From: Streptomyces yatensis
GTDB lineage: Bacteria > Actinomycetota > Actinomycetes > Streptomycetales > Streptomycetaceae
DNA: 64,000 bases
Reading direction: 5' to 3'
Assembly: GCF_018069625.1 (NCBI RefSeq)
Contig: NZ_CP072941.1
Location: 1,054,001 to 1,118,000, forward strand
The stretch's first letter is position 1. Each line of letters begins with the position of its first letter. The position numbers were made by a program, and so were the translations under genes. Under the pieces are notes generated by a model. It saw only the letters and a list, made by a program, of their open reading frames with translations, was not told the DNA's origin and did no database searches. Shown piece after piece: positions 1 through 64,000 of this stretch.

Positions 1-3000
1 CGATCCTCGGCCACCCCGACCTGAACGCGATTCCCCCGGCGCAGCCCTTCCAGGAGCTGGGCTTCGACTCCCTCACGGCGGTCGAGCTGCGTAATCAGCT
101 CGCCGCCACCACCGGCCTCCCGCTCGCCCCGGCGCTGGTCTTCGACCATCCGACGCCGAATGCGCTCGCCACCTACCTCAGCGCGGAACTGACGGGGCAG
201 AAGGCCGCCGTCACCACCCATACGGCGTCCGCGGCCGCCGACGACGAGCCGATCGCGATCGTCGGCATGGCCTGCCGCTACCCGGGTGGCGTGCGCTCAC
301 CGGAGGAGCTGTGGGAGCTGGTCGCCGCGGGCCGGGACGCCGTCGGGGAGATGCCCACCGACCGTGACTGGGATCTGAACACCCTCTTCGACCCCGACCC
401 CGAGCGTCTGGGCACCAGCTATGCGCGCGAGGGCGGCTTCCTCCACGACGCGGCCGGGTTCGACGCGGCGTTCTTCGGCATCAGCCCGCGCGAAGCGCTC
501 GCCATGGACCCCCAGCAGCGCCTGCTCCTGGAGACCGCCTGGGAGACCTTCGAGAACGCGGGCCTGGACCGGGACACGCTCGCCGGAAGCGTCACCGGTG
601 TCTTCGCGGGCGGCACCTATCAGGGCTACGGCGCCTCCGGAAGCTCCTCGGCGCGGGAGGTCGAGGGGTATCTGCTCGCGGGCGGTACGCCGAGTGTCAT
701 GTCCGGCCGGGTGGCGTACGCGTTCGGCCTCGAAGGGCCCGCGCTGACGGTGGACACGGCGTGTTCGTCCTCGCTGGTGGCGATGCATCTGGCGGCCCAG
801 GCGCTGCGGCAGGGCGAATGCACGATGGCGCTGGCGGGTGGCGTGACGGTGATGGCCACCCCGACCACCTTCATCGAGTTCTCCCGCCAGCGCGGTCTGG
901 CGGCCGACGGTCGGTGCAAGCCGTTCGCATCGGCGGCCGACGGCACCGGCTGGGGCGAGGGCGCCGGGCTTCTGCTGCTGGAGCGGCTGTCGGACGCGCG
1001 CCGCAACGGCCACCGGGTACTGGCCGTGATCCGGGGCTCCGCGGTCAACCAGGACGGCACCAGCAACGGCCTGACCGCGCCGAACGGGCCGTCACAGCAG
1101 CGGGTCATCGGACAGGCGCTCGCCAACGCGCGGCTGTCGCCGGCGGAGGTCGATGTGGTGGAGGGGCACGGCACCGGGACCACGCTCGGCGATCCGATCG
1201 AGGCGCAGGCGCTGCTGGCCACGTACGGCCAGGGCAGGCCGGAGGACCGGCCGCTGTGGCTCGGCTCCATCAAGTCCAACATCGGCCATACCCAGGCCGC
1301 CGCCGGAGTGGCCGGTGTCATCAAGATGGTGATGGCGATGCGGCATGGGACGCTGCCCGCCTCACTGCACATCGACGAACCGACCCAGCATGTCGACTGG
1401 AACGTGGGCGATGTCCAGCTGCTGACCGAGGCGGTGGAGTGGCCGGGGGACGAACATCCTCGCCGGGCGGGGGTCTCCTCTTTCGGCATCAGCGGGACCA
1501 ATGCGCATGTCATCGTGGAGCAGGCCCCCGAGGAGCCGCCGGCGGCGGTCGAAGCCCTCGAGGCGGAGCCGGTGGGCGGGCCGGTGCCGTGGGTGGTCTC
1601 GGCGCGCGGTACGGAGGCGCTACGAGGCCAGGCCCGGGCGCTGGCCACACGGGTGACCACCGACCCGGGGGTGACCGCTGCGGAGGTGGGCTGGTCCCTG
1701 CTGCGGTCCAGGACGCTCTTCGATCACCGGGCCGTGGTGATCGGCCAGGACCGTGAGGAGCTGGTGGCGGGTCTGGAGGCACTGGCCGCCGGAGAGCCGC
1801 ATCCGAGCCTGGTGCACCCCGGACAGGCCGCCGAGGCCGTCGGGCAGACCGTGTTCCTCTTCAGCGGGCAGGGCAGCCAGCGCCCCGGCATGGGCGCCGA
1901 ACTCTACGACCGCTTCCCCGTCTTCGCCGAAGCCTTCGACGAGGTCTGCGGTCTTCTCGATCCGCATCTCGAACATCCGCTACGGCAGGTGGCCTTCGCC
2001 ACTGATGCAGAGCGCGCCGGGCTGCTGGATCACACCACCTATGCTCAGGCAGGGCTGTTCGCCCTGCATATCGCCCTGGCACGGCTGCTCGACTCCGTCG
2101 GCGTACGCCCCGACACCGTCATCGGCCACTCCATCGGCGAAATCGCCGCCGCCCACATCGCCGGAGTCTTCGACCTCCCTGATGCCTGCCGTCTCGTCGC
2201 CGCCCGCGCCACCCTCATGGGAGGGCTTCCCACCGGCGGAGGCATGGCCACCATCGCCGCCACCCCCGACGAACTCGCCGAGAACCTGACCCAATTCGAC
2301 GGCCAAGTGGGCATCGCGGCCCTGAACACCCCCGGCACCACCGTCATCTCGGGACCCCTTGAGCTCGTCACCGATATCAGCGTCACCTGGGCGGCCAAGG
2401 GCCGTAAGACCAGGAGGCTGGCGGTCAGCCACGCCTTCCACTCCCCCCTGATGGACCCCATCCTCGAACCCTTCAAGGAAGCCATCAGCGGACTCACCTA
2501 CCACCCACCCACCATCCCCCTCATCAGCAACCTCACCGGACAACCAGCGGATGAACACATCACCACCCCCGACTACTGGGCCCAACACATCCGCCGGCCG
2601 GTCCACTTCCACCCCGCCATCACCCACACCGCACCCCACACCAGCACCTACCTCGAACTCGGCCCCGACCCCGTCCTCACCACCGCAACCCAGCACACCC
2701 TCCACCACACAACCGACCGGCCCTCCCCCCTCACCACCTCCACCCTCACCCGCAAACAACCCGACACCCAAGCCCTCACCCACACCCTCGCCCAACTCCA
2801 CACCAGCGGCACCACCATCGACTGGACCAGCTGGTACCCCGCCACCCCCACCACCCACACCATCGACCTCCCCACCTACGCCTTCCAACACCAGCACTAC
2901 TGGCTGTCGTCGGCCTCCTCCTCGGACCCGACGCCCACCGAGGCGGCTCTGGTCGACAAGGAGTTCTGGGAGGCGGTGGAGCGCGAGGATCTGGAAGCGC

Positions 3001-6000
3001 TTGCGGCGACCATCGACTCACCGGCGGACCAGCGGCCCATGCTGAGCGCCGTCCTCCCGACGCTGTCCGCCTGGCGGCGGCATCACCGGGAGCAGTCGGT
3101 CATCAATTCCTGGCGGTATCAGGCCACATGGAAGCGACTTTCCGCTTCCCCCGCGCCTCCGGCCCTCTCCGGCACCTGGCTGCTGATCGTCCCCGCCGGT
3201 CGGTCCGACCATCCTGCCGTGGCAACCGCCGAGCAGGCCCTGACCGCCCACGGCGCCACCCCGCTCCGCCATGTGCTCGACCCCCACACCGTCGATCGCG
3301 ACGCCTTGGCGGACCATCTCACCCGCCTCACCTCGGAGGCGGAACCCGCCGGAGTGCTGAGCCTGCTCGCCCTCGACGAGGAGCCGCACCCCGCATACGC
3401 CGCCGTACCCTCCGGGCTGAACGCGACCACCGTGCTCGTCCAAGCCCTCGGCGACGCTGAGATCCCTGCGCCACTGTGGTGCCTCACCCAGGGCGCGGTC
3501 GCCACCGGTCCCGGCGATCCGCTCCCGAGCCCGCTGCAGGCGCAGACATGGGGACTGGGCCGCGCGGCGGCCCTGGAACACCCTCGCCGCTGGGGTGGCC
3601 TGATCGACCTCCCGACCGTCATCGATCACCACACCTCCGACCGTCTGGCCGCCCTGCTCACCCCCGGTCGACCGGAGGACCAGACCGCCATCCGCGCCAC
3701 CGGCAGCTACGCCCGGCGCCTCCGTAGGGCCGGTGCACCCGCCACCGCGCCCAGGACCTGGCAGCCCACGGGTACCACGCTCATCACCGGTGGCACCGGG
3801 GGTCTCGGCGCCCATGTCGCCCGCTGGCTCGCCCGCCACGGCGCACCCCACCTCCACCTCATCAGCCGCTCCGGACCCGACGCCCCCGGCGCCACCCAAC
3901 TCACCCAAGAACTCACCACCCTGGGCACCACCGTCACCATCACCGCATGCGACGTCACCGACCGCACCGCACTCCAACACCTCCTCGACACCATCCCGGC
4001 CGAACACCCCCTCACCGCCGTCATCCACGCCGCCGGAACATCGGACACGGAGCTCATCGCCGATCTGGGCCCGGAGCGACTGCAGCATGTGCTCGGGCCC
4101 AAGGCCCTGGCCGCCGCTCATCTGCATGAGCTGACGCAGGAGCTCGACCTCAGCGCCTTTGTGCTCTTCTCGTCCGGCGCGGCCGCGTGGGGCGGCAGTC
4201 GGCAGGGCGCCTACGCCGCCGCGAACACCTATCTCGACGCCCTCGCCGAGCACCGCCGCGCCCGGGGACTCCCTGCCACCAGCCTCGCCTGGGGCCCCTG
4301 GGGCCATGCGGGCATGGCCGCCGACGAGACGGCGCTCGCGTTCTACGGCCGACGTGGACTGTCTCCGCTGAGCCCCGAACTGGCCGTGGCATCACTGCAG
4401 CACGCCCTGGACCACCGTGACACCACCATCACCGTCGCGGACATCGACTGGGAGAAGTTCCCGACGGCCTTCACCGCTCAGCGCCCCAGCCCGCTCCTCG
4501 ACGACCTGAACACGGCCGCCGAGAATCCCACCGAGCGAACCAGTGGCGCGTCCACAGGCCCGTCCGCCGGCACCTCGCTCCAGCAGCGGCTCTCCGCCGG
4601 CACCCCCGAGCAGCAGCACCAACTCCTGCTCGAACGGATCCAGACCCTCGCGGCCTCGATCCTGGGCCATTCCGGGCCGGACGCCATTCCGCCCGCCCAG
4701 CCGTTCCAGGAGCTCGGGTTCGACTCCCTGACCGCCGTGGAGCTGCGCAACCAACTCGCCACCGCCACCGGGATCGACCTCGCGCCCGCACTCGTCTTCG
4801 ACCACCCCACGCCCAACGCCCTCGCGACGTACCTGCGGGCCGAACTCACCGGCCAGCAGATCGCCGTCGCCGCTCACAGCCCCACCACGGCCGCCCAGGA
4901 CGAGCCGATCGCGATGGTCGGCATGGCCTGCCGCTACCCCGGCGACGCACACTCCCCGAAGGAGCTGTGGGACCTGGTCGTCGCCCACCGCGATGCCATC
5001 GCGGAGATGCCCACCGACCGCAACTGGGATCTGAACGTGCTCTACGACCCCGACCCCGACCGCGCGGGGACGAGCTACGTCCGGGAGGGCGGCTTCCTCT
5101 ATCAGGCGGCCGAGTTCGATCCCGGGTTCTTCGGCATCAGCCCACGCGAGGCGGTCGCCATGGATCCCCAGCAGCGCCTGCTCCTGGAGACTGCCTGGGA
5201 GACGTTCGAGAACGCGGGCCTGGACCGGGACACACTCGCGGGCAGCAACACGGGAGTGTTCGCGGGGGTGACGTCCCAGGACTATCTGTCCCTCACCGGC
5301 GATACGGCGAGCGACGTCGAAGGCTATGTCGCCACGGGCAACATCGCCAGCGTGGTGTCCGGCCGGGTGGCGTACTCGTTCGGCCTCGAAGGCCCCGCGG
5401 TGACGGTGGACACGGCCTGCTCATCCTCGCTGGTCGCGATGCATCTGGCGGCGCAGGCGCTGCGGCAGGGCGAATGCACGATGGCGCTGGCGGGCGGCGT
5501 GACGGTGATGGCCACCCCGGGCGCGTTCATCGAGTTCTCCCGCCAACGTGGTCTGGCGCCCGACGCGCGGTGCAAACCGTTCGCGGCCGCGGCGGACGGC
5601 ATGGTGTGGGGCGAGGGCGCCGGCCTCGTACTGCTGGAACGGCTGTCGGACGCGCGCCGCAACGGCCACCGAGTGCTGGCTGTCGTCCGTGGCTCGGCCG
5701 TCAACCAGGACGGCACCAGCAACGGCCTGACCGCACCGAACGGACCCTCGCAGCAGCGGGTGATCCGGCAGGCGCTCGCCAACGCCCGGCTGTCACCGTC
5801 CGAGGTGGACGCGGTGGAGGCACACGGTACGGGCACGACGCTCGGTGATCCGATCGAGGCGCAGGCGCTGCTGGCCACGTACGGGCAGGAGCGGGACGAG
5901 GGACGTCCACTGTGGCTCGGCTCCATCAAGTCCAACATCGGCCACACCCAGGCCGCCGCCGGAGTGGCCGGTGTCATCAAGATGGTGATGGCGATGCGCC

Positions 6001-9000
6001 ACGGGATGCTGCCCGCCACGCTGCACATCGACGAACCGACACCCCATGTCGACTGGAACGCCGGCGACCTGCGCCTGCTCACCGAACCCGTCCCGTGGCC
6101 CCAGGGCGAACGGCCCCGGCGGGCGGGGATCTCCTCCTTCGGCATCTCCGGTACGAACGCCCATCTCATCCTTGAACAGGCCCCCGAGCCGATCGAGCCC
6201 ACCCGGGTATCGCACGTCGCCGGTGTGGCCCCGTGGGTGATCTCCGCACAGAGCGAGGCGGCGCTGCGGGGCCAGGCGCGAGCCTTGACCGGGCACATCG
6301 TCGGCGCCCCCGAGGTGACACCGGCCGAGGTGGGCTGGTCCCTGCTCCGGACGAGGACGCTCTTCGACCACCGGGCCGTGGTCATCGGCCAGAACCGCGA
6401 CGAACTGGTGGCCGGGCTGGAAGCACTGGCCGCCGGAGAGCCGCATGCGGGCCTGGTGGGGCCCGGGGGGACGACTGGCGACGCCACCGGACAGACCGTG
6501 TTCCTCTTCAGCGGGCAGGGCAGCCAGCGCCCCGGCATGGGCGCCGAACTCTACGACCGCTTCCCCATCTTCGCCGAAGCCTTCGACGAGGTCTGCGCCC
6601 TGCTCGACCCCCACCTGGAACACCCCCTGCGGGATCTGGTCTTCAGCCACGACCCCGAAGACGCGGCGCTGCTGGATCACACCACCTACGCCCAAGCCGG
6701 ACTGTTCGCCCTGCATATCGCCCTGGCACGGCTGCTCGACTCCGTCGGCGTACGCCCCGACGCCGTCATCGGCCACTCCATCGGCGAGATCGCCGCCGCC
6801 CACATCGCCGGAGTCTTCGACCTCCCCGACGCCTGCCACCTCGTCGCCATCCGCGCCACCCTCATGGGAGGACTCCCCGAAGGCGGAGGCATGGCCACCA
6901 TCGCCGCCACCCCCGACGAACTCGCCGAGAACCTGACCCAATTCGACGGCCAAGTGGGCATCGCCGCCCTGAACACCCCCGGCAACACCGTCATCTCCGG
7001 CCCAATCGACCTCGTCACCGACATCAGCAACTCCTGGGCCGAACGCGGCCGCAAAACCCGCACCCTCACGGTCAGCCACGCCTTCCACTCTCCCCTGATG
7101 GACCCCATCCTCGAACCCTTCAAGGAAGCCATCAGCGGACTCACCTACCACCCACCCACCATCCCCCTCATCAGCAACCTCACCGGACAACCAGCCGACC
7201 ACCACATCACCACACCCGACTACTGGACCCAACACATCCGCCAACCCGTCCACTTCCACCCCGCCATCACCCACACCGCACCCCACACCAGCACCTACCT
7301 CGAACTCGGCCCCGACCCCGTCCTCACCACCGCAACCCAGCACACCCTCCACCACACAACCGACCGGCCCTCCCCCCTCACCACCTCCACCCTCACCCGC
7401 AAACAACCCGACACCCAAGCCCTCACCCACACCCTCGCCCAACTCCACACAAGCGGCACCACCATCGACTGGACCAGCTGGTACCCCGCCACCCCCACCA
7501 CCCACACCATCGACCTCCCCACCTACGCCTTCCAACACCAGCACTACTGGCTCGCCCCGCCCGTTCCGCGCGCCGACGCTCATGTCAACGGCCACGACCC
7601 GGCCGAGGCCAGGCTCTGGGACGCCATCGAAGAGCTCGATGTCGACGCCCTCACCAGCACACTCCAGCTGGAGAAGGACAGCCCCGGCGTCGACGCCCTG
7701 CTGCCCGCACTCCCCGTACTGTCGACCTGGCGGCGCCGGCACCGTGAACGGTCCACCATCGATTCCTGGCGCTATCGCGTCGCGTGGATGCAGCTGCCGG
7801 ACCCCGCCACCGCCACCGCTCCGACGCTCAGCGGAACCTGGCTGCTGCTCGTCCCCTCAGGGCTGGAGGAGCACCCGGCCGTCCGCGCCGCCGTCCAGGC
7901 GCTCGACACCCATGGCGCGGCCCATGAACTTCTGTCGGTCGATGGCGCGGACGTCCGGCGGGACGGCCTCGTCCCACTGGTCTCGCATCTGCCGGACGGC
8001 AGCACACCCGAGGGCATTCTGAGTCTGCTCGCGCTCGATCAGACGCCCCACCCGGACCACCCCGCCGTTCCCCTGGGGCTGGCCGCCACGGCCGCGCTTG
8101 TCCAGGCCCTCAGCGAAACGGCGCCGGTCGCGCCCCTGTGGTGTGTCACTCAGGGTGCGGTGGCCGCCGTTGCCGGCGATCCGCTCCCCCATCCGCACCA
8201 GGCCCAGATCTGGGGTATGGGCCGGGTCGCCGCGCTGGAACACCCGCATCTCTGGGGCGGTCTCATCGACCTCCCGGCCGTCGTCGACGCCCGCACACCC
8301 GCCCGTATCGCCGCCGTGCTGGTGCCCGGGCAGCCCGAGGACCAGGTGGCCATCCGCTCCACCGCCCTGGCCCGCCGGCTGGAGCGCGCCGCCTGCCCGG
8401 ACACCGCACCCACCGCGTGGCGCCCCACCGGGACGACCCTGATCACCGGCGGTACCGGGGGTCTCGGCGCCCATGTCGCCCGCTGGCTCGCCCGCCACGG
8501 CGCACCCCACCTCCACCTCATCAGCCGCTCCGGACCCGACGCCCCCGGCGCCACCCAACTCACCCAAGAACTCACCACCCTGGGCACCACCGTCACCATC
8601 ACCGCATGCGACGTCACCGACCGCACCGCACTCCAACACCTCCTCGACACCATCCCGGCCGAACACCCCCTCACCGCCGTCATCCACGCCGCCGGTATCG
8701 CGGAGAACACCCCGCTCGCCGAGCTGGATCTGCCGGGGATCGAGGCGGTGCTGCGGCCCAAGGCGCTGGCGGCCGCCCTCCTCCATGAACTCACCGAGGA
8801 CCTCGACCTCAGCGCGTTCGTGCTCTTCTCGTCCGGCGCGGCCGCGTGGGGCGGAAGCCGGCAGCCCTCCTACGCCGCCGCCAACGCCTATCTCGACGCC
8901 CTCGCCGAGCACCGCCGCGCCCGGGGACTCCCCGCCACCAGCCTCGCCTGGGCGCCGTGGAGCGATGCGGGCATGGCCGCCGACGAGGCCGTCGTCGAGT

Positions 9001-9743
9001 ACTACCGCCGGCGCGGGATGCGTCCCCTGGACACCGATCTCGCCATCGCCTCGCTCCAGCGCTCCCTCGACCACGGCGACACCACGGTCACCATCGCGGA
9101 CATCGACTGGGAGAGGTTCCCGGCCGGTTTCACCGCCCAGCGGCCCAGCCCGCTGCTGTCCGACCTGGCCACCGCGTCGCCGGGCACCGATGCCGCTCCG
9201 GACGACGCCACGGCCGTAAGCGGTTCGCTTCAGCGGCAGCTGGCCACCGGCACCCCCGCCCAGCAGCATCAGCTTCTCCTCCATCACATCCAGACGCATG
9301 CCGCGGCGATCCTCGGCCACGCCACCATCGATGCCGTTCCCCCCACCCAGCCCTTCCAGGAGCTGGGGTTCGACTCCCTCACGGCCGTCGAATTCGGGCA
9401 TCGGCTCTCCGCCGCCACCGGTCTCGACCTTCCGCCCACCCTGGTCTTCGACCATCCCACGCCCAAGGAGCTGGCCGACTTTCTGCGCGAGCGGCTCGTC
9501 GAGGGGGAGCTGACCTCCGAGGGACATCTGCTGTCGGAGCTCGACCGGTGGGACGCGGTCTCGGCGCCCTCGGCGGTGGACGAGGCGGCCCGTCGGCGGA
9601 TCACCGGGCGACTGCGGCTGCTGCTGGCCAAGTGGAGCGACACGGAACGGGAAACGGAGCGTTCCGCGGCCCACAGCGAGCTCGAGACGGCGACGGCAGA
9701 AGACATCTTCGACCTCATCTCCGACGAGTTCGGAAAGTCGTGA
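1..9743 (+). CDS. Modular type I PKS, 5'-truncated: ACP, then two malonyl KS-AT-KR-ACP modules
   Basis: The reading frame is open from base 3, so the gene starts left of the window; 3246 residues are visible. Domain order is the ACP of an earlier module, then two complete KS-AT-KR-ACP modules, then a C-terminal docking tail (about residue 3165 onward of the visible part). Both ATs carry GHSIGE and HAFH, the signature for malonyl-CoA. Neither module has a DH or ER, so each adds an unsubstituted two-carbon unit and leaves a hydroxyl. Both KRs have the A-type tryptophan eight residues before the catalytic Tyr. The next gene follows after 47 nt. In the nigericin reading these modules set the C9 and C7 oxygens. 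The PKS assignment is certain; the carbon assignment is inferred by colinearity. Confidence 0.97.
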   Translation, partial: ILGHPDLNAIPPAQPFQELGFDSLTAVELRNQLAATTGLPLAPALVFDHPTPNALATYLSAELTGQKAAVTTHTASAAADDEPIAIVGMACRYPGGVRSPEELWELVAAGRDAVGEMPTDRDWDLNTLFDPDPERLGTSYAREGGFLHDAAGFDAAFFGISPREALAMDPQQRLLLETAWETFENAGLDRDTLAGSVTGVFAGGTYQGYGASGSSSAREVEGYLLAGGTPSVMSGRVAYAFGLEGPALTVDTACSSSLVAMHLAAQALRQGECTMALAGGVTVMATPTTFIEFSRQRGLAADGRCKPFASAADGTGWGEGAGLLLLERLSDARRNGHRVLAVIRGSAVNQDGTSNGLTAPNGPSQQRVIGQALANARLSPAEVDVVEGHGTGTTLGDPIEAQALLATYGQGRPEDRPLWLGSIKSNIGHTQAAAGVAGVIKMVMAMRHGTLPASLHIDEPTQHVDWNVGDVQLLTEAVEWPGDEHPRRAGVSSFGISGTNAHVIVEQAPEEPPAAVEALEAEPVGGPVPWVVSARGTEALRGQARALATRVTTDPGVTAAEVGWSLLRSRTLFDHRAVVIGQDREELVAGLEALAAGEPHPSLVHPGQAAEAVGQTVFLFSGQGSQRPGMGAELYDRFPVFAEAFDEVCGLLDPHLEHPLRQVAFATDAERAGLLDHTTYAQAGLFALHIALARLLDSVGVRPDTVIGHSIGEIAAAHIAGVFDLPDACRLVAARATLMGGLPTGGGMATIAATPDELAENLTQFDGQVGIAALNTPGTTVISGPLELVTDISVTWAAKGRKTRRLAVSHAFHSPLMDPILEPFKEAISGLTYHPPTIPLISNLTGQPADEHITTPDYWAQHIRRPVHFHPAITHTAPHTSTYLELGPDPVLTTATQHTLHHTTDRPSPLTTSTLTRKQPDTQALTHTLAQLHTSGTTIDWTSWYPATPTTHTIDLPTYAFQHQHYWLSSASSSDPTPTEAALVDKEFWEAVEREDLEALAATIDSPADQRPMLSAVLPTLSAWRRHHREQSVINSWRYQATWKRLSASPAPPALSGTWLLIVPAGRSDHPAVATAEQALTAHGATPLRHVLDPHTVDRDALADHLTRLTSEAEPAGVLSLLALDEEPHPAYAAVPSGLNATTVLVQALGDAEIPAPLWCLTQGAVATGPGDPLPSPLQAQTWGLGRAAALEHPRRWGGLIDLPTVIDHHTSDRLAALLTPGRPEDQTAIRATGSYARRLRRAGAPATAPRTWQPTGTTLITGGTGGLGAHVARWLARHGAPHLHLISRSGPDAPGATQLTQELTTLGTTVTITACDVTDRTALQHLLDTIPAEHPLTAVIHAAGTSDTELIADLGPERLQHVLGPKALAAAHLHELTQELDLSAFVLFSSGAAAWGGSRQGAYAAANTYLDALAEHRRARGLPATSLAWGPWGHAGMAADETALAFYGRRGLSPLSPELAVASLQHALDHRDTTITVADIDWEKFPTAFTAQRPSPLLDDLNTAAENPTERTSGASTGPSAGTSLQQRLSAGTPEQQHQLLLERIQTLAASILGHSGPDAIPPAQPFQELGFDSLTAVELRNQLATATGIDLAPALVFDHPTPNALATYLRAELTGQQIAVAAHSPTTAAQDEPIAMVGMACRYPGDAHSPKELWDLVVAHRDAIAEMPTDRNWDLNVLYDPDPDRAGTSYVREGGFLYQAAEFDPGFFGISPREAVAMDPQQRLLLETAWETFENAGLDRDTLAGSNTGVFAGVTSQDYLSLTGDTASDVEGYVATGNIASVVSGRVAYSFGLEGPAVTVDTACSSSLVAMHLAAQALRQGECTMALAGGVTVMATPGAFIEFSRQRGLAPDARCKPFAAAADGMVWGEGAGLVLLERLSDARRNGHRVLAVVRGSAVNQDGTSNGLTAPNGPSQQRVIRQALANARLSPSEVDAVEAHGTGTTLGDPIEAQALLATYGQERDEGRPLWLGSIKSNIGHTQAAAGVAGVIKMVMAMRHGMLPATLHIDEPTPHVDWNAGDLRLLTEPVPWPQGERPRRAGISSFGISGTNAHLILEQAPEPIEPTRVSHVAGVAPWVISAQSEAALRGQARALTGHIVGAPEVTPAEVGWSLLRTRTLFDHRAVVIGQNRDELVAGLEALAAGEPHAGLVGPGGTTGDATGQTVFLFSGQGSQRPGMGAELYDRFPIFAEAFDEVCALLDPHLEHPLRDLVFSHDPEDAALLDHTTYAQAGLFALHIALARLLDSVGVRPDAVIGHSIGEIAAAHIAGVFDLPDACHLVAIRATLMGGLPEGGGMATIAATPDELAENLTQFDGQVGIAALNTPGNTVISGPIDLVTDISNSWAERGRKTRTLTVSHAFHSPLMDPILEPFKEAISGLTYHPPTIPLISNLTGQPADHHITTPDYWTQHIRQPVHFHPAITHTAPHTSTYLELGPDPVLTTATQHTLHHTTDRPSPLTTSTLTRKQPDTQALTHTLAQLHTSGTTIDWTSWYPATPTTHTIDLPTYAFQHQHYWLAPPVPRADAHVNGHDPAEARLWDAIEELDVDALTSTLQLEKDSPGVDALLPALPVLSTWRRRHRERSTIDSWRYRVAWMQLPDPATATAPTLSGTWLLLVPSGLEEHPAVRAAVQALDTHGAAHELLSVDGADVRRDGLVPLVSHLPDGSTPEGILSLLALDQTPHPDHPAVPLGLAATAALVQALSETAPVAPLWCVTQGAVAAVAGDPLPHPHQAQIWGMGRVAALEHPHLWGGLIDLPAVVDARTPARIAAVLVPGQPEDQVAIRSTALARRLERAACPDTAPTAWRPTGTTLITGGTGGLGAHVARWLARHGAPHLHLISRSGPDAPGATQLTQELTTLGTTVTITACDVTDRTALQHLLDTIPAEHPLTAVIHAAGIAENTPLAELDLPGIEAVLRPKALAAALLHELTEDLDLSAFVLFSSGAAAWGGSRQPSYAAANAYLDALAEHRRARGLPATSLAWAPWSDAGMAADEAVVEYYRRRGMRPLDTDLAIASLQRSLDHGDTTVTIADIDWERFPAGFTAQRPSPLLSDLATASPGTDAAPDDATAVSGSLQRQLATGTPAQQHQLLLHHIQTHAAAILGHATIDAVPPTQPFQELGFDSLTAVEFGHRLSAATGLDLPPTLVFDHPTPKELADFLRERLVEGELTSEGHLLSELDRWDAVSAPSAVDEAARRRITGRLRLLLAKWSDTERETERSAAHSELETATAEDIFDLISDEFGKS
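3..215 (+). other. ACP domain of the module preceding the window
   Basis: The first visible codons encode a carrier domain with the LGFDSL motif; the phosphopantetheine Ser codon is at 69-71. Its KS, AT and any reductive domains lie left of the window. Colinearity predicts a malonyl AT and an active KR there, giving the C11 hydroxyl that nigericin carries as a methoxy group. Confidence 0.9.
2440..2905 (+). repeat. Skewed repeat patch, AT C-terminus of module A (copy 1)
   Basis: About 465 bp covering the HAFH motif to the post-AT linker. It is nearly identical to 7090-7551. The plus strand is strikingly rich in C and A and poor in G and T compared with flanking DNA. Duplication plus strong skew fits GRINS, a class of repeat described in assembly-line PKS genes. 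Confidence 0.75.
3795..4036 (+). repeat. KR repeat, copy 1 (242 bp)
   Basis: Read base by base, this stretch of the module A KR (after the NADPH motif to the HAAG motif) is identical to 8454-8695, at a constant offset of 4659. Flanking sequence diverges abruptly on both sides, as expected after gene conversion. Confidence 0.85.
7090..7551 (+). repeat. Skewed repeat patch, AT C-terminus of module B (copy 2)
   Basis: Partner of 2440-2905. By eye the two differ at only a handful of positions, mostly around the segment before the GTCCACTTCC stretch. It has the same C/A-rich plus strand. Confidence 0.75.
8454..8695 (+). repeat. KR repeat, copy 2 (242 bp)
   Basis: Partner of 3795-4036 inside the module B KR. 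Identity ends exactly at the HAAG motif, so the residues that follow and help define KR type differ between the modules while the core is the same. Confidence 0.85.
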
Positions 9744-9790
9744 GCCCGATGACCCCCATCCTCCGCGACGCGCCAAGGAGCCTCCGCTAG

Positions 9791-12700
9791 ATGTCGAACG
9801 AAGAGAAGCTGCTCGACCACCTCAAGTGGGTCACGGCCGAGTTGCGCCAGACCCGTGAGCGTCTGCGGGAGGCCGAGTCCGCCGAGCCGGAGCCCATCGC
9901 GATCGTGGGCATGGCCTGCCGCTATCCGGGTGGGGTGCGGTCGCCGGAGGAGCTGTGGCGGCTGGTGCGGGACGGGGAGGACGCCGTCTCCGGCTTTCCC
10001 ACGGACCGGGGTTGGGGCACCGAGGAGCTGTTCGACCCGGATCCCGAAAGCTATGGAAAGTCCTATGTGGACCAGGGCGGATTCTGCTACGACGCCACGG
10101 CATTCGACGCGGCCTTCTTCGACATCAGCCCCCGCGAGGCCCAGGCCATGGACCCTCAGCAGCGGCTGCTGCTGGAGACCGCGTGGGAGGCGTTCGAGCG
10201 GGCGGGGCTCAATCGGGAGTCGCTGAGCGGCAGTAACACCGGCGTGTTCGCCGGGGTGGGTTCGCATGACTATCTGTCGGTCATCGGCAACATCACCAGC
10301 GAGGTGGAGGGCTACGTCGGCGCCGGGAACCTCGGCAGTGTGGTGTCCGGCCGGGTGGCGTACTCGCTCGGCCTCGAGGGTCCGGCGGTCACGGTGGACA
10401 CCGCGTGTTCCTCATCGCTGGTCGCCATCCACCTGGCCACTCAGGCGCTGCGCCACGGCGAATGCGATCTGGCCCTGGCCGGCGGGGTGGCCGTGATGGC
10501 GACGCCCGGCGCGTTCATCGAGTTCTCCCGGCAGCGTGGCATGGCCCCGGACGGCCGTTGCAAGCCGTTCGCGGCGGCCGCCGACGGCACCGGATGGGGC
10601 GAGGGCGCCGGGTTGATCGTCCTGGAGCGCCTGTGCGAGGCGCGGCGCCGCAACCGCCGTATTCTCGGGGTGATCCGGGGTTCGGCGGTCAACCAGGACG
10701 GCGCCAGCAATGGTCTTACGGCGCCGAACGGGCCCTCGCAGCAACGGGTGATCCGGCAGGCACTCGCCAACGCGCAGGTGTCCGCAGCCGAGGTGGACGC
10801 GGTCGACGGACACGGCACGGGGACCACGCTCGGTGATCCGATCGAGGCGCAGGCGCTGCTGGCCACGTACGGCCAGGGCAGGCCGGAGGACGGGCCGCTG
10901 TGGCTCGGCTCGATCAAGTCCAACCTGGGGCACACCCAGGCCGCCGCCGGTGCGGCCAGTGTGATCAAGATGGTGATGGCGATGCGGCATGAGCTGCTGC
11001 CCGCCTCGCTGCACATCGACGAGCCGACGCCCCACGCCGACTGGGCGTCGGGTGCGGTGCGGCTGCTGACGGAGCCGGTTCCCTGGCCGCGTGGGGAGCG
11101 TCCGCGCCGGGCCGGTGTCTCCGCGTTCGGTATCTCCGGTACGAACGCTCATCTCATCCTTGAGCAGGCCCCCGAACCGGCCGAGGCCGCCCCCGCACCG
11201 GACACCTCGCCGGTGGGTGGTGTGGTGCCCTGGGTGGTCTCGGGGCGTGGCCGTGACGCGTTGCGCGGCCAGGCCGCGGCGCTGGCCGCACGAGTGGCCA
11301 CCGCCCCCGAAGCCACACCGGCGGATATCGGCTGGTCACTGATCAGCACCCGGTCCGTCTTCGACCACCGCGCCGTCATCATCGGCCAACACCGCGACGA
11401 ACTCCTGGCCGCACTCAACGCCCTGGCCACCGGCGAAACACACCCCGCCCTCATCGAACCCGACACCATCACGACCACGGGCAGCCTCGGCCCGGTGCTG
11501 GTCTTCCCCGGCCAGGGCTCACAGTGGCTCGGCATGGGCGCCGGACTCCTGGACACCTCACCCCCCTTCGCCACCCGCATCACCGAATGCGAACAAGCCC
11601 TCGCCCCCCACGTGGACTGGTCCCTCACCGAGGCCCTGCGCGGCGGCGTCAACGCCGCCGACCTCGCCCGCGTCGACGTCGTCCAACCCGTCCTGTGGGC
11701 CGTCATGGTCTCCCTCGCCGCCGTATGGGACCACCACGGCGTCACCCCCGCCGCCGTCGTCGGACACAGCCAAGGCGAAATCGCCGCCGCCTGCGTCGCC
11801 GGAGCCCTCTCCCTCGACGAAGGCGCCCGCATCGTCGCCCTCCGCGCCCACGCCCTCCGCCGCCTCGCCGGCCACGGCGCCATGGCCTCCCTCACCATCA
11901 ACCACCAGCACGCCCGAGAATTCCTCACCGGCCTTGGCGAACCAGCCCGCCAAGTGGGCATCGCCGCCGTCAACGGCCCCGGATCCGTCGTCGTATCCGG
12001 ACCCCCCGAGCAGGTCGCCCACGCCGTGGCCGCATGCGAGCAGACAGGCCGCCGGGCCCGGCTCATCGACGTCGACTACGCCTCCCACAGCGCCCAAGTG
12101 GACGACATCGCGGACGAGTTGAGGGAGGTGTTGTCGGGGATTGAACCCGTCCAGGCGGAGGTGGCGTTCTACTCGACCGTCACCGGCACCCGCATGGACA
12201 CCAGCGGACTCGACACCGCCTACTGGGTCACCAACCTCCGCGAACAAGTACGGTTCGCCGACGCCGTACAAGCACTCCTCAACGACGGCCACCGCGTATT
12301 CATCGAAGCCAGCACCCACCCCGTCCTCACCATCGGCATGCAGGAGACCTTCGAGGAAGCGGGTGTGCCCGCTGCCGCGGTGCCGACCCTGCGCCGGGAC
12401 CACGGCGACCACGCCCAGTTGATGCGGTCCGTGGCGCAGGCGTTCACCGCGGGAGTCGGGGTCGACTGGACCCGCTGGTTCCCCACCGACCCCGCACCCC
12501 GCGCCATCGACCTGCCCACCTACGCCTTCCAGCGACGGCGCTACTGGCTGGACGGGCGGGGTGGCCACAGCGGCGACCCTGGCGACCTCGGGCTGGGGTC
12601 CGCCGGTCATCCGCTGCTCGGCGCCGCCGTGGAACTCGCGGAGGGCGGCGCGCATGTACTCACCGGCCGGCTGTCGCCACGGACCCACCCCTGGCTGAAC

Positions 12701-15700
12701 GACCACCGGGTCCTGGACACGGTCCTGCTCCCGGGCACCGCCTTCGCCGAGCTCGCCCTGCACGCCGCCGCGCGGACGGGCTGTGACCAGGTGTCGGAGC
12801 TGACCCTGCACGCGCCGCTGGTGATTCCGCAGGGTGAGGCGGTCGATGTGCAGATCGCCGTGGCCGCTCCCGATCACACCGGGGAGCGTCCGATCACGGT
12901 GCATTCCCGGCCGGCAACCGAGGCGGCTGACACGGCCGAAACGGGCGACGCGGCCTGGACCCGGCATGCCATCGGGGCACTCGCCACCTCCTCCTCGGCC
13001 GACGCCCCGCCCCTGGACGGCGCCTGGCCGCCTCCAGGGGCCACGCCGCTCCCCGTCGAGGACTTCTACCAGCAGCTCGCCGGCCACGGCTATCACTACG
13101 GACCGTCCTTCCAGGGCCTCACCGCCGCCTGGCGGCTGGACGGCGACGTGTACGCCGAGGTGTCCCTGCCCGAAGGGGAGCGCGCCGGCGCGGCGGCGTA
13201 CGGCGTCCATCCCGCCCTCTTCGACGCCGCGCTGCACGCCCGGGCCCTGGGTGTCGCCCCCGGTTCCGAGGACACGCACGGGGTCCTGCTCCCGTTCACC
13301 TGGAGCGGTCTGCGGCTGCGCGCCACCGGGGCGGACACCCTGCGGATTCGCATCACCCCGACGGCACCGGACCGGCTCACGCTGTTCGCGGTGGATCCGA
13401 CCGGGGCCGCGGTGGCCGTCGTGGACGATCTGATCCTGCGCCCGGTGCCGGACGGGCAGTTGGGGCGGGCCCGTGCGGCGGGCAGGAACTCTCTGTTCCA
13501 GCTCACCTGGACGCGGATGACACCGGTCGAGGGCGCCCCCACGTGCCGTTCGTCCGTGATCGATCCGGACGACGGCCCCCTGACCGATGCGCTGCCCGAC
13601 GCCACGGGCCTTCCGGATCTCGCCGCCGTGCGGGCGGCCGTTGCGGACGGGGCGCCGGCCCCCGATGTGGTGTTCGCCTTCTTCGGCTCTCCCGCCGATG
13701 GGCGTTGCGATCCGATGGAACGCACCCATGACCTCGGAAGGGAAGCCCTCGGGGTGCTGCGGGAGTTCTTCGCCGCCCCCGAACTCGCCGAGGCCCGGCT
13801 GGCGGTGGTCACCCGTGGGGCGGTGGCCCCGCAGAGTCATGACGATGTCCACGATCTGCCCGCCTCGGCCGTATGGGGTCTGGTGCGCAGCGCCCAGTCG
13901 GAGAACCCCGGCCGGGTCCTGCTGCTCGACCTCGATGAACGGGAGGCCTCGCTGAGCGTCCTGGCCGACGCCGTGGCCTCGGGCGAGCCTCAGTTGGCGC
14001 TGCGCGACGGTGTGGGGTACGTCCCGCGGCTGGTCCACGACGACGCGGCCAAGCGGCTCACCCCGCCGGAGGGGTCGGCCGCGTGGCGTCTGGGGCTGAC
14101 CGGCCACGGCAGCCTGGACCAGCTCGCGCTGGTCGACTGCCCGGACAACACCCGGCCGCTGGGCCGGGGCGAGGTCCGGGTGGCGCTGCGGGCGGGTGGG
14201 GTGAACTTCCATGACGTGGTGGTGGCGCTGGGCATGGTGGAGGATCCCAGGCCGCTGGGTGGCGACGGTGCGGGTGTGGTCGTCGAGGTGGGCCCGGACA
14301 CCGACACGTTCGCGGTGGGCGAGCGGGTGATGGGGCTGTTCAACGGCACCGGGCCGCTGGTCGTCACCGATGTCCGGATGATCACCAGGATCCCGGCGGG
14401 GTGGTCATACGCCCAGGCGGCGACCACACCGTCCGCGTTTCTCACGGCCTACTACGGTCTCGCCGATCTCGCGGGGCTGCGGGCCGGCGAGAAGCTGCTG
14501 CTGCACGCGGCCACGGGCGGGGTGGGCCTGGCGGCCGTGCAGTTGGCACGCCACTGGCAGGCCGACGTGTATGCCACGGCGGGCCCCACCAAGTGGCATG
14601 CCCTGCGGGAGCGCGGATTCGACGACCGTCACATCGCCTCCTCTCGCACTCTCGACTTCGAGGAGGGGTTCCGCACCGCCGCGGGTTCCATCGATGTAGT
14701 GCTCAATTCGCTGGCCGGTGACTTCGTGGACGCGTCCCTGCGGCTGCTGGCGCCGGGCGGTCGCTTCATCGACATGGGCCGGACCGACGTCCGCGACCCC
14801 CAGGAGGTGGGCGCACGGTATCCGGGGGTGATCTACCGTGCGTTCGACCTGGTCGGCGGTGCGGGCCCGGACCGTATCCAGCGGATGCTCGCCGAGTTGT
14901 CGGCCCTGTTCGAGGACGGGACGCTGCGGCCGTTGCCCACCACTGTGTGGGACATCCGCCGGGCTCCGGAGGCGTTCCGCTACTTCAGCCAGGCGCGCCA
15001 TATCGGCAAGATCGTGCTGACGCTCCCCACCGCCCTCGACCCGGAGGGCACGGTGCTCATCACCGGGGGCACGGGCACTCTCGGCGCCGCCACCGCCCGC
15101 CATCTGGTGGCCCAGCACGGCGTACGACGGCTGCTGCTGATCAGCCGCCGGGGCCTCGACGCCCCGGGTGCCACGGAGCTGGCGACCGAGCTGACCGGGC
15201 TCGGCGCGCGGGTCTCCATCGCGGCGTGTGACGCGGCCGACCGGGCCGCCCTGGCCAAGCTGCTGGAGACCGTTCCCGACCGTCATCCGCTCACCGCCGT
15301 CGTCCACGCCGCCGGGCTGCTGCGCGATGCCACGGTCGAGGCGCTCACACCCGATCAGCTCGATGAGGTGTTGTGGGCGAAGGCCGACGCGGCGTGGAAT
15401 CTGCATGAGCTCACCCGCAACGCGGGGCTGTCGGCGTTCGTGGTGTTCTCCGCGGCCGCCGGGCTGCTGGGCGCCGCGGGACAGGGCAACTACGCGGCGG
15501 CCAACGCCTTCCTGGACGCGCTCGCCGCGCACCGTCATGCCCAGGGCCTGCCCGCCACCTCCCTGGCCTGGGGGTACTGGGCGCAGGCCACCGGGATGAC
15601 CGGGGGGATGACCGACGCCGACCGGGCGCGGCTGGCCCGGGCCGGGATGGTGGGTCTGGAGACCGAACAGGGTCTCGCACTGCTCGACATCGCCCTCGAC

Positions 15701-16390
15701 AGCGGCCTTCCGGCCCTGGCGCCCATCCAGCTCGATCTGGCCACCCTGCGGCGCGGGGCCCACACCGACGATCTGCCGCCTCTCTTCAGGAGCCTGGTGC
15801 GCGGCGCCGCCCCGCAGGCGGCCACCGCAGCCGCCGGCCCGGGCGGAGCGGCACCGGCGGAGGCGTTCGCCACCCTGTCCGAGGAGGACCGGCAGCAGGC
15901 GCTCCTCAAGCTGGTGCGCAACGCCACGGCGACCGTGCTGGGCCATGACACGGCGGATGCCGTCCACCCCGCCCAGAACTTCCGGGAGCTGGGCTTCGAT
16001 TCGCTGACCGCCGTGGAGCTGCGGAACCGGCTGGGCGCCGCCACCGGTCTGCGGCTGCCCGCCACGCTGGTCTTCGACCACCCCACACCCACCGCGGTGG
16101 TACGGCTGCTGGGGGAGCTGCTGGTCCCCGCCGGAGCGGCGCCGACCGGCTCGCTCCTTGCCGGCCTCGACACCCTCGACGCCGCCTTGACCGGGGGAAT
16201 CGCCGACCGTGAGCAGCGGGCCCGGATCGCGGTGCGGCTGCGGGAGCTGCTGCGCAAGGTGGACGGCCCGTGGCACGGCGAGGACGGCGACGACCCCGCC
16301 GAGGAGGATCTGGCGTCGGCCAGCGACGAGGAGTTGTTCCAGGCGCTCGACAACGAGCTGACCGTCCCCTCCGACGACAGCCTCCGATGA
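9791..16390 (+). CDS. Modular type I PKS, one fully reducing module: KS-AT(methylmalonyl)-DH-ER-KR-ACP
   Basis: 2199 residues. An N-terminal docking helix (1-30) is followed by KS (about 32-455, Cys206), AT (567-870, GHSQGE with Ser660, YASH at 763-766, so methylmalonyl-CoA), DH (940-1230, His972, Asp1145), ER (about 1420-1735), KR (1752-1935, Tyr1901) and ACP (about 2040-2110, Ser2071), then a docking tail. The DH motif reads [10 protein letters not shown], with Asp where Gly is usual. The ER has Val1483 at the position linked to 2R methyl outcome. The KR has LRD in place of the B-type LDD. AAGGAG lies 10 nt before the ATG. The module makes a fully saturated, methyl-branched unit, matching C5 methylene and C4 methyl of nigericin. 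Confidence 0.96.
11139..11911 (+). repeat. Skewed AT repeat patch, copy 1
   Basis: Covers the KS-AT linker and the first half of the AT including GHSQGE. It is nearly identical to 17859-18643 in the next gene. Seen differences are a 12-nt insertion in the other copy and a few substitutions. The plus strand is C-rich from about 11330. Confidence 0.75.
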
Positions 16391-16500
16391 ACCGCTGAAA
16401 TCAGAACCGCTGAATCAGAACCGCCGAATCAAGACCGCTGAATCAGAACCGCTGGACCGGGACCCCTCACAGGACCGCCGAAATCAGGACCGCCGTGACG
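16389..16500 (+). repeat. Degenerate 14-bp tandem repeat in the PKS intergenic gap
   Basis: Units of the type GAACCGCTGAATCA start at 16389, inside the stop codon of the upstream gene. They recur about four to five times to about 16455, with worn copies again near 16471-16496. The gap has no recognisable gene. No strong ribosome binding site is visible before the ATG at 16517. Confidence 0.85.
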
Positions 16501-16516
16501 ATCGGGTTGATGCGAT

Positions 16517-19500
16517 ATGACGGATGACGAGAAGCTCCGCAGCTATCTCAAGCGGGCGACCGCCGATCTGCGTCTGGCCAGGCGGCAGTTGCGCGAGGTC
16601 GAGGACCGCGCCCGGGAGCCCATCGCCATCATCGGGATGGCCTGCCACTTCCCCGGCGATGTGGCGACCCCCGAGGACCTGTGGCGGGTGGTGGACGAGG
16701 GCGTGGATGTCATCTCCACGTTTCCCGAGGACCGTGGCTGGGACCTGGAGAACCTCTATGACCCGGATCCCGAGCACGCCGGCACCAGCAGCGCCCGCGA
16801 AGGCGGGTTCCTGCGCGATGTGGCCGATTTCGACGCGGAGTTCTTCGGGATCAACCCGCGTGAGGCCGCGGCGATGGATCCACAGCAGCGGCTGCTGCTG
16901 GAGACGGCGTGGGAGGCGTTCGAGCGCGCGGGGCTGACGCGGGAGGCGCTGAGCGGCAGCGACACCGGAGTGTTCGCCGGGGTGGACTCGTACCACTACC
17001 TGTCGCTCATCGGCCAGACGACCGGCGACTCGGCGGGCTATGTGGCCACCGGGAACCTCGGCAGCGTCGTCTCGGGCCGGGTGTCGTACTCGTTCGGCCT
17101 GGAGGGGCCCGCGGTCACGGTGGACACGGCGTGCTCGTCGTCCCTGGTGGCCACGCATCTGGCGGTGCAGGCGCTGCGGCAGGACGAGTGCTCGCTGGCG
17201 CTCGCGGGCGGGGTGACGGTGATGGCCACGCCCGGCGGGTTCACCGAGTTCTCACGTCAGCGCGCGCTGTCGCCGGACGGTCGGTGCAAGGCGTTCGCCG
17301 CGGCGGCGGACGGCACGGGCTTCTCCGAGGGCGTCGGTCTGGTGCTGCTGGAGCGGCTGTCCGACGCACGGCGCAACGGGCATCGGGTGCTGGCGGTGAT
17401 CCGGGGTTCGGCGGTCAACCAGGACGGCGCCAGCAACGGTCTCACGGCGCCCAACGGGCCCTCGCAGCAACGGGTCATCCGGCAGGCACTCGCCAACGCG
17501 GGGCTGTCGCCGTCCGAAGTGGACGCGGTGGAGGCGCACGGTACGGGCACGACGCTGGGTGACCCGATCGAGGCCCAGGCGCTGCTGGCCACCTACGGCC
17601 AGGACCGGCCGGAGGGACGTCCGCTGTGGCTGGGCTCCGTCAAGTCCAACCTGGGGCACACCCAGGCGGCCGCCGGAGTGGCGAGCATCATCAAGATGGT
17701 GGAGGCGCTGCGGCACGGGCTGCTCCCCGCCTCGCTGCACATCGACGAGCCGACACCGCATGTGGACTGGGACGCGGGCGCGGTGCGGCTGCTGACCGAA
17801 CCGGTCGAATGGGCGGCGAACGGACGGCCGTGCCGTGCGGGTGTGTCGTCGTTCGGCATCTCCGGTACGAACGCTCATCTCATCCTTGAGCAGGCCCCCG
17901 AACCGGCCGAGGCCGCCCCCGCACCGGACACCTCGCCGGGCGGTGTTGCGGTGGGTGGTGTGGTGCCCTGGGTGGTCTCGGGGCGTGGCCGTGACGCGTT
18001 GCGCGGCCAGGCCGCGGCGCTGGCCGCACGAGTGGCCACCGACCCCGAAGCCACACCGGCGGATATCGGCTGGTCACTGATCAGCACCCGGTCCGTCTTC
18101 GACCACCGCGCCGTCATCATCGGCCAACACCGCGACGAACTCCTGGCCGGACTCAACGCCCTGGCCACCGGCGAAACACACCCCGCCCTCATCGAACCCG
18201 ACACCATCACGACCACGGGCAGCCTCGGCCCGGTGCTGGTCTTCCCCGGCCAGGGCTCACAGTGGCTCGGCATGGGCGCCGGACTCCTGGACACCTCACC
18301 CCCCTTCGCCACCCGCATCACCGAATGCGAACAAGCCCTCGCCCCCCACGTGGACTGGTCCCTCACCGAGGCCCTGCGCGGCGGCGTCAACGCCGCCGAC
18401 CTCGCCCGCGTCGACGTCGTCCAACCCGTCCTGTGGGCCGTCATGGTCTCCCTCGCCGCCGTATGGGACCACCACGGCGTCACCCCCGCCGCCGTCGTCG
18501 GCCACAGCCAAGGCGAAATCGCCGCCGCCTGCGTCGCCGGAGCCCTCTCCCTCGACGAAGGCGCCCGCATCGTCGCCCTCCGCGCCCACGCCCTCCGCCG
18601 CCTCGCCGGCCACGGCGCCATGGCCTCCCTCACCATCAACCAGCACCAGGCGAAGGAGTTCCTGACCGGGCTCGGCGAACGTGCCGTAGGGGTGGGCATC
18701 GCCGCCGTCAACGGGCCGGGCTCCGTGGTGGTCTCCGGACCGCCGGAGCAGGTCGCCGACGCCGTGGCCGCGTGTGAAGAGGCGGGCCGCCGGGCCCGGC
18801 TCATCGACGTCGACTACGCCTCCCACAGCGCCCAAGTGGACGAGATCGCCGAGGAGTTGCATGAACTCTTGGCCGGGGTCAAGCCGGTGTCCGGCCAGGT
18901 GGCGTTCTATTCGACCGTCACCGGCGCCCGTATGGACACCAGCGGACTTGACACCGCCTACTGGGTCACCAACCTCCGCGAACAAGTACGGTTCGCCGAC
19001 GCCGTACAAGCACTCCTCAACGACGGCCACCGCGTATTCATCGAAGCCAGCACCCACCCGGTCCTCACCATCGGCATGCAGGAGTGCATCGAGGAGGCGG
19101 GGGTCGACGCGGTGACCGTCCCGACCCTGCGGCGCGACCACGGTGGCCCGGAGCAGCTGGCGAGGTCGGTGGCGCAGGCGTTCACCGCCGGGGTCGCGGT
19201 CGACTGGACACGATGGTTCCGCACCGACCCCGCACCCCGCGCCATCGACCTGCCCACGTACGCCTTCCAGCGTGAGCGGTACTGGCTGGACGGAGCGGGC
19301 GGTCCGGGTGGCGATCCGGCCGATCTGGGTCTGACGTCCGCGGGCCATCCGCTGCTCGGCGCCGCAGTGGAACTCGCCGACGGCACCACCCATGTGCTCA
19401 CCGGCCGACTCTCCGCACGCTCCCATCCGTGGCTCGCCGAGCATGTGGTGGCGGGTGCGGTGCTGGCGCCGGGCGCGGTGCTGGTGGAGTGGGCGCTGCG

Positions 19501-22330
19501 GGCGGCCGACGCGGTCGGCTGTGGTGGGGTGGAGGAGCTCGCGCTGCAGGTTCCGCTCGCGCTGCCCAAGTCCGGTGGGCTGCGGGTGCAGGTGGTGGTG
19601 GGTGCCGCGGCGGAGGACGGGCGGCGTGAGGTGCGGATGTACTCCCGCCCCGACCGGCTCGACGACCCCGGCCAGACCCTGGCCCTCGATTCCGGAACGG
19701 ACGCGGGGTGGGTGTGTCATGCGGTGGGCGTGCTCGCACCCGCTGAGGTCCCCGCACCCGCTGCCGGGGGCCCCGCACCGGCGGAGGGCCTGGGCGGGGT
19801 GTGGCCGCCACCGGGCGCCGAGCCGCTGGACGTCAGCGCCTTCTACGAGCAGGTGATGGCGGCGGGTTACGGATACGGCCCGGCGTATCAGGGGCTGACG
19901 GCCGCGTGGCGCCATGGCCGGGATGTCCTCGCCGAGGTGGCGCTGCCCGATGCGGCGGGTGGCCGGGACGGTTTCGGCATCCATCCGGCGCTGCTGGACG
20001 CGGCGCTGCATCCGTCCCTGCTGATGGACCGGCCCGAGGGGCAGGAGGACGACGGCCAGGTGTGGTTGCCGTTCGCCTGGAACGGCGTGTCCCTGTGGGC
20101 CACCGAGGCGGCCACGGTACGGGTGCGGCTCTCGCGGGACGAGGAGCGGCAGTCGCTGCGGCTGACGGTGGCGGACACGGTGGGCGCTCCGGTGCTCACG
20201 GTCGATTCACTGGTGACCCGTCCGGCCGCGACGGACCGGCTGCGCACGGCCGCGGCCGCCCGTGCCGTGGACGGGCTGTTCACCCTGGACTGGACGCCGC
20301 TGCCCGCCGCGGCCACCGCACCGTCCCCGGCGTCGGTGGTCGGCGAGGGCGGCTGGGTGGTGCTGGGCGAGGACCGGCTGGGGCTTGCGGAGCCGGTCGC
20401 GGCCGGGGTGGGTGCGGAGGCCACGATGTGCCATCCGGACCTGGAGGCGCTGATCGCGGCCGTGGACGCGGGTGAGCCCGCCCCCGCCGTCGTCCTGGCC
20501 CACCCGTACGCCGCTGAGGGCGGCCACGGGGACGGGCTGGGGGCGGTCGAGGAGCTGCTGGGTCTGGTGCAGTCCTGGCTGAGGCGGCCGGCCCTGGCCG
20601 ATGCGCGGCTGGTGGTCGTCACACGGGGTGCGATGGCGGCGGACCGTCCGGGCGAACACACCGATGACACGGATGACCCCGACGGCACCGCGCTGGATCC
20701 GTCCGGTGCCGGGGCGTGGGGGCTGATCCGCAGCGCCCAGTCGGAGAACCCGGGCCGGTTCGTACTGCTCGACCTCGACGAGGGCCGCGAGGCCGTCGTG
20801 GCGGCCGTGGTGCGCGCGGTCGAGTCGCATGAGCCTCAGGTGGCGGTGCGGGACGGACGGGTGCTGGTGCCCCGCATGGTCCGCGCGACGGCAGCTACGG
20901 TCGCGACGGCCACGCCGGGTCCGGCCGTCGACGCTCAGGACGGGCAGGAGAAGACCCCCGGACTCGACGCCGACGGCACCGTGCTGATCACGGGTGGCAC
21001 CGGCACCCTGGGCGCTCTGGTCGCCGAGCACCTGGTGCGCAGCTGGGGGGTCGGGCATCTGCTGCTGGTGAGCCGGAGCGGTCCGGAGGCCGCCGGCGCC
21101 GATCAACTCATCGACAGGCTTACCGAATTGGGCGCCCAGGTGCGGATCGCCGCGGTCGATGTCACCGATCCGGACGCGGTGGCCGCTCTGGTGGCCGGGG
21201 TCGATCCCGCGCATCCGCTGACCGGTGTCGTCCACGCGGCCGGAGTACTGGACGATGCCGTCCTCACCACCCAGACCCCGGAGCGGCTCGCGCGGGTGTG
21301 GCACCCGAAGGCCACGGCCGCGGCCCATCTGCACGCCGCGACAGCGGAGTTGCCGCTGGCCCTGTTTGTGATGTTCTCCTCCACCGCGGGCACACTGGGC
21401 GCCTCCGGGCAGTCCAACTACGCCGCGGCGAACGCCTACTGCGACGCCCTGGCCGCCCATCGCCGTACCCTCGGCCTGCCGGGACTCTCGGTGGCGTGGG
21501 GCCTGTGGGCGGACGCCAGCGGGATGACCGGGCATCTGGGGGAGGCGGACCGGGCCAGGATGGCCCAGTCGGGCATCGGGGCGATGTCCAGTGAGCGGGC
21601 GCTGGGGCTGCTGGACGTGGCCGTTCGCCATGGCCACCACCATCTGATCGCCATCGATCTGGACGTACGGGCCCTGGCCGGACAGCCGGCGCTCACCCTG
21701 CCCGCTCCCCTGCGGGCACTCACCGGTGGCGGTACGGCCCGGCGCACCGCGGCCACCGCCCGGCCGCACACCGACTGGGCCGGTCATCTGGCCACGCTGC
21801 CACTGGAGGAGCAGCGCCGCACGCTGCTCAGTCTGGTCCTCACCCATGCCGCGGCGGCGCTGGGCCACTCCGACCCCGGGCGGATCCAGACCGAGCGCGG
21901 CTTCCTGGAGCTCGGCTTCGACTCGCTGACCGCGATCGAACTGCGGAACAGGCTGACCGCCGTGACCGGGCTGCGGCTGGCCACCACCCTCATTTTCGAC
22001 CATCCGAATCCGGCCGCGCTCGCCGCGCATCTGCATACGGAACTGGCGCCCGAGGACGTGGATCCACTCGCCCCGATGCTGGGCGAAATCGACAGGATGG
22101 AAAGCGCGCTGCTTTCCGTGGCCCAGGACGAGGCGGCGCGGGAAGCGCTGCTGGGGCGCCTTCAGAGCACTCTGTCGAAATTGGGCGCCCTGCACGGCGG
22201 CGGAACGGAGGAAGGGCGTGCGGCCGGCCGTATTCAGGACGCCACGGCCGACGAGATCTTCCAGTTCATCGACCAGGACCTTGGCCGGAGCGACAGCAAC
22301 GGAGAGCATGCACATGGGGGCACACGGTGA
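16517..22330 (+). CDS. Modular type I PKS, last extension module: KS-AT(methylmalonyl)-DH-KR-ACP
   Basis: 1937 residues. Docking helix, KS (Cys206), AT (GHSQGE with Ser664, YASH at 767-770, methylmalonyl), DH ([10 protein letters not shown] with His976; Asp1161), a KR structural half, KR (about 1485-1670, GGTGTLG, LDD, Tyr1635, B-type) and ACP (Ser1803). There is no ER and no thioesterase. The product should be an alpha-methyl enoyl thioester, C2/C3 of the finished chain. The C-terminal tail carries about 14 residues more after the docking helix than its neighbours. The stop overlaps the GTG start of the next gene by 4 nt, so translation is probably coupled. Position and domains make it the final chain-extending module. 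Confidence 0.95.
17859..18643 (+). repeat. Skewed AT repeat patch, copy 2
   Basis: Partner of 11139-11911. Contains a 12-nt in-frame insertion near 17940 (four extra residues, GGVA). Shorter shared blocks follow around the YASH motif (about 18795-18840) and at about 18945-19080. Confidence 0.75.
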
Positions 22331-22764
22331 TTGATGAGCGCAGCCGGAAGAAGCTCATCCTCGAGCACAGCCGCCGGATGAACGCCGCGGATATCGACGG
22401 GCTTCTCGAACTCTACGCGGACGAGGTCACTTTCGAGGACCCCGTCGGATCGGGACGCAGGACCGGGCGGGACGCCCTTCGTGAGCATTTCGAGGAGCTG
22501 GCCGCGGCGGGGATCAGCGAGATTCCCGGTGAGCCGGTCGCGGGGCAGGACGGTGTGCATGTCCTGGTGCCGGTGACGGCCACCATGGACTATCTGCCCA
22601 AAGGCCCCGGATTCGCCGAGCGCGGCTGGCTGACGGCCCCGGATACCCCGGAGAGCTCCCGCATCACCTGGGACTACGTCCTGATGATGCGCGCGGGGGC
22701 CGGCGGTCTCATTCAGGAACTGCAGATGTTCTGGGGGAGGTCGGACATTGGCATCACCGGCTGA
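22327..22764 (+). CDS. MonB/LasB-type small SnoaL-fold epoxide hydrolase/cyclase
   Basis: 145 residues, GTG start overlapping the upstream PKS stop. Sequence pattern is of the SnoaL/ketosteroid-isomerase-like fold used by polyether epoxide hydrolases, which open polyepoxides regio-selectively to build cyclic ethers. Asp38 (in FEDP) and Glu65 fall at the same residue numbers as the catalytic acid pair I recall for Lsd19A of lasalocid biosynthesis. It is followed 35 nt later by a paralogue. GGGGG lies about 10 nt before the start. It probably corresponds to one of nigBI/nigBII; which one I cannot say. One of the pair could instead act as a pyran-forming cyclase like SalBIII on the C2/C3 enoate. 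Confidence 0.85.
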
Positions 22765-22788
22765 TCCCCCACGACCCCGGCACCGCAC

Positions 22789-22794
22789 AGGAGG
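22789..22794 (+). promoter_or_regulatory. Ribosome binding site AGGAGG
   Basis: A full AGGAGG lies 5 nt before the ATG at 22800 and fixes that start. Confidence 0.85.
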
Positions 22795-22799
22795 CGTTC

Positions 22800-23267
22800 A
22801 TGGCCGATGAGGCGACCCTCAAGAAGATGGCCCTGGAATACGCGCGGCGGATGAACGCCGGTGATGTCGAGGCCGTATTGGAGCTGTTCTCGGACGATAT
22901 CGTCTTCGAAGACCCGGTCGGCGCTCCCCCGCTCATCGGAAAGGACGCGCTTCGCGGCCATATCGCCTGGTCCATGGAATGCCAGGTACATGAGACCCCG
23001 GGCCGTCCGGTCACCTCGATGGACGGCCGCAGGGTGGCGGTGCCGACCACGGTCACGGTGTACGCACCGGCCAAACTCACCTTCAGCATCATCGGCGTGA
23101 TCGAACTCGGCGATGACGGTCTGGTCCATCACGCCCAGGCGTTCTGGGGCATCACGGATACGAAAGTGGGCGACGGCCCCGAACTCACCGGTGTCGCGCA
23201 TTTCATGGCGGTCACCCAAAACCTCGCCAAGATGGTCCAGGCCAAGGGCAGCCCCAGTCCGATGTAA
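22800..23267 (+). CDS. MonB/LasB-type small SnoaL-fold epoxide hydrolase/cyclase, second copy
   Basis: 155 residues. It is a clear paralogue of the preceding protein: both share the RRMNA helix, FEDPVG with Asp38, GxDALR and Glu65, but the C-terminal halves differ strongly. In monensin two such proteins (MonBI and MonBII) act together on the polyepoxide, so a pair here is expected for a cascade that forms several rings. It lacks the proline-rich insertion seen near residues 90-110 of its neighbour and ends with a longer C-terminal helix. Same-strand spacing of 35 nt on both sides suggests one transcript. The family call is firm; the division of labour is unknown. Confidence 0.87.
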   Translation: MADEATLKKMALEYARRMNAGDVEAVLELFSDDIVFEDPVGAPPLIGKDALRGHIAWSMECQVHETPGRPVTSMDGRRVAVPTTVTVYAPAKLTFSIIGVIELGDDGLVHHAQAFWGITDTKVGDGPELTGVAHFMAVTQNLAKMVQAKGSPSPM

Positions 23268-23302
23268 AAGGCCGTAAGCGGTGAAGGGACGAAAGCAGAA
23301 CC

Positions 23303-24733
23303 ATGACCGAACCCAAGCACGGAATCGTTCTGGGCGGAGGCTGGGCGGGAATGCTGGCTGCCCATGTGCTGGCCCGCCATCTGGAGCGCGTCACCGTCGT
23401 GGAGCGCGATGTGCTGCCGGACGGGCCCCGGCACCGTAAGGGATCGCCGCAGGGACGCCATGTCCATGTGCTGTGGTCCAGCGGTGCGCGCATCGTGGAC
23501 ACACTGCTGCCGGGCATGATCGACCAACTGCTCGACGCGGGCGCCCGCCGGATCGGTTTCCATCAGGACCTGGTGACCTTGACGTCCCACGGCTGGCAAC
23601 ACCGCTTTCCACCGCGGCAGTACGCCCTGATGTGCACCCGCCCGTTCCTGGACTGGAAGGTCCGCGCTCGCGTTCTGGCCACCGGGCGGATCACGTTACG
23701 TCAGCGCACCGAGATCCTCGATCTGGTCGGCGACGCCAAGCGGGTCACCGGGGTCCGGGTGCGCGACATGGACACCGGTGCGCAGGAGACGCTGGAGGCC
23801 GATCTGGTGATCGACGCCTCCGGGCGCGGTTCCCGGCTCCGGCACTGGCTGTCGGCGCTGGAGGTGCCGCCGCTCGAGGAGGACATCGTCGACGCGGGCA
23901 TCGCGTACGCCACCCGCGTGTACCAGGCGCCGCCGGGTGCCGCCGCCGGATTCCCCGCCGTCAACGTGGCCGCCGACCACCGGCTGCGCGAGCCGGGCCG
24001 GTTCGGGGTGGTGTATCCGCAGGAGGACGGCACCTGGATGGTGACCCTGTCGTGCACCCGCGGCGCCGGACTGCCCGCACACGACGACGACTTCCTGCCC
24101 TACGCCCGGACACTGCGCCATCCGCTGGTCGCCGATCTCATCGACCTCGCCAAGCCGCTGACCTCGGTGGCCGTCTCGCGTGTCGGCGCCAACCGGCGGC
24201 TGTATCCGGAACGGCTGGACATCTGGCCGGAGGGGCTGCTGGTGCTCGGCGACGCGCTGGCCGCGTTCAACCCCATCTACGGCCATGGGATGAGCTCCGC
24301 GGCTCGTGCGGCCGCCGCGCTGGACACCGAGCTGCGGCGGTCCGGGAGCGATGTGGGCGCGACCCGGCGGGCCCAGCACGCGATCAGCGCCACCGTGGAC
24401 GATCCCTGGATCATGGCCGCGTCCAAGGATGTGGAGTACGTCAACTGCCGGATGAGCACGACGGATCCGCGGCTGACGGGCGGGGCCGTGGCCCGGCAGC
24501 GCTTCTCCGATCTGATCGCCGACCGGTCGATCCGCTCCTCGGCGGTGTGTGATGTGGTGACCGATGTCATCAGCCTGACCGCCCCGCAGTCCGAGCTGGC
24601 GTCCAGCCGCTTTCTGTCGCTGATGCACAAGGACCGGGTCCTCCCGGAGCTCACCGAGCCGCCACTGACCGCCGATGAGCTCGCGCTGGTGAACCTGACA
24701 CCGCGCAGCACGGTGAGTGCGGGCGGCTCATGA
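23303..24733 (+). CDS. nigCI: FAD-dependent polyene epoxidase, MonCI/LasC type
   Basis: 476 residues. The N-terminus has the FAD-binding GGGWAG fingerprint (about 11-16). A second FAD motif, [10 protein letters not shown], lies around 315-324 and is followed by YGHGMS, as in class A flavoprotein monooxygenases. The [12 protein letters not shown] stretch (about 44-55) resembles polyether epoxidases. Its role is to epoxidise the trisubstituted olefins left by the DH-KR modules before ring closure. Codon 132 is TTA (23696-23698), the rare leucine codon read by the bldA tRNA in Streptomyces, so the step may be developmentally gated. It lies directly after the MonB-like pair, and its stop overlaps the next start (ATGA). 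The symbol is assigned from context. Confidence 0.9.
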
Positions 24734-27700
24734 GCAACGAGGAAAAGCTCGTCGACTATCTCAAGTGGACCACGGCCGAGCTCCATGAGACCCGGCAGCG
24801 GCTGCGGGAGGTCCAGGCGCAGCTGGCGGAGCCGATCGCCGTCGTCGGCATGGCCTGCCGCTTTCCCGGCGGTGTGCGCACCCCGGCACAGCTGTGGGAG
24901 CTGGTGGCCGACGAGCGGGACGCCGTCTCCAGCTTCCCCACCGACCGGGGCTGGGACCTGGAGAACCTCTATCACCCCGATCCGGAGCACCACGGCACCT
25001 CGTACGTGCGGGCCGGTGGCTTCATCTATGACGCGGCCGACTTCGACGCGGAGTTCTTCGACATCGGCGCCCGGGAAGCGGCGGCCATCGAACCGCAGCA
25101 GCGGATGCTGCTGGAGCTGGCCTGGGAGGCGACGGAGAGCGCGGGTATCGATCCGCACACCCTGCGGGGCAGCCGGACCGGCGTCTACACCGGGGTGATG
25201 TACCACGACTACGCCTCGCGGCTGGACGAGATCCCCGAGGGCCTGCTGGGCCACGTGGGCAACGGCAACGCGGGCAGTGTGTCCTCGGGCCGGGTGGCGT
25301 TCACCCTCGGTCTGCAGGGCGCGGCGGTCAGCTTGGACACCGCGTGTTCGTCGTCGCTGGTGGCGATGCATCTGGCGGCCGGATCGCTGCGCCGGGGCGA
25401 GTGCACGCTGGCGCTGGCCGGTGGCGCCGCCATCATGTACACCGCGAGCGTCTTCCAAGTGGCCTCCAGTCAGCGCCAGTTGTCCCCCGATGTCCGGTGC
25501 CGGTCGTTCGCTGACGCCGCCGACGGCATGGTGTACGGGGAGGGCTCCGGGCTGGTGCTGCTGGAGCGGCTGTCGGACGCGCGGCGCAACGGGCATCCCG
25601 TGCTGGCCGTCATCCGGGGCTCGGCGATCAACCAGGACGGTGCCAGTACGGGCATGGCCGCTCCCAACGGCCCCGCCCAGCAGCAGCTGATCCGCGACGC
25701 CCTGGCCGACGCCCGGCTGTCCACGGGGGATGTGGACGCGGTGGAGGCGCACGGCACCGGTACCGCGTTCGGCGACTCCATCGAGCTCCAGGCGCTGCTC
25801 GCCACGTATGGCCAGGGCCGTCCGGAGGACCGGCCGCTGCTGTTGGGATCCATCAAGTCGAATCTCGGTCATACGCAGGCCGCCGCGGGAATGGCCGGTG
25901 TGATCAAGATGGTGATGGCGATGCGCCGGGGCGTGCTGCCACGTTCGCTCCACATCGACCGGCCGACCCGGCTGGTGCACTGGCGCAAGGGCGCGGTGCG
26001 GCTGCTGACCGAGCGGACGGAGTGGCCGCGAGTGGACCGGCCGCGGCGGGCCGGGGTGTCCTCGTTCAGCGCCAGCGGCACCAACGCCCATGTGATTCTC
26101 GAGGAGTTCACCGAATCGGTGGAGTCTGATGTCGACGACAGTGGCGCCCGCGACCCGGGGCTGGTGCCGTGGGTGGTGTCCGCGCGAGGTGCGGCGGCGC
26201 TGCGCGGCCAGGCCCGTGCGCTGGCCGCGCATACGGCGGCGGCCGGTCCGGGGCTGTCCCCCGTCGAGGTGGGATGGTCACTGGTGACCACGCGGTCGGC
26301 CTTCGACCACCGGGCGGTCGTGGTCGGCCGGGGGCCTGATGAGCTGAGGGCGGGGCTGGCGGCGCTGGCGGCCGGTGAGCCGCATCCCTCGGTGGTGGGA
26401 CCCGAGGTGGCCCGTGCCGGCGCGGCGGCCGCCTCGGTGGGCGGGACGGTGTTGGTCTTCGGTGGCGAGGGTCGCCACCTCCCGGGGACGGGCGCCGAGC
26501 TGTACGACCGGTTCCCCGTCTTCGCCTCCGCCTTCGACGAGGCCGGTGAGCTGCTGGGAGTGAAGGGGGACCGCGACGCGTCCTCCCGGGAGGGGTTGTT
26601 CGCCCTCTACGTCGCACTGGCCCGGCTGCTGGCCTCGGTGGGGGTGCGTTCCGACGCGGTGGTGGGCTGTGGGGTCGGTGAGATCGCCGCGGCGCACATC
26701 GCCGGTGCTCTCGACCTCACCCGCGCCTGCCGCCTGGTAGCCGCCGGCACCGATCCGAGCACGGTGGAGTACGAGCGGCCGCCCCTGCCCTCGCTCGATG
26801 AGGCCGGCGCGGTGTGGGAGCTGGGGCCGGAGGCGATGCTGACCTCCGCCCCGGCGGCGCTGGTGCTGTCGCCCTTCCGGGGCGATGGGGCCGAGGGGAC
26901 CGAAAAGTCGGAGGTGCGGGAGCTGTTGTGCGGCCTGGCACGTATGCACACCATGGGCGCCACCGTGGACTGGGTCGCGCTGTTCGACGGCGATCCGGCT
27001 CCCCGCACCGTCGCCCTGCCCACCTATGCCTTTCAACGGCAGCGCTTCTGGCTGGAGAACGAGGCTCCGGCGGATGCCGTGTCCCGGGCCGAGACCTGGG
27101 CGGACGCCGAGTTCTGGGACGCCGTGGCCCGTACGGACACGGCGGCCCTGACCCGGGCACTCGAGGTCCCCGCCGACCGACGGGACGTGCTCGCGGAGAT
27201 CCTTCCCGCCCTGGCCACCTGGCGGCGGCAGCGGGAGTGGTGCTACCGCATCGCCTGGAAACCCCTCGCCGACCCGCCGACGTCACGACTGACCGGCACC
27301 TGGCTGGTCGTGACGTCCGGCCACAGCGGGTCCGGTGACAGCGGCGGCGACGCCATGGTGACCGCCGTGATCACCGCGCTGCGCGACCATGGCGCCGAGG
27401 CCGTCGTGTTCGCCCCGGACACCACATCTTCGGAGACCACACCGCCGGACGAGGAGACCCGGGCCCGGCGGATGTCCGAAGCCGTCGCCGGGCGGCCGGT
27501 CGCCGGGGTGCTCTCCCTGCTGGCAGTGGAGCCACCGACCGGCGACGGGCGCGGCCCGGCACTCGCCCCGACCCTCGACGTGTTCGAGACACTGCGCCGG
27601 GCCGGGATCGAGGCACCGGTGTGGCTGGCCACCCGTGGGGGCGTCGGCGTCGACCTGGGCGATCCGATGTCCCGTCCGGAGCAGGCCCGGTTCTGGGGTC

Positions 27701-28674
27701 TGGGCGGGGCGCTGGCGATGGAGCGTCCGCGCCGGTGGGGCGGGCTGGTCGACCTGCCGGAGCTGTTCGACGACCGGGCGGGACGGCGGTTCGCTGCGGT
27801 CCTGGCCGGGGCGTACGGCGAGGTGGAGGTGGCCGTGCGCGGCGACAGCTGCTTCGCCCGGCGCCTGGTGCGCGACACCCCCACGGCCCCCACCACCCCT
27901 GCCCGACGGCTCCGGGGGACGGTCCTCATCACGGGCGCCGCCACCACCCTGGCCGCGCACACCGCCCGTTGGGCAGCCGAGGAGGGCGCCGAACACCTGC
28001 TGCTGGTCGACACCGCACCACCGGTCGCCGACCTGGTGGCCGAGCTGAACGCCTCGGGCGTACGGGTCTCCGTGGCCAACGTCGACGTGGCGGACCCGGA
28101 GGCGCTCGCCGCGGCGGTCACGGGCATTCCCGCGGAGTTCCCGCTGACGGCCGTCCTGCATCTCGCGGCGCCGCTGGCCGCCGAGACGGGGCAGTTGGAC
28201 GCGGCGCGGATCGAGGACGAGTGGGCGGCGACAGTGGCGGGTGCGGTGAACCTCTGCGCGCTCGGCAGCAGCCATGAGCTGTCGGTCCTGGTGCTCGGGT
28301 GCTCGATCGTGGGCGTCCTGCCCAGCCCGGGCCTGGGCAACCAGGCGCCGGCCCACGCCTATCTGAGCGCGCTGGCCCAGGGGTGCCGGGCGCGGGGCGT
28401 TCCGGCGACCTCGGTGTGCTGGGGTTCGATCGACGAGCCCGACACGGCCGTCGGCGCCGCCAAGCAGCTGAGGACCAACGGGATGCCCGCACTGCCCCAG
28501 CGCTCGGCCGCCGCCCTGCTGCGGCAGGCGGTCATGGCCGACATGGCCTCCGTGGTCATCGCGGACATCGACTGGGCCTGGATGACCGCACACGCCTCCG
28601 AGCTGGGAACGGATCGGCTCTTCGATGGCCTTTCCGGCCCTTCGGCCACGCCGCATACGCACCACGGTCGGTGA
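24730..28674 (+). CDS. KSX chain-transfer ketosynthase with decayed AT and KR
   Basis: 1314 residues. An N-terminal docking helix and an intact-looking KS (Cys206 in DTACSSS, HGTGT, KSNLGH) are followed by an AT remnant. The GQGSQ motif is GGEGR (about 579-583), the nucleophile motif is GCGVGE (646-651, Gly648 for Ser), and the segment with the specificity motif is deleted. A KR remnant has GAATTLA instead of GGTGTLG and Gln1205 where the catalytic Tyr should be. There is no ACP. Polyether clusters such as monensin and nanchangmycin use a KSX and a discrete ACPX to take the chain off the assembly line; the next gene is such an ACP. I read this as that transferase, evolved from a normal KS-AT-KR-ACP module. 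Confidence 0.88.
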
Positions 28675-28699
28675 TCACGCCGACCGGCCCCAACCAGGC

Positions 28700-28704
28700 G
28701 GGAG
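28700..28704 (+). promoter_or_regulatory. Ribosome binding site GGGAG of the discrete ACP gene
   Basis: GGGAG lies 5 nt before the ATG at 28710. It favours that start over the in-frame ATG near 28779, whose nearest purine run is about 11 nt away. Confidence 0.65.
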
Positions 28705-28709
28705 TACCG

Positions 28710-29117
28710 ATGAACACACACACCACCGTCAACAACCACACGCCCGGCGACGCCGGCCCTCAAGGAGACGGATCCGCGATGCAGACGGAGAAGAGCGAAA
28801 CCGCACTGGACGGGGCGGCGCTGCACCAGGCGCTCGCCATCGCCACGGCCGAGGAGCGCGAGGACATCCTGCGGGAGACCGTGCGCGCGCAGCTCGCCGA
28901 CATCCTGGCACCCGCCGTGGTGGACGACGACAGCAACTTCCTGGAGAACGGCCTCACTTCGCTGACCGCTCTCGAGCTCACCCGCAATCTGATGACGCTC
29001 ACCGACGTGGAGATCCCCCTCGTCGCCATTCTGGAGTACCCCACCCCCGCCCAGCTCGGCCACTACCTCGCCGAGGCGTACGCCGCGGTCAACTCCGGTG
29101 ACGGCGCCACGGCCTAG
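28710..29117 (+). CDS. Discrete acyl carrier protein (ACPX)
   Basis: 135 residues, the carrier fold occupying about 45-125 after a flexible Thr/Asn/Gly-rich N-terminus. The attachment site reads NGLTSLTALEL with Ser84; the usual Asp before the Ser is Thr, unlike every integrated ACP in this window (DSL or DSI). A stand-alone carrier after KSX is the hallmark of polyether pathways in which epoxidation and cyclisation take place on a bound chain. The small thioesterase encoded at 30644 would then release it. The gene is the last of the plus-strand run and is followed 18 nt later by a strong hairpin. An alternative start near 28779 would give a shorter leader without touching the domain. Confidence 0.9.
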   Translation: MNTHTTVNNHTPGDAGPQGDGSAMQTEKSETALDGAALHQALAIATAEEREDILRETVRAQLADILAPAVVDDDSNFLENGLTSLTALELTRNLMTLTDVEIPLVAILEYPTPAQLGHYLAEAYAAVNSGDGATA

Positions 29118-29134
29118 TCCGGCCCGCAGGGCAC

Positions 29135-29177
29135 AACGCCGCGCGGGAGGGGGACAAACCCCCTCCCGCGCGGCGTT
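29135..29177. terminator. Bidirectional terminator hairpin between convergent genes
   Basis: A perfect 19-bp inverted repeat (29135-29153 with 29159-29177) encloses the 5-nt loop ACAAA. It lies midway between the ACP stop (29117) and the P450 stop (29212). Four T follow on the plus strand (29176-29179, two of them in the stem). Confidence 0.9.
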
Positions 29178-29211
29178 TTCCAGTCGGTGGTGCGCGGCTT
29201 CCGCCGGTGTG

Positions 29212-30471
29212 TCAGAACGCGCAGTCCACGTGTTTGATGGCCTCGACGAAGCTGGCCACCAGCCGCCGGGGCTCCCCCACGGTGCGGATCTCCGGCAGCC
29301 GGCCGAACAGCTCACGGAAGAGGACCGTGACCTCCATGCGGGCCAGATGGGCGCCCAGGCAGAAGTGCGGGCCGACCGACCCGAAGGTCATATGCGGATT
29401 GGGGTCCCGGGTGATGTCGAACTGATAGGGGTCGGTGAAGACGTCCTCGTCCCGGTTGGCGGACCAGTAGAAGAGCAGCAACTTGTCGCCCTCCTGGAAG
29501 CGGTGGCCGTTCACCTCGCAGTCCCGTTTGACGGTGCGGCGCATCCAGTTGATGGGGGTCGCGACCCGCAGAATCTCCTCGACCGCGCCCGGCGCGTAGG
29601 TCTCGAAGTCGGAGAGCAGCAGCTTCCGCTGCTCCGGATGTTCGGTGAGCAGCACCAGACCACGTGAGATCGCGTTACGGGTGGTCTCCATTCCGGCGAC
29701 GACGAGCAGGATGAAGAAGGAGGAGAGCTCTTCGGGGCTCAGCCGCTCACCGTCGATCTGCGCCTGCACCAGCCGGGTGACCAGATCCCCGGTGGGGTTA
29801 CGGGTGCGGTCGGCGGCGAGCCGTGAGATGTAGTCGGCGAGTTCATGGGAGGTCTTCAGCAGGGCGGCGGTGGCCTGATCGGCCCGGGGAACGTATTCGG
29901 GGTCGAAGGTGCCGACGATGACATTGGACCGGTCGTAAATGAACTCGTAGTCGTCGCCGGGAATGCCCATCATGCCGCTGAGCACCGCGATCGGCATGAT
30001 CGCCGCGACGTTCCGTACGAAGTCGCCCGGGCCGTCCGCGATGAGGTCGTCGACAATCTTCCGGGCCGCCTTTTGGGACGCCACCTCGAACTCGGCGGCC
30101 ATTCCCCGGCCGAACGCGCGGGACACCAGCCGGCGCAGCCGGGCGTGCTGGGGATTGTCCATATTGATCATCGATCCGAAGAAGCTGTTGAACTCCTCCG
30201 GCAGATCGATGATGCTGATCGCGGTGGGCAGCGAGCCGAAGTCCTGCGGACGGCGGCTCACCTCGGCGATATCGGCGTGCCTGACCATCGCGTAATAGCC
30301 GGACCCACGCCCGAACCCGGGCATGACCGGCTCACGGAAGAGCACGGGCTCCGGCCGCCGGCGCAGCGCCGCGAAGGCGGCGTCACGGTCGCCGTAGGGC
30401 TGGGCCCAGAAGGACAAGTCGGTGAGGTCGATGTTGTCGACATGGGTGAACCTCGATTCCGGGGGATACAC
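29212..30471 (-). CDS. nigD: Cytochrome P450 hydroxylase
   Basis: 419 residues, GTG start at 30471 with GTGAGG just upstream. The I-helix motif is AGMETT (259-264), the K-helix is E299-x-x-R302, and the haem-binding stretch is FGSVGPHFCLG with Cys371. That stretch is one residue longer than the common FGxGxHxCxG, as also seen in CYP124/125-like enzymes. No membrane anchor is visible, as usual for soluble bacterial P450s. In a nigericin pathway a P450 is needed to oxidise the terminal methyl to the hydroxymethyl group next to the hemiketal, and this is the only P450 here. Gene symbol and substrate are inferred from context. It is transcribed alone, divergent from the thioesterase gene. Confidence 0.9.
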   Translation of the reverse strand: MYPPESRFTHVDNIDLTDLSFWAQPYGDRDAAFAALRRRPEPVLFREPVMPGFGRGSGYYAMVRHADIAEVSRRPQDFGSLPTAISIIDLPEEFNSFFGSMINMDNPQHARLRRLVSRAFGRGMAAEFEVASQKAARKIVDDLIADGPGDFVRNVAAIMPIAVLSGMMGIPGDDYEFIYDRSNVIVGTFDPEYVPRADQATAALLKTSHELADYISRLAADRTRNPTGDLVTRLVQAQIDGERLSPEELSSFFILLVVAGMETTRNAISRGLVLLTEHPEQRKLLLSDFETYAPGAVEEILRVATPINWMRRTVKRDCEVNGHRFQEGDKLLLFYWSANRDEDVFTDPYQFDITRDPNPHMTFGSVGPHFCLGAHLARMEVTVLFRELFGRLPEIRTVGEPRRLVASFVEAIKHVDCAF

Positions 30472-30643
30472 AGCGCCTCACTTCGGCTCGGAGTCTACGG
30501 TCGGTAAAAGAGTCGGGTCGGCATGAGAAAATGAATCGCCCGGCGGCCCAGCATCTCGCGCCCCGCTTAAGTGCCGCTAATCTGCGCGGACATCACATGC
30601 CCAGCGGTCGAATCGGATTGGGCTACCCGGCTAGAATTCCGGC
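30472..30643. promoter_or_regulatory. Divergent intergenic region, P450 / thioesterase
   Basis: 172 bp between the two divergent starts, visibly richer in A and T than flanking coding DNA. It should hold both promoters. Near the P450 a TAGACT (minus strand, 30492-30497) could be a -10 box, without a convincing -35. No clear operator palindrome was recognised. Confidence 0.5.
30632..30637 (+). promoter_or_regulatory. Candidate -10 box TAGAAT for a leaderless thioesterase mRNA
   Basis: TAGAAT ends 6 nt before the ATG at 30644, so transcription would begin at or next to the start codon. There is no Shine-Dalgarno sequence, which fits a leaderless message. No good -35 match was found at 17-18 nt spacing. 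Confidence 0.45.
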
Positions 30644-31510
30644 ATGGATCTTTCCGTGCCCGTAACCGACGATGTGAAATTGCATTTCCGGCACCGGCCG
30701 GGAACGGCGTCGCTTCCCTTTCTCCTGGTCCATGGCATGGCCTCCAGCGCCCGGCTGTGGGACGAGGTGGCCGACCATCTGGCCGCCGCGGGCCATGCGG
30801 TGTACGCGGTGGATCTGCGTGGCCACGGTGACTCCGACACACCGGAAACCGGCTACGACACCCAGACCGCGGTCGCGGATCTGGTGGCGGCGTCCGCCGC
30901 CCTCGGGCTGGACCGGGTGGTGGTGGCCGGCCACTCCTGGGGCGGCAATGTCTCGGTGCGGCTGACCGCCGAGCACCCCGAGCTGGTGGCCGCGCTGGCC
31001 CTCGTGGACGGCGGCTGGCTGGAGCCGGCCAAGGCGTTCGCGTCCTGGGACGCGTTCGTCGGGGCGTTGCGGCCCGCGTCCCTGGAGGGCGCCACCGTGC
31101 AGAGCGTGAGCGACTACTTCCGCGCCATCCACCCGGACTGGTCCCCGGCGGCGATCGAGGCCGCGGTGGACACGATGCTGGTGAACCCGGACGGCTCGCT
31201 GTCCCGGCGCATGTCCACCGAGCAGCACATGTCGATCCTGCACAGCATCTGGAACGAGCCGCCGAGGCCGTGGTACGCGGCCATCACGGTGCCCACTCTG
31301 CTGATGCCCGCCATTCCCAAGGGCGCGGACGGGAAGTGGGCGGACCGCATCCGCTCCCGCATCAGGGAGACCACGGCCGATCTGCGCCACGCGACGATGC
31401 GCGAATATCTCGACTCCGAGCACGATCTGCACGCCCAGCGTCCGCGGCGGGTGGCCGACGATCTGCTCGACCTGGCCCGCGGCGTCCAGCCGGCCCTCGA
31501 CGCTCGCTGA
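30644..31510 (+). CDS. nigCII: Polyether chain-releasing thioesterase, NanE/MonCII type
   Basis: 288 residues, alpha/beta-hydrolase fold: LVHGMASS oxyanion loop (28-35), nucleophile elbow GHSWGG with Ser98, Asp122 (LVDGGW) and His263 (HDLHAQRP). The spacing equals the triad I recall for NanE of nanchangmycin (Ser96-Asp120-His261) shifted by two throughout. That family hydrolyses the finished polyether from ACPX. This fits the absence of any thioesterase domain in the PKS proteins seen here. An epoxide hydrolase of the same fold is a less likely alternative, because a serine rather than an aspartate is the nucleophile. The gene stands alone, ending in a double hairpin facing the minus-strand PKS. 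Confidence 0.88.
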   Translation: MDLSVPVTDDVKLHFRHRPGTASLPFLLVHGMASSARLWDEVADHLAAAGHAVYAVDLRGHGDSDTPETGYDTQTAVADLVAASAALGLDRVVVAGHSWGGNVSVRLTAEHPELVAALALVDGGWLEPAKAFASWDAFVGALRPASLEGATVQSVSDYFRAIHPDWSPAAIEAAVDTMLVNPDGSLSRRMSTEQHMSILHSIWNEPPRPWYAAITVPTLLMPAIPKGADGKWADRIRSRIRETTADLRHATMREYLDSEHDLHAQRPRRVADDLLDLARGVQPALDAR

Positions 31511-31512
31511 CT

Positions 31513-31569
31513 CACCGCATAGGCGAACTCCCCGTACGGTCTGCGTACGGGGAGTTCGCGTATGCGGTG
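31513..31569. terminator. Long hairpin terminator between convergent genes
   Basis: Inner stem of 16 bp (31523-31538 with 31544-31559) around a 5-nt loop, extended by a G-G mismatch and a further 9 bp (31513-31521 with 31561-31569). It starts 3 nt after the thioesterase stop. Confidence 0.85.
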
Positions 31570-31595
31570 GTCGCGGGCCGGGGCCCGCGACCACC
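31566..31595. terminator. Second hairpin overlapping the first
   Basis: A 14-bp inverted repeat (31566-31579 with 31582-31595) ends 2 nt from the stop of the minus-strand PKS gene. It shares 31566-31569 with the right arm of the first hairpin, so each strand may favour a different fold. Confidence 0.75.
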
Positions 31596-31597
31596 GG

Positions 31598-34500
31598 TCA
31601 GACTCCGAGTTCGCGGTCGATGAGGGCGAACACCTCGTCGGCGGTGGCCGCCGTCAGGTCCTCCTCGGTTGCCGGTCCGTCGGCCTCCTGCGCGGTGGCG
31701 GTGTACTTCCAGACCAGGGCCTGCAACCGGTTCACCAGACCGGCTCGGCGCGGATCGCCGGTCGGCAGCCCGGCCAGTGCGGCCTCGAGTTCGTCGAGGT
31801 GTCCGGACAGCGGATGTGCCGCGCCGGCCTCTTCCGGATCCACCTCGGCCAGCAGATGGCCCGCCAGCGCCCGGGGGGTCGGATAGTCGAAGACCACCGT
31901 CGTCGGCAGGCTCAGCCCCGTGGTGGCGCGCAGCCGGTTCCTGAGCTCGACGGCCGCGATGGAGTCGAACCCCAGCTCCTTGAACGGGCGGTCCGGCTCG
32001 ACCGACTCCGGCGCCGGATAGTGCAGTACGGCGGCCACATGGGCGCGTACCAGCGCCAGCAGCCGCTCGACCCGCTCGTCCTCGGCCAAGGGGCCGAGCT
32101 CCCTCCGCAGCGCCGACGCCTCATCGGTGCCGGTGTCCTCCGCGGATCCCCGCGCGGCCTCGATGGCGTGGCGGGCGGCCGGGATGTCGTCGAAGAGCCT
32201 GCTGGGGCGGGCGAGGGTGAACAGCGGTGCGAAGCGCTCCCATTCCACATCGGCGATCGTGACGCGCGGGTCGTCGTGGTCGAGCACCTGGTGCAGCGCG
32301 GTCAGCGCGGGCCGTGGGTCCAGCGGGGACAGGCCCTGCCGCCGGGAGCGCTCGGCGTGCGGGGCCGCCGACGCGTCCGATGCGTCACCGTCGTACGGCA
32401 GATCCCACAGCCCCCACGCGATCGAGACGGTGGGGCGGCCATCGGCCCGGTCGCGCTGCGCCAGCGCGTCGAGGCAGGCGGTGGCGGCCGCGTAGGAGCC
32501 GTGGTCCTTGCTGCCCCAGGACGCGGCGACGGTGGAGAAGTAGACCACGGTGTCCTCGGGGCCCATGCCGCACAGTTCGTCCAACCGGCGCCCGGTGTCG
32601 TCGAGATGGGCGCGGATCTCCTCGGCCAGCCGCCGCGGGGTGAGCTCCATCAGCGGGGCCAGTTCACCGGAGGCTGAGGTGTGGATGATGGTCCCGATGC
32701 GTCCGCTCGCCTCCGCCACCCGCTCGACGAGGCGTGCGGTGCCGTCCCGGTCGGCGGGTGAGTGGTCCGCCATGGTGAGTCCGGTGCCGAGCGCGTCCAG
32801 TTCGGCCTTCAGCTCCTGTTCGGCCTTCACCTCCAGGGCGCCGGGGGCGTCGCCGCCTCCGGGGCTCAGCATCAGGATGTGTTCGGCGCCCTCGGCGGCC
32901 AGCCGGCGGGCGACGTGGGCGGCGGGTCCGTCGGCGGTTCCGGTGATGAGCACGGTGCCCCGGGGTTTCCAGGTGCGCCGCGGGGCACGGCCGCCGATCG
33001 GGTCGGCGACCAGCCGTCGGCCGTACGCACCGGTCGGGCGCAGCGCCACCTCTTCCTCGCCGCAGGCCCCGGTGAGCAGGGCGCGCAGCCGCTCCGTGGC
33101 CAGGGTGTCCGGGCTCGCGGGCAGGTCCACCAGCCCGCCCCACCGGTCGGGGTGTTCGAGGGCGGCCACCCTGCCGAGCCCCCACAGCTGAGCCTGGTGG
33201 GGAGCGTCCAGGGGGTCCAAGTCGTCGATGGCGACCGCGCCGCGGGTGGCACACCACAGGGGCGCGGTGACGGCGGCGTCGACCAGCGCCTGGAGGAGGG
33301 TGAGCGTGCCGGTCAGGCCGGGAGCCACGTCGGGGAGCGGTGGCCGTGTGCCGTCGTCCAGGGCCAGCAGCGACAGTACGCCGGTCGGTGGCATCTCCCC
33401 GGCGCACCGGGAGCGCAGCAGTTCGGCGAGCCCCGTCCGGTCGGTGTCCTCGGCCAGCTCCAGCTGGCGCACCTGGCCGCCGTCCGCGCCCAGCGCCCGT
33501 ACGCAGGCGTCCGTCCAGCCGTCGGCGGCGCCCTTCGGGTGGACCACGAGCCAGGAGCCCGCGGTGGCGGGGGCGGCGTCGGGGACGGGCCGCCACTCGA
33601 CGCGGTAGCGCCAGGAGTCCACGGCCGAGCGCTCGCGCCGGGCGCGACGCCATGTGGAGAGCGCGGGGAGCACGGTGCCCAGCGAGGCCCGGTGGCCGGT
33701 GCCGTCCGGGAGGCTCAGCGTCTCGGAGAGCGCGCTCAGGTCCTCTCCCTCCACCGCGGCCCAGAACCGGGACTCCTCCTCGTCGGCCGGGGACTCGGTG
33801 GCGAAGGACACCGCGTCGGCCAGCCAGTACCGCTCCCGCTGGAAGGCGTAGGTGGGCAGCGCGACCGTGCGCGGGGCGGCGGGGCCGGTGGGGTGGAGGG
33901 TGGTCCAGTCGACCGCGACGCCCGCGGTGAAGGCCAGCGCGAGGGACTCGATCAGCCGCGCCCGCCCGCCGTGGTCGCGCCGGAGCGTGGGCACGGTGAC
34001 CGCGTCGATCCCGGCTTCCTCGAAGCTCTCCTGCATTCCCACGGTCAGTACGGGATGGGTGCTGCTCTCGATGAACACGCGGTGGCCATCGGCCAGCAGC
34101 CGCTGGACGGTGTCGGCGAACCGCACCGGCTCACGGAGGTTGGCCACCCAGTACGCGGTGTCCAGCCCGGTGGTGTCGATCCGGCGGGCGGAAACCGTGG
34201 AGTAGAACGCCACCTTGGACGCGACCGGCCGGACACCCGCCAGGGCCTCCGCCAGCTCGTCGGCGATCTCGTCCACCTGGGGGCTGTGCGAGGCGTAGTC
34301 CACCTCGATCGGCCACGCCCGGCCGCCCGCCTCCTGGCACGCCGCCACGGCGTGCGCCACCTGCTCGGGCGGTCCGGAAATCACCGTGGAGGAGGGGCCG
34401 TTGACCGCCGCCACGCCCACGGCCGCCGCCTGGTCGCCCAGATCGGCCAGCAGCTTCCCGGCCCGCTCCCGGCCCATCCCCAGGGAGGCCATCGCCCCGC

Positions 34501-36589
34501 CACCGGCGAGCCGTCGCAACGCCTTGCTGCGCAGCGCCACCACCTTGGCACCGTCCTCCAGCGACAGCGCCCCGGCCACCACGGCCGCCGCGATCTCGCC
34601 CTGGCTGTGCCCGATCACCGCCCCGGGACGTACGCCGTGTCCTGCCCACACCGCGGCGAGCGCCACCATCACGGCCCACAGGACGGGCTGCACCACATCG
34701 ACGCGGCCCAGGTCGGCCGCCCCGTCGGCACCTCGCAGCACATCGGTGAGGGACCAGTCGACGTACGGCGCCAGGGCCCGTGCACACTCCGCCACGCGGG
34801 CCGCGAAAGCCGGTGAGGCATCGAGCAGTTCGGCGCCCATGCCCGCCCACTGCGAGCCCTGGCCGGGGAACACCAGTACCGGGCCCAGGTCCCCCGCCAC
34901 GGCGGCGCCACCGGGGTGGACCAGGCCCGGGTGCGCCCCGCCGGTGGCCAGCGCCTCCACGGCCGCCATCAGCTCCTCGCGGGTCTCGCCCACGGCCACG
35001 GCCCGGTGGTCGAACACCGATCGGGTGGTGACCAGCGACCAGCTCACCTCGGCGATGGACGGCCCGGGATCGGCGGCCATCCGCCGGGCGAGCGCCGCCG
35101 CCTGCCCCCGCAGGGCCTGGGCGCCACGGGCGGAAAGCACCCAGGGCACCACTGCCTCGGCTGCGGGGGTGGCGGGCTCCGGCGGGTCAGGGGGGCTGGG
35201 CTCGGGGGCCTGTTCCAGGATCAGATGGGCGTTGGTGCCGCTGATCCCGAAGGAGGACACCCCGGCCCTGCGGGATCGTTCACCCCTCGGCCACGCCACC
35301 GGTTCGGTCAGCAGCCGTACCCCGCCGCCTTCCCACTCCACATGAGGGGTCGGCTCGTCGATGTGCAGGGTGGCCGGCAGCGTCTCGTGCTGGAGCGCCA
35401 TCACCATCTTGATGACACCGGCCACTCCGGCGGCCGCCTGAGCATGGCCGATGTTCGACTTGAGCGACCCCAGCCACAGGGGCCGTTCGCCGGGCCGGTC
35501 CTGTCCGTAGGTGGCCAGCAGTGCGTGTGCCTCGATCGGATCGCCGAGGGAGGTCCCCGTGCCATGGGCCTCCACCGCGTCCACTTGGTCGGCGGCGAGG
35601 CGCGCACTGTCCAGCGCCTGACGGATCACCCGTTCCTGCGATACGTCGTTGGGCGCGGTCAGACCGTTGCTGGCGCCGTCCTGGTTGATGGCCGAGCCCC
35701 GGATCAGCGCCAGCACCCGATGCCCGTTGCGCCGCGCGTCGGACAGCCGCTCCAGCAGCACCAGGCCGACGCCCTCGGAGAACCCCGTGCCGTCCGCGGC
35801 CGACGCGAAGGACTTGCAGCGGCCGTCCGGGGCCAGCCCGCGCTGCCGGGAGAACTCGGCGAAGGCGGTCGGTGTGGTGAGCGCGGTGACCCCGCCCGCG
35901 AGCGCCAGATCGCATTCGCCCTGCCGCAGCGCCTGGCTCGCCAGATGCATCGCCACCAGCGACGACGAACACGCCGTGTCCACCGTCACCGCCGGGCCCT
36001 CCAGGCCGAAGGTGTACGCCACCCGGCCCGAGACCACGCTGGTGAGGCTGCCGGTGGTGGCATAGCCCTCGAAGCCCTCGGGGACGCGGGGCATCCGGGA
36101 CATGTAGTCCTGGCTGGACACACCCGCGTACACACCGGTCCGGCTGCCCTTCACCGTCACCGGGTCGACCCCCGCGCGTTCGAACAGCTCCCAGGCCACC
36201 TCCAGCAGCAGCCGCTGCTGCGGATCCATCGCCAGGGCCTCGCGCGGGCTGATCCCGAAGAACTCCGCGTCGAAGCGGTCGGCGCCGTCCAGGAAACCGC
36301 CGTGCCGCACGTAGCTGGTGCCGGGGTGGTCGGGGTCGGGGTGGTAGAGGCCCTCCAGATCCCAGCCCCGGTCGGTGGGGAACGCGGTGATGCCGTCGCC
36401 ACCGGAGGCCACCAGCTCCCACAGCTCCTCGGGACAGCCGACACCACCCGGATAACGGCAGGCCATGCTCACGATGGCCACCGGCTCCTGGGATCGCTCC
36501 TCCATCTCGCGCAGCCGCTGACGAGCCTGCCCGAGATCCACCGTGACCCGCTTCAGATACTGGCGGAGTTTCTCTTCCGTACCCGACAT
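31598..36589 (-). CDS. Modular type I PKS, one module with redox-dead KR: KS-AT(methylmalonyl)-KR0-ACP
   Basis: 1663 residues. Docking helix, KS (about 34-465, Cys207), AT (about 568-870, GHSQGE with Ser662, YASH at 765-768, methylmalonyl), KR, ACP (Ser1543, DSI instead of DSL) and docking tail. The KR lacks the NADPH motif (TGTADGPA around 1216-1223) and has His1328 where the catalytic Lys usually sits. It keeps Tyr1366, Trp1358 and His1363, the A2-type pattern. Such KR0 domains in nanchangmycin and erythromycin PKSs do not reduce but epimerise the alpha-methyl group. The module would leave a ketone, fitting the C13 spiroketal carbon of nigericin with the C12 methyl beside it. GTGAGGA precedes the ATG, 16 nt after the upstream stop. 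Confidence 0.95.
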
Positions 36590-36605
36590 CAGTCCTCACT
36601 CACGA

Positions 36606-39600
36606 TCAAGAGGGCAGTTCCCTGTCGATGAACTCGAACAACTCGTCGTCCGACGCGGAGTCGAGGGCGCCGTCGTCCACGGTGGGGTGGTGCCGACCGG
36701 TGGCCTCGGCCGGTGTGTCGTCGGTCAGGCGCCACAGCAGCGCCTCCAGACGCTTCGCCAGCCGGTCGCGGGCCCCGTCGTCGTGGGGAACGAGGCGCGC
36801 CATCGCCGCCTCCAGCCGCTCCAGCTCGCCGAAGACGGGCGCCGAGGTGTCCGCCTGCGCGGGGCACAGCTTCTCGCGCAGTTCGGCGGCGATGGCCGAC
36901 GGCGTCGGATGCCGGAAGACGACGGTGGCGGGCAGCCGCAGCCCGGTGGCGGCGGCGAGCCGGTTGCGCAGTTCGACACCGGTCAGCGAGTCGAAGCCCA
37001 GATCCTTGAAGGGGGTGTCAGCGGACACCGCCCCGGCGTCGGTGTGGCCCAGGACCGCCGCGGCCTGCGTGCGCACCAGCGTGAGCAGGATCCGGTGCTG
37101 TTCCTCCGCGGGCACCGCCGCGAGCTGGGCGACCAGACCGGCTGCGGGCGCCCCGGTGGCGGCGGTACGACGGGTGCTCGTTCCGGTGTCGAGGAGTGTG
37201 CGCAGCAGGGCGGGCAGGGTGTCCGCGGGCTGAGCGGCCAGGGCCGCGAGGTCGAGCCGGACGGCCGCGGGTTGCGGGGCACCGTGCCAGCAGGCGGCGT
37301 CCATCAGCCCCAGCGCCTGATCGCCGGACATGGCGGCGATGCCGGAGCGGGACATCCTGGCCAGGTCCGCCTCGTCCAGATGCCCGGTCATCCCGCTGGC
37401 ATCGGCCCACAGCCCCCAGGCCACCGAGACCGCCGGGAGGCCCATGGCCTGGCGGTGGGTGGCCAGGGCGTCGCAATAGGCGTTGGCCGCCGCGTAGTTG
37501 GCCTGACCCGGGCTGCCCATCACCCCCGCGGCCGAGGAGAACATCACGAACATGCCGAGCCGCAGTTGCGCGGTGGCGGCATGGAGATGGGCCGCGGCCG
37601 TGGCCTTGGGCGCCCACACCCGCGCCAGACGCTCCGGGGTCTGCGAGGTGACCATCGCATCGTCCAGCACACCCGCCGCGTGGACGACACCGGTCAGGGG
37701 GTGCGCCGGATCGACGCCCGCGACGAGGTCGTTCACCGCGGCGCCGTCCGTGACGTCCACGGCCACGATCCGGGGCTCGGCGCCCAGGTCGGTGAGGTGG
37801 GCCAGCAGCTCCGGGGCGCCGGGGGCATCCATACCGCGGCGACTCACCAACAGCGGATGGCGGATATTCCAGACGCGGACGAGGTGTTCGGCGACGTGCT
37901 TGCCGAGGGTGCCGGTGCCACCGGTGATGAGCACGGTGCCGTCCGGATCCACCGGGGCGGGGACATCCAGCACCAGCTTGCCGGTGTGCTTGGCCTGGCT
38001 GAAATACCGCAGCGCCTCACGCGCCCGGCTGAGCGGCCACGCCCGTACCGGTGGCGGCTCAAGCAATCCGGAGTCGAACAACTCGCCCAGTTCCCGCAGC
38101 ATTTGGCGGATACGGTCCGGACCGGCGTCCGTGATCAGGTCGTAGACCCGATAGGTCACCCCGGGGTATTCGGCGGTGATCAGCTCCGGGTCGCGGACGT
38201 CGGTCTTGCCCATCTCCAGCAACCGGCCGCCTTCACGGAGGAGACGGAGCGAGGCGTCCACGAAGGGCCCGGCGAGGCTGTTGAGCACCACATCCACACC
38301 CCGGCCACCGGTGGCCTCCCTGAGCGACTCCTCGAAGTCCAGATCGCGGGACGAGGCCCGGTGCGCCTCGTCGATGCCCATCGCGTCCAACACCGCATGC
38401 TTGCCGGGGCTCGCCGTCGCGTAGACCTCCGCGCCCAGATGCCGGGCGATCCGCACCGCGGCCGTCCCGACACCACCGGTCGCGGCATGGATCAGCACCG
38501 ACTCCCCTGGCCGGAGCCCGGCGAGGTCGGTCAGTCCGTACCAGGCGGTCAGATAGGCCACCGGTGCGGCCGCCGCCTGCCGGAAGCTCCAGCCGTCCGG
38601 GATCGGCGCCAGCATCCGCGCGTCGGTGACCGCCAGTGGTCCGAACGCCTGGTCGAGGACGCCCATCACCCGGTCGCCCACGGACACGTGGGTCACCTCG
38701 GGGCCGATGTCCACCACCACTCCGGCGCCCTCACCGCCGAGTCCGGTCTGTCCCGGCACCATGCCCAAACCGACCAGCACATCACGGAAGTTGACACCGG
38801 CGGCGCGCACGGCGATCCGTACCTGGCCCGCGCCCAGGGGCTCCAGCACCTCGGGGCAGGGCACGGGTACGACGTTCTCCAGGGTCGCCGTGCCCGCCGT
38901 GTCCAGCCGCCATGCCTCCGGCTGCTCCACGGGGCCCACCAGCCCCGCGCCCCCGGTACCGGCATGGACCAGGCGGGGCACCAGCGCCCGGCCGGCACGC
39001 AGGGCCAGCTGGGGCTCGTCCATCTCCACGGCGCGGGCCACGGCGATGCGCACGGCGTCGGTGTGGGCGGTGGCCTTGGGATCGGCGTTGGGGTCGGTGT
39101 CCGCGTTGGCGTGGGCATTGGCGTTGGCGTTGGCGTTGGCGTTGGCGTCCAGGTCGTCGTCGAGGTCGAGGAGGACGAACCGGCCGGGGTTCTCCGACTG
39201 TGCGCTGCGTACGAGGCCCCATACGGCGGCCGCGCCCAAGTCCACCCGGGTGGTGCTCTCGGGGCCGTCGACCGCGACCGCGCCTCGCGTCACCACCACC
39301 AACCGGGCCTCCGCCAACCGCGGTTCGGCGAGCCAGCTCCGCACCAGCCCCAGCGCCCGTTCCGTCGCCGACAGCGCCTCGGCCGACGCCTCCTCGGCGC
39401 CCGCACCGGTGTGGCTGGTCAGGGCGGTCATATCGGCGAGAACGACCGGCGGGGCGGCCTCCTCATCATCGAGGGTCGCGATCAGCGCGGCAGGATCCTG
39501 GTGGCCGCCGTCGCCCAGGACGGGCCAGTCGTCGGCCCCGGCCACCGCCTCTTCGACCCCGGCCGCGAGTGGCAGGGGAGTCCAATCGACGGTGAAGAGG

Positions 39601-42600
39601 CTGTCCGTGGCGTGGCTGCCGTGGGCCACCGCCGCCCGCAACTGATCGACGCTCGTGGGCCGCATCGCCACCGAGTCCACGGTCAGCACCGGAGCGCCGA
39701 CGGCATCGGCCACGGTCAGCCGCAGGGCGCGCTCGCCCTCGGTGTTCTCCGACGCGAGAGAGAGCCGGACCCGGACCGTGGTGGCCCCTGCCGCCCACAG
39801 CGTCACGCCGTTCCAGGCGAACGGAAGCCAGACGCGGCCACCGGTGGCTTCGGTACCGGTCTCGGTGTTGTCCGCGTCGAGCTGGTCGATCAGCAGTGCG
39901 GGATGCAGCGCGGCGTCCAGCAGCGCCGGGTGGATGCCGAATCCGGCCTGCTCCCCGGCGGCCTCGGGCAGGGCCACCTCGGCGCACACATCCGCGCCGT
40001 CGCGCCATGCGGCCCGCAGCCCCTGGAACGACGGCCCATAGGCATATCCCGAGGCCGCGACCCGGTCGTAGAACCCCTCGACACCGAGCGGTGCCGCACC
40101 GGCCGGGGGCCACGCCCCGCCCAGTCCCGGCGCCTCGTCGGCACGGTCCGAGGGAGCGCTCAGCACGCCCTCCGCATGGCACACCCATCCCGTGCCGGAG
40201 TCTCCCGCACCGGCGGGCCGTGAGTACACCCGCACATCACGGCGCCCGTCCTCGGCGGCCTCGCCCACGACGACTTGCACCCGCAGCGCGCCCGACGACG
40301 GCAGGACCAGCGGCACCCGCAGCGCCAGTTCATCCACGCCACCACAGCCGACCTCATCGGCCGCCCGCAGCACCCACTCGGTCAGCGCAGCGCCCGGGAC
40401 CAGCACCGCGTCCGCCACCACATGCTCGCCGAGCCACGCATGCGTACGGGCGGAAATCCGGCCCGTCAGCACATGGCCACGGCCATCGGCGAGCTCCACA
40501 GCGGCGCCCAGCAGCGGATGTCCGGCGGAGACCAGCCCGAGGTCGGCCGGGTCGCCGCCGCGTCCACCGTGGCCGTCGAGCCAGTAGCGCTCGCGCTGGA
40601 ACGCGTAGGTGGGCAGTGCGACCACGCGGGGCGCCGGGGAGCTCGGGTACAGCGTGGTCCAGTCGACGTCGACCCCGGCGGTGAACGCCTGGGCGAGCGA
40701 GTGCACCAGCTGGGCCCGGCCACCGTGATCGCGGCGCAATGTCGGCACGGTGACGGCCGTGACCTCGGCTTCCTCGAAGGTCTCCTGAAGGCCGAGGGTG
40801 AGCACGGGATGCGTACTGGCCTCGATGAACACCCGGTGCCCGTCCGCCAGCAACGCCTGGACCGCATCGGTGAACCGCACCCGCTCCCGCAGATTCGCCA
40901 CCCAGTAACCGGTGCCGAGGTCGGTGGTGAGGGCACGGCCGCCGGTCACGGTCGAGTAGAACGCCGTACCCGAACCCGACGTATCGAGCGGACGGACACC
41001 GGCCAGAACCTCGCTCAGCTCCTCCCGGATCTCGTCCACCTGAGGACCGTGCGAGGCGTAGTCCACCTCGATCAGCCGCGCCCGCTCCCCCACCTCCTGA
41101 CACGCGGCGACGGCAGCGGCCACCTGTTCCGGCGGACCCGAAATCACCGTCGACGAGGGCCCGTTCACTGCGGCCACGCCTACACCAGCGGCTTGATCAC
41201 CCAACTCGGAGAGCAACTGGCCCGCCCTCTCCTGGCCCACGCCGAGTGAGGCCATCGCGCCACCACCGGCCAGCTGTCGCAACGCCTTGCTGCGCAACGC
41301 CACGACCTTGGCACCGTCTTCGAGGGACAGCGCTCCCGCGACGACAGCCGCCGCGATCTCGCCCTGGCTATGGCCCACCACCGCCGCAGGACGCACCCCA
41401 TACCCCGCCCACACCGCAGCCAACGACACCATCACCGCCCACAGAACGGGCTGGACCACATCCACCCGCCCCAGATCCGCCGCACCCTCCGCGCCGCGCA
41501 ACACATCGGTGAGTGACCAGTCCACGTACGGCGCCAGCGCCCGCTCGCACTCCGCCACCCGCGCGGCAAAGACCGGCGACACCTCCAGCAGCTCCGCACC
41601 CATACCGGCCCACTGCGAACCCTGACCGGGGAAAACCAGCACCGGACCCACATCACCCGCCGGCGCCGCCGCACCCGACTGCACCACCCCCGGATGCGAC
41701 ACGCCGCCCGCCAATGCCTCCACGGCGGCCAATAGCTCGGCGCGGTCATCACCCACCACCACCGCCCGATGCTCGAACACCGATCGCGTGGTGACCAGCG
41801 ACCAGCCCACATCAACGGATGAGAGCTCGGATGCGCCGCCCACACGCTCAGCCAGGGCGGCGGCCTGGCCGCGCAGCGCCTCCGCACTCCGCGCGGAGAG
41901 CACCCATGAGACCGTGCCCGGGTCGGAGGAGAACGGCTCCGTCTGCTCTTCCTCCTCGGGCGGAGCAGGAGCCTGCTCGAGGATCACATGCGCGTTGGTT
42001 CCGGAGGCGCCGAACGAGGACACACCGGCCCGGCGCGGCCGCTCACTCTTCGGCCACTCCACCGCCTGGGTCAGCAACCGCACCGCACCGCTGTCCCAGT
42101 CCACATGGGGGCTCGGCTCATCGATGTGCAGGGAGGCGGGCAGCGTTCCATGGCGCATGGCCTGCACCATCTTGATGACACCGGCCACCCCGGCCGCCGC
42201 CTGCGTATGCCCGATATTGGACTTGATCGAGCCCAGCAACAGCGGCTGCTCGGCCGGACGATCCTGACCGTAGGTGGCCAACAACGCCTGCGCCTCGATC
42301 GGATCCCCCAGCGTCGTACCCGTGCCATGCGCCTCCACCGCATCGACATCCGAAACCGACAGCCCGGCGCTCGCCAGCGCCTGACGGATCACCCGCTGCT
42401 GCGACGGACCGTTCGGCGCCGTGAGTCCATTCGACGCACCGTCCTGGTTGACGGCCGAACCACGGATCACGGCCAGCACCTCATGACCGTTGCGCCGGGC
42501 GTCCGACAGCCGCTCCAGCAGCAGCACACCCGCGCCCTCGCCCCAGCCCGTTCCGTCGGCGGCGGCCGCGAAGGGCTTGCACCGGCCATCGGGGGCCAGA

Positions 42601-45600
42601 CCACGCTGACGGGAGAAACCGGTGAACACATCCGGAGTGGCCATCACCGTCACCCCACCGGCCAACGCCAGCGTGCACTCGCCCTGCCGCAACGCCTGCG
42701 CCGCCAGATGCATCGCCACCAACGACGACGAACACGCCGTATCCACCGTCACCGCAGGACCCTCAAAGCCCAGCGTGTACGCCACCCGGCCCGAGACCAC
42801 GCTGCCCGAACCCGCGAGCATCGCATAGCCCTCGAGCTTCACATCGGCGCCGCCGCTGAGCCCGGCCGCGTAGTCGTGATACATCACGCCCGCGTACACC
42901 CCGGTCGGGCTGCCCTTCAATGACACCGGGTCGATCCCCGCCCGCTCCAGCACCTCCCACGACGCCTCCAACAGCAACCGCTGCTGCGGATCGGTGGCCA
43001 GCGCCTCCCGAGGATTGATCCCGAAGAACGCCGCGTCGAACGCATCGGCGTCATGGAGGAAGGCGCCCTCGTTGGCATAGCTGGTGCCGGGGTGGTCCGG
43101 GTCTGGGTGAAAGAGCCCGTCCAGGTCCCAGCCTCGGCCGGTCGGAAACTCCCCGATCACGTCCCTCCCCGAGGCGACCAGATCCCATAGGGCTTCAGGG
43201 GAGTTCGCGCCTCCAGGGAATCGGCAGGTCATGCCGATGATCGCCACGGGATCGTCGGTATCGGCCCTTGCTGCGACGGGCGTAAGGGGCCCGGCGGTCT
43301 CGCCGGTCAGCCGGGTGCACAGATACTCCGCCAACACCCGAGGTGTCGGATAGTCGAACACCAACGTCGCCGGCAACCGCAACCCCGTCACCACCGACAA
43401 CCGATTACGCAACTCCACCGCCGTCAACGAATCAAAACCCAACTCCTTGAACGCGGCATCCACCCGCACCTCACCAGCCGAACCAAACCCCAACACCACC
43501 GCCACACCACCCCGCACCACCTCCGCCACCGCGTCCAACCGAGCAGCCGCCCCCACCCCCACCAACCGCCCAGCCAACCCCGAGGCCGACGGGCCGCCCT
43601 CCGCGATCCGCCGCCTGGTGCGACCGGCCGCCAACCCCCGCAACACCGCCGGAAGATCCCCACCAGCCACCCCGGCCGGATCGAAGTCCACGGCCACCAT
43701 CAGCGGGTTCGACAACCTGCATGCGGCGTCCAGCAGGGCCAGGCCGCGCTCGGACGACAACGGCCTCATTCCGCGCAGTCGCGTCAGGTCCGCCCGGCCC
43801 AGATGCCCGGTCATCTCGCTGGCCTGGGCCCACAGCCCCCATGCCAGCGAAAGCCCGGGCAGTCCCAGCGCCCGCCGGTGGGCGACCAGGGCATCGACAA
43901 ACGCGTTCGCCGCCGCGTATCCGGCCTGGCCCGCGTTGCCCACGACTCCGGCGGCCGAGGAGAACATCACGAACATGCGGAGCGGACGATCCGCCGTGGC
44001 GGTGTGCAGATGGGCGGCCGCCGCGGCCTTCGCCGCCCACACCCGCGCCACCTGTTCCCGGGTCTGCGAGGTGACCACCGCGTCATCCAGCAGCCCGGCC
44101 GCATGAATGACACCGGTGAGCGGATGCGCCGGGTCGATACCGGCCACCGCGTCCGCGACCGCGTCACCGTCCGTGACATCCACCGCGGCGATCCGCACCT
44201 GCGCGCCCAGGTCGCTCAGCCGCGCGGCCAACTCGGGTGCGCCGGGCGCGTCCGAGCCACGTCGGCTGACCAGGACCAGATGCTTGACCTGCCACGTACG
44301 CACCAGATGCTCGGCCACCAGGCCGCCCAGCAGGCCCGTACCACCGGTGATCAGCACCGTACCGTCGGGGTCGAGCCCACCGGGGGTCAGCCCTCCGGCT
44401 TCCCTGTCGGTGGCGTCCTCGGTGTCGCGTGCGCGCATCAGCCGGGGCACCCTCAGCCGCCCGGCGCGCAGCGCCGCCTGTGGCTCATCCGCCCGTACGG
44501 CATGGGCCACGGCTTCTGCCACCTCACCCGCGGTCGGATCGGTGGCCTGGTGGAGGTCGAGGAGGACGAACCGGTCCGGGTGTTCCACCTGCGCACTCCG
44601 CAGCAGGCCCCACAGCCCTGCCACGGCCACATTCAGCTCTTCGTCGCCGGAATGATCGTCTTCAGGGCCACCGGTGGACACCGCCCCGCGTGTCACCACC
44701 ACCAACCGGGTGTCGGCCAGCCGCGGTTCGGCCAGCCACCTCTGCACCAGCTCCAGCGCCCGGCCGACGGCGGCCAAGCCACCGGCCGCCCTTGCCGCGG
44801 CTCCGGCCTCCGGCGGACCACCATCTGCGGGCAGGTGCGTCACGGCGAAGGCGGGAGGTGGCGTACCGTCGTCGAGCGCGGTGACCAAGGCTTCGAGACC
44901 CGGATGGCATACCACTCCCCCACCGCCGAGTCCGGGTTCCTCGGCCAGGTGCAGGGCGTCCTCGCCCAGCACCACCCAGCCCATGGGGTCGGAGGTGTCC
45001 ACCTCCGACACGTCGGGCATCGGGATCCAGCCCAGCGTGAACAGCCCGTCGACGCCACGTCCGTCCCCGGACCTCAGCTGACGGGGGTCGGCGGGGCGCA
45101 TCGTCAGGGAGTCGACCGTCAGCACCGGGGCGCCCATGGCATCGGCCACGACCACCCGCACCCCGCCCTCCCCCACCGCACCGTCCTGATGGGGAGAGGG
45201 CTGACGGGGCGAGAGCCGGACCCGGACGGTGGTCGCCTCCGCGGCCCACAGGGAGACCCCGTTCCAGGCGAACGGCAGTCTCATTCCAGCGTCGTCGGCC
45301 GACTCGCCGTCGGCGGCGAGCAGCATCGGATGCAGGGCGGCGTCGAGCAGGGCCGGGTGGATGCCGAAGCCGTCCGCGTCCCCGGCCGCCTCGGGCAGCG
45401 CCACCTCGGCCAGCAGGTCAGCGCCGTCGCGCCATACGGCACGTAGCCCCTGGAACGACGGCCCGTAGGCATAGCCCGCCGCCTCGGCATGCGCGTAGAA
45501 CCCCTCGACATCCATCGGCTTCGCGCCCTCGGGAGGCCAGACTCCCCCCAGTTCCTCGGCCGCATTCGGCGTGGCCGGCGGGCTCAGGACACCCTCCGCA

Positions 45601-48600
45601 TGGGTCACCCAGTCGGGATCCGCGCCGGGCTGGACATCGCGGTCGGGCCGGGAGTACACGCGCACATCGCGCCGCCCGTCCTCGGCGGCCTCACCCACGA
45701 CGATCTGCACCCGCAGCCCGCCCGACGACGGCAGCACCAACGGGACCTGCAGCGCCAGTTCCTCGATGCCGCCACAGCCCGCCTCATCGGCCGCCCGTAA
45801 CGCCCACTCCACCAACGCCGCACCCGGCACCAGCGGCGCTCCGGCGACCGCATGGTCACCGAGCCAGCCCTCACCACCGGTGGCCGACACCCGTCCGGTC
45901 AGCACCAGCCCGCCATCGGCAAGGCCCACCGCCGCCCGCAGCAACGGGTGCTCCACCCGCTGCAGCCCCGCAGCGCCCACATCACCGACCCCGCCGGTGG
46001 CAGTGGCCCAGTAGCGCTGGCGCTGGAAGGCGTACGTGGGCAGATCGACGGTACGAGGGGTGGGGTCGGCCGGGAACGCGGCCCTCCAGTCGACGTCGAC
46101 CCCGGCGGTGAACGCCTGGGCGAGCGAGTGGAGGAGCTGGGCCCGGCCGCCGTGATCGCGGCGCAGAGTCGGCACCGTGACGGCCGTGACCTCGGCTTCC
46201 TCGAAGGTCTCCTGGAGGCCGAGGGTGAGCACGGGATGCGTACTGGCCTCGATGAACACCCGATGCCCATCAGACAGCAACGCCTGAACGGCATCGGTGA
46301 ACCGCACCCGCTCCCGCAGGTTCGCCACCCAGTAGCCGGTGTCCAAGTCGGTGGAAACCGCACGACCACCGGTCACGGTCGAGTAGAACGCCGTACCCGA
46401 ACCGGACGTATCAAGCGGATGGATGCCGGCCAGAACCTCGTTCAACTCATCGCGGATCTCCTCCACCTGAGGACCGTGCGAGGCATAATCCACCTCGATC
46501 AGCCGCGCCCGCTCCCCCACCTCCTGACACCCGGCGACGACAGCTGCCACCTGCTCCGGCGGACCCGAAACCACCGTCGATGAGGGCCCGTTCACTGCGG
46601 CCACGCCTACACCGGCCGCCTGATCGCCCAGGCCGGAGAGCAACTGGCCCGCCCGCTCCTGACCCACACCGAGCGACGCCATCGCCCCACCACCGGCCAA
46701 CCGCCGCAACGCCTTGCTCCGCAACGCCACCACCTTCGCGCCGTCCTCCAACGACAACACACCCGCCACCACCGCAGCCGCAATCTCACCCTGGCTATGA
46801 CCCACCACCGCCACAGGACGCACCCCAAACCCCGCCCACACCGCAGCCAACGACACCATCACCGCCCACAACACCGGCTGCACCACATCCACCCTGCTCA
46901 GATCGGCGGCGTCATCAGCCCCCCGCAACACATCCGTCAACGCCCACTCCACATACGGCGCCAACGCCCGCTCGCACTCCGCCACCCGCGCCGCAAAGAC
47001 CGGCGACACCTCCAGCAGCTCCGCACCCATCCCCACCCACTGCGAACCCTGACCGGGGAAAACCAGCACCGGACCCACATCACCCGCCGGCGCCGCCGCA
47101 CCCGACTGCACCACACCCGGATGCGACACGCCGCCCGCCAATGCCTCCACGGCGGCCAATAGTTCGGCGCGGTCATCACCCACCACCACCGCCCGATGCT
47201 CGAACACCGACCGCGTCGTCACCAACGACCAGCCCACATCCACAGACGACAGCTCGGACGCGCCCTCCACCCGCTCGGCCAAAGCCGCCGCCTGCCCCCG
47301 CAACGCCTCCGCAGTCCGCCCCGACACCACCCACGGCACCACCCCACCCACCTCGGAGGACGCCGACTCCACATCCCTCTCAGGAGCCTGCTCCACAATC
47401 ACATGCGCATTGGTGCCGCTGATCCCGAAGGACGACACACCGGCCCGGCGCGGGCGCTCACCCTCGGGCCACTCCACCGCCTCGGTCAGCAGCCGCACCC
47501 CGCCGCCGTCCCACTCCACATGGGGCGTCAACTCCTCGGCATGGAGGGTGGCCGGGAGTACGCCGTGCCGCAGGGCCATCACCATCTTGATGACACCGGC
47601 CACGCCCGCCGCGCCCTGTGTATGGCCAATGTTGGACTTGAGCGAGCCGAGCCACAGCGGCCGGTCCTCCGGCCGGTCCCGGCCGTACGTGGCGATCAGC
47701 GCGTCGGCTTCGATCGGGTCGCCCAGCTTGGTGCCCGTGCCATGCGCCTCCACCGCGTCCACCTCGGACGGGGCCAGCCGGGCGCTGGCGAGGGCCTGGC
47801 GGATCACCCGCTGCTGGGAGGGGCCGTTCGGCGCGGTGAATCCGTTGCTGGCGCCGTCCTGGTTGATGGCCGAGCCACGGATCAGGGCGAGCACCTCATG
47901 CCCGTTGCGCCGGGCGTCGGAGAGCCGTTCCAACAGGACGAGTCCGACGCCTTCGCCCCATCCGGTGCCGTCGGCGTGTACCGAAAACGCCTTGCACCGA
48001 CCGTCCGGGGACAGCCCCCGTTGCCGGGAGAAGCCGGTGAACACCTCGGGGGTGGCCATCACCGTCACCCCGCCCGCCAGGGCCAGGGCGCACTCCTCCT
48101 GCCGCAGTGCCTGGCAGGCCAGATGGATCGCGACCAGGGATGACGAGCACGCCGTCTCCACCGTGACGGCCGGGCCTTCGAGGCCGAAGGTGTAGGAGAC
48201 CCGGCCCGACAGCAGGCTCGGCGCGTTGCCCGCGTATCCCTCGGATCCCTTCTGCGGGAGGTCGCTCGATGTGGCGCCGCCGGTGGTCGCCGTACCGGCG
48301 TAGACGCCCGTCCGGGAGCCCTTGAGGGACACCGGGTCGATGCCCGCCCGTTCGCATGCCTCCCAGGCGGTTTCCAGCAGCAGTCGCTGCTGGGGGCTGG
48401 TGGCGAGCGCCTCGCGTGGGCTGATGCCGAAGAACTGGGGGTCGAATCGGTCGGCGTCGTAGAGGAATCCGCCCCGGCGGACATAGGTGGTGCCGGGGTG
48501 GTCCGGGTCCGGGTGATAGAGGCTGTCGAGATCCCAGCCGCGGTCGGTGGGAAAGTCCCCGATCGCGTCCACACCGCCGGCGACCAGCCGCCACAGGTCC

Positions 48601-48764
48601 TCGGGCGTGTTCACTCCGCCCGGGAACCGGCAGGCGATGCTCACGACCGCGATCGGCTCCTGGTATCGCTCCTCCACCTCGCGCAAACGCAGGCGCGTAT
48701 CGTGCAGATCCGCGGAGACGCGCTTGAGATACTCGACCAGTTTCTCTTCATTCACGTTCACCAT
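36606..48764 (-). CDS. Bimodular type I PKS: methylmalonyl DH-KR, then methylmalonyl DH-ER-KR
   Basis: 4052 residues, start at 48764, 41 nt after the upstream stop. An N-terminal docking coiled coil (1-32), two complete modules and a docking tail ending IDRELPS. Both ATs carry GHSQGE and YASH. The first module leaves an olefin, the second a saturated methyl-branched unit, matching C16/C17 and C14/C15 of nigericin. Codon 989 (45798-45800) is TTA, rare in Streptomyces and bldA-dependent. The first KS active site reads VETACSSS, Glu replacing the usual Asp. A hexanucleotide repeat encodes an Asn-Ala run in the second module. Several stretches are near-identical to the upstream gene. Confidence 0.96.
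39103..39150 (-). repeat. Hexanucleotide microsatellite in coding DNA (Asn-Ala run)
   Basis: Four exact GCGTTG units (39121-39144) with worn units on both sides encode an alternating Asn-Ala stretch after the LLDLDDD segment of the KR structural half. The repeat is in frame and, by position, probably in a surface loop. Confidence 0.85.
42553..43053 (-). repeat. KS repeat patch shared with 54924-55421
   Basis: About 500 bp of the second-module KS is nearly identical to the equivalent KS region of the upstream gene, with one 3-nt indel. The plus strand is C/A-rich even though the gene is on the minus strand. Confidence 0.75.
43292..43693 (-). repeat. ACP/linker repeat patch shared with 55666-56067
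   Basis: About 400 bp covering the first-module ACP and the preceding linker, nearly identical in the two bimodular genes and strongly C/A-skewed on the plus strand. Confidence 0.75.
46250..47230 (-). repeat. AT repeat patch (also near 40850-41800 and 58590-59560)
   Basis: The AT of this module shares long near-identical stretches with two other methylmalonyl ATs on the same strand. Borders are approximate. The plus strand is C/A-rich and G/T-poor in the core. Confidence 0.65.
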
Positions 48765-48805
48765 GAGGTTTCACCCGGCCTCAGCGATCGTCGCGCCCGG
48801 CACAT

Positions 48806-51800
48806 TCAGGACACACCCAGTTCGTTGTCGATGAAGTCGAGAACCTGGGCCGCGGACGCGGACTCCAGCCTCTCCGCGGCGGTTTTTTCTTCCTCCGCCG
48901 GCTTTCGTGTCGCCTTCCACTTCGCCAGCAGGCTTTCCAGCCGTGCCGTGACCGCTCCCGAATCGTCGTCCTTCATCTCAAGGCCGATCAGGGTGGCCTC
49001 GAGCCTGGCCAGTTCGTTGAGGACCGGATCGGCGCCATCCCGGCCCGTGGCGGTGCCGACCGCCGGAGCGATGCGCTCCAGGAGGTAGTCGGCGAGCACG
49101 GCCGCTTCCGGATAGTCGAAGACGAGGGCGGCGGGCAGCCGCAGACCGGTGGCGGCGGCGAGCCGGTTGCGCAGTTCTACGGCGGTCAGCGAGTCGAAGC
49201 CGAGCTCCTTGAAGTTGGTGTCGGCCTGCACCGCTTCGGCGTCGGAATGCCCCAGCACGGTGGCCACGTGGCCACGGACCAACTGGAGTACGGCGCGGTG
49301 CTGTTCCGTGGCGGACAGGCCGGCCAGCCGGCCGGCCCAGTCGTCCGGCCGCGCATCGGCTGCCGCCGCCGTACGCCGTGCCGCCGCGCCACCGGCGCCG
49401 GATGCGGCGAGGGCGCGGAGCGTGGCGGGGAGAGCGTCGGCGGGCTGGGCGGCCAGGACACGGGTGTTCATGTCCGCCGCGATCAGCTGGTGGCCACCGT
49501 GCTCGGCCGCCGCGTCGAGCAGCCGGAGAGCGTGGTCCGCGGTCATCGCGGTGACGCCCGAGCGGGACATCCGGGCCAGGTCGGCGTCGGCCAGGCCGCC
49601 GGTCATCTCGCTGGATTCGGCCCACAGGCCCCATGCCACCGAGACCGTCGGCAGGCCCAATGCCTGGCGGTGGGCCGCAAGCGCGTCGCAGAAGGCGTTG
49701 GCCGCCGCGTAGTTGGCCTGACCCGGACTGCCCATGACCCCGGCGGCCGACGAGAACAGCACGAACGCGCCCAGGCGCAGATGTGCCGTCGCGGCGTGCA
49801 GATGCGCCGCGGCGGTGGCCTTGGCCGCCCAGACCCGGGCCAGCCGCTCGGGAGTCTGCGCGGTGACGACCGCGTCGTCCAGCACACCCGCGGCATGGAT
49901 GACTCCGGTCAGCGGATGCCCGGGGTCGACCCCCGCCACCAGATCGGCCACGGCCGCCGCGTCGGTGACATCGGCGGCGACGACGCGTACCCGCGCGCCG
50001 AGGGCGGTCAGCCGGTCGGCGAGGTCCCGGGCGCCCGGCGCTTCCGGGCCCCGGCGGCTCACCAGCAGCAGATGCCCGATCCCCCATACGCGTACGAGGT
50101 GTTCGGCGACCAGCGCGCCCAGGGTGCCGGTACCACCGGTGATGAGGACGGTGCCGTCCGGGTCCACCGGGGCGGGAACGTCCAGGACCAGCTTGCCGGT
50201 GTGCTTGGCCTGGCCGAGATGGCGCAGCGCCTCACGTGTCCGGCTGAGCGGCCACGTCCGCACCGGCAGCGGCCGCAGGGCTTCGGTGGCGAACAGCTCG
50301 CCCAGTTCGCCCAGCATCCGGCCGATGTGCTGGGGCCCGGCGTCGGTGATCAGGTCGTAGACCTGGTACGTCACCCCGGGGTGCTCCTCCGCGATGTGCT
50401 CGGGGTCACGGAGGTCGGTCTTGCCCATCTCCATCAGCCGGCCACCCTCGCGCAGCAGCCGCAGCGACGCGTCGACGAAGGGTCCGGCGAGGCTGTTCAG
50501 CACCACATCGACGCCACGCCCACCGGTGGCCCCGCGGAACACCTCCTCGAAGTCCAGATCGCGGGACGAGGCCCGGTGTGCCTCGTCGATGCCCATCGCC
50601 TCCAGCACCCCGTGCTTGCCGGGGCTCGCCGTCGCGTAGACCTCCGCCCCCAGATGCCGGGCGATCCGTACGGCCGCCATGCCCACACCGCCGGTCGCGG
50701 CATGGATCAGGACCGTCTCCCCGGCCTGCAGCCGGGCCAGCTCGACGAGCCCGTACCAGGCGGTCAGGAACGCCACCGGCGCCGAGGCCGCCTGCGCAGA
50801 GGTCCACCCGGCGGGAACGGGCGCCACCATACGGGCGTCGGTCACCGCCGTCGGGCCGAACGCGCGGTCGAAGACCCCCATGACCCGGTCGCCCACCGCG
50901 ACCCCGGTCACCTCGGGGCCTACGTCCAGCACCACACCGGCGCCCTCGCCACCGAGCCCGGTCTGGCCCGGGACCATGCCCAGGCTGATGAGCGCGTCGC
51001 GGAAGTTGATACCGGCCGCGTGCACCGCCACCCGCACCTGACGCGGTCCGAGGGGCTCGAGCACCTCCGGGCACGGCACCGGCTTCACGTTCTCCACCGT
51101 GGCGGCGCCGGTCAGCTCCAGCCGCCATGCGGGCTGTCCCACCAGTGCGGCCACACCTCCGCTGCTCACGCCACCGGCACGCATCAGCCGGGGCACCCGG
51201 AGCCGCCCCGCCCGCAGCGCGACCTGCGGCTCGTCCAGGTGCGCCGCCCACACCACGGCGCCGCGCACACTCTCTTCGAGCGGCTCGGAGTCCGGGTCGA
51301 GATCGACCAGGAGGAATCGCCCCGGGTTCTCCGCCTGCGCACTGCGCACCAGCCCACACACGGCGGCCCCGGCCACGTCCAGGCCACCCGCCCGGGCGCC
51401 GTCCCGGTCCGAGGCGCCGTCCATCTCGGAGGCGCCGTCCGCCTCGGAGGCGCCGTCCGCCTCGGAGGCGCCGTCCGCCTCGGAGGCGCCGTCCGCCTCG
51501 GAGGCTCCCTCGGCCTTGGAAGTGTCGATCGCCTCGGTGGTGTCGATGGTGACCGCTCCCCGCGTGACCACCACCAACCGGGCGTCGGCCAGGCGTGGTT
51601 CGGCCAGCCAGCCCCGCACCAGCTCCAGCACCCGCTGCGAGGCCGCCAGACCGGCGGACGCCAGGTCCTCACCCGCGTCCCCGCCGGACGGGCCGCCGAG
51701 CGCGGGCAGATAGGCGATGGCCACCGCGGGGGCGGGGCCGTCACCGTCGAGCGCGGACACCAGCGACTCCAGATGCGGATGGTGTACCGCGCCCGGCACG

Positions 51801-54800
51801 ATCGGCCCGCACTCCTGCGAGCCCAGAACCACCCACTCACCGCCGTCCGCCGGATCCGGCTCGTGGTGTCCGGCGCCGGTGTCCGGTGCGGGGACGGGCA
51901 GGGGCGTCCACTCCAGGGTGAACAGTCCGTCCACCTCGGGCCCGGGACCGGCGGAGGCTCGCAGTTGGTCGACGTCGGCCGATCGCATCACCAGCGAGTC
52001 GACGGTCAGTACCGGACCGCCCAGGGCGTCGGCCACCTCGACCCGCAGACCGCGCTCGTCCTCGGCGCCACCCGCCTCCAGCTCCCGGGGCGAGAGCCGG
52101 ACCCGTACGGTCGTGGCGCCGCCCGCCCACAGCGACACGCCCCTCCAGGCGAACGGCAGCCACACCCGGCCGTCCTCGTGCTCCTGCCCGGGCCGGTCGA
52201 GGAGGAACGCCGGATGGAGCGCGGCATCCAGCAGTGCCGGATGAATACCGAATCTCTCGGGCTCTCCGGCGGCCTCGGGCAGCGCCACTTCGGCGAACAC
52301 ATCCGCGCCGTCCCGCCATACGGTCCGCAGGCCTCGGAACGACGGGCCGTAGGCGTACCCCGATGCCGCGGCGCGCTCGTAGAACCCGTCCAGCCGTACG
52401 AGCTCCGCGCCCGCCGGGGGCCATACCCCGCCCGGCTCGTCCGCAGGGCCCCGCGCGGGGCCCTGCGGGGACGGCGGGCTCAGAACGCCCTCGGCATGGC
52501 ATACCCAGCCCGGTTCGGCACCGGGCTCGACATCTCGGTCGGGCCGGGAGTACACCCGCACATCACGCCGCCCGTCCTCGGTGGCCACGCCGACCACCAC
52601 CTGAACGCGCAGCCCACCGGACGCGGGCAGAACGAGCGGCACCTGGAGCGCCAGTTCCTCCACCCCGCCGCAGCCCGCCTCATCGGCGGCCCGCAGCGCC
52701 CACTCGACCAGCGCCGCCCCGGGCGCCAGCACGGCGCCCGCCATCACATGCTCGGCCAGCCAGCCCCCGGCGCCACCGGCCGAGACGCGACCGGTGAGCA
52801 CCAGCCCGCCGTCGGCGAGCCCGACGGCCGCCGGCAGCTGCGCATGTTCGACCCGCTGCAAACCGGCGGCCCCCACATCGCCGACGCCACCGCCCTGGGC
52901 CAGCCAGTAACGCTCGCGCTGGAAGGCGTACGTGGGCAGGTCGACCGTCCGGGGCGCCGGGTCTGCCGGGAACCAGTGGGCCCAGTCGACATCGGTGCCA
53001 TGGGTGTGCAGTTGGGCGAGGGCGTGGCCGAGTGCGTGCACATCGGGTCGCTTACGGCTCAGGGTCGCTGTGACCAGCGGAGTCGGCCGCCCGGGCCCGG
53101 CCCCGCCCTCGTGGGTATCGGTGTCGGTGTCGGTGTCGGTCGTCGCCTCGTCGGCGGTGAGGTGCTGAAGGGTGTGCTGGGTCGCGGTGGCCAGGACGGG
53201 GTCGGGGCCGAGTTCGAGGAAGACGCCGGTGTCGGGCGCGATATGGGCGATGGCGGGGTGGAAGCGGACAGGTTGGCGGATATGGCGCACCCAGTAGCCC
53301 GGTGCGGCCATCTCCTCGTCGGCCGGCTCACCGGTGAGGTTGCTGAGCACCGGAAGGGTGGGCCGGTGGAAGGTCAGGCCGTCGATGGCCTGGGCGAACG
53401 GCTCCAGGATCGGGTCCATCAGCGGGGAGTGGAAGGCGTGGCTGACCGTCAGGGTCCTGGTCTTGCGGCCCTTCGCCGCCCAGACGTTGCCGATGCCGGC
53501 GACCAGCTCGACCGGGCCGGAGACGACGGTGTTGCCGGGGGTGTTCAGGGCGGCGATGCCCACCTGACCGTCGTATCGGGCCAGGTCCTCGGCGAGTTCG
53601 TCCGCGGTGGCCGCGATGGTGACCATGCCTCCGCCCTCAGGAAGCCCACCCATCAGGGTGGCGCGGGCGGCGACGAGACGGCAGGCGTCGGGGAGGTCGA
53701 AGACTCCGGCGACATGGGCGGCCGCGATCTCGCCGATCGAGTGGCCGATGACCGCGTCGGGATGTACGCCGAGTGAGTCGAGCAGGCGGGCCAGGGCGAT
53801 GTGCAGGGCGAACAGTCCGGCCTGGGCGTAGGTGGTGTGGTCCAGCAACCCGGGCCGCTCGGCCACACCGTGGAACACCACGTCGCGAAGGGGGTGTTCC
53901 AGGTGAGGGTCGAGCAGACCGCAGACCTCGTCGAACGCCGTGGCGAACACCGGGAACCGCTCGTACAGCCCGGCCCCCATCCCCTCACGCTGGCTGCCCT
54001 GACCGCTGAAAAGCCACACCGTCTTGCCCGTCGCCGCGCCACTGACGGGGAGCGCCACCCCCGGATGTGGCTCACCGCTCGCCAGCGCCGCCACGGCGGC
54101 CAACAGCTCGGCGCGGTCATCGCCCAACGCCACCGCCCGGTGCTCGAAGAGCGATCGCGTGGTGGCGAGTGACCATCCCACATCGACCGCTGTCGTCTCA
54201 GCGGAGTTGGCCATGCGTTCGGCCAGCGCGGCGGCCTGGCCGCGCAGCGCCTCCGCACTCCGCGCGGACAGTGTCCATGGAACAGCCCGCATATCGGGGG
54301 AGATCACGGGCTCGGTCGTGGCACGCTCGCCCGGCTCGGGGGCCTGCTCCAGAAGGAGATGGGCGTTGGTGCCGGAGGCGCCGAACGAGGACACACCGGC
54401 CCGGCGCGGCCGCTCACCATTCGGCCATTCGACCCTCTCGGTCAGCAGCCGCACCGCACCGCTGTCCCAGTCCACATGGGGAGTGGGTTCGTCGATGTGC
54501 AGAGAGGCGGGCAGCGTGCCGTGGCGCATGGCCTGCACCATCTTGATGACGCCCGCGATGCCCGCCGCCGCCTGGGCATGGCCGATGTTGGACTTGATCG
54601 AGCCGAGCAGCAAGGGCTGCCCGGCAGGGCGATCCTGACCGTAGGTGGCCAGCAGCGCCTGCGCCTCGATCGGATCACCCAGCGTCGTACCCGTGCCATG
54701 CGCCTCCACCGCATCGATGTCGGACGGCGACAGCCCGGCGCTCGTCAGCGCTTGGCGGATGACTCGCTGCTGCGAGGGACCGTTCGGCGCGGTGAGTCCA

Positions 54801-57800
54801 TTCGACGCACCGTCCTGGTTGACGGCGGAGCCGCGGATCACGGCCAGGACGTCGTGCCCGTTGCGCCGGGCGTCCGACAGCCGCTCCAGCAGCAGGACGC
54901 CCACGCCTTCGCTCCAGCCGGTGCCGTCGGCGGCGGCCGCGAAGGGCTTGCACCGGCCATCGGGGGCCAGACCACGCTGACGGGAGAAACCGGTGAACAC
55001 ATCCGGGGTGGCCATCACCGTCACCCCACCGGCCAACGCCAGCGTGCACTCCCCCTGCCGCAACGCCTGCGCCGCCAGATGCATCGCCACCAACGACGAC
55101 GAACACGCCGTATCCACCGTCACCGCAGGACCCTCAAAGCCCAGCGTGTACGCCACCCGGCCCGAGACCACGCTGCCCGAACTGGCCAGCATGGCGTAGC
55201 CTTCCAGCCGCGCGTCGCCGCCGCTGAGCCCGGCCGCGTAGTCGTGATACATCACGCCCGCGTACACCCCGGTCGGGCTGCCCTTCAACGACACCGGGTC
55301 GATCCCCGCCCGCTCCAGCACCTCCCACGACGCCTCCAACAGCAACCGCTGCTGCGGATCGGTGGCCAGCGCCTCCCGAGGATTGATCCCGAAGAACGCC
55401 GCGTCGAACGCATCGGCGTCGTAGAGGAACCCGCCTTTGCGCGCGTACGAGGTGCCGGGGTGGTCAGGATCGGGGTGGAAGAGCCCGTCCAGGTCCCAGC
55501 CTCGGCCGGTCGGAAACTCCCCGATGGCGTCACGGCCCGAGGCGACCAGATCCCAAAGCTCCTCCGGAGAGCTGACCCCGCCCGGGAATCGGCAGGTCAT
55601 CGCGACGATGGCGATCGGCTCATCGGCATCGGTCGCCGCCACGACGGGAGTGTGCGCACCGGAACCGGCGGTCTCGCCGGTCAGCCGGGTGCACAGATAC
55701 TCCGCCAGCACCCGAGGCGTCGGATAGTCGAACACCAACGTCGCCGGCAACCGCAACCCCGTCACCACCGACAACCGATTACGCAACTCCACCGCCGTCA
55801 ACGAATCAAAGCCCAACTCCTTGAACGCGGCATCCACCCGCACCTCACCAGCGGAAGCGAACCCCAACACCACCGCCACACCACCCCGCACCACCTCCGC
55901 CACCACATCCAAGCGAGCGGCATCCCCCAACCCCACCAACCGCCCAGCCAACCCCGAAACCCCTGCCTCACCAGCCGCCATCCGCCGCCCGGTACGACCG
56001 GCCACCAACCCCCGCAACACCGCCGGAAGATCCCCACCAGCCACCCCGGCCGGATCGAAGTCCACGGCGACACACAGCGGGCCACCCTGCGCACAGGCGG
56101 CGTCGAGCAGGCCCAGCGCCGTCTCGCTGGACATCGCGGCGATACCCGAGCGGGACATCCGGGCCCGGTCCGTCGCGACGAGCTTTCCGGTCATCTCACT
56201 GGAGTGGGCCCACAGGCCCCAGGCCACCGACAGCCCGGGAAGGCCATGGGCGTGACGGTGGGCGGCGAGGGCGTCGCAAAAGGCGTTCGCCGCCGCGTAG
56301 TTGGCCTGGCCCGGGCTGCCCATGACCCCGGCGGCGGACGAGAACATCGCGAACAGGGACAGCGGAAGGTCGGCGGTGGCGGTGTGAAGGTGCGCCGCGC
56401 CCGTGGCCTTGGCCGCCCACACCCGGGCCAGCCGTTCAGGTGTCTGCGAGGTGATCACCGCGTCGTCGAGCAGCCCCGTGGCATGGATGACACCGGTCAG
56501 CGGATGCTCGGCATCGACCCCCGCCACCAGCTCGGCCACCGCCGACGCGTCCGTGACGTCCACGGCGGCGATCCGCACCCGCGCGCCCAGCCCTTCCAGG
56601 CGGGTGGCCAGATCGCGGGCCCCCGGGGCGTCCGGCCCGCGACGGCTCACCAGGAGCAGATGGCCGACCTGCCAGGTGCGCACCAGGTGCTCGGCCACCA
56701 GGCCGCCCAGGGTGCCGGTGCCGCCCGTAACCAAGACGGTGCCGTCGGGATCGAGCGCCGCCGGGTGGTCCCGCTCCTCCGGACCGCTGTCGGCGGAGGC
56801 ACGGATGAGCCGTGGCACCCACGCCCGGCCATCCCGTACGGCCAACTGCGGCTCATCCAGGTCCATCGCCTGTGTGATGGCGTCCCGCAGCTGAAGGCCG
56901 AGCTCTCGATCCCCATCCGGTTCGAGGCCGAAATCCAGTTCGAGGGCGAGATCCGGTTCGAGATCGAGCAGAAGGAAGCGTCCCGGGTTCTCCGCCTGAG
57001 CGCTCCGCAGAAGACCCCACACCGCTGCGACAGCCACATTCGTATCGCCCTCGGCGTGGGTGACGGCGACCGCGCCACGCGTCACCACGACCAACCGCGC
57101 ATCGGCCAGCAGTGGCTCGGCCAGCCACTTCTGCACCAACTCCAGGACGCCTCGCGCCACCGCCAGACCAGCAGTCGCCATATCGGTCGCGGTGTCGGCG
57201 TCGACGTCCGGGCTCGGGAACTCGGCGAGAACCACGGCCGGGACCGGCTTCCCCTCATCGAGCCCCGCGAGAAGCGCCTCCAGATCCGGATGCGCCCCCT
57301 CGGCCGCCAGCACCGCCCAATCAGCGCGATCGGCCACCGCCCCATCGGCTCCTGTGGACTGCGGCAGTGGGGTCCAGTCCAGGACGAACAGACCATCCAC
57401 ACCACGTGCCGTCGCCGCCCCCCGCAACTGCTCTACGGACGCCGGCCGTGTCACCAGGGAGTCGACCGTCAGAACGGGGTCGCCCACGGCATCGGCCACC
57501 ACCAGCCGCAGCCCGCGCTCGCCCTCGGCGCCGCCCCGATGCGGGGTGAGCCGCACACGTACCGTGCTCGCTCCAGCGGCCCACAACGACACCCCGTTCC
57601 AGGCGAACGGCAGCAGCACCTGGCCGCCGCCCCGCTCCCGCTCGGATCCGGTGTCGAAGAGGAGGGCCGGATGCAGGGCCGCGTCGAGCAGCGCCGGGTG
57701 GATGCCGAAGCCGTCCGCGTCCCCGGCCGCCTCGGGCAGCGCCACCTCGGCCAGCAGGTCAGCGCCGTCCCGCCACACGGCGCGCAGCCCCTGAAAAGAC

Positions 57801-60800
57801 GGCCCATACGCATAGCCCGCCGCCTCGGAACGCTCGTAAAACCCCTCCAGATCCACCGGTTTCGCACTCGCCGGAGGCCATGTTCCACCCAGTCCCTCGG
57901 CCGGCCGGCCCGCGCCTTCCGATGCGGGGCTCAGCACCCCTTCGGCGTGGCACAGCCAGCCCGCATCGGTCCCCGCGTCGCCCTCGCCGTCCGGACGGGA
58001 GTAGATCCGCACATCGCGCCGCCCGTCCTCCGCCGCCGCGCCCACCACCACCTGGACACGCAGCCCGCCCGACTCCGGCAGCACCAATGGCACCTGGAGC
58101 GCCAGCTCCTCGATCCCACCGCAGCCGACCTCGTCGGCCGCCCGCAGTGCCCACTCCACCAGCGCAGCGCCCGGGGCCAGGACGGCGTTCGCCACGATGT
58201 GTTCGCCGAGCCAGTCGTCGCCGCCAACTGCCGAGATGCGCCCGGTGAGCAGGTGGGTGCTGCCATCGGCCAGCTCCACGGCGGCGCCGAGCAACGGATG
58301 GTCCGCTGCGACCAGGCCGAGCCTGCCGGGGTCGCCGACCGCGCCCGAGGCGTTCATCCAGTAACGCTGGTGCTGGAAGGCGTACGTGGGCAGATCGACC
58401 GTACGAGGCGTGGGATCGGCCGGGAACGCGGCCCTCCAGTCCACCTCGACCCCAGCGACGAACGCCTGCCCGAGTGAGTGCAGGAGCTGGGCCCGGCCGC
58501 CGTGATCGCGACGCAGCGTGGGCACGGCAACCGCGTCCACACCCACCTGCTCAAACGTCTCCTGCAGACCAAGAGTCAACACGGGATGACTACTGGCCTC
58601 GATGAACACCCGATGCCCATCCGCCACCAACGCCTCGACGGCATCAGCGAACCGCACCCGCTCCCGGAGATTCGCCACCCAGTAGCCGGTATCCAAGTCG
58701 GTGGTGGCCACACGACCACCGGTCACGGTCGAATAGAACGCCGTACCCGAACCCGACGTATCAAGCGGACGGACACCGGCCAAGACCTCGTTCAACTCAT
58801 CGCGGATCTCCTCCACCTGAGGACCGTGCGAGGCATAATCCACCTCGATCAGCCGCGCCCGCTCCCCCACCTCCTGGCACGCTGCGACGACAGCAGCCAC
58901 CTGCTCTGGCGGGCCCGAAACCACGGTGGAAGAGGGCCCGTTCACTGCGGCCACACCTACACCAGCGGCCTGAGCGCCCAGGTCGGAGAGCAACTGGCCC
59001 GCCTGCTCCTGGCCTACTCCAAGTGAGGCCATCGCGCCACCACCGGCCAGCTGTCGCAACGCCTTACTCCGCAGCGCCACCACCTTCGCGCCGTCCTCCA
59101 ACGACAACGCACCCGCCACCACCGCAGCCGCGATCTCACCCTGGCTATGACCCACCACCGCCGCAGGACGCACCCCATACCCCGCCCACACCCCAGCCAA
59201 CGACACCATCACCGCCCACAACACCGGCTGCACCACATCCACCCTGCTCAGGTCCGCCGCACCATCGACCCCCCGCAACACATCCGTCAACGACCACTCC
59301 GCATACGCCGAAAGCGCCCGCTCACACTCCCCCACCCGCGCCGCAAACACCGGCGACACCTCCAACAGCTCCGCACCCATCCCCATCCACTGCGAACCCT
59401 GACCCGGAAACACCAACACCGGACCCACATCACCCGTCAGCGCCGCCGCACCCGACATCACCACACCCGGATGCGACACACCCCCCGCCAACGCCTCCAC
59501 CCCCGCAACCAACTCACCACAGCCCTCACCCACCACCACCGCCCGATGCTCAAACACCGACCGCGTCATCACCAACGACCACCCCACGTCCACAGACGAC
59601 AACTCCGCCGTACCACCCACCCGCCCAGCCAGCGCCGCCGCCTGCCCCCGCAACGCCTCCACGCTCCGCCCCGACACCACCCACGGCACCACCCCACCCA
59701 CCTCGGAGGAATCCACCTCCGGCATAACCCCCTCAGGAGCCTGCTCCACAATCACATGCGCATTGGTGCCACTGATCCCGAACGCGGAGACCCCCGCCCG
59801 GCGCGGCTGCTCGTTTCTCGGCCACTCCGCCGGCTCCGTGAGCAGCCGCACCGCACCGCCGGACCAGTCCGCGTGCGGGGTCGGCTCATCGACGTGCAGC
59901 GTGGCGGGCAGCAGTTCATGGCGCAGCGCCATCACCATCTTGATCACACCGGCCACACCCGCCGCACCCTGCGTATGGCCGATGTTGGACTTCAGCGAGC
60001 CGAGCCACAGCGGCCTGCCCTCCGGCCGGTCCTGGCCGTACGCCGCGAGCAGCGCCTCGGCTTCGATCGGGTCGCCGAGCGTGGTGCCCGTGCCATGTGC
60101 CTCCACCGCGTCCACCTCGGCGGAGGAGAGCTGGGCGTTGATCAGCGCCTGGCGGATCACCCGCTGCTGGGAGGGACCATTGGGCGCGGTGAGCCCGTTG
60201 GACGCGCCGTCCTGGTTGATGGCCGAGCCCCGGATCACCGCGAGCACCTGATGTCCGTTGCGTTGTGCGTCGGAGAGCCGTTCCAGCAGCAGGAGCCCGA
60301 CGCCCTCCGAGAAGCCCGTGCCGTCGGCGGCGGCCGCGAAGGGCTTGCAGCGGCCGTCGGGGGCGAGTCCGCGCTGGCGGGAGAATTCCACGAAGGTGTT
60401 CGGCGTGGTCATCACGGTCACGCCACCGGCCAGGGCCAGGGTGCATTCGCCCTGCCGCAGCGCCTGGCAGGCGAGATGCATGGCGACCAGCGATGACGAG
60501 CAGGCGGTGTCCACCGTCACCGCGGGCCCTTCCAGGCCGAGGGTGAAGGCCACCCGGCCGGAGACGACGCTCAGGGTGTTTCCGGTGAGCAAATATCCTT
60601 CCGCGCTCTTTTCGATCTGCGGGGTGCCGAAGCCGAGAATTCCGGCGCCCGCGTAGACCCCGGTGGGGGTGCCCTTGAGCGAGGTGGGGTCGATTCCCGC
60701 GCGTTCGAGCAACTCCCAGGAGACTTCCAGCAGTTGACGCTGCTGGGGTTCGGCCGCCAGGGCCTCGCGCGGGCTGATGCCGAAGAAGGAGGCGTCGAAC

Positions 60801-61114
60801 CCGTCCGCCCGGTCCAGGAATCCGCCGTGGCGGACGTAGCTGGTGCCGGAGTGGTCGGGGTCCGGATGGTAGAGGGTCTCGGTACGCCAGCCACGGTTGG
60901 TGGGAAACTCCCCGATCGCGTCCCCGCGCGAGGCGACCAGCTCCCACAGGTCCTCGGGCGAGGCGATCCCGCCGGGGAACCGGCAGGCCATGCTCACGAT
61001 GGCCACCGGCTCCTGTGACCGCTCCTCCATCTCGCGAAGCCGCCGACGCGTCTGCCCCAGATCTGCCGTGACCTTCTTGAGGTACTGGCGGAGCTTCTCT
61101 TCGGTACCCGACAT
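48806..61114 (-). CDS. Bimodular type I PKS: methylmalonyl DH-KR, then malonyl DH-ER-KR
   Basis: 4102 residues from the ATG at 61112-61114, which has GGAGG 10 nt upstream. An upstream in-frame ATG at 61150 would overlap the previous gene and lacks such a site. The N-terminal docking helix ([13 protein letters not shown]...) is almost the same as that of the protein starting at 36589. Module one has a methylmalonyl AT and DH-KR; module two has a malonyl AT and DH-ER-KR. The pair yields a methyl-branched olefin followed by a plain CH2-CH2, matching C20/C21 and C18/C19 of nigericin. It contains an 18-bp in-frame minisatellite and a Thr-Asp run. The docking tail ends FIDNELGVS. The upstream stop is 16 nt before the start. 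Confidence 0.96.
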   Translation of the reverse strand: MSGTEEKLRQYLKKVTADLGQTRRRLREMEERSQEPVAIVSMACRFPGGIASPEDLWELVASRGDAIGEFPTNRGWRTETLYHPDPDHSGTSYVRHGGFLDRADGFDASFFGISPREALAAEPQQRQLLEVSWELLERAGIDPTSLKGTPTGVYAGAGILGFGTPQIEKSAEGYLLTGNTLSVVSGRVAFTLGLEGPAVTVDTACSSSLVAMHLACQALRQGECTLALAGGVTVMTTPNTFVEFSRQRGLAPDGRCKPFAAAADGTGFSEGVGLLLLERLSDAQRNGHQVLAVIRGSAINQDGASNGLTAPNGPSQQRVIRQALINAQLSSAEVDAVEAHGTGTTLGDPIEAEALLAAYGQDRPEGRPLWLGSLKSNIGHTQGAAGVAGVIKMVMALRHELLPATLHVDEPTPHADWSGGAVRLLTEPAEWPRNEQPRRAGVSAFGISGTNAHVIVEQAPEGVMPEVDSSEVGGVVPWVVSGRSVEALRGQAAALAGRVGGTAELSSVDVGWSLVMTRSVFEHRAVVVGEGCGELVAGVEALAGGVSHPGVVMSGAAALTGDVGPVLVFPGQGSQWMGMGAELLEVSPVFAARVGECERALSAYAEWSLTDVLRGVDGAADLSRVDVVQPVLWAVMVSLAGVWAGYGVRPAAVVGHSQGEIAAAVVAGALSLEDGAKVVALRSKALRQLAGGGAMASLGVGQEQAGQLLSDLGAQAAGVGVAAVNGPSSTVVSGPPEQVAAVVAACQEVGERARLIEVDYASHGPQVEEIRDELNEVLAGVRPLDTSGSGTAFYSTVTGGRVATTDLDTGYWVANLRERVRFADAVEALVADGHRVFIEASSHPVLTLGLQETFEQVGVDAVAVPTLRRDHGGRAQLLHSLGQAFVAGVEVDWRAAFPADPTPRTVDLPTYAFQHQRYWMNASGAVGDPGRLGLVAADHPLLGAAVELADGSTHLLTGRISAVGGDDWLGEHIVANAVLAPGAALVEWALRAADEVGCGGIEELALQVPLVLPESGGLRVQVVVGAAAEDGRRDVRIYSRPDGEGDAGTDAGWLCHAEGVLSPASEGAGRPAEGLGGTWPPASAKPVDLEGFYERSEAAGYAYGPSFQGLRAVWRDGADLLAEVALPEAAGDADGFGIHPALLDAALHPALLFDTGSERERGGGQVLLPFAWNGVSLWAAGASTVRVRLTPHRGGAEGERGLRLVVADAVGDPVLTVDSLVTRPASVEQLRGAATARGVDGLFVLDWTPLPQSTGADGAVADRADWAVLAAEGAHPDLEALLAGLDEGKPVPAVVLAEFPSPDVDADTATDMATAGLAVARGVLELVQKWLAEPLLADARLVVVTRGAVAVTHAEGDTNVAVAAVWGLLRSAQAENPGRFLLLDLEPDLALELDFGLEPDGDRELGLQLRDAITQAMDLDEPQLAVRDGRAWVPRLIRASADSGPEERDHPAALDPDGTVLVTGGTGTLGGLVAEHLVRTWQVGHLLLVSRRGPDAPGARDLATRLEGLGARVRIAAVDVTDASAVAELVAGVDAEHPLTGVIHATGLLDDAVITSQTPERLARVWAAKATGAAHLHTATADLPLSLFAMFSSAAGVMGSPGQANYAAANAFCDALAAHRHAHGLPGLSVAWGLWAHSSEMTGKLVATDRARMSRSGIAAMSSETALGLLDAACAQGGPLCVAVDFDPAGVAGGDLPAVLRGLVAGRTGRRMAAGEAGVSGLAGRLVGLGDAARLDVVAEVVRGGVAVVLGFASAGEVRVDAAFKELGFDSLTAVELRNRLSVVTGLRLPATLVFDYPTPRVLAEYLCTRLTGETAGSGAHTPVVAATDADEPIAIVAMTCRFPGGVSSPEELWDLVASGRDAIGEFPTGRGWDLDGLFHPDPDHPGTSYARKGGFLYDADAFDAAFFGINPREALATDPQQRLLLEASWEVLERAGIDPVSLKGSPTGVYAGVMYHDYAAGLSGGDARLEGYAMLASSGSVVSGRVAYTLGFEGPAVTVDTACSSSLVAMHLAAQALRQGECTLALAGGVTVMATPDVFTGFSRQRGLAPDGRCKPFAAAADGTGWSEGVGVLLLERLSDARRNGHDVLAVIRGSAVNQDGASNGLTAPNGPSQQRVIRQALTSAGLSPSDIDAVEAHGTGTTLGDPIEAQALLATYGQDRPAGQPLLLGSIKSNIGHAQAAAGIAGVIKMVQAMRHGTLPASLHIDEPTPHVDWDSGAVRLLTERVEWPNGERPRRAGVSSFGASGTNAHLLLEQAPEPGERATTEPVISPDMRAVPWTLSARSAEALRGQAAALAERMANSAETTAVDVGWSLATTRSLFEHRAVALGDDRAELLAAVAALASGEPHPGVALPVSGAATGKTVWLFSGQGSQREGMGAGLYERFPVFATAFDEVCGLLDPHLEHPLRDVVFHGVAERPGLLDHTTYAQAGLFALHIALARLLDSLGVHPDAVIGHSIGEIAAAHVAGVFDLPDACRLVAARATLMGGLPEGGGMVTIAATADELAEDLARYDGQVGIAALNTPGNTVVSGPVELVAGIGNVWAAKGRKTRTLTVSHAFHSPLMDPILEPFAQAIDGLTFHRPTLPVLSNLTGEPADEEMAAPGYWVRHIRQPVRFHPAIAHIAPDTGVFLELGPDPVLATATQHTLQHLTADEATTDTDTDTDTHEGGAGPGRPTPLVTATLSRKRPDVHALGHALAQLHTHGTDVDWAHWFPADPAPRTVDLPTYAFQRERYWLAQGGGVGDVGAAGLQRVEHAQLPAAVGLADGGLVLTGRVSAGGAGGWLAEHVMAGAVLAPGAALVEWALRAADEAGCGGVEELALQVPLVLPASGGLRVQVVVGVATEDGRRDVRVYSRPDRDVEPGAEPGWVCHAEGVLSPPSPQGPARGPADEPGGVWPPAGAELVRLDGFYERAAASGYAYGPSFRGLRTVWRDGADVFAEVALPEAAGEPERFGIHPALLDAALHPAFLLDRPGQEHEDGRVWLPFAWRGVSLWAGGATTVRVRLSPRELEAGGAEDERGLRVEVADALGGPVLTVDSLVMRSADVDQLRASAGPGPEVDGLFTLEWTPLPVPAPDTGAGHHEPDPADGGEWVVLGSQECGPIVPGAVHHPHLESLVSALDGDGPAPAVAIAYLPALGGPSGGDAGEDLASAGLAASQRVLELVRGWLAEPRLADARLVVVTRGAVTIDTTEAIDTSKAEGASEADGASEADGASEADGASEADGASEMDGASDRDGARAGGLDVAGAAVCGLVRSAQAENPGRFLLVDLDPDSEPLEESVRGAVVWAAHLDEPQVALRAGRLRVPRLMRAGGVSSGGVAALVGQPAWRLELTGAATVENVKPVPCPEVLEPLGPRQVRVAVHAAGINFRDALISLGMVPGQTGLGGEGAGVVLDVGPEVTGVAVGDRVMGVFDRAFGPTAVTDARMVAPVPAGWTSAQAASAPVAFLTAWYGLVELARLQAGETVLIHAATGGVGMAAVRIARHLGAEVYATASPGKHGVLEAMGIDEAHRASSRDLDFEEVFRGATGGRGVDVVLNSLAGPFVDASLRLLREGGRLMEMGKTDLRDPEHIAEEHPGVTYQVYDLITDAGPQHIGRMLGELGELFATEALRPLPVRTWPLSRTREALRHLGQAKHTGKLVLDVPAPVDPDGTVLITGGTGTLGALVAEHLVRVWGIGHLLLVSRRGPEAPGARDLADRLTALGARVRVVAADVTDAAAVADLVAGVDPGHPLTGVIHAAGVLDDAVVTAQTPERLARVWAAKATAAAHLHAATAHLRLGAFVLFSSAAGVMGSPGQANYAAANAFCDALAAHRQALGLPTVSVAWGLWAESSEMTGGLADADLARMSRSGVTAMTADHALRLLDAAAEHGGHQLIAADMNTRVLAAQPADALPATLRALAASGAGGAAARRTAAAADARPDDWAGRLAGLSATEQHRAVLQLVRGHVATVLGHSDAEAVQADTNFKELGFDSLTAVELRNRLAAATGLRLPAALVFDYPEAAVLADYLLERIAPAVGTATGRDGADPVLNELARLEATLIGLEMKDDDSGAVTARLESLLAKWKATRKPAEEEKTAAERLESASAAQVLDFIDNELGVS
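51393..51518 (-). repeat. 18-bp in-frame minisatellite (EADGAS repeat)
   Basis: Four exact 18-bp units (51429-51500) plus worn units at both ends encode a six-residue repeat, Glu-Ala-Asp-Gly-Ala-Ser, in the linker region between DH and ER. Length is a multiple of three throughout, so the frame is kept. Confidence 0.9.
53116..53140 (-). repeat. Short GTGTCG-type repeat (Thr-Asp run)
   Basis: Hexanucleotide units encode alternating Thr-Asp in the C-terminal part of the malonyl AT, a position without such a run in the malonyl ATs at 1842-2760 and 6490-7410. Confidence 0.8.
54924..55421 (-). repeat. KS repeat patch shared with 42553-43053
   Basis: Partner copy in the second module of this gene, offset 12371 then 12368 after a one-codon indel. 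Confidence 0.75.
55666..56067 (-). repeat. ACP/linker repeat patch shared with 43292-43693
   Basis: Partner copy covering ACP and linker, with the same plus-strand C/A skew. Confidence 0.75.
58590..59560 (-). repeat. AT repeat patch (third copy)
   Basis: Methylmalonyl AT region sharing long near-identical stretches with 46250-47230 and about 40850-41800. Its right part (about 59060-59560, continuing to 59760) is one of the most C/A-rich plus-strand stretches in the window. Confidence 0.65.
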
Positions 61115-61124
61115 CAGTTCCGCG

Positions 61125-61129
61125 CCTCC
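61125..61129 (-). promoter_or_regulatory. Ribosome binding site GGAGG
   Basis: GGAGG on the minus strand, 10 nt before the ATG at 61114. It decides that start over 61150. Confidence 0.7.
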
Positions 61130-61130
61130 A

Positions 61131-64000
61131 TCAGGGCAGTTCACGGTCAATGAGCTCGAACATCTCGTCGTCCGAGGCGGCTTCGAGGGCGTCGAAGTCG
61201 GTCGCGTCGGCGGGGGCGCCGGACCCGCCGCCGTTCCATGTCGCCAGGAGGGCGCCCAGCCGTTTGGCGATCCGCTGCCGGCCTTCGTCGTCCGTGACGA
61301 GGGTGGCCAAGGTGGTGTCCAGCCTGGCCAACTCGCCGAGGACCGGGTCGACGGCGTCCCGGCCCGGCGTGGGTCCGTCGCCGGGTGCCAGCCGTTCCAG
61401 CAGGTAGTCGGCGAGTGCGGCCGCTTCCGGGTAGTCGAAGACGAGGGCGGCGGGCAGCCGCAGTCCGGTGGCGGCGGCGAGCCGGTTGCGCAGTTCTACG
61501 GCGGTCAGCGAGTCGAAGCCCAGCTCCTTGAAGCTGGCCTCGGCCTGTACCGCGTCCACATCGGCGTGTCCGAGGACCGTGGCCGCGTGGCCCCGGACCA
61601 GGTTGAGCACGAGTCGGTGCCGTTCGGCCGTGGACAGGCCCGCGAGCCGGGCGCCCCAGTCGACCTCGCGGCCTTCCCCGGCCGCCGCCGCGGTCCGCCG
61701 CCCGGTGCCGCCACCGCCGCCCGTGGCGGCCAGGGCGCGCAGCGTGGCGGGCAGGCTGTCGGCGGGCAGCCCGGCGAGGGTGCGGGTATCCACGTGGGCG
61801 GCGACCAGATGGGCACCGCCGTGCTGGACGGCGGCGTCGAGCAGGGCCAGACCGTGCCGGGTGCTCAGGGCGGCGACACCGGTACGGGACATCCGGGCCA
61901 GATCCGCCTCGGCCAGGTGTCCGGTCATCCCGCTGGCGTCGGCCCACAGGCCCCAGGCGACCGATACGCCGGGCAGCCCTGCGGCCCGCCGATGGGCGGC
62001 GAGTGCGTCGCAAAAGGCGTTGGCCGCCGCGTAGTTGGCCTGTCCGGGGCTGCCGAGTGTGCCCGCGGCGGAGGAGAAGAGGACGAACATGCCGAGCCGC
62101 AGATGGGCCGTGGCCGTGTGCAGATGGGCCGCGGCCGTGGCCTTGGCGGTCCAGACGCGCGCCAGCCGTTCGGGGGTCTGTGAGGTCACCACCGCGTCGT
62201 CCAGCACACCGGTGGCGTGGATGACTCCGGTCAGCGGATGCTCGGGGTCGATGCCCGCCACCAGCTCCGCCACCGCCGTGGCGTCGGTGACATCCGCCGC
62301 CGTAAGGCGCACCCGCGCGCCCAGCTCCTCCAGTCGGGCGGCCAGGTCGCGGGCGCCCGGAGCGTCCGGCCCGCGCCTGCTCACCAGCAGCAGCCGGCCG
62401 ATCCCCCAGGTGCGGACGAGGTGTTCGGCGATGTGGGCACCCAGGGTGCCGGTGCCGCCCGTGATCAGTACGGTGCCGTCCAGATCGACCGCGGCGGGTA
62501 CGTCCAGCACCAGCTTGCCGATGTGCCTGGCCTGGCTCAGCTGGCGTAGCGCGTCCCGCGCTCGGCTGAGCGGCCAGGGCCGTACGGGGGCGGGCCGCAG
62601 CGCTCCGGCCGCGAACAGCTCGCTCACTTCCCGCAGCATCTCGCCGATGCGGTCCGGACCGGCGTCGGGGACCAGGTCGAAGGCGCGGTAGCGGACACCC
62701 GGATAGGCGGCCGCGAGGTGCTCCGGCTCGCGGATGTCGGTCTTGCCCATCTCGGAGAGCCGTCCGCCGTCGGCCAGCAGCCGCAGGGAGGCGTCGACGT
62801 ACGGCCCGGCGAGGCTGTTGAGCACCACGTCGACGCCACGTCCGCCGGTGGCCTCGCGGAACACCTCCTCGAAGTCCAGGTCGCGCGAGGAGGCTCGATG
62901 CGCCTGATCGATGCCCATCTCCTCGAGTACCCCGTGCTTGCCGGGGCCGGCCGTGGCATAGACCTCGGCGCCCAAGTGGCGGGCGATCTGCACGGCCGCC
63001 ATGCCGACACCGCCGGTCGCGGCGTGGATCAGCACCGTTTCGCCGCCCCGCAGCCCGGCCAGGTCCACCAGCCCGTACCAGGCGGTGAGGAACACCACCG
63101 GCACGGCGGCCGCCTGCCGGAAGCTCCAGCCGTCGGGGATCGGCACGACCATGCGCGCGTCCGCCACCGCCCAGGGGCCGAACGCGCCCTCGAACAGGCC
63201 CATGACCCGGTCGCCCACCGCGAGCCCGGTCACCTCCGGGCCGATGTCCACGACGATGCCCGCGCCCTCGCTGCCGCGGAACACCCCGCCTCCGGGGTAC
63301 ATCCCGACGACGATGAGCGCATCGCGGAAGTTCATGCCCGCCGCGTGCACCGCGATCCGGACCTCTCCCGGCCCCAGCGGCGCCAGCGCCTCGGGGCACG
63401 GCACGGGTGTCACATTGTCCACGGTGGACGCGCCCCGCACGGCGAGTCGCCACGCGGACTCTCCCACCGGGCCCACCAGGCCGCCGCTTCCGGGGCCGCC
63501 CGCGCGCATCAGACGGGGCGCCCACACCCTGCCGGAGCCCACCGCCACCTGTGGTTCGTCCAGGGCGACGGCCCTCAGCACACCGTCCAGCACCGTAGCG
63601 CCGATCTCGTCGGCGTCGGGCGCGCCGTGCGGATCGCGGTCCAGCAGGATGAACCGCTCCGGGTTCTCCGCCTGTGCGCTGCGCAGCAGTCCCCACACCG
63701 CGGCGCCGGCCGCGTCCACGGCCCCGGCCTCGGTGTCCTGCGCCACCGGGCCGCCGGCCGCTACCGCGCCGTGGGTCACCACCACCAAACGGCTCTCGGC
63801 CAGCCGGGGTTCGGCCAGCCAGCCCCGCAGCAGGTCCAGGGTTCGCCGCACGGCCGCCAGGGATTCGGCTTCGGTGGCCCCGATGTCCACGGCCGTCTCC
63901 GAGGCCGGTACGGCGGTCAGCGCCACCGAGGGCGCGGGTGTTCCGGCGTCGAGCGCCGCGACCAGCGACTCCAGGTCCGGGTGGCGGACCACGCCCGGCA
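61131..64000 (-). CDS. Modular type I PKS, 5'-truncated by the window: ER-KR-ACP of a fully reducing module
   Basis: The last roughly 956 codons of a longer gene. Visible parts are the KR structural half, ER (AATGGVGMAA NADPH motif; the stereo-linked residue is Tyr, codon 63297-63299), KR (GGTGTLG, LDD, catalytic Tyr in GQANY, B-type), ACP (LGFDSL) and a docking tail ending LIDRELP. KS, AT and DH lie right of the window, so the extender cannot be read. Tyr in the ER predicts a 2S methyl if the AT takes methylmalonyl, unlike the Val-type ERs elsewhere here. In the nigericin reading this is the C22 methyl / C23 methylene module. The next gene starts 16 nt after the stop. Confidence 0.94.
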   Translation of the reverse strand, partial: PGVVRHPDLESLVAALDAGTPAPSVALTAVPASETAVDIGATEAESLAAVRRTLDLLRGWLAEPRLAESRLVVVTHGAVAAGGPVAQDTEAGAVDAAGAAVWGLLRSAQAENPERFILLDRDPHGAPDADEIGATVLDGVLRAVALDEPQVAVGSGRVWAPRLMRAGGPGSGGLVGPVGESAWRLAVRGASTVDNVTPVPCPEALAPLGPGEVRIAVHAAGMNFRDALIVVGMYPGGGVFRGSEGAGIVVDIGPEVTGLAVGDRVMGLFEGAFGPWAVADARMVVPIPDGWSFRQAAAVPVVFLTAWYGLVDLAGLRGGETVLIHAATGGVGMAAVQIARHLGAEVYATAGPGKHGVLEEMGIDQAHRASSRDLDFEEVFREATGGRGVDVVLNSLAGPYVDASLRLLADGGRLSEMGKTDIREPEHLAAAYPGVRYRAFDLVPDAGPDRIGEMLREVSELFAAGALRPAPVRPWPLSRARDALRQLSQARHIGKLVLDVPAAVDLDGTVLITGGTGTLGAHIAEHLVRTWGIGRLLLVSRRGPDAPGARDLAARLEELGARVRLTAADVTDATAVAELVAGIDPEHPLTGVIHATGVLDDAVVTSQTPERLARVWTAKATAAAHLHTATAHLRLGMFVLFSSAAGTLGSPGQANYAAANAFCDALAAHRRAAGLPGVSVAWGLWADASGMTGHLAEADLARMSRTGVAALSTRHGLALLDAAVQHGGAHLVAAHVDTRTLAGLPADSLPATLRALAATGGGGGTGRRTAAAAGEGREVDWGARLAGLSTAERHRLVLNLVRGHAATVLGHADVDAVQAEASFKELGFDSLTAVELRNRLAAATGLRLPAALVFDYPEAAALADYLLERLAPGDGPTPGRDAVDPVLGELARLDTTLATLVTDDEGRQRIAKRLGALLATWNGGGSGAPADATDFDALEAASDDEMFELIDRELP

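Follow-up and report, generated by a model that had tools for sequence, protein, structure and literature searches.

The window analysed here is a 64,000-base stretch of DNA, bases 1,054,001–1,118,000 of the single-contig, 10,360,357-base genome of Streptomyces yatensis, and all positions below are counted from its first base. It carries giant modular polyketide synthase (PKS) genes on both strands and, between them, genes for polyether tailoring. Flanks of 36 kb on the left and 50 kb on the right were added to give one 150-kb stretch, on which genes were called by third-position GC; the genes for a discrete acyl carrier protein (ACPX) and a SARP regulator were found instead by ORF listing and reading. 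Domains were called with HMMs seeded with the domains of extension module M13 and rebuilt over ten PKS-type genes, and motifs were read by alignment. Gene numbering, such as nigAVII-like for g17, follows operon order and the gene names given in PMC9312159. Almost certainly, the 64-kb window is the central part of a gene cluster for nigericin biosynthesis that is complete in this genome.

The assembly line begins with a KSQ loading module, which 14 extension modules follow. The loading module and M1–M9 lie on the minus strand and M10–M14 on the plus strand. The modules and their genes are listed in chain order, with the nigericin carbons to which each is matched.

Right of 64000, minus strand: loading module, KSQ (DTAQSSS), malonyl-type AT and ACP; acetyl, C30/C29
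Right of 64000, minus strand: M1, methylmalonyl, DH present without KR or ER; C28 methyl, C29 keto
Right of 64000, minus strand: M2, methylmalonyl DH-ER-KR; C26 methyl, C27 CH2
Right of 64000, minus strand: M3, malonyl DH-KR; C24=C25
61131–64000, minus strand: 3′ end of the M3+M4 PKS gene, which runs to 73304
Across the window edge, minus strand: M4, methylmalonyl DH-ER-KR; C22 methyl, C23 CH2
62514–63473 (ER), 61935–62468 (KR) and 61410–61610 (ACP), minus strand: M4 domains inside the window
48806–61150, minus strand: M5+M6 PKS gene
55703–61012, minus strand: M5, methylmalonyl DH-KR; C20=C21 with methyl
49091–55621, minus strand: M6, malonyl DH-ER-KR; C18/C19 CH2
36606–48764, minus strand: M7+M8 PKS gene
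43329–48659, minus strand: M7, methylmalonyl DH-KR; C16=C17 with methyl
36888–43253, minus strand: M8, methylmalonyl DH-ER-KR; C14 methyl, C15 CH2
31598–36589, minus strand: M9 PKS gene (module span 31862–36487), methylmalonyl, KR0; C12 methyl, C13 keto for the spiroketal
1–9743, plus strand: nigAVII-like PKS gene g17 (M10–M12), starting at −4650
Left of base 1, ACP at −30 to 170, plus strand: M10, KS-AT(HAFH, malonyl)-KR(active, no LDD)-ACP; C11 oxygen
246–4826, plus strand: M11, malonyl KR; C9 oxygen
4902–9476, plus strand: M12, malonyl KR; C7 oxygen
9791–16390, plus strand: M13 PKS gene, KS-AT(methylmalonyl)-DH-ER-KR-ACP; C4 methyl, C5 CH2
16517–22330, plus strand: M14 PKS gene, KS-AT(methylmalonyl)-DH-KR-ACP, the last extension module; C2 methyl, C3 pyran oxygen/ring carbon

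The KS, methylmalonyl AT and DH of M4 are located right of 64000. The KR of M9 retains neither TGGTGxLG nor its catalytic lysine, and YAAAT stands in place of YAAAN in the motif alignment. The M14 gene continues beyond its ACP as a docking tail, with no thioesterase-sized stretch. M1 lacks a KR, so its retained DH should have no substrate; nevertheless, the DH of this module (80110–87531) keeps an intact HxxxGxxxxP motif, identical in the corresponding clusters of two other Streptomyces genomes (G055 and G165, described below). Just upstream of the M10 gene, at −5337 to −4690, lies a gene for a 215-residue protein with a membrane-anchor-like start, 96–97% conserved in G055 and G165 and without a Pfam or NCBIfam match.

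We compared the extender and reduction motifs with the C30–C1 chain of nigericin, using its structure, numbering and configurations. Agreement extends to 14 of 14 modules, with the observed list (domain and motif calls) and the expected list (nigericin structure) both entered by hand. Given its composition, the set of 14 module types could be arranged in 50,450,400 distinct orders, and the nine complete modules within the window in 15,120; these are counts of orders, not probabilities. The carbons sum to 40 (2 from the starter, 28 from the extenders, 9 from methyl branches and 1 from an O-methyl), which fits the published formula of C40H68O11 given in both PMC9045263 and PMC9058090. Published ions of nigericin are [M+NH4]+ 742.51 and [M−H]− 723.47.

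An earlier note, made from the letters of the window alone, had proposed this correspondence. All the modules that it named are present in the order and on the strands claimed, and the agreement it saw in extender use and reduction extends into the flanks. It had also placed one malonyl module with an active KR just left of base 1, and exactly one such module, M10 with its HAFH AT, is found in g17. The olefin at C24/C25 that it expected right of 64000 is accounted for by the malonyl DH-KR module M3. From module colinearity it follows that the growing chain jumps from the minus-strand genes to the plus-strand genes, from M9 to M10; a comparison of docking tails and their charges gave no decisive pairing of these two modules.

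Stereochemical motifs were read for the reductive domains. The KRs of M10, M11 and M12 lack LDD, and those of the olefin-forming modules M3, M5, M7 and M14 contain it. A KR without LDD is of the A type. Converted by hand, the KR types of M10–M12 give C11 R, C9 R and C7 R, the same as in the systematic name of nigericin. At the diagnostic ER position, M2 and M4 have Tyr, and M6, M8 and M13 have Val. By the Tyr/Val rule, M2, M4 and M8 fit the configurations C26 S, C22 S and C14 R. M13 does not: its Val is mismatched with the Tyr that the simple rule would call for at C4 S. The same Val is found in the G055 and G165 clusters, so it does not set the yatensis cluster apart from the others and probably shows where the simple rule falls short, rather than pointing to a different product.

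Between the two arms of the assembly line, and beyond its loading end, lie the genes expected to act on the finished chain and to control the cluster.

22327–22764, plus strand: MonBI-like epoxide-opening cyclase (SnoaL_2, 8.7e-12)
22800–23267, plus strand: MonBII-like epoxide-opening cyclase (SnoaL_2, 1.7e-13)
23303–24733, plus strand: NigCI-like flavin epoxidase of the MonCI family (PDB matches: MonCI, 646 bits; LasC/Lsd18, 473–475 bits)
24730–28674, plus strand: KSX, with KS at 24829–26106, AT remnant at 26443–26745, KR remnant at 27925–28428 and no ACP
28710–29117, plus strand: ACPX, discrete acyl carrier protein of 135 residues (PP-binding, 2.1e-10, in the frame 28299–29117)
29212–30471, minus strand: NigD-like P450 (Pfam p450), proposed C30 hydroxylase converting grisorixin to nigericin
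30644–31510, plus strand: NigCII-like alpha/beta hydrolase (Abhydrolase_1, 9.2e-29), proposed release enzyme acting on ACPX
87729–88586, outside the window: methyltransferase
89310–90092, outside the window: NigR-like SARP regulator (NCBIfam SARP models below cut-off)

No NCBIfam model reached its cut-off with the epoxidase, either of the MonB-like proteins, the P450, the hydrolase, ACPX, the methyltransferase or the SARP. For both cyclases the best PDB match is a MonBI–MonBII fusion, the first half for the protein at 22327–22764 (3.3e-65; LasB, 1.6e-51; MonBI, 2.8e-45) and the second half for its neighbour at 22800–23267 (1.8e-68). The epoxidase is 98–99% identical to proteins named S. violaceusniger and 95% identical to those of Streptomyces sp. 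DSM 41534 and sp. 110. The closest PDB relatives of the P450 are CYP125MRCA (4.6e-109) and CYP124, a methyl-branched lipid omega-hydroxylase (2.4e-106), a relationship that fits hydroxylation of the terminal C30 methyl group. A reference title in PMC9045263 reports that grisorixin accumulates in a nigericin strain under a P450 inhibitor. The solved structures related to the hydrolase are, among the matches listed, generic hydrolases only, and its role in release is proposed by analogy with MonCII.

We searched for the epoxidase in a sample of 392 genomes from the genus Streptomyces, at E ≤ 1e-120. Matches occur in 28 genomes (30 matches), eight of which, the yatensis genome included, carry one at 92–100% identity over the full length. 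Twenty stretches holding 22 of the 30 matches were taken for comparison. The string BI–BII–epoxidase–KSX–ACPX–P450–hydrolase is present in all seven stretches from other genomes with 92–98% epoxidase identity. Two of these genomes, G055 and G165, were read over 100 kb each, and all 18 core genes are found in both, in identical order and strand (protein identity 91.2–99.6% in G055 and 90.7–99.2% in G165). Protein alignments are full length or nearly so, as with the hydrolase (98.2% identity over 283–284 of 288 residues in both) and the methyltransferase (276 of 285). In these two clusters g17 is 92.5% and 91.5% identical over its full length, ACPX 97.8% and 98.5% and the P450 98.6% and 98.8%. 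The DNA pieces kept in the alignments are 92.8–96.2% identical; they leave out 1.3 kb in G055 and 2.7 kb in G165, where the PKS ends with its loading module. AT, KS, KR and ER motifs are unchanged in the modules compared, whereas the DH motifs of M2, M5 and M7 (3 of 10) show changes of one to three residues.

Genome G055 is probably, we presume, that of S. violaceusniger Tu 4113, the strain to which PMC9045263 assigns the nigericin entry of MIBiG (BGC0000114). Against the G055 cluster, with which all 18 core genes and the specificity motifs are shared, the yatensis cluster shows 4.6–6.7% DNA divergence in aligned pieces, in addition to the unaligned segment of the loading-module gene and the small DH motif differences noted above. 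Together with the 14-module match, the synteny of the 18 core genes in two genomes supports a nigericin-type product, as the earlier note had predicted. Among 72,556 plasmid records compared with positions 23303–31000, 46 matched, one of them in the 90–95% identity band; none covers 80% of this segment, and the matches listed cover at most 20% of it at about 70–73% identity.

Some of the other stretches have features of their own. L129 and L130, at 81–82% epoxidase identity, carry a NigB–NigC–KSX–ACPX block and possibly specify a different product; no NigCII-like hydrolase was hit within the 20 kb read there. L131 (381–5479) and L132 (8399–13463) each contain two close MonCI-like epoxidase genes with MonB-like ORFs between them. 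In L136 (9043–10500) a nigericin-like cluster has its epoxidase split over two frames and a short KSX KS hit, and may be broken or mis-sequenced.

KSX has the make-up of a decayed module. Its KS is intact, with the catalytic Cys and both His motifs. The AT is truncated and of malonyl-type appearance, with GCGVG at the place of GHSxG, and the KR remnant lacks YAAAN. We defined a KSX-like ORF as one of more than 900 residues with a KS, no ACP hit and no AT of at least 150 residues. Such an ORF is present in 11 of the 20 epoxidase stretches and absent from 8; L131 may hold a further one, in an ORF that the end of the contig truncates. KS-AT°-KR° remnants are found in the seven near-identical clusters and in L129, L130 and L136, and the KSX-like ORF of L132 gives no KR hit. 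In a tree of 44 KS domains, the L131 ORF groups with the 11 KSX entries (ten from the stretches and the window's own, L136 being excluded as below the length limit) in a single clade of 12 members (support 1.0). Among the nigericin extension modules, the KS of M10 comes closest, but only narrowly (0.57, versus 0.59 for M6). In a tree of 61 KR domains, the 11 KSX remnants likewise group together (support 1.0); their branch is long, and no module stands out as the closest. A scan of the genome contigs with KSX gave 578 matches, of which the best 80, at 78 loci, comprise two loci at 90% (L014 and L019) and others at 49–64% that are presumably ordinary PKS modules.

These features raise the possibility, which we hold only tentatively and consider rather doubtful, that KSX is a decayed extension module with a single origin from an M10-like malonyl-KR module, whose inert AT°/KR° body was kept as a scaffold for handing the chain over to ACPX and the epoxidase. 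The link to M10 is weak, the KR remnant points to no module, the L132 ORF has no KR remnant and 8 of the 20 stretches have no KSX, all of which argue against this reading. A full-text literature search found no paper joining KSX, ACPX and polyether, and a looser search gave no KSX among the matches listed.

The tailoring genes resemble those of other polyether systems. A MonCI-like epoxidase and two MonB-like cyclases are shared, by sequence, with the monensin cluster, and a discrete ACP with a KSX-type protein corresponds to the KSX/ACPX logic of monensin. The monensin line, however, has 12 extension modules, compared with 14 in yatensis, where the KR0 of M9 would leave the C13 keto group for the spiroketal. 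The lasalocid enzymes LasC/Lsd18 and LasB belong to the same families for epoxidation and epoxide opening, but they score below the Mon proteins for the epoxidase and the fused MonB pair, and lasalocid has one fused LasB where yatensis has two separate genes. Assignment to a monensin-type or other polyether was considered and rejected.

The nigericin cluster of Streptomyces sp. DSM4137 was reportedly described by Harvey et al. in 2007. That of S. malaysiensis F913 (ON664936) was compared by its published description. A published figure legend gives it 20 ORFs in 97.9 kb. In yatensis, twenty genes (g16 to g33 plus ACPX and SARP) span 97.7 kb, from base 1,048,663 to 1,146,346 of the genome, with borders that were picked knowing the F913 figure. 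According to PMC9312159, a nigericin cluster was cloned earlier and probed by gene disruption, and cluster content and architecture are described as highly conserved across Streptomyces in PMC9045263.

From the genes present, the order of the modules, their motifs for extender choice and reduction, and the orthology observed here, a pathway can be proposed. The KSQ loading module would decarboxylate malonyl to an acetyl starter (C30/C29). M1–M9, read right to left on the minus strand, and then M10–M14 on the plus strand would build a linear triene that has its double bonds at C24, C20 and C16, a ketone at C13 and methyl groups at C28, C26, C22, C20, C16, C14, C12, C4 and C2. Once complete, the chain would be passed by KSX from the last ACP on to ACPX. 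The MonCI-like epoxidase would form a triepoxide, which the two MonB-like proteins would open in a cascade to give the ether rings. The hydrolase would then free the acid, the P450 hydroxylate C30 and the methyltransferase methylate O11, with the NigR-like SARP activating the cluster. By analogy with work on nigericin and monensin, we infer what KSX, ACPX, the hydrolase and the methyltransferase do, in which order the late steps run and that the yatensis strain makes the compound.

A single PKS would serve nigericin, grisorixin and abierixin alike, and PMC9045263 describes abierixin and grisorixin as coproduced with nigericin. The main product might on these grounds be a close congener, e.g. 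grisorixin, which lacks the C30 hydroxyl, or abierixin. We regard this as unlikely, since the gene for the CYP124/125-type P450 is open and 98.6–98.8% identical to those of the other two clusters, and open reading frames are also present for the epoxidase, the MonB-like proteins, KSX and ACPX. The related lines that exist in L129 and L130, which share the NigB–NigC–KSX–ACPX block at 81–82% epoxidase identity, suggest that the product could be another polyether of about this length, a novel analogue of nigericin altered in its methyl groups or oxygens. This is very improbable: the AT, KS, KR and ER motifs equal those of the two near-identical clusters and 14 of 14 modules fit nigericin. A broken cluster was rejected, as the yatensis PKS genes are open frames and those of G055 and G165 give full-length matches without stops.

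The cluster might instead be intact and silent in the yatensis strain. Its SARP gene contains a single TTA, at codon 22, making bldA dependence likely; NigR of F913 has a TTA at the same codon and its bldA dependence has been suggested, according to PMC9312159. F913 nonetheless makes nigericin, with nigR needed for transcription of the cluster (same paper), and the yatensis SARP is 99.2–99.6% identical to its counterparts in the two other clusters. We give silence a small chance, slightly above that of a congener as the main product. A complete nigericin cluster, with nigericin as its predicted product, is the reading that we retain.

Nigericin is a K+/H+ ionophore in wide use. Its biosynthetic system is already known and the present locus adds little that is new: the yatensis cluster is one more standard nigericin cluster. 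What it illustrates is that raw sequence suffices to read correctly what a giant assembly line makes, including blind predictions on unseen flanks.
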